Positions 1 to 64,000 of a stretch of 64,000 bases of DNA are shown here, piece after piece. Origin of the DNA: Pseudomonas oryzihabitans (GTDB lineage: Bacteria > Pseudomonadota > Gammaproteobacteria > Pseudomonadales > Pseudomonadaceae). Each line of letters starts with the position of its first letter. Within the stretch, counting starts at the first letter, position 1. A model generated the notes under the pieces. The model was not told where the DNA came from, did not search any database, and saw only the letters and a list, made by a program, of their open reading frames with translations. A program made the translations under genes and the position numbers. Location: contig NZ_CP013987.1 of the NCBI RefSeq assembly GCF_001518815.1, forward strand, positions 2,874,501 to 2,938,500, written 5' to 3'.

Positions 1-3000
1 GAAGACGTCCTTGGGCCCCAGTTGCCAGCCCTTGCGCTGCAGACGACTGATCAGAGCCAGGGACTGAATGGAGTCACCGCCCAACTCGAAGAAGCCGGAC
101 AGGCGCCCGATACGCTCGACACCCAACAGCTCGCGCCAGAGTTCGGCCAGCAGTTCCTCTCGCGTCCCCTGAGGGGCTTCTTCGAGAAGGTGGCTGACCC
201 GCTGCGGTGCAGGCAGCGCCTGGCGATCGAGTTTGCCGTTGGGCAACTGCGGCAGGCGCTCCAGCAACACCAGGTGCTGGGGCACCAAGTGGCCGGGCAG
301 TTGCTGACGTAGCAGCTCCAGCAACGCCATCTCCTGCAAGGCGCCGCCGCCGACATAGCCCACCAGCCGGTCGCCGGCCGGGGTCTCGCGGACCATGACC
401 AGCGCCTCGCGCACGCCTGGGCACGCCTTCAGCGCTGCCTCGATCTCGCCAGTCTCGATACGGAAGCCGCGCAGCTTGATCTGCTGGTCGGCGCGGCCGA
501 GGTATTCCAGCAATCCCTCGGCATTGAGCCGCACCCGATCACCCGTGCGATAGAGCCGTTCGCCAGCGCGGAAGGGATTGGGCACGAAGCGTTGCGCCGT
601 CTCGGCGGGACGCTCCAGGTAGCCACGAGCCAGGGCACCGCCCAGGTACAGCTCGCCTTCCACTCCTACCGGCAGCAGGTTGAGGTCCTGGTCCAGCACA
701 TAGCCCTGGCGCTCGCCTACCAGGTTGCCGATGGGGGCGTAGGCACTGGTGAAATCCGCGGTGGCTGCAGGGGCGCGCCACAGGGTCGGGGTGATGACGG
801 TTTCGGTCGGCCCGTAGCCGTTGATGACCCAGTCGGGCTGGAGATGCTCCACCACCTCGCGCAGCAGGCCGCGGTCATAGGCCTCGCCTGCGAAGCAGTA
901 GGTCTTCACCCCCGGGCCGCGGCCCTGCACCCGCCCCCAGTCGGCCAGCTGGCGCAGATAGCTCGGTGGGAAGGCGACGACGGTAATGCCCTGCTCTTCC
1001 AGCGCCTGCCAGGTCTCCTGCACGCTCCACAGCGCCTGGTCGCGGATCACGACACGGGCGCCCTGGCTCAGCGGCGTCAGCCAGCGCTCCTGGGCACCGT
1101 CGAAGCTGATGGACAGGAAGTGCAGCTCACGGTCCTGCGCGGTGAGTTCGTAGCGTTGCGCGATGCCTTGGCAGTGAAGCGCCAAGGGCCCATGGGCCAC
1201 GGCCACGCCCTTGGGCCGACCGGTCGACCCGGAGGTATAGATAACATAGGCCAGTTGCTCGGGATGCAGGACCACGTCTGGCGCGCTGTCGGGCAAATCC
1301 GTGAGATCCAGGCGGTCCAGAACAACTCGCTCGACGTCAGCGACCTGGGGCAACCGTTCGAGCAGTTCGTGCTGGGTCAGCACCAGCCTGGCGCCGCTGT
1401 CTTCCAGCATCAGCGCCAGGCGCTCGGCGGGATAGTCCGGATCCAGCGGCAGATAGGCACCACCGGCCTTGAGTACCGCCAACAGAGCGACGAACAGTTC
1501 GATGCCCCGCTCGCAGGCCACGCCCACGCGGGTTTCAGCGGAAACGCCCTGCCCGTGCAGCCAATGCGCCAGGCGATTGGAGCGTGCTTCCAGGGTGGCG
1601 AAGTCCAGCCGCAGCTGGCCGTGCACCAGGGCGATGGCCCGGGGCTGGCGGCGGGCCTGTTCGGCGATCAAAGCGGGCAGCAGCGGCCTATCCGCGCTGG
1701 CCTGCGCCGGCGAATTCCAGCGTTGCCAGGTGGCCAGGCCCTCGGCATCGAGCAACGGCAGATCACCCAGGGGTGTGTCCGGCTGGCGAACCAGACCGTC
1801 GAGCAGGGTCAGCCAGGTGCGCAGGAAACGCTGGGCGGTCGCCCGTTCGAAGAGGTCGCTGGCGAAGTCCAGGTAGCCGGAAATACGGCCGTCGGCCTCG
1901 TCGAAGGTGCCCAGCGACAGGTCGAAATGCACCTGGTCGCCTGCACCGTCAAGGGCTTCGGCCTTGAGGCCGGGCAGCCGAGCCAGCGCTTGTTCGCCAC
2001 GAGCCTGGTGATTGAAGGTCAATTGGAACAGGGGATTGTGGCTCAGGTGCCGCTCGGGCTGCAGCGCCTCGACCAGTTGCTCGAAGGGCAACTCCTGATG
2101 GCTCTGGGCGTCCAGCAGGCGGGCACGTACCTGGGCGGCCAGGGCACTGGCCGGCATCCGCCCGGCGAGTTCGCCGCGCAGGACCAGGGTATTGACGAAG
2201 CAGCCGACCAGGGCCTCGGTCTCCGCCCGAACTCGACCCGCCACCGGCACGCCGATGCGCAGGTCGGTCTGGCCGCTGAGGCGGAACAGCAGGGTCTGCC
2301 AACTGGCCAGCAACAGCATGGCTGGAGTGACGGCCAGTGCCTGGGCGGTGCTGCGCAGGCGCTGGGATGTGGCAGCATCCAGGGTGAAGGTTTCGCGTCC
2401 TCCCAGCCCATTGCGCTGAGCCGGGCGCGGACGGTCAGCCGGCAGCTCCAGTAGCGGATGCTCGGTGCCAAGCTGCTCGCGCCACCAGGCCAGTTGGCGC
2501 TCACCCTCCCCGGCCGCCAGGCGCTCGCGCTGCCAGGCGGCGTAGTCGGCATAGTCCAGCGGCAGGGGTTGCGGCGACACGCTCTCGTCGCCCAGGGCTT
2601 GGCGATAGAAGCTGACCAGGTCTTCCAACAGCAACCGCATCGACCAGCCATCCGCCAGCAGGTGGTGCAGACATAGCAGGAGCAGATGTTCGTCCTGTGC
2701 CAGGCGTACCAGGGCCAGGCGCCAGGGCGGCGAGGCCTCCAGGTCGAAAGGCCGGGCCATGAAGGCGCGGCGATAGCTGTCAGCCGCTCCACGATCCAGC
2801 GTCACCACGTCGAGTTCAGGCGCGAAGCTGGCCAGGATGCGCTGCTCCGGGCCAGCTTCGCCATGACCGAAGGTGGTACGCAGGCTGGCATGACGCTGGG
2901 TGAGCTGCCGGAAGGCACAGCGCAGCGCCGCTTCATCGAGTCGACCCTGCAGGCGCAGCCCCCCTGGCAGGTGATAGGCCGCACTCTCCGGATCGAGCTG

Positions 3001-6000
3001 GGCAAGAAACCACAGGCGCTGCTGGGCAAAAGATTGCGGTGCTCGCGCGGGCGTACCAGGCCAGTCCCGCCGCTGCAGCGGCGCATCGTCCGCCTGGATC
3101 CTGTCATCCAGACGCTCAGCGAACGCCGCCAGGGTGGCGGATTCGAACAGCAGCCGGACCGGTACCTCCCAGCGATGCTCGCGGCGCAGCCGGGCCACGA
3201 CTTGCAGGGCGAGCAACGAATGCCCGCCGAGAGCGAAGAAGTCATCGTCACGCCCGACCCGCTCCACCTGCAACAACTCGGCCCAGAGCGTGGCCAGCTC
3301 GGTTTCGATCCCCGGCTCCGGCGCACGGTAGGTCTGCTGAATGACGTCCGGTTCCGGCAGCGCCTGGCGATCCAGCTTGCCGTTGGGCGTCAGCGGTAGC
3401 CGGTCGAGCGCCACCAGATGACTGGGCACCATGAAGTCCGGCAGCCGGGCCAGCAGGGCCTGGCGCACCACCGCCTCGTCCAGATTCGGCGTCACCAGGT
3501 AGCCCACGAGTCGTGGCCCGATGGCGCTCTGACGTAGCAGCACCACGGCCTCGCTGACGCCGGCCAGCTCGCGCAGTGCGGCTTCGATCTCGCCGAGTTC
3601 CAGGCGCAGGCCGCGCAGCTTGACCTGGTGGTCCAGCCGGCCCAGGTAGTCCAGGGCGCCGTCGTCGCGCCAGCGTGCCAGATCGCCGCTGCGGTACAGC
3701 CGGCCACCCGGGGTGAAGGGATCGGGGACGAAGCGCTCAGCGGTCAGGCCCGGGCGGCCCAGGTAGCCACGGGCCAGGCCGACGCCGCCGATGTACAGCT
3801 CGCCGGCCACGCCGATGGGTTGCGGATTGAGGCGCTCGTCGAGGATGTGGATCTGCAGGTTGGCGATGGGGCGCCCGATGGGTACCGCCAGGCGATCTGA
3901 CTCTTGGCAGGTCCAATGGGTAACGTCGATGGCCGCCTCGGTGGGGCCATAGAGGTTGTAGAGCGCGACCCGGGGCAGGCGCTGGCGAACGGCCTGGGCC
4001 AGCTCCGCCGGCAGGGCCTCGCCGCTGCAGACGATGCGCGTCAGGCTCGCGCAGCCGGAGAGATCGCCCTGGGCCAGGAAGGCGGCCAGCATGGAGGGCA
4101 CGAAGTGCAGCGTGGTGATGCCTTCGCGGGCGATCAGGGCGCTCAGCGCCGCCGGATCACGATGCTCGCCCGGGCGGGCCAGCACCAGCCGGGCACCAGC
4201 CTGCAGCGGCCAGAAGAATTCCCAGACCGAGACGTCGAAGCTGAAGGGCGTCTTCTGCAGGACATGGTCGCGCGCATCCAACCCATAGGCGGCCTGCATC
4301 CACTGCAGGCGGTTGTACAACGCCGCCTGGGTGTTGCCGGCACCCTTGGGTCGGCCGGTGGAACCCGAGGTGTAGATCAGATAGGCCAGTTGCTCGGGAT
4401 GGACCTGGAGTTCGGGCGCGGTGGCCGGCTCGGCGGACAGGTCCAGCCGCTCCAGGTCCAGCACATCCAGCCCGATATCACTGGGCAGCACGGCCAAGGC
4501 CGGGCCATGGCTCAGTAACAGACTGGCCCCGCAATCCTCCAGCATGAAGGCCAGGCGTTCGGCCGGATAATCCGGGTCCAGCGGCACATAGGCCGCGCCG
4601 GCCTTGAGCACTCCGTAGAGGGCGATCACCATCTCCACCGAGCGCTGCATGGCGACCCCGACCCGGCTTTCGCGCCCGATACCACGGCGGCGCAGGTGAT
4701 GGGCCAGGCGATTGGCGGCCTGCTCCAGCTCCAGGTAGCTCAGGCGGCGCTCGTCCAAGCACAGGGCCTCGCGCGCGGGATGCCTGGCGACCTGTTCGAG
4801 GAAGCCACCCAGCACCCCGGCGGGCGGCAGCGGTGCATAGGTTTCCGCAGTGGCATTCCAGCCGGCCAGCCGCGCGGGTTCGTCGGGCAACAGTAGCGAC
4901 GCCTCGGCCAGCGGCTGGTGCGGGGCATCGAGCAGACTCTGCAGCAGCACCAGGAAGCGTGCGTGCAACTGCTCGATGCGCGCCGGTTCGAAGAGGTCGA
5001 GGGCGAAGGTCCAGCTACCGCCGAGCTGGCCGTCCGGGTCTTCCCAGGTGGCCAGGGCCAGGTCGAACTGGGCCTGGGTGGTCGGCGTTTCAAGGATGAC
5101 CGCCTGCAGGCCCGGCAAGCCGGCCAGGGCGCGGTGATCGCGCACCTGATGGTCATAGCTGACCTGGAACAGCGGATGCTGGCTGAGGCTCCGCTCCGGG
5201 TGCAGGTGCTCAACCAGGTGCTCGAAGGGCAGGTCCTGGTGAGCCTGAGCTTCGAGCAGGGTCTCGCGGACCTGCTGCACCAGGTGCGCGAAATCCACTG
5301 GGGTAGCGAGGTCCAGGCGCAGTACCTGGGTGTTGACGAAGCAGCCGATGAGGTCATGCACCTCGGCACGCGTCCGCCCCGCCACCGGTACACCAATGCG
5401 CAGGTCACGCTGACCGCTGAGACGACCCAGGAGCGCTCCATAGACCGACAGCAGCAGCATGAAGGGCGTGACACCCTGGGCACGAGCGGCCTGGCGCAGC
5501 GCCTCGGCCTGTTGAGCGCAAAGCCGGAAATCCAGGCGTTGCCCGGCACCGCTGCGCCGCGCAGGACGTGGCCGGTCAGCAGGCAGGTCCAGGGTAGGCG
5601 CCTCGCTGCCCAACTGCGCGCGCCAATACGCCAGTTGCCGTTCTCCTTTTCCCGCGCTCAGTTGTTCGCGCTGCCAGCGCGCATAGTCGGGGTACTGCAC
5701 CGGTAGCCCCGGCAGGTCAGGTACCGCGCCGCTGAGCGCGGCCCGATAGAGTTCGGCAAAGTCACGCAGCAGCACGCCAACCGACCAACCGTCCGAGATG
5801 GCATGGTGCAGGCACAGCAGCAGACGGTGCCGCCGCTCCTCCAGGCGTACCACGGCCAGCCGCCAGGGCGGACTGCTGGCGAGCGCGAAGGGACGAGCGA
5901 TAAAGGCCTGCAACAGGCGAGTGAAGGCCGCTTCCTGATTGGTACCTGTGTCGAGTACCAAGCGCTCCACGGCCACGGGTGCCGGCGGCAAGATGCGCTG

Positions 6001-9000
6001 GCGGGGTGGATCACCCGGCAGCAACAGGCTGCGCAGACTGGCATGCCGCGCCGCCAGGGCGGTAAAGGCCGCCCCCAGGGCCTGCTCATCCAGGGCGCCC
6101 TGTAACTCCACGACACCCGGCAGGTGATAGGCCGCACTCTCGGGCTCGAGCTGCGCCAGGAACCACAGCCGTTGCTGGGCATAGGATTGCGGCGCCTCGT
6201 CCCGCGCCAGGGCCTGGAGTTCCGGCTCCGGGCGTTCGGGCGCCAGGGCGGCGATCCGCTCGGCCTGTTCGGCCAGCTGCGGCGCTTCGAACACCAGGCG
6301 CAGCGGCACCTCCCGGCCTTCCTCCTGGCGTAGACGGGAGATGAGCTGCGTCGCCAGCAGGGAATGGCCGCCCAGAGCGAAGAAGTTGTCCTGGCGACCG
6401 ACCCGCTCGATTTGAAGCAGGGCTTGCCACAACTCGGCCAGGCGCTGCTCCAGGGCCGTGGCCGGTGCTTCGTAGTTGTTGTCCGCCGTGACTTCCGGCG
6501 CGGGCAGCGCCCGGCGATCCAGCTTGCCGTTGGGCAGCTGCGGCAGGCGCTCCAGCAGCACCAGGTGCTGGGGCACCAAGTGGCCGGGCAGTTGCTGACG
6601 CAGCAGCTCCAGCAACGCCATCTCCTGCAAGGCGCCGCCGCCGACATAGCCCACCAGCCGGTCGCCGGCCGGGGTCTCGCGCACCATGACCAGCGCCTCG
6701 CGCACGCCCGGGCACGCCTTCAGCGCTGCCTCGATCTCGCCGGTTTCGATACGGAAGCCGCGCAGCTTGATCTGCTGGTCGGCGCGGCCGAGGTATTCCA
6801 GTAGTCCCTCGGCATTGAGTCGCACCCGATCACCCGTGCGATAGAGCCGTTCGCCAGCGCGGAAGGGATTGGGCACGAAACGCTGCGCCGTTTCGGCGGG
6901 ACGCTCCAGGTAGCCACGAGCCAGGGCACCGCCCAGGTACAGTTCGCCTTCCACTCCTACCGGCAGCAGGTTGAGGTCCTGGTCCAGCACATAGCCCTGG
7001 CGCTCGCCTACCAGGTCGCCGATGGGGGCGTAGGCACTGGTGAAATCCGCGGTGGCTGCAGGGGCGCGCCACAGGGTCGGGGTGATGACGGTTTCGGTCG
7101 GCCCGTAGCCGTTGATGACCCAGTCGGGCTGGAGATGCTCCACCACCTCGCGCAGCAGGCCGCGGTCATAGGCCTCGCCTGCGAAGCAGTAGGTCTTCAC
7201 CCCCGGGCCGCGGCCCTGCACCCGCCCCCAGTCGGCCAGCTGGCGCAGATAGCTCGGTGGGAAGGCGACGACGGTAATGCCCTGCTCTTCCAGCGCCTGC
7301 CAGGTCTCCTGCACGCTCCACAGCGCCTGGTCGCGGATCACGACACGGGCGCCCTGGCTCAGCGGCGTCAGCCAGCGCTCCTGGGCACCGTCGAAGCTGA
7401 TGGACAGGAAGTGCAGCTCACGGTCCTGGGCGGTGAGTTCGTAGCGTTGCGCGATGCCTTGGCAGTGAAGCGCCAAGGGCCCGTGGGCCACGGCCACGCC
7501 CTTGGGCCGACCGGTCGACCCGGAGGTATAGATGACATAGGCCAGTTGCTCGGGATGCAGGACCACGTCTGGCGCGCTGTCGGGCAAATCCGTGAGATCC
7601 AGGCGGTCCAGAACAACTCGTTCGACACCAGCGACCTGGGGCAACCGGTCGAGCAGTTCGTGCTGGGTCAGCACCAGCCTGGCGCCGCTGTCTTCCAGCA
7701 TCAGCGCCAGGCGCTCGGCGGGATAGTCCGGATCCAGTGGCAGATAGGCACCACCAGCCTTGAGTACCGCCAACAGAGCGACGAACAGTTCGATGCCCCG
7801 CTCGCAGGCCACGCCCACGCGGGTTTCAGCGGAAACGCCCTGCCCGTGCAGCCAATGCGCCAGGCGATTGGAGCGTGCTTCCAGGGTGGCGAAGTCCAGC
7901 CGCAGCTGGCCGTGCACCAGGGCGATGGCCCGGGGCTGGCGGCGGGCCTGTTCGGCGATCAAGGCAGGCAGCAGCGGCCTACCCGCGCTGGCCTGCGCTG
8001 GCGAATTCCAGCGTTGCCAGGTGGCCAGGCCCTCGGCATCGAGCAGCGGCAGATCACCCAGGGGTGTGTCCGGCTGGCGAACCAGACCGTCGAGCAATTG
8101 CCCCAGGTGCGCGGCCATCCGCTGCACCTGAGCGGGCGTGAAACAGGCACGTTGATAATGCAGTTGCAGTTCCAGTCGGTCCCCAGCCATGACGGCGATA
8201 CTCAGCGGATAGTGAGTTCGTTCGCTGACCGTGACCGCACCGATGGTCGGCGCCGCCGACGTGGCACCGCGCAGGGCTGCGTCCACCGGATAGTTTTCGA
8301 AGACCAATAGCGTATCGAACAGTGCCTGGCCCGGATGCCCCGCTAGGCGCTGCACCTCGAAGAGCGGCGTGTGCTCGTGTTCGCGCAAGGCCAGGTTGTG
8401 AGCCTGCAAGGCGGGCAGCCATTGGGCGGCGGTAAGCTCCGGTCCGGGCGCCTGGACCACCGGCAGGGTATTGATGAACAACCCCAGCAGGCGATCGCTA
8501 CCGGCGACGTCGGCCGGTCGACCGGCGACGGTGGCGCCAAAGGCTATCCGGCGCTGGCCGGTATAGCGCTGCAGCAGCAGGGTCCAGGCTGCCTGCACCA
8601 AGGTATTGAGGGTGACCCGCAGCCGCCGCGCGGCGGCGTCGAGGGCGAGACGATCGAGCACCAGATGCTGCTCGCCACTGCGCGTGTCGTCGTTCGTCGC
8701 CGGACGTCCAAGGCTATCGACCAGTCGGGTCGGCGAGGCGAAATCAGCCAATTGCGCCTGCCAGAAGACGCTGCTATGCGCAGCATCGCGGCTGGACAGC
8801 CAGTCCAGGTAGTCGCGGTACCGCCCAGGCGCTGGCAGTGCCGCGCCGCGGGTCGCCTGGAGGATTTCCGCGAGCAGCGCGGCGCTGCTCCAGCCATCGA
8901 GCAGGATATGGTGCAACGTCCAGGTCAGCTGCCAGCGCTTATCGGTGAGCCGGATGAGCAGCAGGCGCATCAGCGGCGGCTTGGTCAGGTCGAAGGGACG

Positions 9001-12000
9001 CTCACGCTCCTCCCGCTGTGATTCGGCGAGGGCAGCGGGGGCAACCGACTGATCGCGCCAGTCCTGCTCACGGACGGCGAGCTCAACCTGACGCCAGATG
9101 GCCTGTACCGCCCGTCCCTCTCCGGCCAGGCGCAGGAAGGCTGCCCGCAGCCCGGCGTGCCGGCGAAGGGCCTGTTGCCAGGCGTCGAGGAACGCCGCTC
9201 GCGGAAGGTCGTCGAGCTCGACGCTGACCTGGTTGACATAGAGGTCTCCAACGCCGCCCAGTTCGGTATGGAACAACAGGCCTTGCTGCATGGGCGTGAG
9301 AGGTTGCAGGTCCTCTATTTCGGCCAGCGGCAGCGCATCGAGTTGCGCCTGGGTCAACGTCAGGCGCGGAAAGTCAGCAGGCGTCGCACCACTGGCTTGG
9401 CGGCACAGCGTCAGGACATCATCGAGCGCCGTGGCGAAGGCGTCCAACAGCGCCTGGATACGCGCCGGAGCGTGGCGTTGGCCACTGTAGGTGCAGGTGA
9501 AATGCAGCTCGCCACCTTGTACAGCGCCTTCCAGCGCCAGCTCGGCCTCAAGGGGCGTACGAGGATCACGCGCGCGCCCGGTGGCCTCGTCCGCGAGGCG
9601 GAAGCCGCCCAGCTCGGTGTCGAGTTGACCCAGGTAGTTGAACAGCAGGGAGCCGGTGGTTTCCGGTAATGCCTGCTCCCCGCGAGCCAGTAGCAGGCCG
9701 TAACCGAGCCCGCCGCGCGGAATACGGCGCAGGCTTTCCTTGACCGTCTTGAGGCTGCTGGCCAGGTCCGCCTGATCGCTCAGCCGGACCGGATAGAGGC
9801 TGGTGAACCAGCCCAGGGTGCGGCTCAGGTCGAGCCCGGGAAACAGGTCTTCCCGGCCATGGCCTTCCAGGAGCAGCCGCGCCTCGGCCTCCCCGCCCCA
9901 GGCATGGAGCGCTCGGACCAGGGCGGTGAGCAGCAGGTCGTTGACCTGGGTGCGAAAGGCCGCCGGCGCCTGGGTCAGCAGTTCGCGGGTGCGCGCGGCA
10001 TCCAGCCGCAGGCTCAGGTGCTGGGCATCGGCTTCCCAGGCGCGCCCGGCTGGATGGTCGCACGGCAAGGCGGGCGCCTGCGGCAACTGTTGCCAGTAGG
10101 CACGCTCGCTGTCCAGTTCCAGGCCTTGCAGCGCCTGGACCCAGCTGGCGTAGGGAAGCACGGGGGGTAGCCCGAGGTCGGGGTCGGCATAGAGCCGGTC
10201 CAGATCGTCCAGCAGGATGCGCCAGGACACCCCATCCACCGCCAGGTGATGGATCACCAGCAGCAGACGCTGACCACCCTCGGCGAGGTCGGCGAGCACG
10301 GCGCGCAGCAGGGGGCCCGCGTCTAGGCTCAGACTGGCCTGGGCCTCGTCGGCCAGGGCTGGCAGCTCGGCGCGGGTCACGGACGAATGCCAAAGCAGGT
10401 CGGCGTTTTCGCGGGCGCGATAGCGCTGCTGCCAACGGCCTTCGGATCGGGTGAAGCTTAGGCGCAGGGCGCCGTGGGTGGCCACCAGTCGCCCCAAGGC
10501 TCGGCGCAGCTGTTCAGGCTCCAATCGCGTCTGCGGCTCCAGTAGCAGGGACTGGTTCCAGTGTTCAGGACGCAGTAGTTCGCGAGCGAAAAAGGCATGT
10601 TGGATGGGCGCCAGGGCAAAGGGTTCGGTCGGCTCCGCGGCGATCTCAGCGGGCGCCTCCAGGCGTTGCACCACAGGGGCCAGCTCGGCGAGGGTCTGAC
10701 GTTCGAACAGATGCCGCGGACTGAAGACCAAGCCTAGGCGACGAGCCCGGGCGATGATCTGCAGGCTGAGGATGGAATCGCCTCCCAGGGCGAAAAAATT
10801 GTCGTCGCGCCCGATCCGCCCCACCTGCAACAACTCGGCCCAGAGCGTGGCCAGCTCGGTTTCGATCCCCGGCTCCGGCGCACGGTAGGCCTGCTGAATG
10901 ACGTCCGGTTCCGGCAGCGCCTGGCGATCCAGTTTGCCGTTGGGCGTCAGCGGTAGCCGGTCGAGCGCCACCAGATGGCTGGGCACCATGAAGTCCGGCA
11001 GCCGGGCCAGCAGGGCCTGGCGCACCACCGCCTCGTCCAGATTCGGCGTCACCAGGTAGCCCACGAGTCGTGGACCGATGGCGCTCTGACGTAGCAGCAC
11101 CACGGCTTCGCTGACGCCGGCCAGCTCGCGCAATGCGGCTTCGATCTCGCCGAGTTCCAGGCGCAGGCCGCGCAGCTTGACCTGGTGGTCCAGTCGGCCC
11201 AGGTAGTCCAGCGCGCCGTCGTCGCGCCAACGTGCCAGATCGCCGCTGCGGTACAGCCGGCCACCCGGGGTGAAGGGATCGGGAACGAAGCGTTCAGCGG
11301 TCAGGCCCGGACGGCCCAGGTAGCCGCGGGCCAGGCCGACGCCGCCGATGTACAGCTCGCCGGCCACGCCGATGGGTTGTGGATTGAGGCGCTCGTCGAG
11401 GATGTGGATCTGCAGGTTGGCGATGGGGCGCCCGATGGGTACTGCCAGGCGATCTGACTCTTGGCAGGTCCAATGGGTGACGTCGATGGCCGCTTCCGTA
11501 GGGCCATAGAGGTTGTAGAGCGCGACACGAGGCAGGCGCTGGCGAACGGCCTGGGCCAGCTCCGCCGGTAGAGCCTCGCCGCTGCAGACGATGCGGGTCA
11601 AGCTCGCGCAGCCGGAGAGATCGTCCTGGGCCAGGAAGGCGGCCAACATGGAGGGCACGAAGTGCAGCGTGGTGATGCCTTCGCGGGCGATCAGGGCGCT
11701 CAGCGCCACCGGATCACGATGCTCGCCCGGACGCGCCAGCACCAGCCGGGCACCGGCCTGCAGCGGCCAGAAGAATTCCCAGACCGAGACGTCGAAGCTG
11801 AAGGGCGTCTTCTGCAGGACATGGTCGCGCGCATCCAACCCATAGGCGGCCTGCATCCACTGCAGGCGGTTGTACAACGCCGCCTGGGTGTTGCCGGCAC
11901 CCTTGGGTCGGCCGGTGGAACCCGAGGTGTAGATCAGATAGGCCAGTTGCTCGGGATGGACCTCCAGGGCTGGCGCAGTGGCCGGTTCGGCGGACAGGTC

Positions 12001-13893
12001 CAGCCGCTCCAGGTCCAGCACATCCAGCCCGATATCACTGGGCAGCACGGCCAAGGCCGGGCCATGGCTCAGTAACAGACTGGCCCCGCAATCCTCCAGC
12101 ATGAAGGCCAGGCGTTCGGCCGGATAATCCGGGTCCAGCGGCACATAGGCCGCGCCGGCCTTGAGCACTCCGTAGAGGGCGATCACCATCTCCACCGAGC
12201 GCTGCATGGCGACCCCGACCCGGCTTTCGCGCCCGATACCACGGCGGCGCAGGTGATGGGCCAGGCGATTGGCGGCCTGCTCCAGCTCCAGGTAGCTCAG
12301 GCGGCGCTCGTCCAAGCACAGGGCCTCGCGCGCGGGATGCCTGGCGACCTGTTCGAGGAAGCCACCCAGCACCCCGGCGGGCGGCAGCGGTGCATAGGTT
12401 TCCGCAGTGGCATTCCAGCCGGCCAGCCGCGCGGGTTCGTCGGGCAACAGTAGCGGCGCCTCGGCCAGCGGCTGTTGCGGGGCATCGAGCAAGCCCTGCA
12501 AGAGCACCAGGAAGCGTGCGTGCAACTGCTCGATGCGCGCCGGTTCGAAGAGGTCGCTGGAGTAATTCCAGTTGCCACCGAGGCTGCCGTCAGCCAGTTC
12601 CCAGGTATGCAGCGCCAGGTCGAACTGGGCGCTGCCGCTGTCCAGCGGCAGCAGCTCGGCGCGCAGATCAGGCCCCAATTGCAGGGCGTCGAGCTGACGC
12701 GGCTGGTGGTTGTAGAGCACCTGGAACAGGGGGTGATGGCTGAGGGTACGCGCTGGGGCCAGGGCATCGACCAGTTGCTCGAACGGCAGGTCTTGATGGG
12801 CCTGGGCCTCGCGCACCCGCTCCCGCGTCTGGGTCAACAGCGTCAGGAAATCCGCCTCGGCTCCCAACTCCAGACGCAGAACCTGGGTATTGACGAAACA
12901 GCCGATGACACCCTCGACCTCACTGCGCTGGCGGCCGGCAATGGGCACGCCAATGCGCAGGTCGCGCTGGCCGGACAATCGGCTCAGCAGGGTTGCATAG
13001 GCCGTCAGCAGCACCGTGAACAGCGTGGTGCGCTGGGCGCGCGCCAAGGCCCCGAGCCGGTGGGCCTGGGGCGCCGGAAGTTGGAAGGCCAACCGCCCTC
13101 CCCGGTGGCTGGGCGCCACCGGCCGCGGCCGATCACCGGGCAGTTCCAGCACGGGGTGCTCGGTACCCAGGCGCTCACGCCAGAACGCCAGCTGGCGTTC
13201 GCCCTCTCCGGCCTCGAGGCAGGCACGCTGCCAGCGCGCGTGGTCAGCGTAGCTGACATCCAGTACCGGAAGCGCTGCCTGGCGTCCTTCCAGGGCAGCG
13301 CGATAGAGGATGGCGAAATCATCCAACAGCACCTGGATCGACCAGCCATCGGCGATGGCATGGTGCAGGCAAAGCAGCAGATGGGCCGCCCCCCCGTCCA
13401 CGCCCTGCGCCAGGGCGAGGCGCCACAGCGGGCCCCGCTCCAGATCGAAGGGGCGATTGGCGAAGGTGCGGGCCACGGCGGGCAAGGCCTCCGCAGCGAT
13501 CTCGCCCAGGGTTTCCAACGGTACCTTGGAGGCCTCGCTCACCCGTTGCAAGGGCGTACGGGCTGGCCCGTCCTCCAGTGTGGTGCGCAGGCTGGGATGA
13601 CGCGCCATCAGGGACGCGAATGCCTCACGCAGGGCAGTCTCGTCCAGCCGACCCTGCAGGCGCAGCGCCCCGGGCAGATAATAAGCCGCATTGCCCGGCT
13701 GCAAACGCTCGAGAAACCAGAGCCGTTGCTGGGCATAGGAGGTCTCGGCGCATTCGCCAGCCGCGCCGCCGGGAATCGGCAGCGCGCCGGCATCCAGGCC
13801 CTGGTCGCGCAGTTTGGCGAGAAAGGTTCGGCGCTGGGTCGGTGGCAGCGCAAGGAAACGGTTGGCCAGGGCCAGGGCTTTGTCATGCAACAT
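1..13893 (-). CDS. Non-ribosomal peptide synthetase 2 of an acyl-peptide siderophore line (C-terminus beyond window)
   Basis: Open on the minus strand from an ATG at 13893 to base 1 (4631 codons) without a stop, so it continues off the left edge. Domain order with approximate landmark residues: C (HHAIADG, 180), A (657), PCP (LGGDSI, 1040), E (HHLAVDGVSW, 1220), C (HHILLDGW, 1662), A (2127), PCP (LGGHSL, 2509), C (HHAISDGW, 2700), A (3184), PCP (LGGHSL, 3557), C (HHLLADGW, 3744), A (4224), PCP (LGGDSI, 4604). Pocket residues read by alignment to GrsA are DVWHVSLIDK in A1 and A3, the classical serine code. A2 and A4 give DGEACAGITK, for which I have no firm match; N5-hydroxyornithine is inferred from the neighbouring ornithine hydroxylase. 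The epimerase after A1 predicts D-Ser. The ATG overlaps the stop of synthetase 1 (TGATG), so the two are translationally coupled. No thioesterase is seen; it should lie beyond the edge. Confidence 0.93.
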   Translation of the reverse strand, partial: MLHDKALALANRFLALPPTQRRTFLAKLRDQGLDAGALPIPGGAAGECAETSYAQQRLWFLERLQPGNAAYYLPGALRLQGRLDETALREAFASLMARHPSLRTTLEDGPARTPLQRVSEASKVPLETLGEIAAEALPAVARTFANRPFDLERGPLWRLALAQGVDGGAAHLLLCLHHAIADGWSIQVLLDDFAILYRAALEGRQAALPVLDVSYADHARWQRACLEAGEGERQLAFWRERLGTEHPVLELPGDRPRPVAPSHRGGRLAFQLPAPQAHRLGALARAQRTTLFTVLLTAYATLLSRLSGQRDLRIGVPIAGRQRSEVEGVIGCFVNTQVLRLELGAEADFLTLLTQTRERVREAQAHQDLPFEQLVDALAPARTLSHHPLFQVLYNHQPRQLDALQLGPDLRAELLPLDSGSAQFDLALHTWELADGSLGGNWNYSSDLFEPARIEQLHARFLVLLQGLLDAPQQPLAEAPLLLPDEPARLAGWNATAETYAPLPPAGVLGGFLEQVARHPAREALCLDERRLSYLELEQAANRLAHHLRRRGIGRESRVGVAMQRSVEMVIALYGVLKAGAAYVPLDPDYPAERLAFMLEDCGASLLLSHGPALAVLPSDIGLDVLDLERLDLSAEPATAPALEVHPEQLAYLIYTSGSTGRPKGAGNTQAALYNRLQWMQAAYGLDARDHVLQKTPFSFDVSVWEFFWPLQAGARLVLARPGEHRDPVALSALIAREGITTLHFVPSMLAAFLAQDDLSGCASLTRIVCSGEALPAELAQAVRQRLPRVALYNLYGPTEAAIDVTHWTCQESDRLAVPIGRPIANLQIHILDERLNPQPIGVAGELYIGGVGLARGYLGRPGLTAERFVPDPFTPGGRLYRSGDLARWRDDGALDYLGRLDHQVKLRGLRLELGEIEAALRELAGVSEAVVLLRQSAIGPRLVGYLVTPNLDEAVVRQALLARLPDFMVPSHLVALDRLPLTPNGKLDRQALPEPDVIQQAYRAPEPGIETELATLWAELLQVGRIGRDDNFFALGGDSILSLQIIARARRLGLVFSPRHLFERQTLAELAPVVQRLEAPAEIAAEPTEPFALAPIQHAFFARELLRPEHWNQSLLLEPQTRLEPEQLRRALGRLVATHGALRLSFTRSEGRWQQRYRARENADLLWHSSVTRAELPALADEAQASLSLDAGPLLRAVLADLAEGGQRLLLVIHHLAVDGVSWRILLDDLDRLYADPDLGLPPVLPYASWVQALQGLELDSERAYWQQLPQAPALPCDHPAGRAWEADAQHLSLRLDAARTRELLTQAPAAFRTQVNDLLLTALVRALHAWGGEAEARLLLEGHGREDLFPGLDLSRTLGWFTSLYPVRLSDQADLASSLKTVKESLRRIPRGGLGYGLLLARGEQALPETTGSLLFNYLGQLDTELGGFRLADEATGRARDPRTPLEAELALEGAVQGGELHFTCTYSGQRHAPARIQALLDAFATALDDVLTLCRQASGATPADFPRLTLTQAQLDALPLAEIEDLQPLTPMQQGLLFHTELGGVGDLYVNQVSVELDDLPRAAFLDAWQQALRRHAGLRAAFLRLAGEGRAVQAIWRQVELAVREQDWRDQSVAPAALAESQREERERPFDLTKPPLMRLLLIRLTDKRWQLTWTLHHILLDGWSSAALLAEILQATRGAALPAPGRYRDYLDWLSSRDAAHSSVFWQAQLADFASPTRLVDSLGRPATNDDTRSGEQHLVLDRLALDAAARRLRVTLNTLVQAAWTLLLQRYTGQRRIAFGATVAGRPADVAGSDRLLGLFINTLPVVQAPGPELTAAQWLPALQAHNLALREHEHTPLFEVQRLAGHPGQALFDTLLVFENYPVDAALRGATSAAPTIGAVTVSERTHYPLSIAVMAGDRLELQLHYQRACFTPAQVQRMAAHLGQLLDGLVRQPDTPLGDLPLLDAEGLATWQRWNSPAQASAGRPLLPALIAEQARRQPRAIALVHGQLRLDFATLEARSNRLAHWLHGQGVSAETRVGVACERGIELFVALLAVLKAGGAYLPLDPDYPAERLALMLEDSGARLVLTQHELLDRLPQVAGVERVVLDRLDLTDLPDSAPDVVLHPEQLAYVIYTSGSTGRPKGVAVAHGPLALHCQGIAQRYELTAQDRELHFLSISFDGAQERWLTPLSQGARVVIRDQALWSVQETWQALEEQGITVVAFPPSYLRQLADWGRVQGRGPGVKTYCFAGEAYDRGLLREVVEHLQPDWVINGYGPTETVITPTLWRAPAATADFTSAYAPIGDLVGERQGYVLDQDLNLLPVGVEGELYLGGALARGYLERPAETAQRFVPNPFRAGERLYRTGDRVRLNAEGLLEYLGRADQQIKLRGFRIETGEIEAALKACPGVREALVMVRETPAGDRLVGYVGGGALQEMALLELLRQQLPGHLVPQHLVLLERLPQLPNGKLDRRALPAPEVTADNNYEAPATALEQRLAELWQALLQIERVGRQDNFFALGGHSLLATQLISRLRQEEGREVPLRLVFEAPQLAEQAERIAALAPERPEPELQALARDEAPQSYAQQRLWFLAQLEPESAAYHLPGVVELQGALDEQALGAAFTALAARHASLRSLLLPGDPPRQRILPPAPVAVERLVLDTGTNQEAAFTRLLQAFIARPFALASSPPWRLAVVRLEERRHRLLLCLHHAISDGWSVGVLLRDFAELYRAALSGAVPDLPGLPVQYPDYARWQREQLSAGKGERQLAYWRAQLGSEAPTLDLPADRPRPARRSGAGQRLDFRLCAQQAEALRQAARAQGVTPFMLLLSVYGALLGRLSGQRDLRIGVPVAGRTRAEVHDLIGCFVNTQVLRLDLATPVDFAHLVQQVRETLLEAQAHQDLPFEHLVEHLHPERSLSQHPLFQVSYDHQVRDHRALAGLPGLQAVILETPTTQAQFDLALATWEDPDGQLGGSWTFALDLFEPARIEQLHARFLVLLQSLLDAPHQPLAEASLLLPDEPARLAGWNATAETYAPLPPAGVLGGFLEQVARHPAREALCLDERRLSYLELEQAANRLAHHLRRRGIGRESRVGVAMQRSVEMVIALYGVLKAGAAYVPLDPDYPAERLAFMLEDCGASLLLSHGPALAVLPSDIGLDVLDLERLDLSAEPATAPELQVHPEQLAYLIYTSGSTGRPKGAGNTQAALYNRLQWMQAAYGLDARDHVLQKTPFSFDVSVWEFFWPLQAGARLVLARPGEHRDPAALSALIAREGITTLHFVPSMLAAFLAQGDLSGCASLTRIVCSGEALPAELAQAVRQRLPRVALYNLYGPTEAAIDVTHWTCQESDRLAVPIGRPIANLQIHILDERLNPQPIGVAGELYIGGVGLARGYLGRPGLTAERFVPDPFTPGGRLYRSGDLARWRDDGALDYLGRLDHQVKLRGLRLELGEIEAALRELAGVSEAVVLLRQSAIGPRLVGYLVTPNLDEAVVRQALLARLPDFMVPSHLVALDRLPLTPNGKLDRQALPEPDVIQQTYRAPEPGIETELATLWAELLQVERVGRDDDFFALGGHSLLALQVVARLRREHRWEVPVRLLFESATLAAFAERLDDRIQADDAPLQRRDWPGTPARAPQSFAQQRLWFLAQLDPESAAYHLPGGLRLQGRLDEAALRCAFRQLTQRHASLRTTFGHGEAGPEQRILASFAPELDVVTLDRGAADSYRRAFMARPFDLEASPPWRLALVRLAQDEHLLLLCLHHLLADGWSMRLLLEDLVSFYRQALGDESVSPQPLPLDYADYAAWQRERLAAGEGERQLAWWREQLGTEHPLLELPADRPRPAQRNGLGGRETFTLDAATSQRLRSTAQALAVTPAMLLLASWQTLLFRLSGQTDLRIGVPVAGRVRAETEALVGCFVNTLVLRGELAGRMPASALAAQVRARLLDAQSHQELPFEQLVEALQPERHLSHNPLFQLTFNHQARGEQALARLPGLKAEALDGAGDQVHFDLSLGTFDEADGRISGYLDFASDLFERATAQRFLRTWLTLLDGLVRQPDTPLGDLPLLDAEGLATWQRWNSPAQASADRPLLPALIAEQARRQPRAIALVHGQLRLDFATLEARSNRLAHWLHGQGVSAETRVGVACERGIELFVALLAVLKAGGAYLPLDPDYPAERLALMLEDSGARLVLTQHELLERLPQVADVERVVLDRLDLTDLPDSAPDVVLHPEQLAYVIYTSGSTGRPKGVAVAHGPLALHCQGIAQRYELTAQDRELHFLSISFDGAQERWLTPLSQGARVVIRDQALWSVQETWQALEEQGITVVAFPPSYLRQLADWGRVQGRGPGVKTYCFAGEAYDRGLLREVVEHLQPDWVINGYGPTETVITPTLWRAPAATADFTSAYAPIGNLVGERQGYVLDQDLNLLPVGVEGELYLGGALARGYLERPAETAQRFVPNPFRAGERLYRTGDRVRLNAEGLLEYLGRADQQIKLRGFRIETGEIEAALKACPGVREALVMVRETPAGDRLVGYVGGGALQEMALLELLRQQLPGHLVPQHLVLLERLPQLPNGKLDRQALPAPQRVSHLLEEAPQGTREELLAELWRELLGVERIGRLSGFFELGGDSIQSLALISRLQRKGWQLGPKDVF
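212..1806. repeat. Duplicated A-domain segment, copy 1 (module 4 of synthetase 2)
   Basis: About 1.6 kb, nearly identical to 6503-8097 at a constant offset of 6291 bases. Only scattered single-base differences are visible. It spans the adenylation domain with the DGEACAGITK code and the linker to the carrier domain. Similarity falls off sharply at the right end, inside the C-A linker (identity ends at GTCGAGCA), and gradually at the left end towards the carrier domain, where 212 is approximate. Confidence 0.9.
3265..5003. repeat. Duplicated Ser A-domain segment, copy 1 (module 3 of synthetase 2)
   Basis: About 1.74 kb, nearly identical to 10822-12560 at a constant offset of 7557 bases. It covers the serine-type adenylation domain and both flanking linkers. 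The match begins just inside the carrier domain and ends in the C-A linker near the FEPARIEQLHARF stretch. Confidence 0.9.
6503..8097. repeat. Duplicated A-domain segment, copy 2 (module 2 of synthetase 2)
   Basis: Partner of 212-1806. The flanking condensation and carrier domains of the two modules differ clearly (a post-epimerase C domain and LGGHSL carrier here; an ordinary C domain and LGGDSI carrier in module 4), so only the adenylation unit is shared. Confidence 0.9.
10822..12560. repeat. Duplicated Ser A-domain segment, copy 2 (module 1 of synthetase 2)
   Basis: Partner of 3265-5003. Here the A domain is followed by an LGGDSI carrier and an epimerase, whereas the other copy is followed by an LGGHSL carrier. 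The same adenylation unit is therefore used to place D-Ser and L-Ser. Confidence 0.9.
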
Positions 13894-16800
13894 CAGGGGG
13901 TTTCCTCCAACTCGTCCAGTAGCGCGTCCAGCGCCTCGAGGCGATCATCGTCCAGCGTCTGCTCACGCAAGGTGTCTATGAGTTCGGCCTGGGCCGTTAG
14001 CGTCGTGGCGGTAAAGGCGGCAGCCAGGGGCACGCGCACGCCGAGCCGTTCGTGAACACGCGAGAGCAAGCGCGTGGCGAGCAGGGAGTGGCCACCCAAG
14101 GCGAAGAAGTCGGCTTCCCGGCCCACCTCCGGGACCTGCAGCAACTCCTGCCACAACTCGGCCAACTGTCGTTCGGTAGCGCCTTGGGGCGGTTGCTGGG
14201 ACTCGGCGGGCAGCTCGGGTACGGGCAGAGCTCGGCGGTCGAGCTTGCCATTGGCATTGCGCGGCAGGCGCTCCAGCCACAGCGACTGGGTCGGCACCAT
14301 GAACAGCGGCAGCCGCTGCGTCAGGCACGCACGCAGTGCATCAAGATCAGGGCGTTCACTACCCTGGGGCTCCAGATAGGCCACCAGCTGAATGCCCTGG
14401 GGGGTGGGCTGAGCGGCAACCGCGGCGTCGCGGATACCGGGCTGGGCACGCAACAGGGTCTCGATCTCGCCCGGCTCCAGCCGCTGACCGCGCACCTTGA
14501 TCTGGAAGTCGGTCCGGCCGACGTACTCCAGTTCACCTCGCGCACTCCAGCGCACCAGATCGCCGCTGCGGTAGAGCCGCTCACCGGCGGTGAAGGGACT
14601 GGGCACGAAGCGCTCGGCAGTCAGCCCCGGGCGGCCCAGGTAGCCGCGGCCGACCCCCGTGCCGCCGATGTACAGCTCGCCTGTCCCACCCTGGGGTACC
14701 AGGCGCAGGCGCTCGTCGAGCACGAACAAGCGGGTATTGTCGGTCGGCGTGCCGATGGGGATGTCACGCTGAGGCACCCGAAGTCGCTGCAAGGCGACGT
14801 CGTCGGCGCATTCGGCCGGGCCATAGGCGTTGACCAAGGGAATCTGGGGATAGCGTTGCAGCCAGCGCCCCGCCAGATCAGGCGCCAGCGCCTCGCCGGT
14901 GGGCAGCAGCCAGCGCAATGCCGGTAACGGTTGGTGCGGCAGGTCCAGCAACGCGGCGATCACTGCCGGCACGCACTCCAGCACGCTCACCCCGCCCCGC
15001 GTCACCCGCGCCAGCAGCTGTGCAGGATCCTGTACCTCCGCCTCGGCCACGATCTCCACCCGGCCACCGAACAGCGGCGCGGTGAGAAATTGCCAGACCG
15101 AGACATCGAAGCCGGTCGCGGCGGTTTGGGCGATGACGTCCTCCTCTCCCAGCTGGAGATAGGGCAGCTTGCTCAGCTGATTGTTAAGCATGCCCTGCTG
15201 GGTGACCATGACGCCCTTGGGTTCGCCGGTGGAACCCGAGGTGAAGATGACATAGGCCAGTTGGTCGGGACGGGCGCGCACGCCAGGGCCACCCACGGGG
15301 TGCCGCGCCAGCAACTCTTCGAGAATCAGCAGTCTGGGTTGGCGTTCACACAGCGCCAGGACGGCCTCGGCGGTTGCCCGCTCCGCTCGGGGTACCACGA
15401 GCACCGGCGTGGCGCTGCTGTCCAGCAGCCGGGCACTGCGCGCCTGGGGATGACGCTCGTCCAGCGCGAGGTAGGCGGCACCTGCCTTGAAGACACCCAC
15501 CATGAGGGTCAGAAGCGCCACTCCTCGCGGCGCACAGAGCGCCACGATCTGGTCCGGCCCTATCCCCTCGGCCGCCAGGGCCCTGCCCAGGCGGCCGGCC
15601 CGCTCGTCCAGCTCGCCATAGGACAGGGTCTCCTCCCCACAGCGCGCCACGAGGCGTTGCGGATGATGGGCGGCGCGCGCTTCGAATCGTTCGATCCACG
15701 ACAGCTGATACCAGTGCGGCTGCACCGCGCCCCGCCCCCAGGCCAGTAGCTGTTCGTACTCACTGGCGGCCAGGGGATCCAGTTCGTCCAGCGGACGTTC
15801 CGGCGCCTCGATCAAGGCACCCAGCAGCCGCTCGAATTGGCCCAGCAGAGTGCGCATGTCCGCGGCGGCGAACAGCCCGGTGTCGAAGGTGAGCTGCAGG
15901 CGTAATTCGCGGCCTGGCAACAGGACGACCGTCAGGGGGTAGTTGGTATGGGTGCGATTGGCGAGCGGGGTGATGCCGAACTCGGCAACGGCCTCCTCCA
16001 CCGCGCCCCCCAGTGGCACGTTTTCGAACACGAACAGGGACTCGAACAGCGGTTCGCCGGGCGGTATCGCGGCCAGACGCTGCAGCTCGGCCAGCGGGAG
16101 ATGCTCATGCTGGCGCAGTTCGACATTGCGCGCCTGCAGGCGGCGCAGCAGCTCCAGTGCGGTCACCTCGGCGGTCGGCCGGGCCACGCGCAGTGGCAGG
16201 GTATTGATGAACAGGCCGAGGGCTTCTTCGATCCCATCCAGCTCCGGCGGACGGCCGGCGACGGTCACGCCGAAGACCACCTCGTCGCAGCCGGCGTGGC
16301 GCATCAGCACCAGCGCCCAGGCCGCCTGGACAAAGGTGTTGGCGGTCAACTGGTGACGTCGCGCCTGGGTGGCCAGGGCGTGAGTCGCCTCGGCAGACAG
16401 CGCCACCGCCTCGTCGCGCATCTCACCCGACGCGGTACCGGGCCGTCGATAGGGAAGCGGCGTGGCGGCCGTCACCCCAGCCAGCTCGGCCTGCCACCAG
16501 GCGCGACCCGCGGCGGCATCCTGGGCCTGGAGCCAGGCGAGAAAGTCGGCATAGGGTCGGGCGGGTGGCAGGGTCAGTGCGGTTCCAGCCAACGCAGCGC
16601 GATAGCGGGCGAAGAATTCCCCCAGCATCAGGCCGCGACACCAGGCGTCGATCAGCACATGGTGATGCGTCTGCACCAGCTGATGGTCATTCGGCCCAAA
16701 GGTCACCAGGCGCAAACGCAGCAGTGGCGGCCGCGCGAAGTCGAAGCCTTCGCGGCGCTCTTCGGCAAGCAGCGCCTCCAGCGCGGCCAGGCCCTCCTCC

Positions 16801-19800
16801 CGTGGCCGATCGCTGAAGTCCAGGAAACTGACCGGCGACGGCACCTGTCGGTGCACCACCTGCCGCCATTCACCATCCTGCTCTTGAAAGCCGGTGCGCA
16901 GCGCCGGATGCCGTGCCACCACCGCGTCCCAGGCCAGACGGAAGGCCTCGGCCGCCAGGGGTTGGCGCAGCGCGTAGCGATCCTGCATCAGGTAGATGCC
17001 GCTGCCCGGCTCCAGCAGGCTGTGCATCAGGATGCCTTCCTGCATGGGCGCCAGGGGTAGCACGGCTTCCAGAGCGGGCTCCGGGACGTTGCCGGTTTCG
17101 GTGGCGAGCAGCGCCTCCAGAGCCGTCGTGAAACCCTCATGCAGACGCGCGATGGCGCTGGCCTCGAAGCGCGCCGTGCTGTAGCGCCAGTCCAGCCGCA
17201 GCTGGCCGTCGTATACCCGGGCATCCAGTACCAGGGCGCTGGTCAGGGGGCCATCGGGGTCGCGACTGCTGCGTAGCTCCAGCTGGCGCAGCGGAAAACC
17301 GGCAACCGTCGGCCGCTCGAAGCGCCCAAGGTAGTTGAAGGTCAGGCCTTCCCGGGTATCCGCCAGGCAGGTATCGGCCAGGTAGCGCAACAGTCCGTAA
17401 CCCAGGCCACGCTCAGGCACCTCGGCGAGGGTCCGGCGCACCCGCGCCAGCGTGCCGGTCGGGGTCGCCTCCGCCCCCAGCACCAAGGGATAGAGACAGG
17501 TGAACCAGCCCAGGGTACGACTCAGGTCCAGTTGCCCATGGAGATCCTCGCGGCCGTGCCCTTCCAGGGCGATACGGGTCGCCGCGCGCCCCGTCCAGTG
17601 CCGCAGGGCGTCGGCCAAGGCTGCCAGCAACACGGCTTCGGTGCCGGATACCGCGAGGAGCCGGTCGGTGAGGTCCACCGAGAGTCGCTGCGCCAGGGTG
17701 CCGCTATCCCGTACCCGGCAGGTGCCCTGCGGATGGCTGCAGGGCAAGGTCTCGGGTACCGCCGCGACCGCTTCCCAGTAACCGCGCTGGCGTTGCAGTC
17801 CAGCATCGGCGGCGCGGTGCGCCATCTGGTGAGCCCAGGCGCTCCAGTCGCTGCTCGCCTCGCCCAAGTCGGGGGGCGTACCGCCTGCCAATTGCTGATA
17901 GGCCAACGCCAACTCGTCCAGCAGGATGCGCCAGGAGACGCCGTCCACGGCCAGATGGTGGATGACCAGCAGCAGCCGGGGATGCCGCTCCGGCCCCTCG
18001 GCCAGCACCGCGCGCAGCAGCGGTCCACGGGCGAGGTCCAGGCTACGTTCCGCCTCCTCGAACAGAGGTGCCAACTCGGTTTCAGTGGCTACCTGGCAGG
18101 TCCAGAGCAGCCGCTGCGCGTCTTCCACGGGTCGCACCCGCTGACGCCAGCCGCCCTGCTCGGTTGGTTCGAAGGCCAGGCGCAGACTGCTGTGGCGAGC
18201 GACCAGCGCCGCCAACGCCTGGCGCAACACCTCGGCTTCGAGTGGGGCGGCCAGTTCCATGACCACGGACTGGTTCCAGTGCGCACGCTGGCGGACCGGC
18301 TCGCTGAAGAACCGCGCCTGGATGGGGGTCAAGGGCAGATCGCCCATCGGATCTTTTATCGCGGGGGGTGTTACCGGGGCGCCTGCGGGCGCCGCCACCT
18401 CGGCCAGGGCCGCGATGGTCTGATGCTCGAACAGCTGCTTGGGCGTGAGCTTGAGCCCCTGGCGACGGGCCCGGGCGATGATCTGCAGACTGAGGATGGA
18501 GTCGCCGCCCAGGGCGAAGAAGTTGTCATGCCGCCCGACGCGGTCCACCTTGAGTGCGTCGCTCCAGAGCGTCGCCAGCGCGGCCTCGACCTCTCCCTGG
18601 GGTTCGGCAAAGGCGGCCTGACGTGCTTCGGGCTGCGGCAACCGCGCGCGGTCGAGCTTGCCATTGGCGGTGAGTGGGAAGGCCGCGAGCACCAGGACCT
18701 GGGCAGGCACCAGCGCCTCGGGCAGCTGCCGGGCGAGGATTTCCCGCAGGCGTTCGCCCTTGGTATCGCCCGTCACATAGGCCACCAGTTGCCCTCGGCC
18801 ATCCAGCTGGACGTGGGCCGCGGTGATGCCCGGTTGTGCCAGCAGGGCCGCGACGATCTCGCCAGGCGCCACACGATAGCCCCGCACTTTGAGCTGGTCA
18901 TCGCTACGGCCCAGGAATTCCAGGCGGCCGTCCGCCGCCAGGCGTACCCGGTCACCGGTGCGGTAGAGCCGTTCACCTGGCGCCCAGGGATCTGGCAGGA
19001 AAACCGCCGCGGTATCGCCGGGCCGCCCCTGATAGCCCCGCGCCAACCCCGGCCCGCCCAGGTACAGCTCGCCGGCCGCGCCGGCGGGTAGCGCGTTGAG
19101 ATCGGCGTCCAGCACCCGAGCGCGCAGATTGGGCAGCGGCGTGCCCAGAGCGATGCCGGTAGCCGGATCATCAAGGGCTGCGGTCAGGGCGCCCACGGTG
19201 CTTTCCGTGGGCCCATAGTGATTGAACAGCCGGCAGCCCGGCTTGAGTTGACGGACCTGAGCAGCAAGCTGTGCCGGCAAGGCCTCTCCGCCCAGCACCA
19301 GGGCGGCGTGCGGCAGGAGCCGCGCCGGCTCGGCGGCTTGCAGCAAGGCGGCCAGCTGGGTAGGGACGATCTTGAGCACCGCCACCGGGTGGTCGGCGAA
19401 ATACCCGGCGCAGCGATCGGCATCCCGCACCACCTCGTCATCCACCAGGTGCAGGGTGCCGCCCGTGGCCAAGGCGCCGAACAACACCGTGTGGCCGAGA
19501 TCGGCGGCCACCGTCGAGACCAGGGCGAAGCTGGCCTGCGGTGGCAGTGCCAGGCGCTGCAGCACGCCCTGCACGTAGTTGGCGATGGCGCCATGGGAGA
19601 CCACTACCCCCTTCGGTCGGCCCGTGGTCCCGGAGGTGTAGATCAGGTAGGCCGCCTGGGCAGGCCGGACGACGACGTCCAGCGCATCCGCCGGCAGCCG
19701 TCGCCAGTCCGCGGCGGCATCCAAGGCGAGCGAGGGAGGGCCTTCGGGCTGGGGCGCGCCTAGCAGCAGCCGAGCACCACTGTCGGCCACGACCTGGGCC

Positions 19801-22800
19801 TTGCGCGCCTCGGGCCATTTGGGATCAAGAAAGACACAGGCCCCGCCAGCCTTGAGAATGCCCAGCAGACCCACGACGAAACTGGCCTGCCGCGGCTGAC
19901 AGAGGGCGACCCGCACCTCGGCGCCCACCCCCTGGGCACGCAGCGCCCGGGCCAGGCGATTGCTGTCGGCATCCAGTTGCGCATGACTCAGGCTGGCATC
20001 GGCCGCCATCACCGCGGCCCCTGGTCCGGCCTGGCGCAGGCCCGCACGCCATAGCGCCAGCAGATCCGCCGCTGGAAAGGCCTGGCGCTCACCTTCAAGC
20101 CCCACGGCCTCGGCGGCCAGGCGATAGCGCGCCAGCGGTTGCTCGGCATCGGCTACCACCTGTTGGGCCAGTTGGGCGAAGTCGGCTGCCAGCGCGGCGA
20201 TGCGCGAGGCGTCGAAGAGATCGCAGGCGTAGGTAAAGACCGCTTCGATACCGGAGGGGACGTCGGTGATGTCCAGCCCCAGGTCGAAGTGCGCCGCGCC
20301 ATCGTCGAGCTGCCGCGCCGACAGGGTCACACCACCCAGATCCAGGCCCTGGGGCAGCGGAAACTGCTGCGTGAATTTGACCTGGCACAGTGGATTCCAA
20401 CCCAGGTGGCGTTCCGGCGCCAGGGCCTCCACCAGCAGATCGAAGGGCAGGTCCTGGTGCGCCTGGGCTTCCAGGGCGCGCGTCCTGACCTGGGCCAGCA
20501 GTGCCTTGAATGACTGGGTACCGTCGAGGTGGCAGCGCAGCACCTGGGTGTTGACAAAGAAGCCGATCAACCGCTCGGTTTCTCGCCGCGTGCGCCCGGC
20601 CACGGGTACGCCCACGCATAGGTCATGGCTGCCGCTATGACGCTGCAACAGCAGCTGAAACAGCGCCAGGCCGACCATGAACAGGGTTGCCCCCTGGCGC
20701 TGGGCCAGCTCGCGCAGGCCTTGGCTGGCCGTCTCGCTCAGGCTGAAGGCAAAGCGCGCACCGCGCCCGCTTTGCCGAGGTGGGCGGGGTCGGTCACAGG
20801 CTAAATCCAGCCGTGCCGGGGCATCGGCCAGTTGCGCACGCCAATACGCCAGTTGCCGCTCGCGCGCGGCACCGGTCAGCTGGTGGCGCTGCCAGCGGGC
20901 GAAGTCGGCATAGGTGATGGAGAGGGGCGCAAGCGCAGGCGCCTGGCCCTCCTCCGTCTGGTACAGGACGGCAAAGTCTTCCAGCAGGACTTGGATCGAC
21001 CAGCCGTCGGCAATGATGTGGTGCAGCACCAGCACCAGTCGATGATCGTCGGCCCCATGCCGGACCAGCGCCATGCGCCACAAGGGGCCTTCCCGCAGAT
21101 CCAGCGGGCGACGCACCAGGCTACGGACCAGTTCGGCCTGGGTTGCGTCGCGATCCAGCGCCCGGCTCAGGTCATGATGCTCGACCGCGCCCTGGGCCAG
21201 CGCCTCGATGCGTTGCTCGGGAACCTCACCGTCGCCCGCGTCGAAGCGGGTACGCAGCGCGGCGTGACGCTGCACCAGCGTCTCCAGCGCCCGCTCCAGC
21301 CGCGCCACGTCCAGGGTGCCGGCAAGGTGGATTTCCCCGGCCAGATGATAGGTAGCCTTGCCTGGTTCCAACTGATCGAGAAACCACAGCCGTTGTTGGG
21401 CAAAGGACTGGGGCGCTCGCTCATCGCCTTGGGCGAGCGGTCCTTCCGGCTGGGCCTCGCGCGGCAGCGCGGCCACCTGCGCCGAAAAGGCCGCCAGCGT
21501 CGGATGCGCGAACAGCAGTGCGGGATCGACCGCCACACCCAGCGTGTCACGCAAACGGGCCTGCACCTGGACCACGGCCACCGAATCGCCACCCTGGGCG
21601 AAGAAGTGGGCGTCCGCGGCCAGCTCGGCGCGGTTGAGTACCTCAGCCCAGGCCGTCCTCACCGCCGGCAGCACGGTTTGGGCCGCAGGCTCGGGTTGCT
21701 GCCGGGCTAAGCGGCCATCACGCCACTCGGCGAAGCTATCCAGGGTGCCGGTCAGCCAGCCAGCCCGGCAGGCTGAGCGTTGCAGCTTGCCGCTGGTGGT
21801 TCTGGGCAGTGTGCCCGGTTCGAGCAGGGCGATGGCGCTGGGAGCGACCTGGAAGGCCTGAGTCAGGGCTTCCACCAGGGCTGTGCAAATGCGTTCGGCC
21901 GGTACCAGCCGGCGCACGTTGCGACTGATCTCCAGCGCCAGCCCTATCCCCTCGCGCCCCGCCTCGCCCTCCAGCGCGAAAGCCGCCACCCGGCCCCGCC
22001 GCAGGTAATCGGCCACCTGCTCTTCCAGCAGCAGCTCCACATCCTGCGGATAGAGATTATGGCCGTTGAGGATGATGAGATCTTTCAGCCGCCCGGCGAT
22101 ATAGAGCCCTTGCTCGGCCGCAATGCCCAGGTCCCCGGTACGCAGCCAACGCCTGCCGTCGCGCTCCACGAACGCCGCGGCCGTGGCGGACGGATTGTTC
22201 CAGTAACCCTGGGCCAGGCTGGGCCCGGCAACCCACACTTCCCCGGCACGGTTCTCGCCCAGCGGTTCCAGCGTCTGCGGGTCGACGATGCTCAGCGCGT
22301 GCTCCGCATCGCACCAGCCACAACCGGCCAGGCGACCCTGCTGCAGCGCGACCTCCGCACCTGCGGCGCCCAGGGCCTCACCCGCGAAGCGACGGATGCG
22401 GAAATCATCCACGGGCTCATGGGCGCAGACATAGAGGGTCGCCTCGGCCAGGCCATAGGCTGGGGTCAGCGCCTGACGGCGGAAGCCCGCGGCGGCGAAG
22501 CGCTCGCAGAAGGCATCCAGGGTATCCACGCGGATGGGCTCGGAGCCGGAAAAGGCCATGCTCCAGCGACTCAGGTCGAGTTCCGCCAGGGCGCTATCGC
22601 TGACCCGCTCCACGCACAGGCGGTAGGCGAAGTCCGGCCCGCCGCTGATGGTGCCGCCGTATTGGCTGATCGCCTGCAGCCAGCGCGCCGGCCGGGTAAG
22701 AAAGTGGTTGGGCGACATCAGCGTCAGGGTGCCGCCGTGAAAGATCGGTAGCAGCAGCCCAAGCATCAGGCCCATGTCATGGTAGAGCGGCAGCCAGCTC

Positions 22801-23435
22801 ACCCAGCCTTCGTCACGCCCGGTGAGAAACCCCCGCTGCATGGCCTTTTCGTTGGCGATCAGATTGGCGTGACTGACCATCACCCCCTTGGGCGCGGACG
22901 TCGAACCCGAGGTGTACTGCAGAAAGGCAAGCGCCGCGGGATCCACGACCTGGGGGCGATAGGCCAGCGCCCAAGTGGCATCGATGTCTTCGACCGCCAG
23001 GCACAGGGCACCTTCGGGCAGCGCCTGGCGCAGCGTCTCGGCATGGGCGGCGAGGCAGGCTCGTTCGCCGAGCACTACCCGTGGCTTGGCATCGTCGAGC
23101 ATGCCGCGCAGTCGCTCGATGTGCATCTGGCGATTGTTTTCCGGCGGGAAGGCCGGCACGGCGATGACGCCGGCATAGAGGCAGGCGAAGAACGCCGCCG
23201 CGTAGTCCGGTCCACTGGGCAGCAGCAACACACAGCGCTCGCCGCGCGCCTCCCCCAGGCGTTCCTGCAGGCAGCCGGCGAGGCTCAGCGCCCGGTTGCG
23301 CAGCTGGGCATAGGACAGCAGCTGGGGCGTCTCGTCATTGGTCAGGTGGCGCAGCAATAGCTGGTCCGGCTGGCGCTCGGCGTAGAAATCAAGGACGTCG
23401 ACGAAATGCTCGGCTTGATCCGCTCTGGAGGTCAT
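13893..23435 (-). CDS. Non-ribosomal peptide synthetase 1 with fatty acyl-AMP ligase loading domain
   Basis: 3180 residues. Residues 1-585 are a fatty acyl-AMP ligase (YTSGSTSAPKG near 173, SWLPLYHDMGL), followed by a carrier domain (GGDSV, Ser near 618), C (HHIIADGWS, 805), A (1270), PCP (LGGDSI, 1643), E (HHLAVDGVSW, 1827), C (HHHVLIDAW, 2260), A (2737) and PCP (LGGHSL, 3117). The first amino-acid-activating domain reads DLTKVGHVGK, an aspartate code. The second reads DVWELTADDK, close to 2,4-diaminobutyrate codes as I remember them. Predicted product: fatty acyl-D-Asp-Dab, passed to synthetase 2. It opens the line as PvdL does in pyoverdine synthesis, but it has no Glu and no Tyr module, so it would not make a pyoverdine chromophore. 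No Asp beta-hydroxylase or extra interface domain is present. ATG at 23435 has AGGTGA seven bases upstream. Confidence 0.95.
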   Translation of the reverse strand: MTSRADQAEHFVDVLDFYAERQPDQLLLRHLTNDETPQLLSYAQLRNRALSLAGCLQERLGEARGERCVLLLPSGPDYAAAFFACLYAGVIAVPAFPPENNRQMHIERLRGMLDDAKPRVVLGERACLAAHAETLRQALPEGALCLAVEDIDATWALAYRPQVVDPAALAFLQYTSGSTSAPKGVMVSHANLIANEKAMQRGFLTGRDEGWVSWLPLYHDMGLMLGLLLPIFHGGTLTLMSPNHFLTRPARWLQAISQYGGTISGGPDFAYRLCVERVSDSALAELDLSRWSMAFSGSEPIRVDTLDAFCERFAAAGFRRQALTPAYGLAEATLYVCAHEPVDDFRIRRFAGEALGAAGAEVALQQGRLAGCGWCDAEHALSIVDPQTLEPLGENRAGEVWVAGPSLAQGYWNNPSATAAAFVERDGRRWLRTGDLGIAAEQGLYIAGRLKDLIILNGHNLYPQDVELLLEEQVADYLRRGRVAAFALEGEAGREGIGLALEISRNVRRLVPAERICTALVEALTQAFQVAPSAIALLEPGTLPRTTSGKLQRSACRAGWLTGTLDSFAEWRDGRLARQQPEPAAQTVLPAVRTAWAEVLNRAELAADAHFFAQGGDSVAVVQVQARLRDTLGVAVDPALLFAHPTLAAFSAQVAALPREAQPEGPLAQGDERAPQSFAQQRLWFLDQLEPGKATYHLAGEIHLAGTLDVARLERALETLVQRHAALRTRFDAGDGEVPEQRIEALAQGAVEHHDLSRALDRDATQAELVRSLVRRPLDLREGPLWRMALVRHGADDHRLVLVLHHIIADGWSIQVLLEDFAVLYQTEEGQAPALAPLSITYADFARWQRHQLTGAARERQLAYWRAQLADAPARLDLACDRPRPPRQSGRGARFAFSLSETASQGLRELAQRQGATLFMVGLALFQLLLQRHSGSHDLCVGVPVAGRTRRETERLIGFFVNTQVLRCHLDGTQSFKALLAQVRTRALEAQAHQDLPFDLLVEALAPERHLGWNPLCQVKFTQQFPLPQGLDLGGVTLSARQLDDGAAHFDLGLDITDVPSGIEAVFTYACDLFDASRIAALAADFAQLAQQVVADAEQPLARYRLAAEAVGLEGERQAFPAADLLALWRAGLRQAGPGAAVMAADASLSHAQLDADSNRLARALRAQGVGAEVRVALCQPRQASFVVGLLGILKAGGACVFLDPKWPEARKAQVVADSGARLLLGAPQPEGPPSLALDAAADWRRLPADALDVVVRPAQAAYLIYTSGTTGRPKGVVVSHGAIANYVQGVLQRLALPPQASFALVSTVAADLGHTVLFGALATGGTLHLVDDEVVRDADRCAGYFADHPVAVLKIVPTQLAALLQAAEPARLLPHAALVLGGEALPAQLAAQVRQLKPGCRLFNHYGPTESTVGALTAALDDPATGIALGTPLPNLRARVLDADLNALPAGAAGELYLGGPGLARGYQGRPGDTAAVFLPDPWAPGERLYRTGDRVRLAADGRLEFLGRSDDQLKVRGYRVAPGEIVAALLAQPGITAAHVQLDGRGQLVAYVTGDTKGERLREILARQLPEALVPAQVLVLAAFPLTANGKLDRARLPQPEARQAAFAEPQGEVEAALATLWSDALKVDRVGRHDNFFALGGDSILSLQIIARARRQGLKLTPKQLFEHQTIAALAEVAAPAGAPVTPPAIKDPMGDLPLTPIQARFFSEPVRQRAHWNQSVVMELAAPLEAEVLRQALAALVARHSSLRLAFEPTEQGGWRQRVRPVEDAQRLLWTCQVATETELAPLFEEAERSLDLARGPLLRAVLAEGPERHPRLLLVIHHLAVDGVSWRILLDELALAYQQLAGGTPPDLGEASSDWSAWAHQMAHRAADAGLQRQRGYWEAVAAVPETLPCSHPQGTCRVRDSGTLAQRLSVDLTDRLLAVSGTEAVLLAALADALRHWTGRAATRIALEGHGREDLHGQLDLSRTLGWFTCLYPLVLGAEATPTGTLARVRRTLAEVPERGLGYGLLRYLADTCLADTREGLTFNYLGRFERPTVAGFPLRQLELRSSRDPDGPLTSALVLDARVYDGQLRLDWRYSTARFEASAIARLHEGFTTALEALLATETGNVPEPALEAVLPLAPMQEGILMHSLLEPGSGIYLMQDRYALRQPLAAEAFRLAWDAVVARHPALRTGFQEQDGEWRQVVHRQVPSPVSFLDFSDRPREEGLAALEALLAEERREGFDFARPPLLRLRLVTFGPNDHQLVQTHHHVLIDAWCRGLMLGEFFARYRAALAGTALTLPPARPYADFLAWLQAQDAAAGRAWWQAELAGVTAATPLPYRRPGTASGEMRDEAVALSAEATHALATQARRHQLTANTFVQAAWALVLMRHAGCDEVVFGVTVAGRPPELDGIEEALGLFINTLPLRVARPTAEVTALELLRRLQARNVELRQHEHLPLAELQRLAAIPPGEPLFESLFVFENVPLGGAVEEAVAEFGITPLANRTHTNYPLTVVLLPGRELRLQLTFDTGLFAAADMRTLLGQFERLLGALIEAPERPLDELDPLAASEYEQLLAWGRGAVQPHWYQLSWIERFEARAAHHPQRLVARCGEETLSYGELDERAGRLGRALAAEGIGPDQIVALCAPRGVALLTLMVGVFKAGAAYLALDERHPQARSARLLDSSATPVLVVPRAERATAEAVLALCERQPRLLILEELLARHPVGGPGVRARPDQLAYVIFTSGSTGEPKGVMVTQQGMLNNQLSKLPYLQLGEEDVIAQTAATGFDVSVWQFLTAPLFGGRVEIVAEAEVQDPAQLLARVTRGGVSVLECVPAVIAALLDLPHQPLPALRWLLPTGEALAPDLAGRWLQRYPQIPLVNAYGPAECADDVALQRLRVPQRDIPIGTPTDNTRLFVLDERLRLVPQGGTGELYIGGTGVGRGYLGRPGLTAERFVPSPFTAGERLYRSGDLVRWSARGELEYVGRTDFQIKVRGQRLEPGEIETLLRAQPGIRDAAVAAQPTPQGIQLVAYLEPQGSERPDLDALRACLTQRLPLFMVPTQSLWLERLPRNANGKLDRRALPVPELPAESQQPPQGATERQLAELWQELLQVPEVGREADFFALGGHSLLATRLLSRVHERLGVRVPLAAAFTATTLTAQAELIDTLREQTLDDDRLEALDALLDELEETP

Positions 23436-23508
23436 GGCTTCACCTGCGAAAAAGAAAGTGCCGGACGCCGCCAGGCAGCGCCCCGAGAAGAGAGAGGTGG
23501 CTGGTGGT

Positions 23509-24795
23509 TCAGGCGGAACGCATGGCCATTGGTGTCGCGCTGGACAGGGCCATGGCCTTGACGAGCTCTTCGGAGCGAATCGCCAATACCGACAGCAAGG
23601 TGTCGGAGAGACCGTGGCTCACCTCGCAGCCACCTTGCAGGAACACCTGCACGGCGCCGCCCGCGGCCAGCGGCAACCGGTAGTGACGGTCAGGATCGCC
23701 GTCCTCGAGGTGCTCGCGAAGGCCGGCCAGCAGATGCTGGTGATAGTCACGGCGATATCCCGTGGCCAGGATCACCACATCGAAGCTCAGGGTCTGGCGC
23801 ATGCCATCAACTCGCCCTTCCAGTTCCACCTCCACCCCCTGGTCGAGGGGCCGGCAGGCCTCCACGGAGCGCTCGCAAAGCAGACGGTGACGCTCATGGC
23901 CACGCAGCTTCTGCAGGTAGAACAACTGGTAGAGGTTCTCGATCAGCTCCAGGTCCACTACCGAATAGTTGGTATTGCGGTACTCGGCGGACAGCCGCTC
24001 ACGCCGCTCCGGTGACTGCGCATAGATCCGGTCGGTAAAGGACGGGTTGAAGATCTCGTTGACGAAGGGGCTGTCGTCGGATGGCTTGAGCGCCCCGCCC
24101 CGCAGGATCAACGACGCCTCGACCTGCGGAAACCGTTGCGTCAGGTCTTGAAAGATTTCGGCGGCGCTCTGGCCACCACCGATCACCGCCACTCGGCGTG
24201 GCTGCAGCGGATCGGCCAGCAGCGTCTCGATGCGACCGCGATAGGCCGAGGAATGCAGGACCCGCGGATCGTTCAGCGTGGCGAACGCCGCCGGTAGCTG
24301 CGGTGTGCCTCCGATGCCGAGGATCAGGTTGCGGCCCAGGCGGCGTTGCAGCCTGCCCTGCTGGTCACGGGACACCACCTGAACGGCGGCCAGGATACCT
24401 TCGCGATACCAGGGCTCCACCGCCACCACCTCCTCGCCATAGTGCACCTGCTCGGCAAAGGCCGCGGCTGCCCAGCCCAGGTAGTCGTTGTATTCCTCGC
24501 GGCTGGGAAAGAAGGTCTTGAGGTTGATGAAATCCTCCAGCCGGCCGCGCTCCTTCAGGTAGTTGACGAAGGTGAAGCGGCTGGCGGGATTGCGCAGGGT
24601 CGCCAGGTCCTTGAGAAAGGAAATCTGCATCGTGGCGCCGTCGAGGAGCATGCCTTCGTGCCAGCTGAACGCCGGCTTGCGCTCGATGAAGCACCCCTGG
24701 GGTTGGCGTCCGCACGCCTGCTCGTCCGCGGCGATGGCCAGTGCCAGGTTGGAGGGCCCGAAGCCGATGCCGATATAGTCGTGGACCTGTTCCAT
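23509..24795 (-). CDS. pvdA: L-ornithine N5-monooxygenase (PvdA/SidA family)
   Basis: 428 residues from ATG at 24795, preceded by GAGAGG seven bases upstream; an in-frame start 12 codons further up has no such site. It hydroxylates the side-chain nitrogen of ornithine with FAD and NADPH, giving the hydroxamate precursor of siderophores. Visible features are the N-terminal FAD motif IGIGFGPSNLALAIA, the substrate-region SWHEGMLL and MQISFLKDL, the NADPH motif VIGGGQSAAEIF near residue 200, and the C-terminal FATGY-type motif ILATGYRRD. PvdA of P. aeruginosa is 443 residues long. The gene lies 73 bases upstream of synthetase 1 on the same strand and a Fur-like box precedes it. This is the main reason to expect hydroxyornithine in the peptide. 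The symbol denotes the family; the product is probably not pyoverdine. Confidence 0.93.
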   Translation of the reverse strand: MEQVHDYIGIGFGPSNLALAIAADEQACGRQPQGCFIERKPAFSWHEGMLLDGATMQISFLKDLATLRNPASRFTFVNYLKERGRLEDFINLKTFFPSREEYNDYLGWAAAAFAEQVHYGEEVVAVEPWYREGILAAVQVVSRDQQGRLQRRLGRNLILGIGGTPQLPAAFATLNDPRVLHSSAYRGRIETLLADPLQPRRVAVIGGGQSAAEIFQDLTQRFPQVEASLILRGGALKPSDDSPFVNEIFNPSFTDRIYAQSPERRERLSAEYRNTNYSVVDLELIENLYQLFYLQKLRGHERHRLLCERSVEACRPLDQGVEVELEGRVDGMRQTLSFDVVILATGYRRDYHQHLLAGLREHLEDGDPDRHYRLPLAAGGAVQVFLQGGCEVSHGLSDTLLSVLAIRSEELVKAMALSSATPMAMRSA

Positions 24796-24847
24796 GCGAA
24801 CCTCTCGTCGATAACCGGGTGGGATCGCCAACCGCCCAAAGCACGAT

Positions 24848-24862
24848 TGACAATCATTCTCA
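24848..24862. promoter_or_regulatory. Fur-like box upstream of the ornithine hydroxylase
   Basis: TGACAATCATTCTCA (opposite strand TGAGAATGATTGTCA) matches the 7-1-7 Fur inverted repeat TGATAATnATTATCA at all but two defined positions. It is about 53 bases upstream of the ATG of the monooxygenase and downstream of the exporter gene, so it should control the monooxygenase-synthetase transcript in response to iron. Confidence 0.75.
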
Positions 24863-24941
24863 CCTCATCGACGAATGGCCTGCTCGCTTGTTCAGGCCTT
24901 TTTTGCCAATCGATCCCCGGATCGGTACCCGTTCACAACCG

Positions 24942-26615
24942 CTAGCCAGGGCGGCCGGCGATCTCGCGCAAGGCATCGCGACTGGCCCGCTCGCGCTGTA
25001 CGCCCACCAGCTCCACCAGGCGACCGCTCTCCATCTTCAATAGGCGATCAGCCTGATCGAAATAGGCGTCGTCATGGGTGATGGCGAATACCGTCAGCCC
25101 CGCGGCCTTCATCTGCGGCAACAACTCCCGGTAGAACAGCTGGCGAAACAGCGGATCCTGGTCAGCGGCCCACTCATCCAGCAGGACGATGCTGCGCCCC
25201 TCCAGCATCGCCAGCAGCAGGGCCAGCCGCTTGCGCTGTCCCTGGGACAGGCGGGTGTCCACCAGCCGCCCTTCCGCCACCCGGACCTTCCGCCCCAGGT
25301 GCAAGCGCCGGAGCCATGCCTCTACCTCGGTCCCAGCCGCCGTCGCCCCCGCAGGGCCCAGCAGGCGGTCGAACAGGTGGAAATCGGTGAAGACGGAGGC
25401 GAACATTTGCCGGTAGGCGGTCCAATCAGCGACTTCCACGCTCTTGCCATCGACTGCCAGCGAACCCTGTTGCGGGCGGTACAGACCGGTCAGCAAGCGC
25501 GCCAGGGTCGACTTGCCACTGCCGTTGCCGCCCATGAGGAACACCGTTTCCCCGCGTCTGAGTGTGAGATCCAGCGGGCCCACGTCGAAGCCTTGTTCAT
25601 CATCCTGGGGCGGATAGCGATACTCGACGCCCCGCAACTCCAGGTGCTCCCAGTCCGTGGCGAAGGGCTGCGTCGGCTCGACGGAGCCGGTCGCGACCGG
25701 GGCCAGGGTCAGGGCCTCCACCCGCTCCAGCGCCACCCGTCCGGCCATCAGCGGCGGTAGCGCGGCCACGGCCATCACCAGTGGCGTACGCAGAAAGAGG
25801 ATGGTCAGGGCATAGGTGGCCGCTACCTCACTGCTGGCCCAGCCCAGCCCGTTGGCCAGGTAGAACGCCAGACCGATGGTACCCAGGACCATGGTGTTGG
25901 CCCAGTTGCTGGCCATGGCGTTGTACCGATCCGCCAGGGTGACGTGATCGCGGTAGGCACCGGCGTTGGCCTGGAAATCCTCTTCGAAGAAGCGCTGCGC
26001 GCGCGCGCGGTTCAACGCCAGTTCCTTGCGCCCCTCGATCAGCGCCTGGTAGTCCTCATAGAGGCGATTCTCGGCATCGCGCAGTAGGTGCAGGTGACGG
26101 TTGAGCCGGGACACGAGCAGCCAGCCCAGGCCCAGGGTCACCGTCATCCAGGCGAGCGTCACGAGAAACAGCGACCAGGACAGCCACGCCAGATAGAGGA
26201 AAGCCGCCAGGCTCAACACCGCGCCGTAGAGCAGCCCCGGCAGTTGCACGAAGGCCAGGGTCAGGTTGCGCAGGTCACTGGACAGACTGGCCAGGATGGC
26301 GGGCCCGCCGACCGTTTCAAGCCGCTCTATGTCGGTATCCAGCACCCGCTTCACCACCTGCCGCCGCAGATCGTAGACAAAGCTGTGGCCCAAGGCGGTA
26401 AGCGCCACCTGGGCACCGGCCGCCAGGATCAGCAACAGCAGGAGCAGCCCGAGAAACTGCAGCAGCGCCTCGGTCAAGGCGGGCTGGGGCGTGACCAGTC
26501 GCCAGTTGATGAAGGCGATCACCCCGACGCTGAGCAAGGCACCTCCCAGGCTGAGTAATAGCACCAAGATCGTCGCCAGGGGCCGATAGCGCAGGATGAG
26601 GCGAATGAGCGTCAT
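24942..26615 (-). CDS. Cyclic-peptide/siderophore-type ABC exporter, fused permease and ATPase (PvdE/SyrD family)
   Basis: 557 residues. The N-terminal half (1-300) holds about six membrane segments. The C-terminal half is an ABC ATPase with Walker A GGNGSGKST near residue 360, signature LSQGQRKR near 460, and Walker B IVLLDEWAADQD, which is typical of the PvdE group. Its expected role is moving the acylated precursor peptide across the inner membrane. Its ATG shares four bases (ATGA) with the stop of the sigma-factor gene, so the two are translationally coupled. It is separated from the monooxygenase by about 150 bases that contain a Fur-like box. The functional assignment to this siderophore rests on location. 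Confidence 0.9.
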   Translation of the reverse strand: MTLIRLILRYRPLATILVLLLSLGGALLSVGVIAFINWRLVTPQPALTEALLQFLGLLLLLLILAAGAQVALTALGHSFVYDLRRQVVKRVLDTDIERLETVGGPAILASLSSDLRNLTLAFVQLPGLLYGAVLSLAAFLYLAWLSWSLFLVTLAWMTVTLGLGWLLVSRLNRHLHLLRDAENRLYEDYQALIEGRKELALNRARAQRFFEEDFQANAGAYRDHVTLADRYNAMASNWANTMVLGTIGLAFYLANGLGWASSEVAATYALTILFLRTPLVMAVAALPPLMAGRVALERVEALTLAPVATGSVEPTQPFATDWEHLELRGVEYRYPPQDDEQGFDVGPLDLTLRRGETVFLMGGNGSGKSTLARLLTGLYRPQQGSLAVDGKSVEVADWTAYRQMFASVFTDFHLFDRLLGPAGATAAGTEVEAWLRRLHLGRKVRVAEGRLVDTRLSQGQRKRLALLLAMLEGRSIVLLDEWAADQDPLFRQLFYRELLPQMKAAGLTVFAITHDDAYFDQADRLLKMESGRLVELVGVQRERASRDALREIAGRPG

Positions 26616-27265
26616 GCACGACCTCGCGTGGGACAGTTGCGGGCAGCACAGCTGCCGGTCAGGGAATTGCGACAGTGCAGGGTGGCGTCCTGCAGAAGAA
26701 AATTGACCAGCGCGGGGGAGGCACCGATACGCCGGGCGACGTCCCTTTGGGTCAGGCCCTCGACCCGGCAGAGCGTGATCACGTCCTGGGTGCGCGCCGG
26801 CAGCTGGCGCAAGGCGCGCACCACCAGCCCGATTTCTTCCCGGGCCTGAACGACTCGCTCGGCGGAGTGATCGCTGGCCACGCCTTCATCCTGCTCGTCG
26901 GGGCTGACGAACCAGCGCTCCTCGAGCTTCTTGCGGCGGAGCTGGTCCACGGCCAGATTCTGGACAACCCGATACAGATAGCGTGACGGCTCCACGACAG
27001 CTTGGGAGTCTCGGCGCTCCCAGACCTTGAGAAAGGCCTCCTGCACCACGTCCTCGGCCCGCTTTCGACACCCGAGTAATCGCGTTGCCGTATTGAGGAG
27101 TCCGTAATGATGATGATCGAATAGCCGTCCCAGAGCTGAAGCACGATCAGCCGCCCTCTCCTCCGCCGGCTTCACCGGGGAGGCCAAGGCGGCCGACTGC
27201 GTGAGCGCGTCGAGAGAGGGCCGGGGCTGGCAGGAGGGCTGAGACGGCGCGAGAGGCGATAGCAT
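26612..27265 (-). CDS. ECF sigma factor, iron-starvation type
   Basis: 217 residues from ATG at 27265; a TTG at 27283 is also in frame, and neither has a clear ribosome site. Sigma region 2 is seen in GCRKRAEDVVQEAFLKVWER with PSRYLYRVVQNLAVDQLRR, and region 4 in QLPARTQDVITLCRVEGLTQ. The tail SPALVNFLLQDATLHCR resembles PvdS/FpvI-group sigma factors. The first 45 residues are a Pro/Ser-rich extension not seen in PvdS, so the true start may be internal. It overlaps the exporter by ATGA, and a Fur-like box lies 36 bases upstream. It probably directs RNA polymerase to the biosynthetic promoters under iron limitation. No anti-sigma regulator or TonB receptor is visible nearby. Confidence 0.88.
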   Translation of the reverse strand: MLSPLAPSQPSCQPRPSLDALTQSAALASPVKPAEERAADRASALGRLFDHHHYGLLNTATRLLGCRKRAEDVVQEAFLKVWERRDSQAVVEPSRYLYRVVQNLAVDQLRRKKLEERWFVSPDEQDEGVASDHSAERVVQAREEIGLVVRALRQLPARTQDVITLCRVEGLTQRDVARRIGASPALVNFLLQDATLHCRNSLTGSCAARNCPTRGRA

Positions 27266-27283
27266 TTCTGCATCCGGTAGCAA

Positions 27284-27644
27284 AGGAATGCTGACTCTAA
27301 TTGATAAGCATTCTCACAACAACGGACAAACTTAACGTTTCTGGAAAGCGCGCAGCCTGGAGGATCGTGCGATGCGAGAATCCCCCCAGCAGGTCCGTGC
27401 CAGGCAGGTTCAGGAGGTATCCGAGCAGCCCGCCTATGGCTGGGGCTGGTCGCCCAGGCGGCAATACCCGCTCGTCACGGGCCACGGCCAGGGAGCGAGT
27501 CACGTCATGATCCACCCGACCACAGCGCCCCCTCCCCGCTCCGCACTAGCCAAAATTGGCACCTTTGCCGCTAAACCCTGCCTTGAGGTACGAAACTTGT
27601 AGTCCCTCGCCTACCGGCCCTTTGCTACCCAAAAGGTTTCCTAA
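27284..27644. other. Divergent intergenic region, sigma factor / AraC regulator
   Basis: 361 bases with no convincing gene. It holds the Fur-like box near its left end and, at 27549-27560, the small inverted repeat GCCAA-AA-TTGGC about 85 bases upstream of the AraC start, which could be an operator but has no supporting evidence. Short open frames here lack ribosome sites and conserved features. Confidence 0.6.
27302..27316. promoter_or_regulatory. Fur-like box upstream of the ECF sigma factor
   Basis: TGATAAGCATTCTCA matches TGATAATnATTATCA at all but two defined positions. It lies in the divergent region between the sigma factor (minus) and the AraC regulator (plus), 36 bases from the sigma-factor ATG and over 300 bases from the AraC start, so it most likely serves the sigma-factor operon. 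Confidence 0.75.
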
Positions 27645-28637
27645 ATGCACCAAGACGGCTCCGTTGCGTTACCGCCGCGCGTCCGGCATCGGTATACCGG
27701 TGACATCGACGAGCATGCGCTCTGCGTCGAGGGCTGGCACATGCAATACGATCAGCTGTCGTCGGGTCGTTTTCAGGGCGAGCTCAGCGACCTCTGGCTG
27801 GACGACCTCAGCCTGCTGCGGGATCGCTCCAACCAGGCCATGCTCAAGAGCGGCGAGGCCCAGGGGGACACCCTGACCTTCAGCCTGCCCATGCGGGACG
27901 CGGGCGCCCTGCACTGCGGCGGCCATACCCTGCACGAGGCCCAGCTGCTGGTGGCGCGTGGCGACAATCTGCCGGAGCTGCGTACTCCGGCCAATCTCGA
28001 TCTGCTCTGCATCAATCTGCAGGAAGCCGAGATGGCGCGCCTGCTGGCCTGCCAGCACAGCGCGCTCGACGTGCGCGACCTGTCCGGCTGCTATCGCCTC
28101 CCTACCGGCTGTGCCCATGGGGAGCTGGCCGCCCTGGCTCATGAACTCTTCGCCCCGGAAGCGGAGATCCAGACCTGGCTGGTTCACCCGCGTGCCCGCG
28201 CCGCCCTGCGCGACACCGTGCTGATGCACCTGCTCGATCTGCTCGACACCAGCGAACCCCACGAGCTGGCGCCCAGCGCGCGATTGCGCATGGTGCGGCG
28301 GGCGCGGGAATACGCCCTGGCCCATCCTGACCAGCCGCCCAGCATCCTGGAGCTGTGCAATCGCGTCGGCGCCAGCCGCCGCAAGCTGCAGTACTGCTTC
28401 CAGGAGACCCTGGGCATCAACCCGGTCGCCTACCTGCGCACCCTGCGCCTCAATGCGGCGCACCGCGCCCTGCGCCGGGGCGAAGGCGAATCGGTGCAGG
28501 ACGTCGCCGCCCAGTGGGGCTTCTGCCACCTCAGCCGCTTCGCCCGCGACTACCAGGCGCTGTTCGGGCAACTGCCCTCCGCCACCCTCAAGGAAGCAGC
28601 CCAGCGCCTGCCGCGCAGAAATGCTGAATCTGGCTAA
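27645..28637 (+). CDS. AraC-family transcriptional regulator
   Basis: 330 residues. The C-terminal part (about 225-320) is an AraC DNA-binding domain: the first helix-turn-helix is around ILELCNRVGASRRKLQYCFQ, followed by NPVAYLRTLRLNAAHRAL and a second helix-turn-helix around VQDVAAQWGFCHLSRFARDY with LFGQLPS. This arrangement is that of the EutR/FeaR-like group. The N-terminal half is a cupin-type sensor without a recognisable ligand motif. It lies 55 bases upstream of the outer-membrane protein, MFS and amidase genes on the same strand, so it probably regulates that cassette. A link to the siderophore locus is not supported. Confidence 0.9.
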   Translation: MHQDGSVALPPRVRHRYTGDIDEHALCVEGWHMQYDQLSSGRFQGELSDLWLDDLSLLRDRSNQAMLKSGEAQGDTLTFSLPMRDAGALHCGGHTLHEAQLLVARGDNLPELRTPANLDLLCINLQEAEMARLLACQHSALDVRDLSGCYRLPTGCAHGELAALAHELFAPEAEIQTWLVHPRARAALRDTVLMHLLDLLDTSEPHELAPSARLRMVRRAREYALAHPDQPPSILELCNRVGASRRKLQYCFQETLGINPVAYLRTLRLNAAHRALRRGEGESVQDVAAQWGFCHLSRFARDYQALFGQLPSATLKEAAQRLPRRNAESG

Positions 28638-28692
28638 CGGCGGGTAACGGCTTTCCCTCAGGCTCGACTGGCCAATAAGAAGAGGGAACTCC

Positions 28693-29619
28693 ATGAACGT
28701 TACCCGTCCGTTTCACGTCCTCGCCGTCGGCCTCGCCGCCCTGGGGATGACCGCAGCAAGCCTTGCCACCGAGAACGGCTCCCCCACCACCGCCTTCGGT
28801 GTCTACAACTTCGGCGCCGGCTTTACCCCGCCGCCCACGCCCCATGGCACCCTTGGCCTGCGTGCCAACTACTACCGGGCGACGTCCATCCGCGACAGTC
28901 ATGGCCGCGACAACGGCAACGACTTTTCCATCGATGTCCTGTCCCTGGGCCTGGCCTACCTGAAGATGACCGATACCCGGGTGCTCGGCGCCCGCTACGG
29001 CTTCGGCGGGGTGGCGCCCTTCTTCAAGATGGACGCGGACCTCACCATCAAGGCCAATGGCGTCCCGGTGTTTTCCGACAGCGCCGACCTCTTCCGCCAG
29101 GCCGATTTCCAGGTGATTCCACTGATCCTGCAGTGGGAGCCCTCGCGCAACCTGGGGGTGAACTTCTGGTTCCAGGTGCAGGCGCCCACCGGTGACTATG
29201 ACAAGAATCGGTTGGTCAATCCGGGCACCAACCACTGGACCATCTCGCCGATGCTCAACCTGAGCTACATCACCGATTCGGGCTTCGAGGTGTCGTCCAG
29301 CTTCCAGGCCGATTTCAACAGCCGCAACCACGCCACCGACTACCGCAGCGGCACGGAATACCGCCACGAATTCGCCGTGGGTCAGCACTTCGGCCCCTGG
29401 ACCGCGGGCCTGGGCGGCTACTACTACCGCCAGCTCAGCGACGACGACGCCCCCGGCCTCAGCCGCGGCAATCGTGCCCGGGTACTGGCGCTGGGCCCGG
29501 CGCTGAGCTTCTTCAAGCCTGGCCTGCCGCCGGTCTGGGTGCACCTCTACAAGGACATCGACGCCCGCAACCGCGCCGAGGGCTACACCCTCGCCGTGCG
29601 GCTCTCCCACAGCTTCTGA
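28693..29619 (+). CDS. Outer-membrane protein of the SphA / phenol-degradation MetA-like family
   Basis: 308 residues with an N-terminal signal peptide of about 26 residues ending near SLATE. The rest is rich in aromatic and alternating beta-strand residues (GVYNFGAGF, GLRANYYRA, NFWFQVQAPTGDYD) and ends in phenylalanine (RLSHSF), the usual C-terminal signature of outer-membrane barrels. Proteins of this family sit beside aromatic-compound or amide catabolic genes and are thought to form uptake channels. A good ribosome site (AGAGGGAA) precedes the ATG. It is followed after 10 bases by an MFS transporter, which suggests a two-membrane uptake route for one substrate. Confidence 0.8.
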   Translation: MNVTRPFHVLAVGLAALGMTAASLATENGSPTTAFGVYNFGAGFTPPPTPHGTLGLRANYYRATSIRDSHGRDNGNDFSIDVLSLGLAYLKMTDTRVLGARYGFGGVAPFFKMDADLTIKANGVPVFSDSADLFRQADFQVIPLILQWEPSRNLGVNFWFQVQAPTGDYDKNRLVNPGTNHWTISPMLNLSYITDSGFEVSSSFQADFNSRNHATDYRSGTEYRHEFAVGQHFGPWTAGLGGYYYRQLSDDDAPGLSRGNRARVLALGPALSFFKPGLPPVWVHLYKDIDARNRAEGYTLAVRLSHSF

Positions 29620-29629
29620 GGAATCGCGC

Positions 29630-30847
29630 ATGACACTCACAGCCTCCTCCAGCCCCACGGCCGGCCGGCGCCAGGGCGCCGTGCTCCTGCTCGGCAGTAG
29701 CCTGACCATCATGGGTTCGGTGATGGTCGCCCCGATCATTCCCAAGCTGGGCGCCGAATTCGGCCCCATCGAACCCCGCGCCGATCTGCTGATCCCCCTG
29801 GCGATGACCGGTCCCGCCCTGGCCATCGCGCTCTTCGCGCCCCTGGCCGGCTGGCTGGCCGACCGCCTGGGTCGCAAGCGCCTGCTGATCCTGGCGACGT
29901 TCTGCTACGCCCTGCTCGGCATGCTGCCGGCGCTGCTGCAGTCGCTACCGGCCATTACCCTCACCCGCCTGGTCTTCGGCCTGGCCGAGGCGGCGGTGAT
30001 GACCTGTTGCGTGACCCTGATCGCCGACTACTGGCAGGGCAGCAAGCGCCTGGCCTACGTCAACGGCCAGGTCATTGCCATCAGCCTGGTGGGCTCGCTG
30101 TTCTATGTGGTCGGCGGCGCCCTGGGCGAGCACTCCTGGCGTACGCCCTTCTACCTCTATCTGCTGCCGCTGCTGCTGGTGCCCTTCATGCTGCGACTGC
30201 TGTGGGAACCGGTCCGCGCCAAGGTCTCCATCGGCGCCGACGAAGGCCCCCAGCACAGTGCGCCGCTGCCCCTGATCGTCAATTACCTGCTGGTCTTCGC
30301 CGGCATGGTGCTCAGCGTGGTGGTGCCCATCCAGAGTCCGCTGCTGCTGGTGCAGCTGGGCATCACCTCCAGCACCCTGATCGGCGCCTCGGCGGGCCTG
30401 GGGCTGCTGGCGACCCTGGGCGGGCCGTTGCTGTGGCCGCTGCTGCGTCGCTGGTGGGGCCTGGCTGGCTGCAACGCCGTGCTGCTAGCCAGCATGGGCA
30501 TTGGCCTCTGGCTGCTGGTGAACGCCCGCAGCTATGAAGCCGTGCTGGTGGCGGTGACGGTGCATGGTCTCGGCGTCGGCATGCTGGTGCCCAACACCAT
30601 GGCACCGGTGATGGGCGCCCTGAGCGCCCGGGCGCGGGGTCGTGGCATGGGTGGCTACACCGGCTGCCTCTACCTGGGCCAGTTCGCCAGCCCCCTGGTG
30701 GTCGCCGTGATCCTGCCCTTTGCCGGCGATCTGCACCTGGCCATCCGCGCCCTGGCCAGCGCCGCCCTGGTCGCCGCACTCGCCTGGGCCGCCGTCGGCC
30801 TGCTGCGGCGCAAGGCCGCCCTGCCGACCCCGTCGCGCTCTTCCTGA
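29630..30847 (+). CDS. MFS transporter
   Basis: 405 residues with about 12 hydrophobic segments. The MFS loop 2-3 motif is visible as GWLADRLGRKRLL near residues 74-86. The N-terminus SSLTIMGSVMVAPIIPKLGAEF resembles drug/metabolite proton antiporter-type MFS proteins. It lies in one operon between the outer-membrane protein and the amidase, with a GAGGAA ribosome site, which favours import or export of the amidase substrate or product. The substrate cannot be read from sequence. Confidence 0.88.
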   Translation: MTLTASSSPTAGRRQGAVLLLGSSLTIMGSVMVAPIIPKLGAEFGPIEPRADLLIPLAMTGPALAIALFAPLAGWLADRLGRKRLLILATFCYALLGMLPALLQSLPAITLTRLVFGLAEAAVMTCCVTLIADYWQGSKRLAYVNGQVIAISLVGSLFYVVGGALGEHSWRTPFYLYLLPLLLVPFMLRLLWEPVRAKVSIGADEGPQHSAPLPLIVNYLLVFAGMVLSVVVPIQSPLLLVQLGITSSTLIGASAGLGLLATLGGPLLWPLLRRWWGLAGCNAVLLASMGIGLWLLVNARSYEAVLVAVTVHGLGVGMLVPNTMAPVMGALSARARGRGMGGYTGCLYLGQFASPLVVAVILPFAGDLHLAIRALASAALVAALAWAAVGLLRRKAALPTPSRSS

Positions 30848-30867
30848 ATTCTGCTCGAGGATCTCCC

Positions 30868-32325
30868 ATGCATAGCCTGCAACCCCTGCTGGACACCCAA
30901 GATGGCCACGGCCTGGCAACGCTGTTGCGACAAAAAGAAATCACTGCCAGCGAATTGCTCGAAGCCGTCATCGACCGCCTGGACACCGTGGAGCCCGACC
31001 TCAATGCCGTGAGCGAACGGCTATACGACCAGGCCCGTGCAGCCGCCAAGGTACCGCTCGACCTGTCAGCGCCCTTCGCCGGGGTACCGACCCTGGTCAA
31101 AGACCTCTTCACCCCGCTGGCCGGTGCCCGCATGACCAATGGCTCCCTGGCCCTGGGCGAAGCCCGACCGGATTTCGACTGCGAACTGGTGACCCGCCTG
31201 CGCCAGGCCGGTTGCCTGTTCGTCGGCACCACCACCTCACCGGAATTCGGCACCTCCTACAGCACCGAGTCCCGCCGCTTTGGCGCCACCGCCAATCCCT
31301 GGAATCGCGTCCACAGTGCCGGGGGATCGAGTGGCGGCGCGGCAGCCCTGGTCGCCGCGCGGGTGGTGCCCTTCGCCCATGGCAACGACGGCGGTGGCTC
31401 GCTGCGGGTGCCGGCGTCCTGCTGCGGGATCTTCGGCCTCAAGCCCAGCCGTGGTCGGATGCCTTCCGGGCCCATGGTCGGTGAAGGCTGGGCCGGTATG
31501 GGCACACCCCATGCCATGAGCCTGTCGGTGCGCGACAACGCCTTGCTGCTGGATGCCACCGCCGGTGCCGATCTCGGCGCGCCCTATGCCGCACCGGCCC
31601 ACGACGTCCCCTTCGCCAGCCTGCTGGAGCGCGATCCGCGCCCCCTGCGCATCGCCCTGGTCGAGCATCTGGCGCCCTGGCCCAGCGGACCCGACGCCCT
31701 GGACGCGGTGCGCCACACCGCCCGGCTGTGCGAAAGCCTCGGCCACCACGTCGAGCCCGCGACCCTGCCAGTGGATCTGCCAGGCTTTCTCGACCAGGTC
31801 TTCGACATCATCGGCCCCAGCACCCGCCACTACCTGCAGGTCCTTGGCGCCCTGCGCGGCGCCCCGGTCAGCGACGAGGAGCTGGATGCCCGCACGCGGG
31901 TGATCCTGCGCGAGCGGGGCGATATCCCGGCCCATCGCTATGCCGCCGCGGTGGAGGGCCTGCATGCCCTGGGCCGGACCCTGGCGCGCTTTCTCACCGA
32001 CTACGATGTGATCCTCACCCCCACCCTGACCCGCGAACCGCCACGCCTGGGCGAGCTGGACGGCGGGCACGAGGAACGCCCGCTGGCCGAGGCCATCGCC
32101 GCCTTCCACAGCTATTCCCCCTTCACCGCTCTGTTCAACGCCAGCGGCCAGCCGGCAATGTCGGTACCCCTGTGGTGGACCGCCAATGGCCTGCCCCTGG
32201 GCAGCCATTTCGCCGCTCGCTTTGGCGAGGAAGGTACCCTGCTGGCCCTGGCCGCCCAGCTGGAGCGCGCCCAGCCCTGGGCCGGACGGCGGCCGCCGCT
32301 GTGTGGAATCCTGCGACCGGCTTGA
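30868..32325 (+). CDS. Amidase (amidase-signature family)
   Basis: 485 residues. The Ser-cisSer-Lys catalytic machinery is visible: Lys near residue 77 in TLVKDLF, the glycine/serine loop HSAGGSSGGAAALVA near 149-162, and the nucleophile region GNDGGGSLRVP near 172-182, followed by GLKPSRGR. These enzymes hydrolyse C-N amide bonds; GatA is a relative, but no gatB or gatC lies nearby, so this is a free-standing catabolic amidase. It is the last gene of the AraC-controlled cassette. Substrate unknown; an arylamide or acylamide is plausible given the outer-membrane partner. Confidence 0.9.
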   Translation: MHSLQPLLDTQDGHGLATLLRQKEITASELLEAVIDRLDTVEPDLNAVSERLYDQARAAAKVPLDLSAPFAGVPTLVKDLFTPLAGARMTNGSLALGEARPDFDCELVTRLRQAGCLFVGTTTSPEFGTSYSTESRRFGATANPWNRVHSAGGSSGGAAALVAARVVPFAHGNDGGGSLRVPASCCGIFGLKPSRGRMPSGPMVGEGWAGMGTPHAMSLSVRDNALLLDATAGADLGAPYAAPAHDVPFASLLERDPRPLRIALVEHLAPWPSGPDALDAVRHTARLCESLGHHVEPATLPVDLPGFLDQVFDIIGPSTRHYLQVLGALRGAPVSDEELDARTRVILRERGDIPAHRYAAAVEGLHALGRTLARFLTDYDVILTPTLTREPPRLGELDGGHEERPLAEAIAAFHSYSPFTALFNASGQPAMSVPLWWTANGLPLGSHFAARFGEEGTLLALAAQLERAQPWAGRRPPLCGILRPA

Positions 32326-32366
32326 GGCTTGGGAGCGGCAGGACAGACGTACAGCGGAGTGCATAA

Positions 32367-32416
32367 GAAGCGGGCGATGGGCATCACATTGCAGCGATAA
32401 TCCTATCGCCCGCTTC
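32367..32416. repeat. 12-base perfect inverted repeat downstream of the amidase
   Basis: GAAGCGGGCGAT at 32367-32378 is repeated as its exact reverse complement at 32405-32416, separated by 26 bases. It lies between the amidase stop and the hybrid kinase start. It could end amidase transcription as a hairpin, although no U-run follows. Confidence 0.6.
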
Positions 32417-32544
32417 GCTTGGCGGGTCGTTATACTGGCCGGGCACGGCGCGCGACGGACGCTTCCAGTGCTCGGCCTAAAGGCGCCCGCCTGTCGCTCG
32501 CCATTTTCCCTGCTGTCTGGGCGGGGCAACGTACGAGTGGCCCG

Positions 32545-35007
32545 ATGAGCTCCCTGACCTCGACCCCAATTCCTTCGTACGTCCTCGCCGACGACCTTGA
32601 TCTCGTCGCCGAGATCGCCGCTGTACCCAGGATTCTGGCAGCGATATGCCAGCTGACCGGCATGGGCTTCGCGGCCGTCGCCCGGGTGACCGATGACCGC
32701 TGGATCGCCTGCAGCACCCTCGACCACATCAATTTCGGTCTCGCGCCTGGCGGGGAGCTGGTGGTCAAGTCGACGATCTGCGATGAGATCCGCGACCACC
32801 GCCAGCTCGTGGTGATCGATGACGTGCAGCAGGATGCGCTTTACCGCGACCACCACACGCCCCGGCAGTATGGTTTCCGCAGCTACATTTCCGTCCCCAT
32901 CGTGCTGGACGACGGTTCCTTCTTCGGCACCCTGTGCGCCATAGACCCCGAACCCGCCCGACCGAGTCGCCCCGAAGTCCTCACGAGCTTCGAGCTGTTC
33001 GCCAGCATGATCGCGCTGGAGATCGCGGCGCAGCGGCGCTTCGTCGCGGCGCGCAACGTGCTGCACAGCGAGGCCTTCTCCCGCAGTCTGCTCAAGGCCA
33101 GCCTGGACTGCGTGAAGGTGCTGTCCACCGATGGCCACATCGAATTCGTCAACGCCCAGGGCCTGGAACTCATCCAGCTCCACACCGAGGATCAGGTCCT
33201 GGGGCAGGAATATGCCGCGCTATGGCCGGAAGACGAACGTTGGAAGATCCGCAAGGCCGTCGAACAGGCCGGCCAGGGGCAGGCGACCCGGGTCGAGGGC
33301 TTCTGCCCGACCTCCCAGGGGGAGCCGCGCTGGTGGGAGGTGTCCTGCTCGCCCTTCGAGGTGGCGGGCACCCGGCACCCCAAGATCGTCTGCATCTCGC
33401 GCGACATCAGCAGGCGTGTCCTTGCGGATCAGGCGCTCCAGGCCCGGGCCGAGGCCATCTCCGCCCTCAATGACGACCTGGAACGCCAGGTTTCGGCGCG
33501 CACCGCCGAGCGTGATCAGATCTGGAGGTGCTCCAACGATCCCCTCTGCGTGGCGAGCCTCGACGGCTTCTTCCTCAGCCTCAACCCGGCCTGGGTAGTG
33601 ACCCTGGACTGGACGATCAGCGAACTCAAGGCCCAGCCGCTGATGGCCCTCGTCCACACCGACGACCTGACGGCCACCCGCCAGGCGTTCTGGAAGCTGC
33701 AGCAGGGGACGCCGCTGGTCAGCTTCGAGAACCGTTATCGCCATCGCGACGGCTCCTACCGCTGGCTGTCCTGGAATGCCGTGCGCAGCGATGACCTCAT
33801 CTACGCTACGGTGCGCGACGTGTCCCACCAACGGCAGCAGGCGCTGGACCTGGCGACGGCCGAGGATGCCCTGCGGCAATCGCAGAAGATGGAGGCCATC
33901 GGTCAGCTCACCGGTGGGGTGGCCCATGACTTCAACAACCTGCTGACCGTCATCAAGTCGTCCTGCGACCTGCTCAAGCGACCCAACCTGAGCGAGGAGC
34001 GACGCGACCGCTACATCGGTGCGATTTCCACCACCATCGACCGGGCGGCGAAGTTGACGGGTCAGTTGCTGGCTTTCGCCCGGCGCCAGGCGCTCACCCC
34101 CGAGGTATTTTCGGCAAGCTCGAACGTCCAGGCCCTGAACGACATGCTGGGGACGTTGCTGGGCTCGCGGATCAGCGTCGCGCTCGACCTGCCCGATCAT
34201 CCCTGCCTGGTCTACGCCGATCCCGGCCAGTTCGATACCGCCCTGGTGAACATGGTGGTCAATGCCCGCGACGCCATGGACGGCGCGGGCCAGCTGACCA
34301 TAGCCGTCACGACGGTCGAGGCAATTCCGGAGAGCCCCTCACACGCCGCCCTGGCGATTCCAGCGATAGTCATCTCGATCACCGACACCGGCAGCGGCAT
34401 CGCCCGAGAGCACCTCGCACAGATCTTCGAACCCTTCTTCACCACCAAGCGGGTCGGTCAGGGCACGGGGCTGGGCCTGAGTCAGGTGTTTGGCTTCATC
34501 AAGCAATCCGGCGGCGAAATCCGGGTAGCGAGCGAAGTCGGCCGCGGCACCACCTTTCAGCTCTACCTGCCGCGGGCGACCAGTGCGGTGCAGCCCCTGG
34601 CGGCGAACGAAACCCTGGCCGTGGCCGATGGACGAGGCACCTCGGTCCTGGTGGTGGAAGACAATCCCGACGTCGGCACCTTCGCGGCAGACTCGTTGCG
34701 GGATCTGGGCTATCACCCCGTCCTGGCCCCCAACGCCGAGGCGGCCCTGATCCTGCTCGCGGAAAGGCCAGAGCACTACGACGTGGTCTTTTCGGATGTG
34801 GTCATGCCTGGCATGGGCGGCCTCGCCCTCGCCATCGAAATCAGACGGCTGTATCGCAGCCTGCCCATTCTGCTGACCTCCGGCTACAGCCATGTCCTGG
34901 CAACCAACGGCGCCCAGGGGTTCGAGCTGATCCACAAGCCCTATTCGGTGGAAGAGCTGTCGCGCCGCCTGCAGAAGATTCTGGAGGACGCCGCGGCTCA
35001 CCGTTGA
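32545..35007 (+). CDS. Hybrid sensor histidine kinase (GAF-PAS-PAS-HisKA-HATPase-REC)
   Basis: 820 residues from ATG at 32545; an upstream in-frame start at 32419 would add a low-complexity tail. No membrane segment is seen, so it is cytoplasmic. Order: GAF domain (about 15-175), PAS (190-310), PAS with PAC (330-445), phosphoacceptor helix with His near 461 (AHDFNNLLTVI), ATPase with N box LVNMVVNARDAMDGAG, G boxes ITDTGSGIA and GQGTGLGLS, and a C-terminal receiver with Asp near 751 (FSDVVMPGMGG). A short coiled region (ALQARAEAISALNDDLERQV) links the PAS domains. No partner regulator is adjacent, so it is an orphan. The GAF domain resembles those of photosensory or redox kinases, but the usual bilin cysteine is not evident. 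Confidence 0.9.
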   Translation: MSSLTSTPIPSYVLADDLDLVAEIAAVPRILAAICQLTGMGFAAVARVTDDRWIACSTLDHINFGLAPGGELVVKSTICDEIRDHRQLVVIDDVQQDALYRDHHTPRQYGFRSYISVPIVLDDGSFFGTLCAIDPEPARPSRPEVLTSFELFASMIALEIAAQRRFVAARNVLHSEAFSRSLLKASLDCVKVLSTDGHIEFVNAQGLELIQLHTEDQVLGQEYAALWPEDERWKIRKAVEQAGQGQATRVEGFCPTSQGEPRWWEVSCSPFEVAGTRHPKIVCISRDISRRVLADQALQARAEAISALNDDLERQVSARTAERDQIWRCSNDPLCVASLDGFFLSLNPAWVVTLDWTISELKAQPLMALVHTDDLTATRQAFWKLQQGTPLVSFENRYRHRDGSYRWLSWNAVRSDDLIYATVRDVSHQRQQALDLATAEDALRQSQKMEAIGQLTGGVAHDFNNLLTVIKSSCDLLKRPNLSEERRDRYIGAISTTIDRAAKLTGQLLAFARRQALTPEVFSASSNVQALNDMLGTLLGSRISVALDLPDHPCLVYADPGQFDTALVNMVVNARDAMDGAGQLTIAVTTVEAIPESPSHAALAIPAIVISITDTGSGIAREHLAQIFEPFFTTKRVGQGTGLGLSQVFGFIKQSGGEIRVASEVGRGTTFQLYLPRATSAVQPLAANETLAVADGRGTSVLVVEDNPDVGTFAADSLRDLGYHPVLAPNAEAALILLAERPEHYDVVFSDVVMPGMGGLALAIEIRRLYRSLPILLTSGYSHVLATNGAQGFELIHKPYSVEELSRRLQKILEDAAAHR

Positions 35008-35214
35008 CCCGCGCAAGGCAGACCTCGCCGCCGCACCCGGTGTCGTCTGCGGCGGATGCGGCATGGCGGGGTTCCTTGCCTTTCCTGTCCGGTCAGCTCC
35101 GGCGACCGGGTAGCGACCGGTGGCGCGACGGCGGCCATCCACCCGGCTCGACCGATCGGGTAACATGCGCCGCCGCGGGCCAGTGACCCGCTGTCAGTAG
35201 GCGAGGAGTTCAGC

Positions 35215-36402
35215 GTGTTCGATACCCAGGTCATCATCATCGGTGCCGGCGCCGCAGGTTTGATGTGCGCCCTGAGCGCCGCCGCGCGCGGCCGCCGGGT
35301 GCTGGTAATCGACCATGCCAACAAGGCCGGCAAGAAGATCCTCATGTCCGGCGGTGGCCGCTGCAACTTCACCAATCTCTATTGCGAGCCCGCCAACTTC
35401 CTCTCGCAGAATGCGCATTTCTGCAAATCGGCGCTGGCCCGCTTCACCCAATGGGACTTCATCGCCCTGGTGGCCAAGCATGGGGTGCCCTATCACGAGA
35501 AGAAGCTCGGCCAGCTGTTCTGCGACAACAAGGCCAGCGACATCCTTGCCCTGCTGCTGGACGAGTGCGAACAGGGCGGCGTCGATATCCGCCTCGATAC
35601 CTCGGTGCAGGAGATCGCCCGCCTCGACCCGGGTGGCTACCAGCTGCAGACCAGCCTGGGCCCGGTGCGCGGCGAGTCCCTGGTGATCGCCACCGGCGGC
35701 CTGTCGATCCCGACCCTGGGCGCTACCGGCTTCGGCTATCAGGTCGCCCGCCAGTTCGGCCATCAGCTCCTGCCCACCCGGGCCGGCCTGGTGCCCTTCA
35801 CCGTCACCGATCCCCAGCTGAAGGAGTTCTGCAGCGCCCTGTCCGGCACGGCGGTGGAAGACTGCCGGATCAGCTGCAACGGCCAGAGCTTCGTCGAGAA
35901 TCTGCTGTTCACCCATCGCGGCCTCAGCGGTCCGGCGATCCTGCAGATCTCTTCCTACTGGCAACCGGGCGATACGCTCAGCATCGACCTGCTGCCTCAT
36001 CTCGACCTGGTGCAGTGGCTCGCCGAGCAGCGCCAGGCGCGCCCCAACAGCGAACTCAAGACGCTGCTGGGCGAGCTGTTCACCAAGAAGATGGCCACCC
36101 TGCTCGCCGACAGCTGGTTCCAGTCCAGGCCGCTCAAGCAGTACACCCCCGAAGAACTCAAGGCCATCGCCGCGCGGTTGCACGACTGGCGACTGGTCCC
36201 GGCGGGCACCGAGGGCTATCGCACCGCCGAGGTCACCCTGGGCGGCGTCGACACCCGCGAGGTCTCGTCCAAGACCCTGGAGTCGCTCAAGTCACCTGGC
36301 CTGTACTTCATCGGTGAGGTGCTGGATGTCACCGGCCACCTGGGCGGCTTCAACTTCCAGTGGGCCTGGGCCTCGGGTTACGCGGCGGCGCAATACGTCT
36401 AA
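35215..36402 (+). CDS. NAD(P)/FAD-dependent oxidoreductase, HI0933/YhiN family
   Basis: 395 residues starting at GTG with GAGGAG just upstream. The dinucleotide-binding motif VIIIGAGAAGLMCALSAA is at residues 5-22, followed by the family signature SGGGRCNFTN near residue 44, and ATGGLSIPTLGATG near 155. The C-terminal FAD-contact region is GEVLDVTGHLGGFNFQWAW. The family is widespread and its physiological substrate is largely unknown; BaiN, a relative, has been linked to bile-acid reduction in gut anaerobes, which is not relevant here. Single gene, no operon partners. Confidence 0.92.
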   Translation: MFDTQVIIIGAGAAGLMCALSAAARGRRVLVIDHANKAGKKILMSGGGRCNFTNLYCEPANFLSQNAHFCKSALARFTQWDFIALVAKHGVPYHEKKLGQLFCDNKASDILALLLDECEQGGVDIRLDTSVQEIARLDPGGYQLQTSLGPVRGESLVIATGGLSIPTLGATGFGYQVARQFGHQLLPTRAGLVPFTVTDPQLKEFCSALSGTAVEDCRISCNGQSFVENLLFTHRGLSGPAILQISSYWQPGDTLSIDLLPHLDLVQWLAEQRQARPNSELKTLLGELFTKKMATLLADSWFQSRPLKQYTPEELKAIAARLHDWRLVPAGTEGYRTAEVTLGGVDTREVSSKTLESLKSPGLYFIGEVLDVTGHLGGFNFQWAWASGYAAAQYV

Positions 36403-36480
36403 CCCAGGGATCACCACCAAGGTGCTTTGCCTGCGCTGGGCACACCGCCGCGCCGAACGTTCCGCCGTCTATGCAAGGAC

Positions 36481-37473
36481 TCAGGCAGCCGAAGACGGCC
36501 AGGTATGACTCGCGATGCGCAGGAAATTACCGCCCAGGATGGCATCGATATCGACGTCGCCGTAACCCCTGCCGGCCAACTGCTGCCTGAGCTCGGGTAG
36601 CGCCTCCGGTTGCAGCTGGGTATGGCCGTGAGGCTGTCCATAATGGCGCGCCGGCCACCAGTCTTCCACGTCGACTCCCGCGGGAAGGTCATGGTCGTCA
36701 GGACACAACTCGGTATCGAGCCCGATGCCGATATGACGGGTCCCGACCCGTTCCGCCAGGTAGTCGATCTGGCGGATATAGCTGGTCACTGATGCCTCGG
36801 GATCACCCAGAAAGATGCCCAGTCCCGTCAGGCCGATCACACCATCCTGTTCGGCACAGGCCTGGATCTGCCGGTCGCTCACCGTCCGGGGATGATCGTG
36901 GAGCGCCTTGATGTTGGTATGGGAGAAGACCACCGGTTGCGTCGAGACCGCCATGATTTCGAGGCTGGCACGCTCGCTCGCGTGGGCACAGTCGAGGGTG
37001 ATGCCGGCTGCATTGCCGGCCGCCACCACCGCTCGGCCCAGCGCCGTCAGGCCGCCACCCTCGCCATGGCAACCGCCAGCGCAGGCGTTGTCGCGGTTAT
37101 AGGCGAGCAGCATCTGGCGCACCCCAAGAGAGGCGTATAGACCCACCATCGCCGGGTCGTCGAGCAGCATGGTCGAGCCTTCCAGATCGAAGGAAATGGC
37201 CAGCTTGCCTTGCTCGCGCGCACGGTGGAGGTCGGCCACCTCGCCGGCGAGACAGAAGTGCGCGTCATGCCGAGCGAGCCAGGCGCGGAAGCCGGCGAGG
37301 GTTTGCAGCACCGTCGTGAACGGCGTCATGTCCATGCCGACGTTGATCGACACGTGATGGAAGCCGGCGTCGCGATAGCGACCCAAGGCAGACATGTCCT
37401 GCCCCGGCACAAGGGGCAGGCAGGCATGGGCGTCCCAGCGTAGCGGCAGAGGTCGTTCGCGCCTGGGCGCCAT
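36481..37473 (-). CDS. M19-family (membrane dipeptidase-like) peptidase
   Basis: 330 residues from ATG at 37473 with GGAG close upstream; a TTG at 37482 has a better-spaced GGGGAG site and would add three residues. Metal-site elements of M19 dipeptidases are recognisable: bridging Glu in SFDLEGS, His in FSHTNIKAL, HPRTVSD, and GIGLDTEL. The first metal motif, usually HxD, reads HAC, so one expected Asp is replaced by Cys. The family cleaves dipeptides or acts as dipeptidase-like enzymes in siderophore maturation (PvdM). No signal peptide is evident, so it is probably cytoplasmic. Nothing nearby points to a specific role. Confidence 0.85.
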   Translation of the reverse strand: MAPRRERPLPLRWDAHACLPLVPGQDMSALGRYRDAGFHHVSINVGMDMTPFTTVLQTLAGFRAWLARHDAHFCLAGEVADLHRAREQGKLAISFDLEGSTMLLDDPAMVGLYASLGVRQMLLAYNRDNACAGGCHGEGGGLTALGRAVVAAGNAAGITLDCAHASERASLEIMAVSTQPVVFSHTNIKALHDHPRTVSDRQIQACAEQDGVIGLTGLGIFLGDPEASVTSYIRQIDYLAERVGTRHIGIGLDTELCPDDHDLPAGVDVEDWWPARHYGQPHGHTQLQPEALPELRQQLAGRGYGDVDIDAILGGNFLRIASHTWPSSAA

Positions 37474-37598
37474 CGTCTCCAAGGTCTTCTCCCCTCTCCA
37501 CGTCTCCGGAGAGGCTCACCATAGCACGCAGACTCAAAGGACGGCCTGGCGACGGAGATCCCGTCGCCAGGTCGGCCCGACTTCGCGTCGGCGACGGC

Positions 37599-37859
37599 CT
37601 AGCCGAGGCTGACGCCCCGCAGCAGCGCCGGATCCACGCTTCGGGCCCGGTAGCGGACCGAGGCCTGACCATAGGCCTTGGGATCGAGCACCTGGTCCCA
37701 GCGGCTGGCGGCTACCTGTTGGACCGGTGCGACCTCGGCTTGCGCGACCTTGGGCTGCGGCACGGCCTGGCTGCGTCTTTCGTTGATCTCGGCGGCCATG
37801 GCGGTATAGCTGGCGGTGCTGAGCAGGGCGAGTGCGGCCATCTTGTTGAAGACGTTCAT
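37599..37859 (-). CDS. Small secreted protein of unknown function
   Basis: 86 residues from ATG at 37859, with AGGAGAA ten bases upstream; earlier in-frame starts lack a ribosome site. A signal peptide is clear: MNVFNKMAALALLSTASYTA followed by the cleavage-like MAAE. The mature part of about 63 residues is polar, Gln- and Arg-rich (SQAVPQPKVAQAE), and has no cysteine or known motif. I do not recognise the family. It is encoded alone between the dipeptidase and the oxidase operon. Confidence 0.7.
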   Translation of the reverse strand: MNVFNKMAALALLSTASYTAMAAEINERRSQAVPQPKVAQAEVAPVQQVAASRWDQVLDPKAYGQASVRYRARSVDPALLRGVSLG

Positions 37860-38026
37860 GGGGGATTCTCCTGTCTTGAACATGGGGGCTGGCGTCACCG
37901 CGCAAAGGCGGTCCGGCGTCAGTCACGGTGCTACCTTGCGCCCTGGCGTCTTAACGCTGTCTTAACCCCTCTGAACCCGACCTGAACGGCTGCGACAACC
38001 TGCCCCAGGCGATGGCCACTGGCCAA

Positions 38027-38040
38027 TTGATCTGGATCAG
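38027..38040. promoter_or_regulatory. ANR/FNR-type box upstream of the cio operon
   Basis: TTGATCTGGATCAG matches the consensus TTGATnnnnATCAA at nine of ten defined bases. It lies 81 bases before the CydP start. In P. aeruginosa cioAB is known to respond to ANR, which makes the site plausible for oxygen control. Confidence 0.75.
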
Positions 38041-38120
38041 TTTTGCCCAGGGCCAGCAGGCGCATCCTGCATGCAGCCGCCACTCCGCCCTGGAGGGGCG
38101 CCACGGCTCGCGAGGTCGCC

Positions 38121-38264
38121 ATGAACGGACGCCTGGTCAAAGAACTCTTGGTCATCCTGCTGATCAAGCTGGCGCTGCTGATGGTGATCAAGAGCCTCTG
38201 GTTCAGCGCCCCCACGGTTCCGCCCGACGCCACCCAGGCGGTCAGCGCCCACCTGCTGGACTAG
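38121..38264 (+). CDS. cydP: Cytochrome oxidase small subunit CydP
   Basis: 47 residues. One membrane helix (LLVILLIKLALLMVIKSLWF) is followed by a short polar tail. It matches the size, topology and position of the CydP-type small proteins annotated upstream of cytochrome bd-type oxidases in proteobacteria. GAGG sits eight bases before ATG 38121; the longer frame from 38043 has no support. It is 33 bases upstream of cioA and presumably co-transcribed with it. Confidence 0.75.
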   Translation: MNGRLVKELLVILLIKLALLMVIKSLWFSAPTVPPDATQAVSAHLLD

Positions 38265-38297
38265 TACCCCTTCCTTTAGCTTGAGGAGATTGCCGGG

Positions 38298-39911
38298 ATG
38301 ATCTCGGAATCCGTCGTGGACCTGTCACGCCTGCAATTCGGCATGACCGCGCTGTATCACTTCATCTTCGTGCCCCTGACCCTGGGGCTGGTGGTGATCC
38401 TGGGAATCATGGAATCGGTCTATGTGATGACCGGCCGCCAGGTCTACAAGGACATGACCAAGTTCTGGGGCAAGCTGTTCGGCATCAACTTCGCCCTGGG
38501 CGTCACCACCGGCCTGACCATGGAGTTCCAGTTCGGCACCAACTGGGCCTACTACTCACACTATGTCGGCGACATCTTCGGCGCGCCCCTGGCCATCGAG
38601 GGCCTGATGGCCTTCTTCCTCGAATCCACCCTTATCGGGCTGTTCTTCTTTGGCTGGGATCGCCTGTCCAAGGGCCAGCACCTGCTGGTGACCTGGCTGG
38701 TGGCGCTGGGCTCGAACCTCTCCGCCCTGTGGATCCTGGTGGCCAACGGCTGGATGCAGAACCCGGTCGGCGCCGAGTTCAACTACGTGACCATGCGCAT
38801 GGAGCTGGCCGACTTCGGTGCCCTGCTGCTCAACCCCGTGGCCCAGGTGAAGTTCGTCCACACCGTGGCCTCGGGCTACGTCACCGGCGCCATCTTCGTG
38901 CTGGCGATCTCCAGCTACTACCTGCTCAAGGGTCGCGACATCGGCTTCGCCCGGCGCTCCTTCGCCGTGGCCGCCGCCTTCGGTACCGCCGCGGTCATCT
39001 CGGTGATCGTGCTGGGTGACGAATCCGGCTATCGCGTGGGCGAGGTCCAGAAGGTCAAGCTGGCCGCCATCGAAGCCGAGTGGAACACCGAGGAAGCCCC
39101 GGCCTCCTTCACCCTGTTCGGCATCCCCAATCAACAGGAGATGCGCACCGACTACGCGGTGAAGATCCCCTACCTGATGGGTCTGATCGCCACCCGCTCC
39201 ACCACCGAACAGGTCACCGGCATCAAGGATCTGGTCAGCCAATACGAGGCCCGCGTCCGCAACGGCGCCCAGGCTTACGCCCTGCTGGAGCGACTGCGCG
39301 CCGGCGACGATTCCGCCGCCACCCGCGCCGCCTTCGACGCCCACAAGCAGGACCTGGGCTATGGCCTGCTGTTGAAGAAGTACGTCAACGATCCCGCCAC
39401 GGCCACCCCCGAGCAGGTCCGCCAGGCCGCGCGGGACACCATTCCTGGCGTCGCCAGCCTGTTCTGGACCTTCCGCATCATGGTCGCCAGTGGCGTGCTG
39501 ATGCTGGCGCTGTTCATCTGCGCCTTCTGGGCCTCGACCCGGCGCAACGAGCTCAAGAAGCCCTGGCTGCTGAAGTGGGCCCTGTTCAGCCTGCCGCTGC
39601 CCTGGATCGCCACCCAGACCGGCTGGTGGGTGGCCGAGCACGGCCGCCAGCCCTGGACCATCAGCGAGGTCCTGCCCACCCACCTGTCGGCCTCGACCCT
39701 GGCTCCGGCCGATCTGTGGGGCTCCATCGGCGCCCTGGTGACCTTCTACACCCTGCTCCTGATCGTGGAGATGTACCTGATGATCCGCTTCGCCCGCCTC
39801 GGCCCGAGCAGCCTGCACACCGGCCGCTACTTCCACGAACGGGCTGCCCAGGTCGGCGACGCCCTGCGCCAGGCCGCCACCGCCAAGCCCGTCGCACCGG
39901 CCAACGCCTGA
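38298..39911 (+). CDS. cioA: Cyanide-insensitive (bd-type) quinol oxidase subunit I, CioA
   Basis: 537 residues and about nine membrane helices. Haem-ligand regions of the CydA family are present: His in [11 protein letters not shown] near residue 21, glutamates in [11 protein letters not shown] near 100-107, and His in [11 protein letters not shown] near 185. The quinol loop is short (about 250-330), the feature that separates CIO-type from E. coli CydA. The C-terminal [14 protein letters not shown] motif is typical. It oxidises ubiquinol and reduces oxygen to water in the inner membrane, with CioB. Good GAGGAG ribosome site; CioB follows after 10 bases. Confidence 0.95.
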
Positions 39912-39921
39912 GGAGACTGCC

Positions 39922-41061
39922 ATGTTCGACTACGAAGTGCTCAAGCTCACCTGGTGGGTGCTGATCGGCGTCCTGCTGATCGGCTTTGCCCTCACCGACG
40001 GCTTCGACATGGGCGCCATGATCCTGATGCCCCTGATCGGCAAGACCGACAAGGAACGCCGCGCCGCCATCAACAGTATCGCGCCGCACTGGGACGGCAA
40101 CCAGGTCTGGTTCATCACCGCCGGTGGCGCCCTCTTCGCTGCCTGGCCGATGGTCTATGCCACCGCCTTCTCCGGGCTCTATTGGGCACTGCTGCTGGTG
40201 CTCTTCGCCCTGTTCCTGCGTCCGGTGGGCTTCGACTACCGCAGCAAGCTGGACAACACCCGCTGGCGCAACGCCTGGGACTGGGGCCTGTTCACCGGCA
40301 GCCTGGTACCGGCCCTGGTGTTTGGCGTGGCCTTCGGCAATCTCTTCCAGGGCGTGCCCTTCCAACTCGACGACACCCTGAGATCCACCTACAGCGGCAG
40401 CTTTTTCGCCCTGCTCAACCCCTTCGCCCTGCTCAGCGGCGCGGTCAGCCTGGCCATGCTCTGCGCCCATGGCGGCAGCTGGCTGATGCTGCGTACCCAC
40501 CACGCCCTGGGCGAGCGCGCCCGACGTGCCACCGGCCTGTGCGCCCTGCTCCACCTCGTCACCTTCGGTCTGGCCGGTGTCTGGCTGGCCTACGGCTTCG
40601 ACGGCTACGTGCTGGTCAGCCAGGGCGATCCGGGCAGTGCCTTGAATCCGCTGCACAAGGTGGTGACCGCCGGCAATCCGGGCTGGTTGGCCAACTACCA
40701 TACCCAGCCGCTGACCCTGCTCGCCCCGGTGCTGGCCGCGCTCGGCAGCGTCCTGGCCCTGCTCGGCAGCAGCTGGCGGCAGGCCGGCCTGGCCTTCACC
40801 GGTACGTCCCTGGCCATCGTCGGCACCCTCGCCACCGCCGGCTGCGCGCTGCTTCCCTTCGTGCTGCCGTCGAGCCTGGACCCGGCTTCCAGCCTGACCA
40901 TCTGGGACGCCGTCTCCAGCCATAAGACGCTGGGCATCATGTTCGTCGCCGCGGCCATTTTCGTGCCACTCATCCTGGCCTACACCCTGTGGAGCTACGT
41001 GCGCATGTGGGGCAAGGTCGACGACCGCTTCATCGACGCCAACCCCCACGGCCTCTACTGA
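39922..41061 (+). CDS. cioB: Cyanide-insensitive (bd-type) quinol oxidase subunit II, CioB
   Basis: 379 residues and about eight to nine membrane helices. The N-terminal GFALTDGFDMGA signature of the CydB family is at residues 21-32, and the conserved APHWDGNQVW lies near 54. Length and context fit the partner of CioA. Located 10 bases after cioA with GAGGAGA before the ATG. Confidence 0.95.
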   Translation: MFDYEVLKLTWWVLIGVLLIGFALTDGFDMGAMILMPLIGKTDKERRAAINSIAPHWDGNQVWFITAGGALFAAWPMVYATAFSGLYWALLLVLFALFLRPVGFDYRSKLDNTRWRNAWDWGLFTGSLVPALVFGVAFGNLFQGVPFQLDDTLRSTYSGSFFALLNPFALLSGAVSLAMLCAHGGSWLMLRTHHALGERARRATGLCALLHLVTFGLAGVWLAYGFDGYVLVSQGDPGSALNPLHKVVTAGNPGWLANYHTQPLTLLAPVLAALGSVLALLGSSWRQAGLAFTGTSLAIVGTLATAGCALLPFVLPSSLDPASSLTIWDAVSSHKTLGIMFVAAAIFVPLILAYTLWSYVRMWGKVDDRFIDANPHGLY

Positions 41062-41086
41062 TCACCGATCTCAAGGAGACTCCTTC

Positions 41087-41203
41087 ATGTGGTACTTCAC
41101 CTGGATCCTCGGTGTCCTGCTCGCCGCGAGCTTCGGCATCATCAACGCCCTCTGGCTGGAAAGCACCCGGGAGCTCGATGTCCATGACGATGCCGAGTGC
41201 TGA
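41087..41203 (+). CDS. cydX: Cytochrome bd oxidase small subunit CydX
   Basis: 38 residues, too short for most gene callers. MWYFTWILGVLLAASFGIIN is the typical CydX helix (WYFxWxLG), followed by NALWLE and an acidic tail ending in DDAEC. AAGGAG sits before the ATG and it starts 25 bases after cioB. CydX stabilises the haem centres of the oxidase. The next gene overlaps its 3' end. Confidence 0.9.
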   Translation: MWYFTWILGVLLAASFGIINALWLESTRELDVHDDAEC

Positions 41204-41486
41204 GGCCCTGCCCCGCGTCCACCCACTAGGACGGACGCTGTCCCTGCTGCTGGCGGCGCCCCTGGCGCTGCTGCTGATGATTCACCCGGGCTTGATGCTC
41301 GATGCCAGCGGGCATTACAGCCATCCGCTGCTGATGGGGGTGATGCTGGGTGTCTCCGCCGGCCTGGTCCATGGCGTCGGTTTCGTACCGCGGCTCTGGC
41401 TGTGGCGCCTGGTGTTCGGGCCGCTGGTGGGCTGGCCGTTGCTGGGGCTGGGTTACGCGCTGCTCATCAGAGCGCAGCTCGGCTGA
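41178..41486 (+). CDS. ybgE: cyd operon YbgE-family membrane protein
   Basis: 102 residues. Starts are possible at 41178, 41184 or 41190; GGGAG before the first favours 41178, which overlaps cydX by 26 bases. Three hydrophobic segments are seen (LSLLLAAPLALLLMI, GVMLGVSAGLVHGVGF, GPLVGWPLLGLGYALL). Size, topology and place at the end of a cyd operon fit YbgE-like proteins, whose precise function is unknown. A terminator follows. Confidence 0.75.
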   Translation: MSMTMPSAEALPRVHPLGRTLSLLLAAPLALLLMIHPGLMLDASGHYSHPLLMGVMLGVSAGLVHGVGFVPRLWLWRLVFGPLVGWPLLGLGYALLIRAQLG

Positions 41487-41497
41487 CGGAGCCTGAC

Positions 41498-41526
41498 AAA
41501 AGCGCCCAGACTTCCCGGGCGCTTTT
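41498..41526 (+). terminator. Rho-independent terminator of the cio operon
   Basis: AAAAGCGCCC (41498-41507), a nine-base loop, then GGGCGCTTTT (41517-41526): a 10-base stem that includes the closing T-run, 12 bases after the ybgE stop. Confidence 0.85.
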
Positions 41527-41700
41527 CTGGCTACCCGCGCCCTGCCGGGATCCACTCCTCCCCGCCCGTCGTTCAAGCCTTTAATAAGCTGACCATAAAG
41601 CTTCACCTCTAGCTGCCGACATAACCGGAATCGACCCCGCCTTCGCTGGCTCATTGCCTTGCCGCCGGCGCGCCAGCTGACCGCATCAGAGAATTCACCC

Positions 41701-43662
41701 ATGCTCAGGAATGCCCCCCTCAGTACCAAACTCCTGCTGATCCTGCTCCTGCCCCTGGCCGGCTTCCTGGTGATCTCGGGTCTCTACACCGCCGATCGCT
41801 ACGAAACGCTCAAGAACATGGAGCACACCGTGACCGCCAGTGCCACGGCCGAGCGCGTCAGTGCCTTGGTCACCAGCCTGCAGCGCGAGCGCGGTGCCAG
41901 CGGCGTGTTCCTCGGCAGTGGCGGCAAGTCGATGCAGGACAAGCTCAAGACCTTCCGCGAAGACAGCGATAAGGCCCAGAAGGACCTAAGTGCGTTGGCC
42001 ACCGGTAACGACGCCGCCATCCAGACCGCCATGCGCGCCCTGGACAGCCTGCGTGACCTGCGCAGCAAGGTCGATGGCCTGGCGCTCAACAGCACCCAAT
42101 CCGGCACGGCCTACACCGACCTGATCAAGGCGCTGATCGGCTACACCCATGCCCTCGAAGCGGGTGTCGATGATCCTGAGATCCTGCGCGCTCTGGGCGC
42201 CCTCAATCTCTTCGTCGAGATGAAGGAACGCGCGGGCCGCGAGCGCGTACTGCTGGGCCTGGCCTTCAACCAGAATCGCTTCGATGCCGGCCTGCTGTCG
42301 CGCTTCGCCCGCAACCTGGGCGAATTCTCCGCCTACGCCGACGCCTTCCAGCGCAAGGCTACGCCTGAATTCATCCGTCAGCTCGACGACACCTTCAAGC
42401 AGCCCAGCGCCATGGAAGTCAGCCGCCTGCAACAGCTGGCCTTCACCGTCCCCCTCGGCGATGCCCTGGGCGTCAAGCCGGAGGACTGGTTCAACCTGGC
42501 CACCCAGCGTATCGACCTGATGGGCAAGGTGGAGGCGGACCTGGGTGCCAGTGTCGGCGCCCAGGCCGAACAGGCCCGTGCCAAGGCCAGCCGGGATCTC
42601 TGGATCACCCTCGGCCTAGTACTGCTGGTCCTGGTAGCCGTCTCGGCGCTGGCCTGGGTGATCATCCGCAACATCAAGCAGGCGGTCGAGCAGGTCAACG
42701 GCACCCTCACCCGCCTGGCCACCCGCGACCTCACCGCCCGCTGCGCCTACCAGGGCAAGGACGAGTTCGGCACCATCACCGGTAATCTCAACCTGATGAG
42801 CCAGGAGCTGGGTCAGGTGATCCAGGAGATCGGCGCCGCCACCGTACAGGTCGCCACCGCCGCCGAAGAAGCCTCGGCGGTCGCCATCCAGACCAGCCAG
42901 AACGTCGCCCAGCAGCGCCTGGGCACCGATCAGGTCGCCACCGCCATCGCCGAGATGAGCGCCACGGTCAAGGACGTCGCCCGCAGCACCACCGAAGCCG
43001 CCGAAGGCTCGCGGCAGGTCGAGGCCAACACTAGCCAGGGTCGTCGTGAATTGCAGGCCACCATCGGCCTGGTGCAGGGCCTGTCGGTACAGGCCGAGCG
43101 GACCTCGGAGATCATCGCCGAGCTCAAACAGGAAAGCGACGCCATCTCCTCGGTGCTGGACGTGATCCGCGGCATCGCCGAGCAGACCAACCTACTGGCC
43201 CTCAACGCCGCCATCGAGGCCGCGCGCGCCGGCGAAGCCGGTCGTGGCTTCGCCGTGGTGGCCGACGAGGTACGCTCCCTGGCGCAGAAGACCCAGCAAT
43301 CTACCGGCAGCATCCAGCAGATGATCAGCCATCTGCAGAGCGGCTCCGACCGTGCCACCCAGGCCATGCAGGAGACCCTCAGCCAGGTGCAGACCGGTGC
43401 CAGCAACGTGGTCCGCGCCGGCGAGCTGCTCGGCGAGATCGCCGAGGGCGTCACCCTCATCAACGACCGCAACATCCAGGTCGCTTCGGCCGCCGAACAG
43501 CAGAGCCAAGTCGCCGAAGAGATCAGCCGCAACGTCAACGACATCAACGATCTGGTGATCCAGGTCAGCGCTGGCGCCGAGCAGACCGCCGTCACCAGTC
43601 GAGAACTGGCGCGCCTGGCCGAGCAGCAGCAAGGCCTGGTGGGGCGCTTCCGGGTGGCGTGA
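41701..43662 (+). CDS. Methyl-accepting chemotaxis protein with NIT sensor domain
   Basis: 653 residues from ATG 41701. First membrane helix at 8-27 ([19 protein letters not shown]); periplasmic nitrate/nitrite-sensing type (NIT) domain about 50-290, shown by [17 protein letters not shown] and [11 protein letters not shown]; second helix about 298-322 ([21 protein letters not shown]); HAMP about 325-375; and a cytoplasmic signalling domain with the conserved hairpin tip [14 protein letters not shown] and [12 protein letters not shown]. It ends without the NWETF-type receptor tail. The ligand is unknown; NIT domains are linked to nitrate and nitrite, but not all members bind them. No cheA or cheW nearby. 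Confidence 0.92.
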
Positions 43663-43843
43663 TCCACGGGCCGGAAACAGTCGCATGCGGCTTGCCATCC
43701 GCCTCTGTACGGTTGGAAAGCCGTCACTCTGGATGGCAACGCCGGCGATCGCTCCACTAGACTAGGGAGGGTTGTCACGTCTCAGGACCTGGCAGCGGGA
43801 ACCGGCCAACCGAGGACCGGCCGCCAGACTATCTGGGAATGCC

Positions 43844-44494
43844 ATGGACGCCTTCGCTCTCTATCTGCTGCTGAGCAGTCTCACCATCGCTAGCCCCGGT
43901 CCGGGCGTCCTGCTGACTATCAACAACGCCTTGCTCCTGCAGCTGCGGGGCGCCCTGCCGGGGATCCTCGGCGTGGTACTGGGCATGCTGGTGGTGGCCA
44001 GCCTGGCCAGCACCGCGCTCGGCGCCCTGGTCAGCGCCTCGCCCCGGGCGTTGCTGGGCCTGCAGCTGATCGGTGCCCTCTACCTGGGGTGGCTGGGCGT
44101 GAGTCGACTGCGCGCCCCTTCGCCCCAGGGCCAGGCCCCCGATCATGCTCAGCGAACAGCCAGCGCGGGAAGACGCCTCCTGCAAGGGCTGCTGGTGTCC
44201 ATCACCAATCCCAAGCTTATCGTCTTCTTCATGGCGCTCTTTCCGCCCTTCATCCAGACCAGTCGGCCCGTGCTGCCGCAGATGTTGCTGCTGGTGACGA
44301 CCTTCTGCGTCCTGAGCCTCGTCATTCATTGCAGCTATGCGAGCATCGCGACGGCGCTGAGTACCCGCTTGAGCACAGGCACCAGGCTTGCGCGCCTGAA
44401 CCAGATCGCTGGCGCGATCTTTCTGTTGTTCGCGATACTGCTGCTGGGCGCGAGCCTGGGCTCACTCCTCAGCGAACATGGCGCGCGGGCCTGA
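43844..44494 (+). CDS. LysE-family amino-acid exporter
   Basis: 216 residues from ATG 43844 with GGGAA upstream. Six hydrophobic segments are present, with the family N-terminal motif LTIASPGPGVLLTINNAL and the central NPKLIVFFMALFPPFI motif. LysE/RhtB proteins export amino acids such as lysine, homoserine or threonine across the inner membrane; the substrate here is unknown. The stop codon lies inside the 3' end of the opposite-strand diguanylate cyclase gene (33-base convergent overlap). Confidence 0.9.
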   Translation: MDAFALYLLLSSLTIASPGPGVLLTINNALLLQLRGALPGILGVVLGMLVVASLASTALGALVSASPRALLGLQLIGALYLGWLGVSRLRAPSPQGQAPDHAQRTASAGRRLLQGLLVSITNPKLIVFFMALFPPFIQTSRPVLPQMLLLVTTFCVLSLVIHCSYASIATALSTRLSTGTRLARLNQIAGAIFLLFAILLLGASLGSLLSEHGARA

Positions 44495-47035
44495 GGGTGA
44501 CTCGTCCGTCCCTTGCAACTGTCCTCTCCTGAGCGCCGCGAAACGCGCCTGGGACAGCGGCCGCTGCAGGTGAAAGCCCTGGGCCTGATCACACTTGAGA
44601 TCGGCGATGCGCGCCAGCTGGCCCGCGGTCTCGATGCCCTCCGCCACCACCGTGAGCGAGAGCGCCCGTCCCATGCTGACGATGGCCTCGACGATGGCCG
44701 CGTTGCTTTCGCTCACCTCGATGTTGGAGACGAAGCTGCGGTCGATCTTCAGGCAATCGAAGGGATAGGTACGCAGATAGCTCAGCGAGGAATAGCCGGT
44801 ACCGAAGTCGTCCATCGACAGCCGCACGCCCAGATCCTTGAGTTTCTTCATCAACTCCAGCGCGCCGTCGGCATCATCCAGCAGCACGTTCTCGGTCAGC
44901 TCCAGCTCGACCCGCTCGGGTGCTATGCCGGTGCATTCGAGGACCGTGCGGATCCGCGCCACCAGGTCGTCGCGTTGGAACTCCAGCGGCGACAGGTTGA
45001 TGGACACGATCAAGTCCGGCGCCCAGGCCACCGCCTGGCTGCAGGCTTCCCGCAGGACCCAGTCGCTAAGGCCCAGGATCAGACCGGTCTCCTCCGCCAC
45101 CCCGATGAACTGCGCCGGTGCCAACCGACCCCGGGTCGGATGGTTCCAGCGCACCAGGGCCTCGGCGCCTAGCAACCGCTGGCTGCTGGCATCGAAGCGC
45201 GGCTGGAAATCCAGCTCGAATTCCAGCCGCTGCAAGCCCTGGCGCAACTCGGTTTCCAGCTGGCGCCGCTCCAGGATGCGCTGGTTCATGCTGGGCTCAT
45301 AGAACCTCAGGGTATTGCGCCCCGCCGCCTTGGCTTCGTACAGGGCGATGTCCGCGTAGCGCAGCAGATCCTCGGCGCTGTGGCCGTCCTGGGGTGCTGT
45401 GGCGATGCCGATGCTCGCGCCGATGTTGATGTCATGTTCGTCGATACGGATGGTACGGCCGATGCCGTCCAGGATCCGGCCACAGAGCACGCTGACCTGC
45501 TCGGCGCTCTGGCAGCCATTCACGGCGATCACGAATTCGTCGCCCCCGATGCGGGCGACCAGATCATCCTCACGCACACTGGCGCGCAATTCCCGGGAGA
45601 CCTGGCAGAGCACCTTGTCACCGGCCCCGTGGCCGAGGGAATCGTTGACCGGCTTGAAGCGGTCCAGGTCGAGGGTCAGCAGATGCAGCGGCTGGCTGGC
45701 GTTGACGCCCTCGGCGAAGCGCTGCGCCAGGTAGCGGTGCAGCTGGTGTCGGTTGGCCAGTCCGGTGAGGGCGTCGTGCTGGCTGATGTGTTCGATACGC
45801 GCCTTGGCCTCGATCTCCTCGGTGACGTCGCACACGGTGCCGCGAAAGCCCGCCAGCAAACCACCGGTAACGATGGCCTGAGCCGAGAGCTGGCAGAATC
45901 TCAGCTTGCCCTGGGCGTCATGCATCTCGCACCGCAGGGGCCGACGCACGCGACCGGCCGCCAAGGGGGTCCTGGCCACCTCGTCGACCTGGCTTGGCGA
46001 ATAGTCGAGCAATTCGTGCAGGGGGCGTCCCAGCCAGTCCTCGCGGCTGAAGCCGGTGACGGCGACGAAACGCTCGGAGAGATAGACCAGCTGCTGCTCG
46101 GCGTCGGCCTCCCAGATCCAGTCGGACGAGGCCTCGGAGACCGTCCGAAAGCGTTGCTCACTGTGCCTCAGGGCATCCTCGGCCAAGTCGGTCTGGCGGG
46201 CGGCCAGGGCGATCCGGCGGCGCAGGTACCAGACCAGCAGCAAGGCCAGGCCGCACATCAGCGCCAGCAGCGGCAGGAACTGCGCCAGCAGCCGATGGCC
46301 CATGCCATGGACGGTCCAGTTGAAGGTCACCGCGATCCCGGGATCGGACCTCACCACCAGCGTTGGCCGCTGTCCGATGGTGGGCACCTCACCCGGCTGT
46401 GCGGTCAGCCCGTGCAATTCAAAGGCCTGCCCGAGTTGCGCGAGCTTGTCCGGCGTCAGGATGTCGACGAACACCATGTAGGACAGCCGCTTGAAGTCCT
46501 GGTAGGTGGCATCCGGGCGGATGACCGCGACCATGACACTGGCTGGCTTGCCGTCGACCTGGAAATAGCCCTGGGCATAGCCATCCTTGGACGAGCGCTC
46601 GCGGGCCAGTGCCAGCAGCCTGGCCTGATCATCACCCAGCCAGGTCTCCAGCTGCATCTTGCTCCGTCCGCCGCCGACCACCGCATAGCGTGTGATGCCG
46701 TTGGGCGCCAGGATGAAAGCGCCATTCACGCCATAGTCGCTGTAGAGCGAGGGTCCGACGTTGTCTTCTTCATAGGCCCAGTTCACGTCGACCTTGCTGC
46801 TGGTCCGTGCATAGGCCTCCATCCAGAACGAATAGTCAGTCAAGACCCGACCGAGTTTGTCCTGGCGCGTTTCCAGCGCCCGCTGGGCGTCCGCCTCGCT
46901 GTGCTCGCGCTGCTGCGCGTCGATGCGCGCGCACAGGTCGAACAGCATCCACCCCGCCAGGGTAAAGATGAGCGTGACAAGCGCGAAGAAACCAAGGGAA
47001 GCCTGACGGGCGACACGGTTGAGTTGGGTAGGCAA
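44462..47035 (-). CDS. CHASE4-PAS-GGDEF-EAL bifunctional c-di-GMP protein
   Basis: About 857 residues if translation starts at the TTG near 47035; the frame stays open to another TTG at 47158 and the true start is unsure. A membrane helix (GFFALVTLIFTLAGWML) precedes a periplasmic CHASE4-like sensor (about 40-235) and a second helix (FLPLLALMCGLALLLVWYL). Then come PAS (about 290-400), GGDEF with intact RIGGDEFV active site, and EAL with intact GAEALVRW, LELTENVLL and DDFGTGYSSL. Both catalytic halves look active, so it could make or break cyclic-di-GMP depending on the signal. Confidence 0.9.
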   Translation of the reverse strand: MPTQLNRVARQASLGFFALVTLIFTLAGWMLFDLCARIDAQQREHSEADAQRALETRQDKLGRVLTDYSFWMEAYARTSSKVDVNWAYEEDNVGPSLYSDYGVNGAFILAPNGITRYAVVGGGRSKMQLETWLGDDQARLLALARERSSKDGYAQGYFQVDGKPASVMVAVIRPDATYQDFKRLSYMVFVDILTPDKLAQLGQAFELHGLTAQPGEVPTIGQRPTLVVRSDPGIAVTFNWTVHGMGHRLLAQFLPLLALMCGLALLLVWYLRRRIALAARQTDLAEDALRHSEQRFRTVSEASSDWIWEADAEQQLVYLSERFVAVTGFSREDWLGRPLHELLDYSPSQVDEVARTPLAAGRVRRPLRCEMHDAQGKLRFCQLSAQAIVTGGLLAGFRGTVCDVTEEIEAKARIEHISQHDALTGLANRHQLHRYLAQRFAEGVNASQPLHLLTLDLDRFKPVNDSLGHGAGDKVLCQVSRELRASVREDDLVARIGGDEFVIAVNGCQSAEQVSVLCGRILDGIGRTIRIDEHDINIGASIGIATAPQDGHSAEDLLRYADIALYEAKAAGRNTLRFYEPSMNQRILERRQLETELRQGLQRLEFELDFQPRFDASSQRLLGAEALVRWNHPTRGRLAPAQFIGVAEETGLILGLSDWVLREACSQAVAWAPDLIVSINLSPLEFQRDDLVARIRTVLECTGIAPERVELELTENVLLDDADGALELMKKLKDLGVRLSMDDFGTGYSSLSYLRTYPFDCLKIDRSFVSNIEVSESNAAIVEAIVSMGRALSLTVVAEGIETAGQLARIADLKCDQAQGFHLQRPLSQARFAALRRGQLQGTDESPSGPRAMFAEE

Positions 47036-47290
47036 GGCAGTGACCTGTCGGAGCGGGTTGGTCGAGGGTACCGACGGCTGACGGCCTGGCCGTAATCGTC
47101 TGCCTATATATCGGCAACGGCGGCAATGGCTTGAAGCCGTCCCCTGAAGATTCTGCAAAGGGCCGGCTCAGACGGGCTCGTTTTGCACCGTCACTGGGCA
47201 ACCGCCTTCCCCGTGCGCCGGGACGGCGCAGCCACACCCTTACCGCTTGCTCAAAAACGACAGGGGTGGTCCGCTCGCCCGGACGATTGT

Positions 47291-47304
47291 TGACCTAATG
47301 GTCA
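47291..47304. promoter_or_regulatory. Palindromic operator-like site upstream of xdhA
   Basis: TGACC-TAAT-GGTCA, a perfect 5+5 inverted repeat 46 bases before the xdhA start and embedded in a TTGACC that could also serve as a -35 element. It is a candidate binding site for a purine-responsive regulator; no regulator gene is adjacent. Confidence 0.5.
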
Positions 47305-47349
47305 GCTTTACCCACCATCGAATTATCCGAACCCAGGTGGAGAGCGGCC

Positions 47350-48789
47350 GTGATCAGGTTTCTGCTGGACCAGGAGCTGCGCGTCGAAGAGCAGCTCGAC
47401 CCCAACCTCACCGTGCTCCAATACCTGCGCGAGCGCTGCGGCAAGACCGGCACCAAGGAAGGCTGCGCCTCGGGCGACTGTGGTGCCTGCACCGTGGTGC
47501 TGGCCGAACCCGACGGTGAGCGGTTGCGCTATCGCACGGTCAACAGTTGCCTGACCTTTGTCGCGGCGCTGGACGGCCGGCAACTGATCAGTGTGGAGGA
47601 CCTGAAGCACCAGGGTCGCCTGCATCAGGTGCAACAGGCCATGGTCGACTGCCACGGGTCCCAGTGCGGCTACTGCACCCCGGGCTTCGTCATGTCGCTG
47701 TTTGCCTTGCAGAAAAACGTGGAATCAGCGGACAGCGCCGCCACCCACGAAGCCCTGGCCGGCAATCTCTGCCGCTGCACCGGCTACCGACCGATCCTGG
47801 CCGCCGCCGAACAGGCCTGCACCCAGCGCCAGCCGGACCAGTTCGATGCCCGGGAGCAGCAGACCCTGGCGCGCTTCAAGGCCCTCGCCCCGGTAGCCGA
47901 GACCCGGCTCGACGGTGCCGGGCGGCGCTGCCACAGCCCCACGACCCTGAGCGAACTGGCGCGCCTCTACCAGGCCCATCCCGAGGCGCGACTGCTGGCC
48001 GGCGGCACCGATCTCGCGCTCGAAGTGACTCAGCAGCATCGCCGCCTGGAGACCCTGATCTACCTGGGTAATCTCCCCGAACTGCGCGGCGTGACCGTTC
48101 GCGCGGACAGCATCGAGATCGGCGCGGCCACCCCGCTCGCCGATTGCGCCGCCGCCCTGGCCGCCGACTACCCGGACTTCGGCATCCTGCTGCAGCGCTT
48201 CGCCTCCTTGCAGATCCGCAACCAGGGCACCCTGGGCGGCAACATCGGCAATGCCTCGCCCATTGGCGACAGCCCGCCGCTGCTGCTGGCACTAGGGGCA
48301 CGCCTGCTGCTGCGCCGGGGCGAACGGCTGCGCGAATTGCCCCTGGACGATTTCTTTCTGGACTACCGCAAGACCGCCCTGGAGCCGGGCGAATTCATCC
48401 AGGCGGTGCGGGTGCCGCGCGCCCATGAGGGGCTGGTCTTCCGCGCCTTCAAGGTGTCCAAGCGCCTTGACGACGACATCTCCGCGGTCTGCGCCGCCTT
48501 CGCGCTGGAACTGGAGCAGGATCGCATCGCCGCCGTGCGCATCGCCTACGGCGGCATGGCGGCCACGCCCAAGCGAGCCAGTCACTGTGAGCAGGCCCTG
48601 CTGGGCGAGCCGTGGACCAGCGACAGCGTCGAGCGCGCCGTCCAGGCCCTGGCGGAGGACTTCGCGCCGCTGTCTGATTTCCGTGCCAGCCGCGAATACC
48701 GCCTGCTGACGGCGCAGAATCTGCTGCGCAAATGTCATCTGGAGACCACCCAGCCCGCGCTCGCTACGAGGGTTACCGCCCATGTCTAG
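47350..48789 (+). CDS. xdhA: Xanthine dehydrogenase small subunit (2Fe-2S / FAD)
   Basis: 479 residues, GTG start with GGAGAG upstream. The N-terminal plant-type 2Fe-2S centre has its cysteines in KEGCASGDCGACT and NSC; the second 2Fe-2S domain shows GSQCGYCTPGF and CRCTGYRP. The FAD-binding domain starts near residue 195 (LLAGGTDLAL) and includes NQGTLGGNIGNASPIGD. It passes electrons from the molybdenum site in XdhB to NAD. Together they oxidise hypoxanthine to xanthine and urate in the cytoplasm. Overlaps xdhB by eight bases. Confidence 0.95.
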   Translation: MIRFLLDQELRVEEQLDPNLTVLQYLRERCGKTGTKEGCASGDCGACTVVLAEPDGERLRYRTVNSCLTFVAALDGRQLISVEDLKHQGRLHQVQQAMVDCHGSQCGYCTPGFVMSLFALQKNVESADSAATHEALAGNLCRCTGYRPILAAAEQACTQRQPDQFDAREQQTLARFKALAPVAETRLDGAGRRCHSPTTLSELARLYQAHPEARLLAGGTDLALEVTQQHRRLETLIYLGNLPELRGVTVRADSIEIGAATPLADCAAALAADYPDFGILLQRFASLQIRNQGTLGGNIGNASPIGDSPPLLLALGARLLLRRGERLRELPLDDFFLDYRKTALEPGEFIQAVRVPRAHEGLVFRAFKVSKRLDDDISAVCAAFALELEQDRIAAVRIAYGGMAATPKRASHCEQALLGEPWTSDSVERAVQALAEDFAPLSDFRASREYRLLTAQNLLRKCHLETTQPALATRVTAHV

Positions 48790-51181
48790 CACCCTCCCCG
48801 TCCGTACCCCCGAGGAAATGGCCGCCGCCTTCGCTGCCGGCCTGGCCACCGGCGTCGGCAAGCCGCTCAAGCACGAGAGTGCCGACAAGCATGTCAGCGG
48901 CGAAGCCGTCTACATCGACGATCGCCTGGAATTCCCCAACCAGCTGCACGTCTATGCGCGGATGAGCGAGCACGCCCACGCGCGCATCCTGCGTATCGAT
49001 CTCGCACCCTGTTACCAGATCCCCGGGGTGGCCCTGGCCATCACCGCCGCCGACGTGCCCGGCCAACTGGACATCGGCGCCGTGCTGCCGGGCGATCCGC
49101 TGCTGGCCGATGGCGAGGTGCAGTACCTGGGCCAGCCGGTACTGGCGGTGGCCGCCACCAGCCTGGACGCCGCCCGCCGCGCCGCTCAGGCCGCCCTCAT
49201 CGAATACGAGCCGCTGGAAGCCATCCTCGACGTCAGGGAGGCGCTGAGGCGCGAGCACTTCATCTCGCCCAGCCACAGTCATAAGCTCGGCGATGCCGCC
49301 GCCGCGCTCGCCGCCGCGCCCCATCGTCTGCAGGGCGAGCTGGCCATCGGCGGTCAGGAGCACTTCTACCTGGAAACCCAGGTGGCCTCGGTGCTACCCA
49401 CCGAAGACGGCGGCATGCTGGTCTATTCCTCCACCCAGAATCCCACCGAGGTACAGAAGCAGGTGGCCGAGGTGCTGGGCGTCTCCATGAACAGGGTCAC
49501 CGTCGACATGAGACGCATGGGCGGCGGCTTTGGCGGTAAGGAGAGCCAGGCCGGAATGCCTGCGGCGCTCTGCGCGGTATTTGCCCGTCTTACCGGGCGC
49601 CCGGTGAAGATGCGCCTGCCGCGCTTTGAAGACATGCATATGACCGGCAAGCGCCACCCCTTCCATGTCGAATACGACGTTGGCTTCGATGACGACGGGC
49701 GCCTGCTGGGCATCCGCTTCGAGCTGGCGGGCAACTGCGGGTATTCGCCGGATCTGTCCAACGCCATCATCGATCGCGCCATGTTCCATGCCGACAATGC
49801 CTATTTCCTCGGCAACGCCCAGATCACCGGCCACCGCTGCAAGACCCACCTGGCGTCCAACACCGCCTACCGCGGCTTCGGCGGCCCCCAGGGCATGCTG
49901 GCCATCGAGAACGTCATGGACGCCATCGCCCGCCACCGTGGCCTGGATCCGCTGGAGGTGCGGCGGCGCAACTACTACGGCAAGGAGACGCGCCATGTCA
50001 CCCACTACCACCAGGTGGTGGAAGACAATCTGCTCGAAGAGATGACCGCGGACCTGGCGGCCAGTAGCGACTACCAGGCTCGACGCGAAGCCATCCAGGC
50101 CTTCAACCGGGCCAACCCGGTGCTGAAGAAGGGCCTGGCGCTGACCCCGGTCAAGTTCGGCATCTCCTTCACCTCCTCCTTCCTCAACCAGGGCGGTGCC
50201 CTGGTCAACGTCTACACCGATGGCAGCATCCACCTGAACCACGGTGGCACCGAGATGGGCCAGGGCCTGAACACCAAGGTCGCCCAGGTGGTGGCCGAGG
50301 TCTTCCAGGTCGACATCGGTCGCATCCAGATCACCGCCACCAATACCGACAAGGTACCCAACACCTCGCCCACGGCGGCTTCCAGCGGTACCGACCTCAA
50401 CGGCAAGGCCGCCCAGAACGCGGCCCAGACCATCAAGGACCGGCTGATCGATTTCGCCAGCCGGCACTTCCACGTCGACTCTGAAGAGGTGGAATTCCGC
50501 AACGGCCACGTCAGGGTCCGCGAGCGGCTGCTGAGCTTCGAGGAGCTGATCCAACTGGCCTACGTCGGCCAGGTATCGCTTTCCAGTACTGGCTACTACC
50601 GCACGCCCAAGATCCACTACGACCGCGACCAGGCCCGTGGCCGGCCCTTCTACTACTATGCGTTCGGCGCCGCCTGCTCCGAGGTGCTGATCGACACCCT
50701 CACCGGTGAATACCGGCTGCTGCGCACCGATATCCTCCACGACGTCGGCGCGTCCCTGAATCCGGCCATCGACATTGGCCAGGTGGAAGGCGGTTTCGTC
50801 CAGGGCCTGGGCTGGCTGACCATGGAAGAACTGGTGTGGAACGACGCCGGCAAGCTGCTCACCGCTGGCCCGTCCACCTACAAGATCCCGGCGGTGAGCG
50901 ACGTACCGCCCGACCTTCGGGTGCGGCTGGTGGAGAATCGCAAGAATCCCGAGGCGACGGTGTTCCATTCCAAGGCCGTGGGCGAGCCACCCTTCATGCT
51001 CGGCATCTCGGTGTGGTGCGCCCTGCAGGATGCCGTGGCCAGCGTGGCCGACTATCGCTTCCATCCGGCACTGGACGCCCCGGCTACCCCCGAACGGGTA
51101 CTTTGGGGCGTGGAGCGGATGCGGCGCCTGGCCGCCGAAGCCCAGACAGCCTCGGCCATCACCACGGAGGAACCGGCATGA
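48782..51181 (+). CDS. xdhB: Xanthine dehydrogenase large molybdopterin subunit
   Basis: 799 residues. Molybdopterin-binding elements are visible: GGGFGGKE near residue 241, AYRGFGGPQG near 362, and GGTEMGQGLNTKV near 484. The catalytic Glu is expected in VGEPPFMLG near residue 735. It overlaps both neighbours (eight bases with xdhA, ATGA with xdhC), a tightly coupled operon. Confidence 0.95.
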   Translation: MSSTLPVRTPEEMAAAFAAGLATGVGKPLKHESADKHVSGEAVYIDDRLEFPNQLHVYARMSEHAHARILRIDLAPCYQIPGVALAITAADVPGQLDIGAVLPGDPLLADGEVQYLGQPVLAVAATSLDAARRAAQAALIEYEPLEAILDVREALRREHFISPSHSHKLGDAAAALAAAPHRLQGELAIGGQEHFYLETQVASVLPTEDGGMLVYSSTQNPTEVQKQVAEVLGVSMNRVTVDMRRMGGGFGGKESQAGMPAALCAVFARLTGRPVKMRLPRFEDMHMTGKRHPFHVEYDVGFDDDGRLLGIRFELAGNCGYSPDLSNAIIDRAMFHADNAYFLGNAQITGHRCKTHLASNTAYRGFGGPQGMLAIENVMDAIARHRGLDPLEVRRRNYYGKETRHVTHYHQVVEDNLLEEMTADLAASSDYQARREAIQAFNRANPVLKKGLALTPVKFGISFTSSFLNQGGALVNVYTDGSIHLNHGGTEMGQGLNTKVAQVVAEVFQVDIGRIQITATNTDKVPNTSPTAASSGTDLNGKAAQNAAQTIKDRLIDFASRHFHVDSEEVEFRNGHVRVRERLLSFEELIQLAYVGQVSLSSTGYYRTPKIHYDRDQARGRPFYYYAFGAACSEVLIDTLTGEYRLLRTDILHDVGASLNPAIDIGQVEGGFVQGLGWLTMEELVWNDAGKLLTAGPSTYKIPAVSDVPPDLRVRLVENRKNPEATVFHSKAVGEPPFMLGISVWCALQDAVASVADYRFHPALDAPATPERVLWGVERMRRLAAEAQTASAITTEEPA

Positions 51182-52002
51182 ACACGAGACGTGGCTGGTT
51201 GGCCATCCTGGCCGACTTCGAGGCGCGAGGCGAACCCTGCGTACTGGTCACCGTGGCCGATGAGCAGGGCTCCACGCCGCGCGACGCCGGGACCAAGATG
51301 CTGGTGGGCCGGGAGGAACAGCACCTGACCATCGGCGGCGGCCACCTGGAATACCGAGCGGTGGAGATCGCCCGGGAGATGCTCGCCGCCGGTACCCGCC
51401 AGCCGCACCTGGAGCGGTTCTCCCTGGCCGCCAGTCTCGGCCAGTGCTGCGGTGGCGTCACCACCCTGCTGTTCGAACCCCAGCTGGCCCAGGATGTACC
51501 GGTGATCGTCTTTGGTGCGGGCCATGTCGCCCGCGCCCTGGTGCCCCTGCTGGCCGGCCTGCCCTGCGCCGTGCGCTGGGTCGATTCACGGGCCCAGGAG
51601 TTTCCCGCCGTGCTCCCCGCCGGCGTGGAGAAGATCCTGACCGACGAGCCACTCGACGAGATCGCGCGGATGCCGGCGGGTGCCTACTACATCGTCATGA
51701 CCCATAATCACCCCCTGGACCTGGAGTTGACCGACGCCATCCTCGCTCGCGGCGACCATGGCTACTTCGGGCTGATCGGCTCCCGGACCAAGTGGGCCAA
51801 GTTCCGCCACCGCCTCGCGGCCCGCGGCCACGGCGCCGAACACCTCGCCACGGTGCGCTGCCCGCTGGGCCTGCCCGAGGTCAAGGGCAAGCTGCCGCTG
51901 GAGATCGCCATCGCCGTGGCCGGCGAGGTCATCACCCACTACGGGCGCCCGACACAACAGGCAGATCAGCCGCTGCGGCTGGTCACCGCCACCCCAAGCT
52001 AG
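51178..52002 (+). CDS. xdhC: XdhC molybdenum-cofactor insertion protein
   Basis: 274 residues. XdhC/CoxI family: N-terminal EQGSTPRDAGTKMLV, the cysteine-containing LGQCCGG near residue 88, and a Rossmann segment VIVFGAGHVARALVPLL near 107. In Rhodobacter XdhC binds the molybdenum cofactor and delivers the sulfurated form to XdhB. ATGA overlap with xdhB; guanine deaminase follows after 23 bases. Confidence 0.94.
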   Translation: MNTRRGWLAILADFEARGEPCVLVTVADEQGSTPRDAGTKMLVGREEQHLTIGGGHLEYRAVEIAREMLAAGTRQPHLERFSLAASLGQCCGGVTTLLFEPQLAQDVPVIVFGAGHVARALVPLLAGLPCAVRWVDSRAQEFPAVLPAGVEKILTDEPLDEIARMPAGAYYIVMTHNHPLDLELTDAILARGDHGYFGLIGSRTKWAKFRHRLAARGHGAEHLATVRCPLGLPEVKGKLPLEIAIAVAGEVITHYGRPTQQADQPLRLVTATPS

Positions 52003-52025
52003 TCGTTTACCTATCCGAGATCGCC

Positions 52026-53330
52026 ATGACTGCCATCGCCCACCGCGCCGCCCTGCTCCACAGCCTCGCCGACCCGGCCGAGGTCGGGCTGGACGCCTCC
52101 TACGAATATCACGCCGACGGCCTGCTGCTGGTCGCAGACGGCCGTATCCAGGCCATGGGCCCGGCTGCCGAGCTGCTGCCCACCCTGCCCGCCGGTACCC
52201 CGGTGATCGAGCACCCCCACGCCCTCATCACCCCCGGCTTCATCGACACCCATATCCACTATCCGCAGACCGGGATGATCGCCAGCTACGCCGAGCAGCT
52301 GCTGGACTGGCTGGACACCTACACCTTCCCCACCGAGGGCGCCTTCGCCGATCCGGCCAAGGCTGCCGAGGTGGCCCAGGTCTTCGTTGGGGAGCTGCTG
52401 CGCAATGGCACCACCACCGCCCTGGTGTTCGGCAGCGTCCATCCGCAGTCGGTGGACGCCTTCTTCCAGGTCGCCGAGCACCTCGATCTGCGCATGATCG
52501 CCGGCAAGGTGCTGATGGACCGTAACGCCCCGGACTACCTGCAGGACACGGCCGAGTCCGCCTACAGGGATAGCAAGGCGCTGATCGAGCGCTGGCACGG
52601 CAAGGGTCGGCTGCACTATGCGGTTACCCCGCGCTTCGCGCCGACCAGCACCCCGGAACAACTCGAAGCAGCCGGACGCCTGTTGGCCGAGCACCCGGAC
52701 GTCTACCTGCATACCCATCTCTCCGAGAACCTCAAGGAGATCGACTGGGTGAAGGCGCTGTTTCCGGAGCGCAGCAACTACCTGGATGTCTACGACCACT
52801 TCCAGCTGCTCGGCCCGCGCTCGGTGTTCGCCCATGGCATCCACCTCTGCGATGCCGAATGCCAGCGCCTGCACGAGACCGGTTCGGCCGTGGCCCACTG
52901 CCCTACCTCCAACCTCTTCCTCGGCAGCGGCCTGTTCGATCTCGAGCGGATGGAAGCCTTCAAGGTCAATGTCGGCCTGGGTACCGACGTCGGCGCCGGC
53001 ACCAGCTTCTCGCTGCTGCAGACCCTCGGCGAGGCCTACAAGGTGCAACAGCTGCGCGGCCATCGCCTGCACCCCTTCAAGTCGCTGTACCTGGCCACCC
53101 TCGGCGGCGCCCGCGCCCTGCGCCTGGACGACCGCATCGGCAGCCTGGCCCCCGGCCACGACGCCGACTTCGTGGTGCTCGATCTCAAGGCCACCCCACT
53201 GCTGAACTACCGCCTGCAGCAGTCCAAGAGCCTGGAGGAAACCCTGTTCGTCCTCACCACCCTTGGCGACGACCGCGTGGTACGGGAAACCCATGCCGCG
53301 GGTCGCCGGGTACACAGTCGCGACGCCTGA
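52026..53330 (+). CDS. guaD: Guanine deaminase
   Basis: 434 residues. Amidohydrolase fold with the zinc ligands in GFIDTHIHYPQ near residue 72, HTHLSEN near 237, FAHGIHL near 276 and GTDVGAGTS near 324; the GuaD-specific stretch LDWLDTYTFPTE is present. It deaminates guanine to xanthine, the substrate of the XdhAB enzyme encoded just upstream. A nested inverted repeat and a terminator follow the gene. Confidence 0.95.
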   Translation: MTAIAHRAALLHSLADPAEVGLDASYEYHADGLLLVADGRIQAMGPAAELLPTLPAGTPVIEHPHALITPGFIDTHIHYPQTGMIASYAEQLLDWLDTYTFPTEGAFADPAKAAEVAQVFVGELLRNGTTTALVFGSVHPQSVDAFFQVAEHLDLRMIAGKVLMDRNAPDYLQDTAESAYRDSKALIERWHGKGRLHYAVTPRFAPTSTPEQLEAAGRLLAEHPDVYLHTHLSENLKEIDWVKALFPERSNYLDVYDHFQLLGPRSVFAHGIHLCDAECQRLHETGSAVAHCPTSNLFLGSGLFDLERMEAFKVNVGLGTDVGAGTSFSLLQTLGEAYKVQQLRGHRLHPFKSLYLATLGGARALRLDDRIGSLAPGHDADFVVLDLKATPLLNYRLQQSKSLEETLFVLTTLGDDRVVRETHAAGRRVHSRDA

Positions 53331-53333
53331 CCC

Positions 53334-53413
53334 TGTTGGGCTTCGGCGATGGCGCCGCCTCAGCCCAGCCTACCCATCGACGTAGGTTGGGCTGAGCACA
53401 GCGAAGCCCAACA
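53334..53413. repeat. Nested inverted repeat (REP-like) after guaD
   Basis: Outer arms TGTTGGGCTTCG (53334-53345) and CGAAGCCCAACA (53402-53413) are perfect complements. Inner arms TCAGCCCAGCCTAC (53360-53373) and GTAGGTTGGGCTGA (53382-53395) pair with one mismatch. Together they fold into an 80-base cruciform or stem, probably an intergenic repeat family. Confidence 0.7.
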
Positions 53414-53439
53414 AACTGCCCTCATCCGAGACGCACAAA

Positions 53440-53463
53440 AAAGCCGCCCCGAGGGGCGGCTTT
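53440..53463. terminator. Bidirectional terminator between guaD and xenA
   Basis: AAAGCCGCCCC (53440-53450) pairs with GGGGCGGCTTT (53453-53463). An A-run precedes the stem and Ts follow it, so it can stop transcription from guaD on the plus strand and from xenA on the minus strand. Confidence 0.8.
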
Positions 53464-53483
53464 CGCGTTCAGCCTGAGCCGAC

Positions 53484-54581
53484 TCAGCTGGTGCGATAGC
53501 GCTCCAGCCAGTGGGCGTAGGGCGCCGGCAGCACCCAGGACGGCTTGTCGACGCCCAGGGCCTTGGCCGCATAGTAGGGCCAGTGCGGATCGGCCAGGTG
53601 GGCGCGGCCCACCATGACCAGATCCAGCTGCCCGTCGGCCACTACCTGGTTGGCCAGCACCGGGGTATCGATGTTCCAGGCCGAGGCCACTTTCAGGCCG
53701 GTGGCCTTGCGTACCTGCTCGGTGATGGGCGCCAGCAGACCCGAGCTCCAGGGAATGTTGGCGGTTGGGGTGGAGAAACCGATGCTGACGCTCAGCAGGT
53801 CGAGACCTTCGCGCTTGAAGCCCTGGGCCAGCTCGATGGATTCAGCCAGGGTTTCTTCATCGCGGCCGTCGTATTCGATCACGCCGAAACGAGCGGTCAA
53901 CGGCAAATGCTCCGGCCAGACCTTGCGCACCTCAGCCAGGGTTTCCAGCAGGAAGCGGCTACGGCCGGCCAGATCGCCACCGTACTGGTCGTCGCGCTGG
54001 TTGGAGTGCACCGAGAAGAAGCTCTGCGCCAGGTAGCCGTGGGCGAAGTGCAATTCCAGCCACTCGAAGCCGGCTTCATAGGCACGCTTGGCGGCGTCAA
54101 CGAAGTCCTGGCGAACCCGGGCGATGTCCTCGAGGGTCATGGCCTTGGGTACCTTGGGCAGGTTGGCGCCAAAGGCCACGGCCGACGGGGCGATGGTGTC
54201 CCAGCCACGGGCATCGTCGGCGGCGATGTGATCGTCACCTTCCCAGGGGCGGTTGGCACTGGCCTTGCGACCGGCATGGGCGATCTGGATACCGGGCACC
54301 GAACCGGCGGCCTTGATCGCCTGCACCACCGGCACGAAGGCCTGGGCATGGGCGTCGGACCAGATACCGGCGCAGCCGGGGGTGATGCGGCCTTCCGGCG
54401 ATACAGCGGTGGCCTCGACGATGACCACGCCGGCACCGCCGCGCGCCAGGCCGGCATAGTGCACCTGGTGCCAGTCGTTGATCACGCCGTCGACGGCGCT
54501 GTATTGGCACATGGGCGGGATGGCGATGCGATTACGCAGCGTCACGTCCTTGAGGGTAAAGGGTTGGAACAATGCGGACAT
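53484..54581 (-). CDS. xenA: Xenobiotic reductase A (old yellow enzyme family)
   Basis: 365 residues, very close to P. putida XenA as I recall it (PPMCQYSA with Cys25, LHFAHGYL with the active-site histidines, ARGGAGVV, C-terminal SWVLPAPYAHWLERY). FMN-dependent, NADPH-using reductase of alpha,beta-unsaturated carbonyls, nitrate esters and nitroaromatics; cytoplasmic. The divergent ArsR-family gene lies 92 bases away and probably controls it, through the palindrome between them. Confidence 0.95.
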   Translation of the reverse strand: MSALFQPFTLKDVTLRNRIAIPPMCQYSAVDGVINDWHQVHYAGLARGGAGVVIVEATAVSPEGRITPGCAGIWSDAHAQAFVPVVQAIKAAGSVPGIQIAHAGRKASANRPWEGDDHIAADDARGWDTIAPSAVAFGANLPKVPKAMTLEDIARVRQDFVDAAKRAYEAGFEWLELHFAHGYLAQSFFSVHSNQRDDQYGGDLAGRSRFLLETLAEVRKVWPEHLPLTARFGVIEYDGRDEETLAESIELAQGFKREGLDLLSVSIGFSTPTANIPWSSGLLAPITEQVRKATGLKVASAWNIDTPVLANQVVADGQLDLVMVGRAHLADPHWPYYAAKALGVDKPSWVLPAPYAHWLERYRTS

Positions 54582-54619
54582 CTGAGCGGTCTCCCATGAG
54601 GTAGCAGCTGGTTCGTTAT

Positions 54620-54635
54620 TTCGATATTAATCGAA
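54620..54635. promoter_or_regulatory. Palindrome between xenA and arsR-type gene
   Basis: TTCGAT-ATTA-ATCGAA, six-base perfect arms, in the 92-base divergent region, 39 bases from each start codon. A likely operator for the ArsR-family repressor on both promoters. Confidence 0.6.
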
Positions 54636-54673
54636 CATAACATAATCGCCAACCCCCGGTGTATGATTAGCTC

Positions 54674-54997
54674 ATGCGCCCTTTCAAACATCCCAGTCCT
54701 GACGAATTCTCCCTTGAGCGCCTGTTCCATGCGCTCAGCGATCCAGTACGCCTGGATATCGTCCGCTATCTCGCGCGGGTAGCCGAAGCCACCTGCGGCG
54801 AACTGGACGGTGGCCGCCCCAAGTCCAGCATGTCGCACCACTTCCGCGTCTTGCGCGACGCCGGGTTGGTGCATACCCGCAATGCCGGCACCACGCACAT
54901 GAACCAGCTACGCCGTGAGGACCTGGATCAGCGCTTTCCCGGCCTGATGGCAGCCATCCTGGCGCAGTCATCCGATCCGGTCGGCAAGGCCGACTGA
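54674..54997 (+). CDS. ArsR/SmtB-family transcriptional regulator
   Basis: 107 residues, a winged helix-turn-helix: FHALSDPVRLDIVRYLARV (helices 1-2), GRPKSSMSHHFRVLRDAGLVHTR (recognition helix and wing). The metal-binding ELCVCDL box of arsenic or zinc sensors is absent; only a single Cys occurs near residue 41 (ATCGEL), so it probably senses an organic or electrophilic signal. Divergent from xenA. Confidence 0.9.
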   Translation: MRPFKHPSPDEFSLERLFHALSDPVRLDIVRYLARVAEATCGELDGGRPKSSMSHHFRVLRDAGLVHTRNAGTTHMNQLRREDLDQRFPGLMAAILAQSSDPVGKAD

Positions 54998-55244
54998 AAC
55001 GGCGCTATCCCTTGCCTTGAGTCTCTTCGCCTATCACGGGCGGATCATGCGCATCCTCCAGGTTGACCCGAGCAGATTGCGCGGTCGCTCGCTCAGCCAC
55101 CGTGTCCCCTGATGCTGGTCATCGGCTGCTGACTCGCCCCGGCCGACGCCAGGGAACTCTCCCTCCCCTTCCCGGCTCTTCCGGGTATGAAGGTTGCACA
55201 AGACGTTGGCAGCACAGCCGCTGGATGCTGTCGGGAGGTGGGTG

Positions 55245-56291
55245 ATGGGCAGGCATTGGGGATTGGCGACCGCGCTCGCAGGGGTCGCCGCACTGTTCGC
55301 ACTCGTACCCAGCCCTGAGCCCGTGGCCGAAGCCCGGGGCATCCAGCGCGTCATCGCCTTTGGCGACAGCCTCATGGACTGCGGCACCTTCGGCCACATC
55401 TATGCCACCAACCCTGGCCGCACCTATCCCCAGGAAATCGCCGATGCCTATGGTATCGACCTGAGCCCCAATCGCCAGGTGGAAGGTTATGGCCATGAAG
55501 GCCCGACCTATCCCGATGGGCTCTGCTACGCCGAAGGCGGCGCCGTGACCGGCAGCTTCACCGAACCAGGCTTCGACCATAATGAGGCGCCACTGGCCTT
55601 CTCCCAGCAGATCCGCAACTTCGAGCTGCAACACGGCCGCTTCGGCCAGCAGGATCTGGTCCTGGTGCAGATCGGCGGCAACGACATCATCGGCCCCTTC
55701 TATGACAAGAGACTCAAGGCCGCGCTGATGGCCGATGCCCCCTTACCCCAGGACGTGCGCGAGCAGATCGAGGGCCGGATCCGCCATACCGCGCTGAACG
55801 AGGTCAAGCTGCTGCGCTATCTGCTGGGCCTGGGTGCCCAACGCCTGGTGGTACTCAACAACACCGACTATGGCAAGGCGCCCTATCTCGAACCCTGGAC
55901 GCCCGCCCTGGCCGAGCGCAATCACGAGCTGGTGCGACTCTACAACGAGACCCTGCAGGCCAATCTGCCAGCCGGTGACCGGCTACTGCTGGTGGACGCC
56001 TATCGGGTGATGGAAGAAGTCTTCGCCCACTACGGCAACTATGGCTTTACCCATGCCGAAGGCGATGCCTGCCTGCCCGGCCGGGAATTCTGCGACCCGG
56101 ACAGCTACGTCGAGCCCGGCGCCGACCAGGCCTATATCTTTGGCGCTCGCGGTCATTTCGCCAGCCGCACCCATAGCATGCTGGCCCAGGTGGTACTGGA
56201 ACGCATCGCCCAGACCTGGCCCGACAGCGCCGTGCCGGACAAGCCACTGCTGGCCAACGCCCACCTGCCGAACGCTCCGACCGTCCACTAG
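55245..56291 (+). CDS. GDSL/SGNH-type lipase/esterase-like secreted protein
   Basis: 348 residues from ATG 55245 (GGGAGGTGG upstream). N-terminal signal segment GLATALAGVAALFALV. Block I FGDSLMDCG with nucleophile Ser near residue 43; block III IGGNDIIGP. The usual terminal block (DxxHPT) reads as FGARGHFASRTH, so the His is present but the expected catalytic Asp is not. Resembles lipolytic GDSL proteins of Pseudomonas without an autotransporter barrel. Exported; substrate unknown. Confidence 0.83.
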   Translation: MGRHWGLATALAGVAALFALVPSPEPVAEARGIQRVIAFGDSLMDCGTFGHIYATNPGRTYPQEIADAYGIDLSPNRQVEGYGHEGPTYPDGLCYAEGGAVTGSFTEPGFDHNEAPLAFSQQIRNFELQHGRFGQQDLVLVQIGGNDIIGPFYDKRLKAALMADAPLPQDVREQIEGRIRHTALNEVKLLRYLLGLGAQRLVVLNNTDYGKAPYLEPWTPALAERNHELVRLYNETLQANLPAGDRLLLVDAYRVMEEVFAHYGNYGFTHAEGDACLPGREFCDPDSYVEPGADQAYIFGARGHFASRTHSMLAQVVLERIAQTWPDSAVPDKPLLANAHLPNAPTVH

Positions 56292-56351
56292 CGCAGCGCC
56301 CTGTCCTGGTGCCGGCGCTCGCCGAATCGCACCGTGGCAGAGCAGGGAAAA

Positions 56352-56723
56352 CTAGCTGCCGCGATAGGTCGAGTAACCGTAGGGCGAGACGAGCAGAGGC
56401 ACATGGTAGTGCGAGGCCGCATCGGCGATGCCAAAACGCAGCACCACCGTATCGAGAAAGGCGGGCTCATCGAGCAGCACGCCCCGTTGCCGGTAGTAGT
56501 CGCCCACGTCGAATTCCAGCTCATAGCACCCGGCCGTGAAGGCCGCCCCCTGCAATAGCGGCCCGTCGCCACGGCCATCGGCGTTGGTGCACAGCTCGCC
56601 CAGGACCTCCCGCATACCGGCCTGCAACCGGTACAGGCGTATGGCGATACCGGCGCCAGGACAGCCGCCGGTAGTGTCCAGGACATGGGTCGTCAGGTAT
56701 CCATTAGCGGACGAAGCGGGCAT
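56352..56723 (-). CDS. uraH: 5-hydroxyisourate hydrolase (transthyretin-like)
   Basis: 123 residues from ATG 56723 with AGGAG upstream; the much longer open frame to 57839 is an artefact of the opposite-strand puuE gene. N-terminal LTTHVLDTTGG with His13, the family FRLVTDxY-like VGDYYR, HYHVPLLVSPYGYSTYRGS at the C-terminus with the diagnostic YRGS ending. It hydrolyses 5-hydroxyisourate, the product of urate oxidation, to OHCU, the substrate of UraD. It is divergent from puuE across two TGTATACA sites. Confidence 0.95.
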   Translation of the reverse strand: MPASSANGYLTTHVLDTTGGCPGAGIAIRLYRLQAGMREVLGELCTNADGRGDGPLLQGAAFTAGCYELEFDVGDYYRQRGVLLDEPAFLDTVVLRFGIADAASHYHVPLLVSPYGYSTYRGS

Positions 56724-56776
56724 CGGTGGACTCCTGCAAGGGGGATGTTCCAGCCTAGCAGTTTTCCGCCCATCGA

Positions 56777-56786
56777 TTGTATACAG
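56777..56786. promoter_or_regulatory. TTGTATACA operator, uraH-proximal
   Basis: TTGTATACAG, core TGTATACA a perfect palindrome, 54 bases upstream of the uraH start. Same core as the puuE-proximal site. Confidence 0.6.
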
Positions 56787-56903
56787 CGCTGGCACCAGAG
56801 CTTTGCCAACGGTATCGCGCCTTTCCAGGGCGTCCGGAGTCTTCAGACCGGTCAGACCAGTTAGGCAGGATTCTTGCTGGGACTCGGCAAAGGCCTCCAA
56901 ACA

Positions 56904-56913
56904 TTGTATACAA
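56904..56913. promoter_or_regulatory. TTGTATACAA operator, puuE-proximal
   Basis: TTGTATACAA, a fully palindromic ten-mer 30 bases before the puuE ATG. Together with the uraH-proximal copy 127 bases away it suggests one regulator, perhaps GntR-like, acting on both divergent promoters. Confidence 0.6.
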
Positions 56914-56942
56914 AACATCTCGACTGCCAGGATGCCCCTTCC

Positions 56943-57851
56943 ATGACCTATCCCCGTGATCTGATCGGCTATGGCGCTCAGCCGCCCCACCCCCGCTGGC
57001 CAGGTGATGCCCGCATCGCCCTGTCCTTCGTGCTGAACTACGAAGAAGGCGGCGAACGCAACATCCTGCACGGCGACAAGGAATCCGAAGCCTTCCTGTC
57101 CGAGATGGTCGCCGCCCAGCCCCTGCCAGGGGTGCGCAACATGTCGATGGAGTCCCTCTACGAATACGGCAGTCGCGCGGGCGTCTGGCGCATTCTGGAG
57201 CTGTTCGCCAAGCATCAGGTACCGCTGACCGTCTTTGCCGTGGCCATGGCCGCCGAGCGCCATCCCGAGGTCATCCGCGCCATGGTGCAGGCCGGCCACG
57301 AGATCTGCAGCCACGGCTACCGCTGGATCGACTACCAGTACATGGACGAAGCCGAGGAGCGCGCCCATCTGCAGCGCGCCATCGAGATCCTTACCGAACT
57401 CACCGGCGAGCGTCCGCTGGGCTGGTACACCGGGCGCACCGGGCCCAACACCCGACGCCTGGTGATGGAGGAAGGCGGCTTTCTCTACGACAGCGACACC
57501 TACGACGACGACCTGCCCTACTGGGAACCCACGGCCCCGGCCGGCAAGCCACACCTGGTGATCCCCTACACCCTGGACACCAACGACATGAGATTCACCC
57601 AGGTCCAGGGCTTCCACACCGCCGAGCAATTCTTCCAGTACCTCAAGGACGCCTTCGACACCCTCTACGAGGAAGGCGCCACCGCGCCCAAGATGCTTTC
57701 CATCGGCCTGCACTGCCGGCTGATCGGCCGCCCCGGCCGCCTGGTGGGCCTGAAGCGCTTCCTGGAATACGCCCAGAGCCACGAGCGGGTCTGGTTCGCC
57801 CGCCGCGTGGACATCGCCCGTCACTGGCACAAGGAGCATCCACCGGCATGA
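56943..57851 (+). CDS. puuE: Allantoinase PuuE (polysaccharide-deacetylase fold)
   Basis: 302 residues. ALSFVLNYEEGGERNILHGD near residues 25-44, AGHEICSHGYRWIDY near 117-131 and GWYTGRTGPNTRRL near 158 are hallmarks of PuuE, first characterised in P. fluorescens, rather than of the amidohydrolase-type AllB. It opens S-allantoin to allantoate. First gene of a puuE-uraD-alc-allA operon; overlaps uraD by ATGA. Confidence 0.95.
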   Translation: MTYPRDLIGYGAQPPHPRWPGDARIALSFVLNYEEGGERNILHGDKESEAFLSEMVAAQPLPGVRNMSMESLYEYGSRAGVWRILELFAKHQVPLTVFAVAMAAERHPEVIRAMVQAGHEICSHGYRWIDYQYMDEAEERAHLQRAIEILTELTGERPLGWYTGRTGPNTRRLVMEEGGFLYDSDTYDDDLPYWEPTAPAGKPHLVIPYTLDTNDMRFTQVQGFHTAEQFFQYLKDAFDTLYEEGATAPKMLSIGLHCRLIGRPGRLVGLKRFLEYAQSHERVWFARRVDIARHWHKEHPPA

Positions 57852-58360
57852 GCGCCTTCCAGACCGTCACGCCCAGCCAGTTGGATCGTGCTGCCTTCGT
57901 GGCGGCCTTCGGCGGCGTCTACGAGCACTCCGCCTGGGTCGCCGAGCGTGCCTTCGATGAGGGCACGCCGCTGCCGGACACCATCGAAGCCCTGCACCAG
58001 CGCCTCGCCGCGCAGGTCGCCCAGGCCAGCCAGGCCGAGCAACTGGCGCTGATCCAGGCCCACCCTGACCTCGCCGGTCGTGCCGCCCTGGCCGGGGAGC
58101 TGACCGCGGCCAGCAGTGGCGAACAGGCCGGCGCTGGCCTGGACCAGTGCAGCCCCGACGAGCTGACGCGCTTCACTCGCTACAACAAGGCCTACCGCGC
58201 CAAGTTCAGCTTCCCCTTCATCATGGCGGTGAAGGGCAGCAACCGGCACCTGATCCTGGCGGCCTTCGAAGAACGCCTGCCCAACACCCCGGAGCAGGAA
58301 TTCCAGCGCGCCCTGGCCGAGATCGACCGCATCGCCCTCTTCCGCTTGCAGACCCTCTGA
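57848..58360 (+). CDS. uraD: OHCU decarboxylase
   Basis: 170 residues. QAHPDLAGRAALAGELTAASS holds the catalytic His near residue 68, and NKAYRAKFSFPFIMAVKG is the family signature. It converts 2-oxo-4-hydroxy-4-carboxy-5-ureidoimidazoline to S-allantoin. ATGA overlap with puuE; alc begins 24 bases after its stop. Confidence 0.95.
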   Translation: MSAFQTVTPSQLDRAAFVAAFGGVYEHSAWVAERAFDEGTPLPDTIEALHQRLAAQVAQASQAEQLALIQAHPDLAGRAALAGELTAASSGEQAGAGLDQCSPDELTRFTRYNKAYRAKFSFPFIMAVKGSNRHLILAAFEERLPNTPEQEFQRALAEIDRIALFRLQTL

Positions 58361-58384
58361 CCCCTTCCGCACAAGAGTCCGCCC

Positions 58385-59392
58385 ATGAAACGCACCTACG
58401 CCGCGCCCTTCGAAAAGTACCTCAATCTCGCCGATGCTCGCCTCGGAACCCAGGTCATCAGCGTCACCGATGACTGGTTCGCCGCCGCCGACCGCATGCT
58501 CCAGCCCCACGAGCCGGAGTGGAAGGAAGGCGTCTACGACGACAACGGCAAGTGGATGGATGGCTGGGAATCACGGCGCAAGCGTTTCGAAGGCTACGAC
58601 CACGCGGTGATCCGGTTGGGCGTGCCCGGTTCGATCAAGGGCGTCGACATCGATACCCGCTGGTTCACCGGCAACTATCCGCCCTCCGCCTCCCTGGAAG
58701 CCTGCTTCTGTGCCGAGGGCGACCCGGCCGCCGACGCCGCCTGGACCGAGGTGCTGCCGGCCGTGGAACTGCAGGGCAACAGCCATCACTATCACGTCAT
58801 CGGTGACGACCGCCCCTGGACCCACCTGCGGCTGAACATCTATCCCGACGGTGGCGTCGCCCGCCTGCGGGTCTACGGCATTCCCCATCGCGACTGGTCG
58901 GCCCAGGCGGAAGACGAGGTGCTGGATCTGGCCGCCGCCCTCAATGGCGGTCGCGCCCTGGCCTGCAACGACGAACACTATGGCCGCATGAGCAACATCC
59001 TCAATCCGGGCCGCGCCGACAGCATGGCCGATGGCTGGGAAACCGCCCGCCGCCGCACCCCCGGCAACGACTGGGTGATCATCGCCCTGGGCCATGCCGG
59101 CATCGTCGAAGAGATCCTGGTGGATACCCTGCACTTCAAGGGCAACTACCCGGACAGCTGCCAGATCCAGGGCGCCTACGTACGCGGCGGCACCGATGGC
59201 CAGATCGAAACCCAGAGCCTCTACTGGAAGGAACTGCTGCCACCGCAGAAGCTGCAGATGCACCAGGAGCACAGCTTCCGTGAGCAGATCCGTGACCTTG
59301 GCCCCATCACCCACGTGCGGTTGAACATCTTCCCGGATGGCGGCGTCAGCCGACTGCGGCTGTTCGGCAAGGTGGCGCGGGGCCAGGCATGA
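58385..59392 (+). CDS. alc: Allantoicase
   Basis: 335 residues with the two tandem allantoicase repeats: [23 protein letters not shown] with [19 protein letters not shown], and [22 protein letters not shown] with [18 protein letters not shown]. It hydrolyses allantoate to ureidoglycolate and urea. Overlaps allA by four bases (ATGA). Confidence 0.95.
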
Positions 59393-59889
59393 ACCGGCAA
59401 CTGCGCATCGAGCCCTTGACCGCCGAGGGCTTCGCACCCTTCGGCGAGGTCATCGAGACGGCAGGCCGGGACTGGTTTCCCATCAACAATGGCTCGACCC
59501 AGAGATACCACGCCCTGGCGCGGGTCGAGACAGGACCAGCGGACGGTGCGGCGATCATCAGCATCTTTCGCGCCCGGCGCCTGGACTATCCGCTGACCAT
59601 CGCCATGCTCGAACGCCATCCCCACGGCAGCCAGGCCTTCGTCCCGCTACGCGGCGAACCCTTTCTGGTGGTGGTGGCGCCGCCGGCGGGAGCCCCGGAT
59701 GCCGGCGCCATCCGCGTCTTTCGCACCGATGGCCGCCAGGGCATCAACTACCACGCCGGGGTCTGGCACCACCCGGTGCTGGCCCTGCGCGACGAGGACG
59801 AATTCCTTATCGTCGATCGCGCCGGTACCCTGCCCAACTGCGACGAGTTCTTCTTCGCCGCAGGTGAATGCCCGACCCTGGCGCTCTAG
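59389..59889 (+). CDS. allA: Ureidoglycolate lyase
   Basis: 166 residues. Cupin-like AllA family: [12 protein letters not shown] near 33, [14 protein letters not shown] near 70 and [13 protein letters not shown] near 118. It splits ureidoglycolate to glyoxylate and urea, closing the allantoin branch. Its 3' end overlaps the convergent rarD-like gene by four bases. Confidence 0.94.
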
Positions 59890-60794
59890 GGCGCAGCCGG
59901 TGCGCGCCTGAGTTGCTTGCGCAGCAGGCGCGCACTGTCCAGGCAGACCCAGGCCACCGCCAGCCAGATGGGACCATAGGTCCAGATGGCGCCCTCCGGC
60001 AACTGCTCACCGAGCACATAGAGGGCGACGAAGACCAGCAGCGCCGGCTCCACGTAACTGAGGATACCGAACAGACTCAGTGGCAGCATGCGGCTGGAGG
60101 CCAGCATGGCGGCGAAGGCGATGGCGCTGAGCAGGCCCAGCCCCGGCAGCAGTGCCCACAGCCAGGGTGTCTGCTGCAGGATCAGGCTGGGCGAAAACCA
60201 GTGCAGCGCGAGCAGCGCGAAGGGCAGCAGGCAGCACATCTCCAGCACGAAGCCGGACAGCGCATCCACCGCCATCCAGCGGCGCAGGACGAAATACGGC
60301 GGATAGCCCACCACCGGCAACAGGCTGACCCAGGACAGCGCCCCGGTCACCCAGACCTCGTTGATCACCCCCAGCAGCGCACAACCCACCGCCAGGCGCT
60401 GCAGCGGTCTCAGGCGCTCGCCGTAGACCAGCCGCCCGGTCAGTACGATGGCCAGGGGCAGCAGGAAATAGCCCAGCGACATGGCCATGGCTTCGCCGTT
60501 CATGGTCGCCCAGACGAACACCCACCACTGGATGCCCATCAACAGCGCCGCCGCCGGGATGGCCAGGCACAGCCGGGGCTCGCGCACCAGCCGCTTGAGC
60601 GTAGCCAGCAAGGCCTTGCCCTCACGCAGGACCACCACCAGCAGGAGCACCATCGGCAGCGACCAGACCACCCGCAGGGCCACCACCTGCAGGCCGTCCA
60701 GCGGAGCCAGCCAGACGAAGTACACCGGCATCAGTGCGAACAGCACCGAAGACAGCACCGAGAGGCCCAGCCCCTTGCCCGACAGCACATTCAT
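59886..60794 (-). CDS. rarD: EamA-type permease, RarD family
   Basis: 302 residues with ten hydrophobic segments. The N-terminal GLGLSVLSSVLFALMPVYFVWL and NGEAMAMSLGYFLLPL with ERLRPLQRLAVG are RarD hallmarks. RarD proteins are linked to chloramphenicol sensitivity, but the natural substrate is unknown. Its start overlaps the stop of the upstream EamA gene by four bases, so the two form one transcript. Confidence 0.9.
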   Translation of the reverse strand: MNVLSGKGLGLSVLSSVLFALMPVYFVWLAPLDGLQVVALRVVWSLPMVLLLVVVLREGKALLATLKRLVREPRLCLAIPAAALLMGIQWWVFVWATMNGEAMAMSLGYFLLPLAIVLTGRLVYGERLRPLQRLAVGCALLGVINEVWVTGALSWVSLLPVVGYPPYFVLRRWMAVDALSGFVLEMCCLLPFALLALHWFSPSLILQQTPWLWALLPGLGLLSAIAFAAMLASSRMLPLSLFGILSYVEPALLVFVALYVLGEQLPEGAIWTYGPIWLAVAWVCLDSARLLRKQLRRAPAAP

Positions 60795-61642
60795 GACTGA
60801 CGCCCCTGACGGTTGATGAACAGCGAGAGCAGGATGATGCCGCCGCCCAGCAACAGCCTAGGCAGATCGGCCGGATGCTGCCAGATCAGCAGGCTGACCA
60901 GCAGACCGGCCGGCACATGCGCCTCGTTCATGATCGCCAGGGTGCCGCCATTGACGCGGAGCGAGCCCAGCGTCCACCAGTAGAGGCCAAGTGCCGTGGC
61001 GAACACGCCCATCCAGACCAGCACGCCCCATTGCAGACCGGTGCTGGGCAGGCGCGCCGAATTGCCGAACAGCAGAAAGGACAGCGCCGCGACCAGCAAG
61101 GCACCGAGAAAGAACAGGCCGAAGTAGCGATGCAAGGCGCCCTGCCCGGCATAGGCGTGCCCCAGGTGCTTGCACAGCACCTGGCCGGCGGCGAAGGTCA
61201 GGTTGGCCACCTGCAACAGCAGGAAGCCCAGCAGATAGTCGCCGGCCAGTGGCTGGAAGCGAATCAGGGCAGCGCCCCCGACCGCCACCACGGCGGCCAG
61301 CAGCGACCAGGGGCGCAAGCGGCGCTGCCAGGCATCGTCCAGCAGGGTCACATAGATGGGCGTGAGCACCGTGAACAGCAAGACCTCCGGGACCGTCAGG
61401 ACGGCGAAGCTGCGATACAGGCACAGATAGGTAATGCCGAACTGCAGGGCACCAGCAGCCATCAGCCCCAGGGCGAAGCGTCCAGGGACCCCGCGCCAGC
61501 GGGTGAAGGGCAGGAACAGCACGAAGGCGATGGCAACACGGGCCAGCACGGCGAAGTCGCTGTCGACCCGACCGGCGAGATACTCGCCGATCAGGCTGAA
61601 GGAAAACGCCCAGATGAGGGTGACGAGCAGGAGATAAGGCAT
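60791..61642 (-). CDS. EamA-family (DMT) permease
   Basis: 283 residues and ten membrane segments (LLLVTLIWAFSFSLIGEYLAG at the N-terminus; EVLLFTVLTPIYVTLLDD typical of the first EamA unit). Drug/metabolite transporter superfamily; substrate unknown. Upstream partner of the rarD-like gene in a two-gene operon. Confidence 0.88.
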   Translation of the reverse strand: MPYLLLVTLIWAFSFSLIGEYLAGRVDSDFAVLARVAIAFVLFLPFTRWRGVPGRFALGLMAAGALQFGITYLCLYRSFAVLTVPEVLLFTVLTPIYVTLLDDAWQRRLRPWSLLAAVVAVGGAALIRFQPLAGDYLLGFLLLQVANLTFAAGQVLCKHLGHAYAGQGALHRYFGLFFLGALLVAALSFLLFGNSARLPSTGLQWGVLVWMGVFATALGLYWWTLGSLRVNGGTLAIMNEAHVPAGLLVSLLIWQHPADLPRLLLGGGIILLSLFINRQGRQS

Positions 61643-61716
61643 GGCGACGACGCACGAAAAAGGTGCGCGACCTTAACGTGCCCGCCGCCGGAGGGAAACC
61701 CCTCGCTGGCAGCCGC

Positions 61717-62307
61717 TCAACGCGTGGCGTTCAGGCCCGAGGGATCGCCGCCGGAAAGGCCTGCGACCGACTGGTTGGCTTGCAGCACATTGTCGGCACC
61801 GGAGACCAGGGTCTTTGGCTCACCCACGCCCGCGGCCCGGGACCAGTACACCTGCTGGTTGGAACCACCCACGGCGATGTCGGCCTGGCTGAGCAGGGTC
61901 AGGCGCGCCTTGGCGCCGTAGCCATAGGCATCGACCTTGGCCAGGCCGTCACTGCCGCGCACATTGGCCTGCACCTGCTGGTAGCCACCGCCAATGCTCA
62001 GGCTGGCCACCGCGCCCTTGACCGTGGTGACGCTGCCCAGCCCATGGATGGCCAGGGCCTGGGCGCTGTCGAGCACCAGCCGATGATGACTGCCGTAGAC
62101 GGTCACCGTGCCGCACTGGCCTTTCAACGTCAGGGTATTGCCTTCGCCGGACAGAGACACGTCCCGGCCTTCGCAGTCGAGGGTGCGACTGATGTTCATG
62201 CCGTCGATATCGAGGGGCGCACTGGCCGTGGATACCGGCTCCTCGGCATGGACCAGCAGCGGAGCGACGAGCAGACAGCAACCCAGCAACGCCTTGAATG
62301 ACGACAT
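61717..62307 (-). CDS. Secreted DUF3060-like protein
   Basis: 196 residues with AAGGAG before the ATG and a clear signal peptide (LLGCCLLVAPLLVHA). The middle shows repeated short beta units centred on C-x-G/N-x-V with GEGNTLTLKGQCGTVTVYG and HHRLVLDSA, the DUF3060 pattern. Likely a periplasmic or surface beta-solenoid-like protein of unknown function. Two Cys residues in the repeat region may form a disulfide. Confidence 0.75.
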   Translation of the reverse strand: MSSFKALLGCCLLVAPLLVHAEEPVSTASAPLDIDGMNISRTLDCEGRDVSLSGEGNTLTLKGQCGTVTVYGSHHRLVLDSAQALAIHGLGSVTTVKGAVASLSIGGGYQQVQANVRGSDGLAKVDAYGYGAKARLTLLSQADIAVGGSNQQVYWSRAAGVGEPKTLVSGADNVLQANQSVAGLSGGDPSGLNATR

Positions 62308-62479
62308 GGAGACTCCTTGTCTTGCCTAGAGTGGGAAACTCATCGGCAAGCTTGGAGCGTGACGCCGGCAGGACATTTGCTCCTGAGTCTCGCTTTTTTT
62401 CATCCCGTGATGGACACCGCGTTTTCCCATTGCCCCCTCAGGCACTACCATGCGCCCTTTCGTGGCTCCAGAGCGCTCG

Positions 62480-63370
62480 ATGAAGACTCCTCGCGTTTCC
62501 CTCGATCAGTGGCGGACCCTGCAGGCGGTGGTGGACCACGGCGGCTATGCCCAGGCCGCCGAGGTGCTGCACCGCTCCCAGTCGTCGATCAGCTATACCG
62601 TCGCCCGCATGCAGGAGCAGCTCGGCGTGCCGCTGCTGCGCCTGGAGGGCCGTCGCGCCGTGTTGACCGACGCCGGCGCCGTGCTGCTGCGCCGTTCGCG
62701 CCGGCTGGTGCAGCAGGCCAGCCAGCTGGAAGAGCTGGCCTACCACATGGAACAGGGATGGGAGTCCGAGGTGCGCCTGGTGGTGGACGCCGCCTATCCG
62801 ACTCGCTCGCTGTTGCTGTGCCTGCGCGAATTCATGCCGCAGAGTCGCGGCTGCCGGGTGCGTCTGCGCGAAGAGGTCCTGTCCGGGGTGGAAGAAGCCC
62901 TGCTCGATGGCTCGGCGGACCTGGCGATCACCGGCCTGGTGATCGCGGCCCACCTGGGCGCCTCCCTGGGCAATGTCGAGTTCGTCGCGGTCGCCCATCC
63001 CGAGCATCCGCTTCATCAATTGCAGCGCACCCTGGTGACCGCTGATCTGGAAGAGCAGCTGCAGATCGTCATTCGTGACAGCGGTCGCGCCCAGCCGCGC
63101 GATGCCGGCTGGCTGGCCGCCGAGCAGCGCTGGACGGTAGGCAGCATCAGCACCGCGGCCACCTTCCTGCGTGACGGCCTGGGCTTCGCCTGGCTGCCAC
63201 GGGATGCCATCCAGACCGACCTCGACGCCGGGCTGCTCAAGCCGCTGCCGCTGGAACAGGGCGCGCACCGCTTCCATCCCTTCCAGCTCTACAAGACCCG
63301 CCAGCACGAGCTGGGCCCGGCCTCGCAGATCCTCATGAACCTCCTGCGCAAGCACGCTCTCCCACGCTGA
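62480..63370 (+). CDS. LysR-family transcriptional regulator
   Basis: 296 residues from ATG 62480; an ATG at 62450 would add ten residues. N-terminal helix-turn-helix: [38 protein letters not shown]. The C-terminal effector domain follows ([19 protein letters not shown], with substrate-pocket-like DLAITGLV). It stands alone between the DUF3060 gene and the cyclophilin, so its target is not evident. Confidence 0.88.
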
Positions 63371-63435
63371 CCGTGGCGGGGGGCCAGCCGGGTTGCTATC
63401 GTTCGCCAGTCGTCTCCGCCACTCAAGGATCCATC

Positions 63436-63987
63436 ATGTTCAAAGCCCTGCTTGCCGCCTGCGCCCTGTTCGTCGCCTCCACCGCCTGGGCCGCGGACAA
63501 TCCGCACGTGCTCATCAGCACCAACAAGGGTGACATCGAGGTCGAGCTGGATGCGGCCAAGGCACCGGTCAGTACCGAGAACTTCCTCGCCTATGTCGAC
63601 AGCGGCTTCTACAAGGGCACCCTGTTTCACCGCGTGATCCCCGGCTTCATGATCCAGGGCGGCGGCTACACCCGCGACATGCAGGAAAAGCGCACCAAGG
63701 CACCGATCAAGAACGAAGCCGACAATGGCCTGAAGAACCTGCGCGGCACCCTGGCCATGGCACGTACTTCGGACGTCAACTCCGCCACCAGTCAGTTCTT
63801 CATCAACGTCGAGAACAATGCCTTCCTCGACCACGGCTCGCGAGACTTCGGCTACGCGGTATTCGGCAAGGTCGTGCGTGGCATGGAAGTCGTTGACCAG
63901 ATCGCCGGGGTCCAGACCACCCGCCAGGGCATGCTGCGCGACATTCCTCGTGAACCGGTCATGATTCTCGCTGCCAAACGGCTGTAA
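63436..63987 (+). CDS. ppiA: Periplasmic peptidyl-prolyl cis-trans isomerase (cyclophilin)
   Basis: 183 residues from ATG 63436. Signal peptide of about 20 residues ([18 protein letters not shown]). Cyclophilin core: [14 protein letters not shown] with the catalytic Arg, [18 protein letters not shown], and [16 protein letters not shown]. Assists proline isomerisation during folding of exported proteins. The gene ends 13 bases before the window edge. Confidence 0.94.
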
Positions 63988-64000
63988 GCCGAACCGTCCG

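Follow-up and report, generated by a model that had tools for sequence, protein, structure and literature searches.

A predicted marinobactin-family fatty-acyl siderophore gene cluster in Pseudomonas oryzihabitans

Clusters closely related to the one analysed here were described in two earlier reports. In a survey of 2023, 'another unusual BGC' was found in Pseudomonas sp. 8O and in Pseudomonas sp. MS15a(2019), the latter from the P. oryzihabitans group. It was the same BGC, with the same predicted hexapeptide, and P. chaetocerotis was also covered (PMC10165715). In 2026, formomarinobactins were determined from P. graminis, and for the P. lutea group MS gave proof of this formylated analogue (PMC13037486). 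In that work, marinobactin clusters were recognised by a GNAT gene in place of the formylase. Within Pseudomonas, it lists one marinobactin cluster only, that of P. oryzihabitans USDA-ARS-USMAR(C), with others in Ectopseudomonas and Phytopseudomonas (PMC13037486). For Ectopseudomonas, the published layout is again that of the present cluster, GNAT included (PMC13037486, Fig. 1B). Marinobactins A-E were identified from Terasakiispira in the same month (PMC12971057). A homologous cluster of P. mendocina ymp was tied to hydroxamate siderophore production by Awaya and DuBois (2008), as their work is cited in PMC10165715 and PMC13037486. The initial annotation of the present DNA had proposed a marinobactin-like acylated siderophore not described for this genus. 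The first part of this interpretation was upheld by the results below. The second was refuted, since the same BGC had been published for the P. oryzihabitans group in 2023 and 2026 (PMC10165715, PMC13037486). The cluster is already described for this group and does not represent a new type of system.

The window analysed here is a stretch of 64,000 nucleotides, corresponding to 2874501-2938500 of the single 4,834,356-base chromosome. Window coordinates are used throughout, and negative positions lie left of the window and were read from the same chromosome. The siderophore locus extended over ~40 kb, from -12737 to 27283, and the initial annotation took in only part of it. Judging from its sequence, the locus is very probably a complete marinobactin-family fatty-acyl siderophore gene cluster. 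Its genes, domains, adenylation codes, gene order and synteny were observed directly.

The domain order of the two synthetases was determined using motifs and Pfam. NRPS 1 (FmbD-type, 3180 aa) was located at 13893..23435 on the minus strand and showed the order FAAL-T-C-A(Asp)-T-E-C-A(Dab)-T. NRPS 2 (FmbE-type, 5332 aa) was located on the same strand at -2105..13893, with 1..13893 inside the window, and showed the order C-A-T-E-C-A-T-C-A-T-C-A-T-E-TE. All domains inside the window were on the minus strand. The starter was a fatty acyl-AMP ligase (FAAL) domain at 21741..23435, in which family models covered residues 11-565. The ten binding-pocket residues of each A domain were read by hand from aligned core motifs, with the last residue set as the invariant Lys. 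A domain 1 (18636..20039; DLTKVGHVGK) was predicted to select Asp and was followed by a T domain and an E domain (17094-18341). A domain 2 (14226..15695; DVWELTADDK) had a Dab-like code, and a class III aminotransferase was present in the cluster. A domain 3 (10924..12351), followed by an E domain (9394-10617), and A domain 5 (3364..4800) carried the same Ser code, DVWHVSLIDK. The names Asp, Dab and Ser for these codes follow the published code tables.

A domains 4 (6514..7956) and 6 (214..1671) shared the code DGEACAGITK, which was predicted to select N5-acyl-hydroxyornithine. This assignment was made by comparison with relatives. The pattern D-G-E-[A/S]-C-A-G-[I/V]-T occurred at the same positions in five other clusters of the marinobactin family, and the family product has hydroxyornithine there (PMC13037486), so both domains were assigned to hydroxyornithine. 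Relatives of A domain 4 with solved structures were general A domains only, with nothing on specificity. The marks of epimerisation were found after modules 1, 3 and 6, as a GGDS-kind carrier followed by HHxxxDG, EGHGRE and NYLG motifs. E domains after A1 and A3 meant that D-Asp and D-Ser are predicted. The final E domain of NRPS 2, next to A domain 6, was located at -1349..-72, left of the window, as was the thioesterase. Only C and E domains were detected by motifs and Pfam after the Asp module, with no extra 'interface' condensation-like domain. The predicted read-out is therefore fatty acyl - D-Asp - Dab - D-Ser - (hydroxy)Orn - Ser - D-(hydroxy)Orn, with the thioesterase as the last domain. 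The order acyl-D-Asp-Dab-D-Ser-X-Ser-X in the initial annotation was borne out by domains and codes, with the addition of an E domain for the final X.

This ending allowed for a product that is marinobactin-like but different in detail, with another acyl suite, or with one hydroxyornithine unacetylated or C-terminally cyclised. The E-TE ending would put a D-hydroxyornithine at the C terminus. Some pyoverdines have a cyclo-hydroxyornithine at this position. One example is described in PMC12195549. The tail lengths also vary, from C12-C18 in marinobactins to C10-C14 in formomarinobactins. However, the relatives aligned along the whole of NRPS 2, its end included, and the characterised relative makes linear products in which both hydroxamates are acylated. 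We considered such a variant unlikely, and the marinobactin-type linear hexapeptide was retained as the preferred reading.

Three more genes of the cluster lay to the right of the synthetases, all on the minus strand. These were an L-ornithine N5-monooxygenase (PvdA/FmbC-type; 23509..24831; PF13434, 391 bits, E 4e-117), a PvdE/SyrD-type cyclic peptide ABC exporter (FmbB-type; 24942..26615; TIGR01194, 389 bits, above cut-off) and an ECF sigma factor (FmbA-type; 26612..27283; PF04542, PF08281, TIGR02937). The first two confirmed the N5-hydroxylase and the PvdE-type exporter that had been annotated. The Fur-like boxes that had been noted were also present. One (24843-24861) lay directly upstream of the monooxygenase gene and one (27297-27315) directly upstream of the sigma factor gene, each with 13/19 matches to the consensus. 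Within 45 kb these two sites scored highest, where 0.3 such sites were expected by shuffling. Weaker matches (12/19) were found left of the window, upstream of the TonB receptor gene. As sequences the boxes are weak, but their positions are as expected. A membrane-dipeptidase-like gene, which looks like a peptidase M19 such as PvdM, was seen at 36481-37482, 9 kb right of the cluster, and is probably unrelated to it.

The left flank contained genes for a class III aminotransferase for Dab (-3480..-2095; PF00202), a TonB receptor (-5815..-3557), a FhuB-like permease (-7921..-5909), a periplasmic binding protein (about -8650..-7719) and an MbtH protein (-9132..-8929). Further left were a TauD-type dioxygenase (-10138..-9146; PF02668, 147 bits), a GNAT N-acetyltransferase (-11133..-10135; PF13523, 195 bits), a FhuF-type reductase (-11973..-11227; PF06276) and a FhuC-type ATPase (-12737..-11970), the last on the strand opposite to the other left-flank genes. 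The TauD-type enzyme is a putative aspartate beta-hydroxylase, and its neighbourhood suggests that it may act on Asp. The adjoining GNAT gene was the sole PF13523 member in a genome-wide profile search. No formyltransferase or formylase gene (PvdF-type, fmbJ) was seen among the cluster genes, and GNAT stands in its place. Since the left flank adds these tailoring genes, all enzymes for acyl-OHAsp-Dab-Ser-AcOHOrn-Ser-AcOHOrn would be encoded in one locus. The aminotransferase, the beta-hydroxylase and GNAT strengthened the marinobactin-like interpretation.

From these genes, we infer a pathway together with the substrate chemistry of each enzyme and the length of the fatty acid. The FAAL domain would turn a fatty acid into acyl-AMP and load the first carrier. 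NRPS 1 would add Asp and then Dab, which the cluster aminotransferase would supply. The Asp would be epimerised, and the TauD-type enzyme would beta-hydroxylate it. NRPS 2 would add D-Ser, N5-acetyl-N5-hydroxyornithine, Ser and a second acetyl-hydroxyornithine, which would be epimerised. The acetyl-hydroxyornithine would be supplied by the N5-monooxygenase and the GNAT acetyltransferase. The thioesterase would probably free a linear lipohexapeptide acid, and Fe(III) would be bound via two hydroxamates and the beta-hydroxy-aspartate. The siderophore would leave via the PvdE-type exporter and return via the TonB receptor, followed by the FhuB-like permease, the binding protein and the FhuC ATPase. 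The FhuF-type reductase would then free the iron. The ECF sigma factor and Fur may act as controllers of the locus, in which case it would be regulated by iron.

We compared the locus with those of relatives. In the window's genus, the cluster was present in 3/13 species examined (the window genome, G007 and G012), and the first 978 aa of NRPS 1 were 86-87% identical in G007 and G012. Three others of the 13 species had other FAAL-containing NRPSs at 46-50% identity, and the remaining species had neither. This differs from the single Pseudomonas cluster given in PMC13037486. The cluster was found in 12 of 398 genomes of the family, where the scores showed a gap between the marinobactin type (58%, 1156 bits) and the pyoverdine PvdL type (about 51%, 922 bits). 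Over its full length, NRPS 1 was 86% identical in the sister species G007 and 58% identical in P. guguanensis (G110; Pseudomonas/Ectopseudomonas). The order of 13 tested genes was kept in both, at 78-96% aa identity in G007 and 42-75% in P. guguanensis. The closest named relative in the scan was an uncultured Pseudomonas (91%). The published clusters of P. oryzihabitans (perhaps the present strain) and Ectopseudomonas, and those of MS15a(2019), 8O, P. chaetocerotis and P. mendocina ymp, resembled the present locus in gene content, module order, GNAT, their own Dab aminotransferase, receptor and reductase. Sequence divergence was the one difference found, with about 60% aa identity to the P. 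guguanensis NRPSs. Marinobactins A-E of Marinobacter and Terasakiispira (PMC12971057) agreed with the present locus in its predicted product, fatty acyl-OHAsp-Dab-Ser-AcOHOrn-Ser-AcOHOrn, and in the presence of GNAT. However, the Marinobacter clusters reportedly do not cover the synthesis of Dab by themselves (PMC13037486), whereas the present locus has its own aminotransferase.

A maximum-likelihood tree of the FAAL-C region placed the 16 marinobactin-type rows in one clade (100/100), apart from the PvdL-type rows. The clade was split in three. One group was the window's genus. The second consisted of G149 with G272, G357, G372 and G382, and the third of P. guguanensis, P. yangonensis, Pseudomonas sp. 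8O, G235, G388 and a gammaproteobacterial MAG. In the genomes tested, GNAT was present in the window-genus group and in the P. guguanensis/8O group, and it was found in none of the G149 group. This distribution agrees with the division into acetylated and formylated types that has been published. The G149 group, G372 included, may be of the formylated type. The DNA next to the G149 TauD gene and around the G372 cluster was examined for a formylase, and none was recognised in those stretches.

These data bear on whether the product could instead carry formyl groups on its hydroxyornithines, like the formomarinobactins of the P. lutea group. Among the Pseudomonas members of the family, formomarinobactin is the one with chemical proof, for an identical hexapeptide backbone that bears formyl and not acetyl (PMC13037486). 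The six modules of its fmbA-K cluster follow the order seen here, with codes alike but for conservative changes, and the sigma factor, exporter, monooxygenase, aminotransferase, receptor, MbtH, TauD and FhuF genes are shared. The difference is a PvdF-type formylase there and a GNAT acetyltransferase here. The GNAT of the siderophore acetyltransferase family by the TauD gene, without a formyltransferase gene seen in the cluster, argued against a formylated product, and so did the occurrence of GNAT, which separated the tree clades cleanly. A formylated product is therefore very unlikely, and acetylated hydroxyornithines are the preferred prediction.

We also weighed a siderophore of the pyoverdine or corrugatin type whose chromophore or additional residues would be encoded elsewhere. 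The FAAL start, Dab, N5-hydroxyornithine and its N5-hydroxylase, and the PvdE-type exporter are common to the pyoverdine PvdL line, and PvdL-type proteins were next nearest in sequence. However, the locus lacks the chromophore Tyr module that the PvdL line has. The Glu-Tyr-Dab chromophore modules of PvdL were absent from NRPS 1, whose codes were Asp and Dab only. NRPS 2 ends in a thioesterase and adjoins receptor and transport genes. The FAAL-C tree set the locus outside the PvdL-type rows, with 43-48% aa identity of this region to PvdL against 58-100% inside the marinobactin clade. A pyoverdine-type completion was rejected for the left flank, where receptor, transport, TauD, GNAT and FhuF genes were found. 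Only one other C-domain NRPS was present in the genome, an EntF-like protein in an enterobactin-type locus, and there was no other multi-module NRPS. A pyoverdine- or corrugatin-type product is thus extremely improbable.

The enterobactin-type locus was found at chromosome positions 3131019-3145568, about 190 kb right of the window. It contained a TonB receptor gene, EntC-like, FepB/D/G/C-like and EntS-like genes, the EntF-like NRPS and a Fes-like esterase. A cluster resembling that of enterobactin is on record for the P. oryzihabitans group (PMC10165715). This shared locus, in a genome that lacks pyoverdine and has the marinobactin-type cluster, fits an origin of the window in that group. The strain therefore probably has another siderophore besides the marinobactin-type product.

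The repeated modules of NRPS 2 were compared at the DNA level. Within the window genome, the Ser domains (modules 3 and 5) were 97.3% identical and the Orn domains (modules 4 and 6) 98.4% identical, and one stretch of 1601 bases was 97.9% identical between repeated modules. The same domains were 87-88% identical to their counterparts in G007 and about 70-73% in others. In nearly all other comparisons as well, copies within a genome resembled one another more than they did their counterparts. These results point to concerted evolution of the A domains within the synthetase gene, driven by gene conversion or by repeated duplication.

An endonuclease-like gene bordered the cluster at its left side and an AraC gene at its right side (-13012 to 27541). 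In the congeners G001 and G003, the same flanking genes enclosed 9.1 and 2.6 kb, not the 40-kb cluster. The site there contained a peptidase and a dienelactone-hydrolase-like gene and no siderophore-cluster genes. The site is a place where the cluster was either gained in one line or lost in the other. It is conceivable, though rather doubtful, that the lineage makes a variant marinobactin, distinct in its tail lengths or at its C terminus, beside an enterobactin-type catecholate, and that only part of the species of the genus gained the cluster, which displaced other genes here.

Taken together, the complete locus and its relatives confirm that a clade of pseudomonads outside Marinobacter carries the genes for a type of amphiphilic siderophore that was first found in the sea. 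The natural division between acetyl and formyl groups on one and the same assembly line, together with the homogenised repeated modules, makes this family a clean case for the study of assembly-line evolution.
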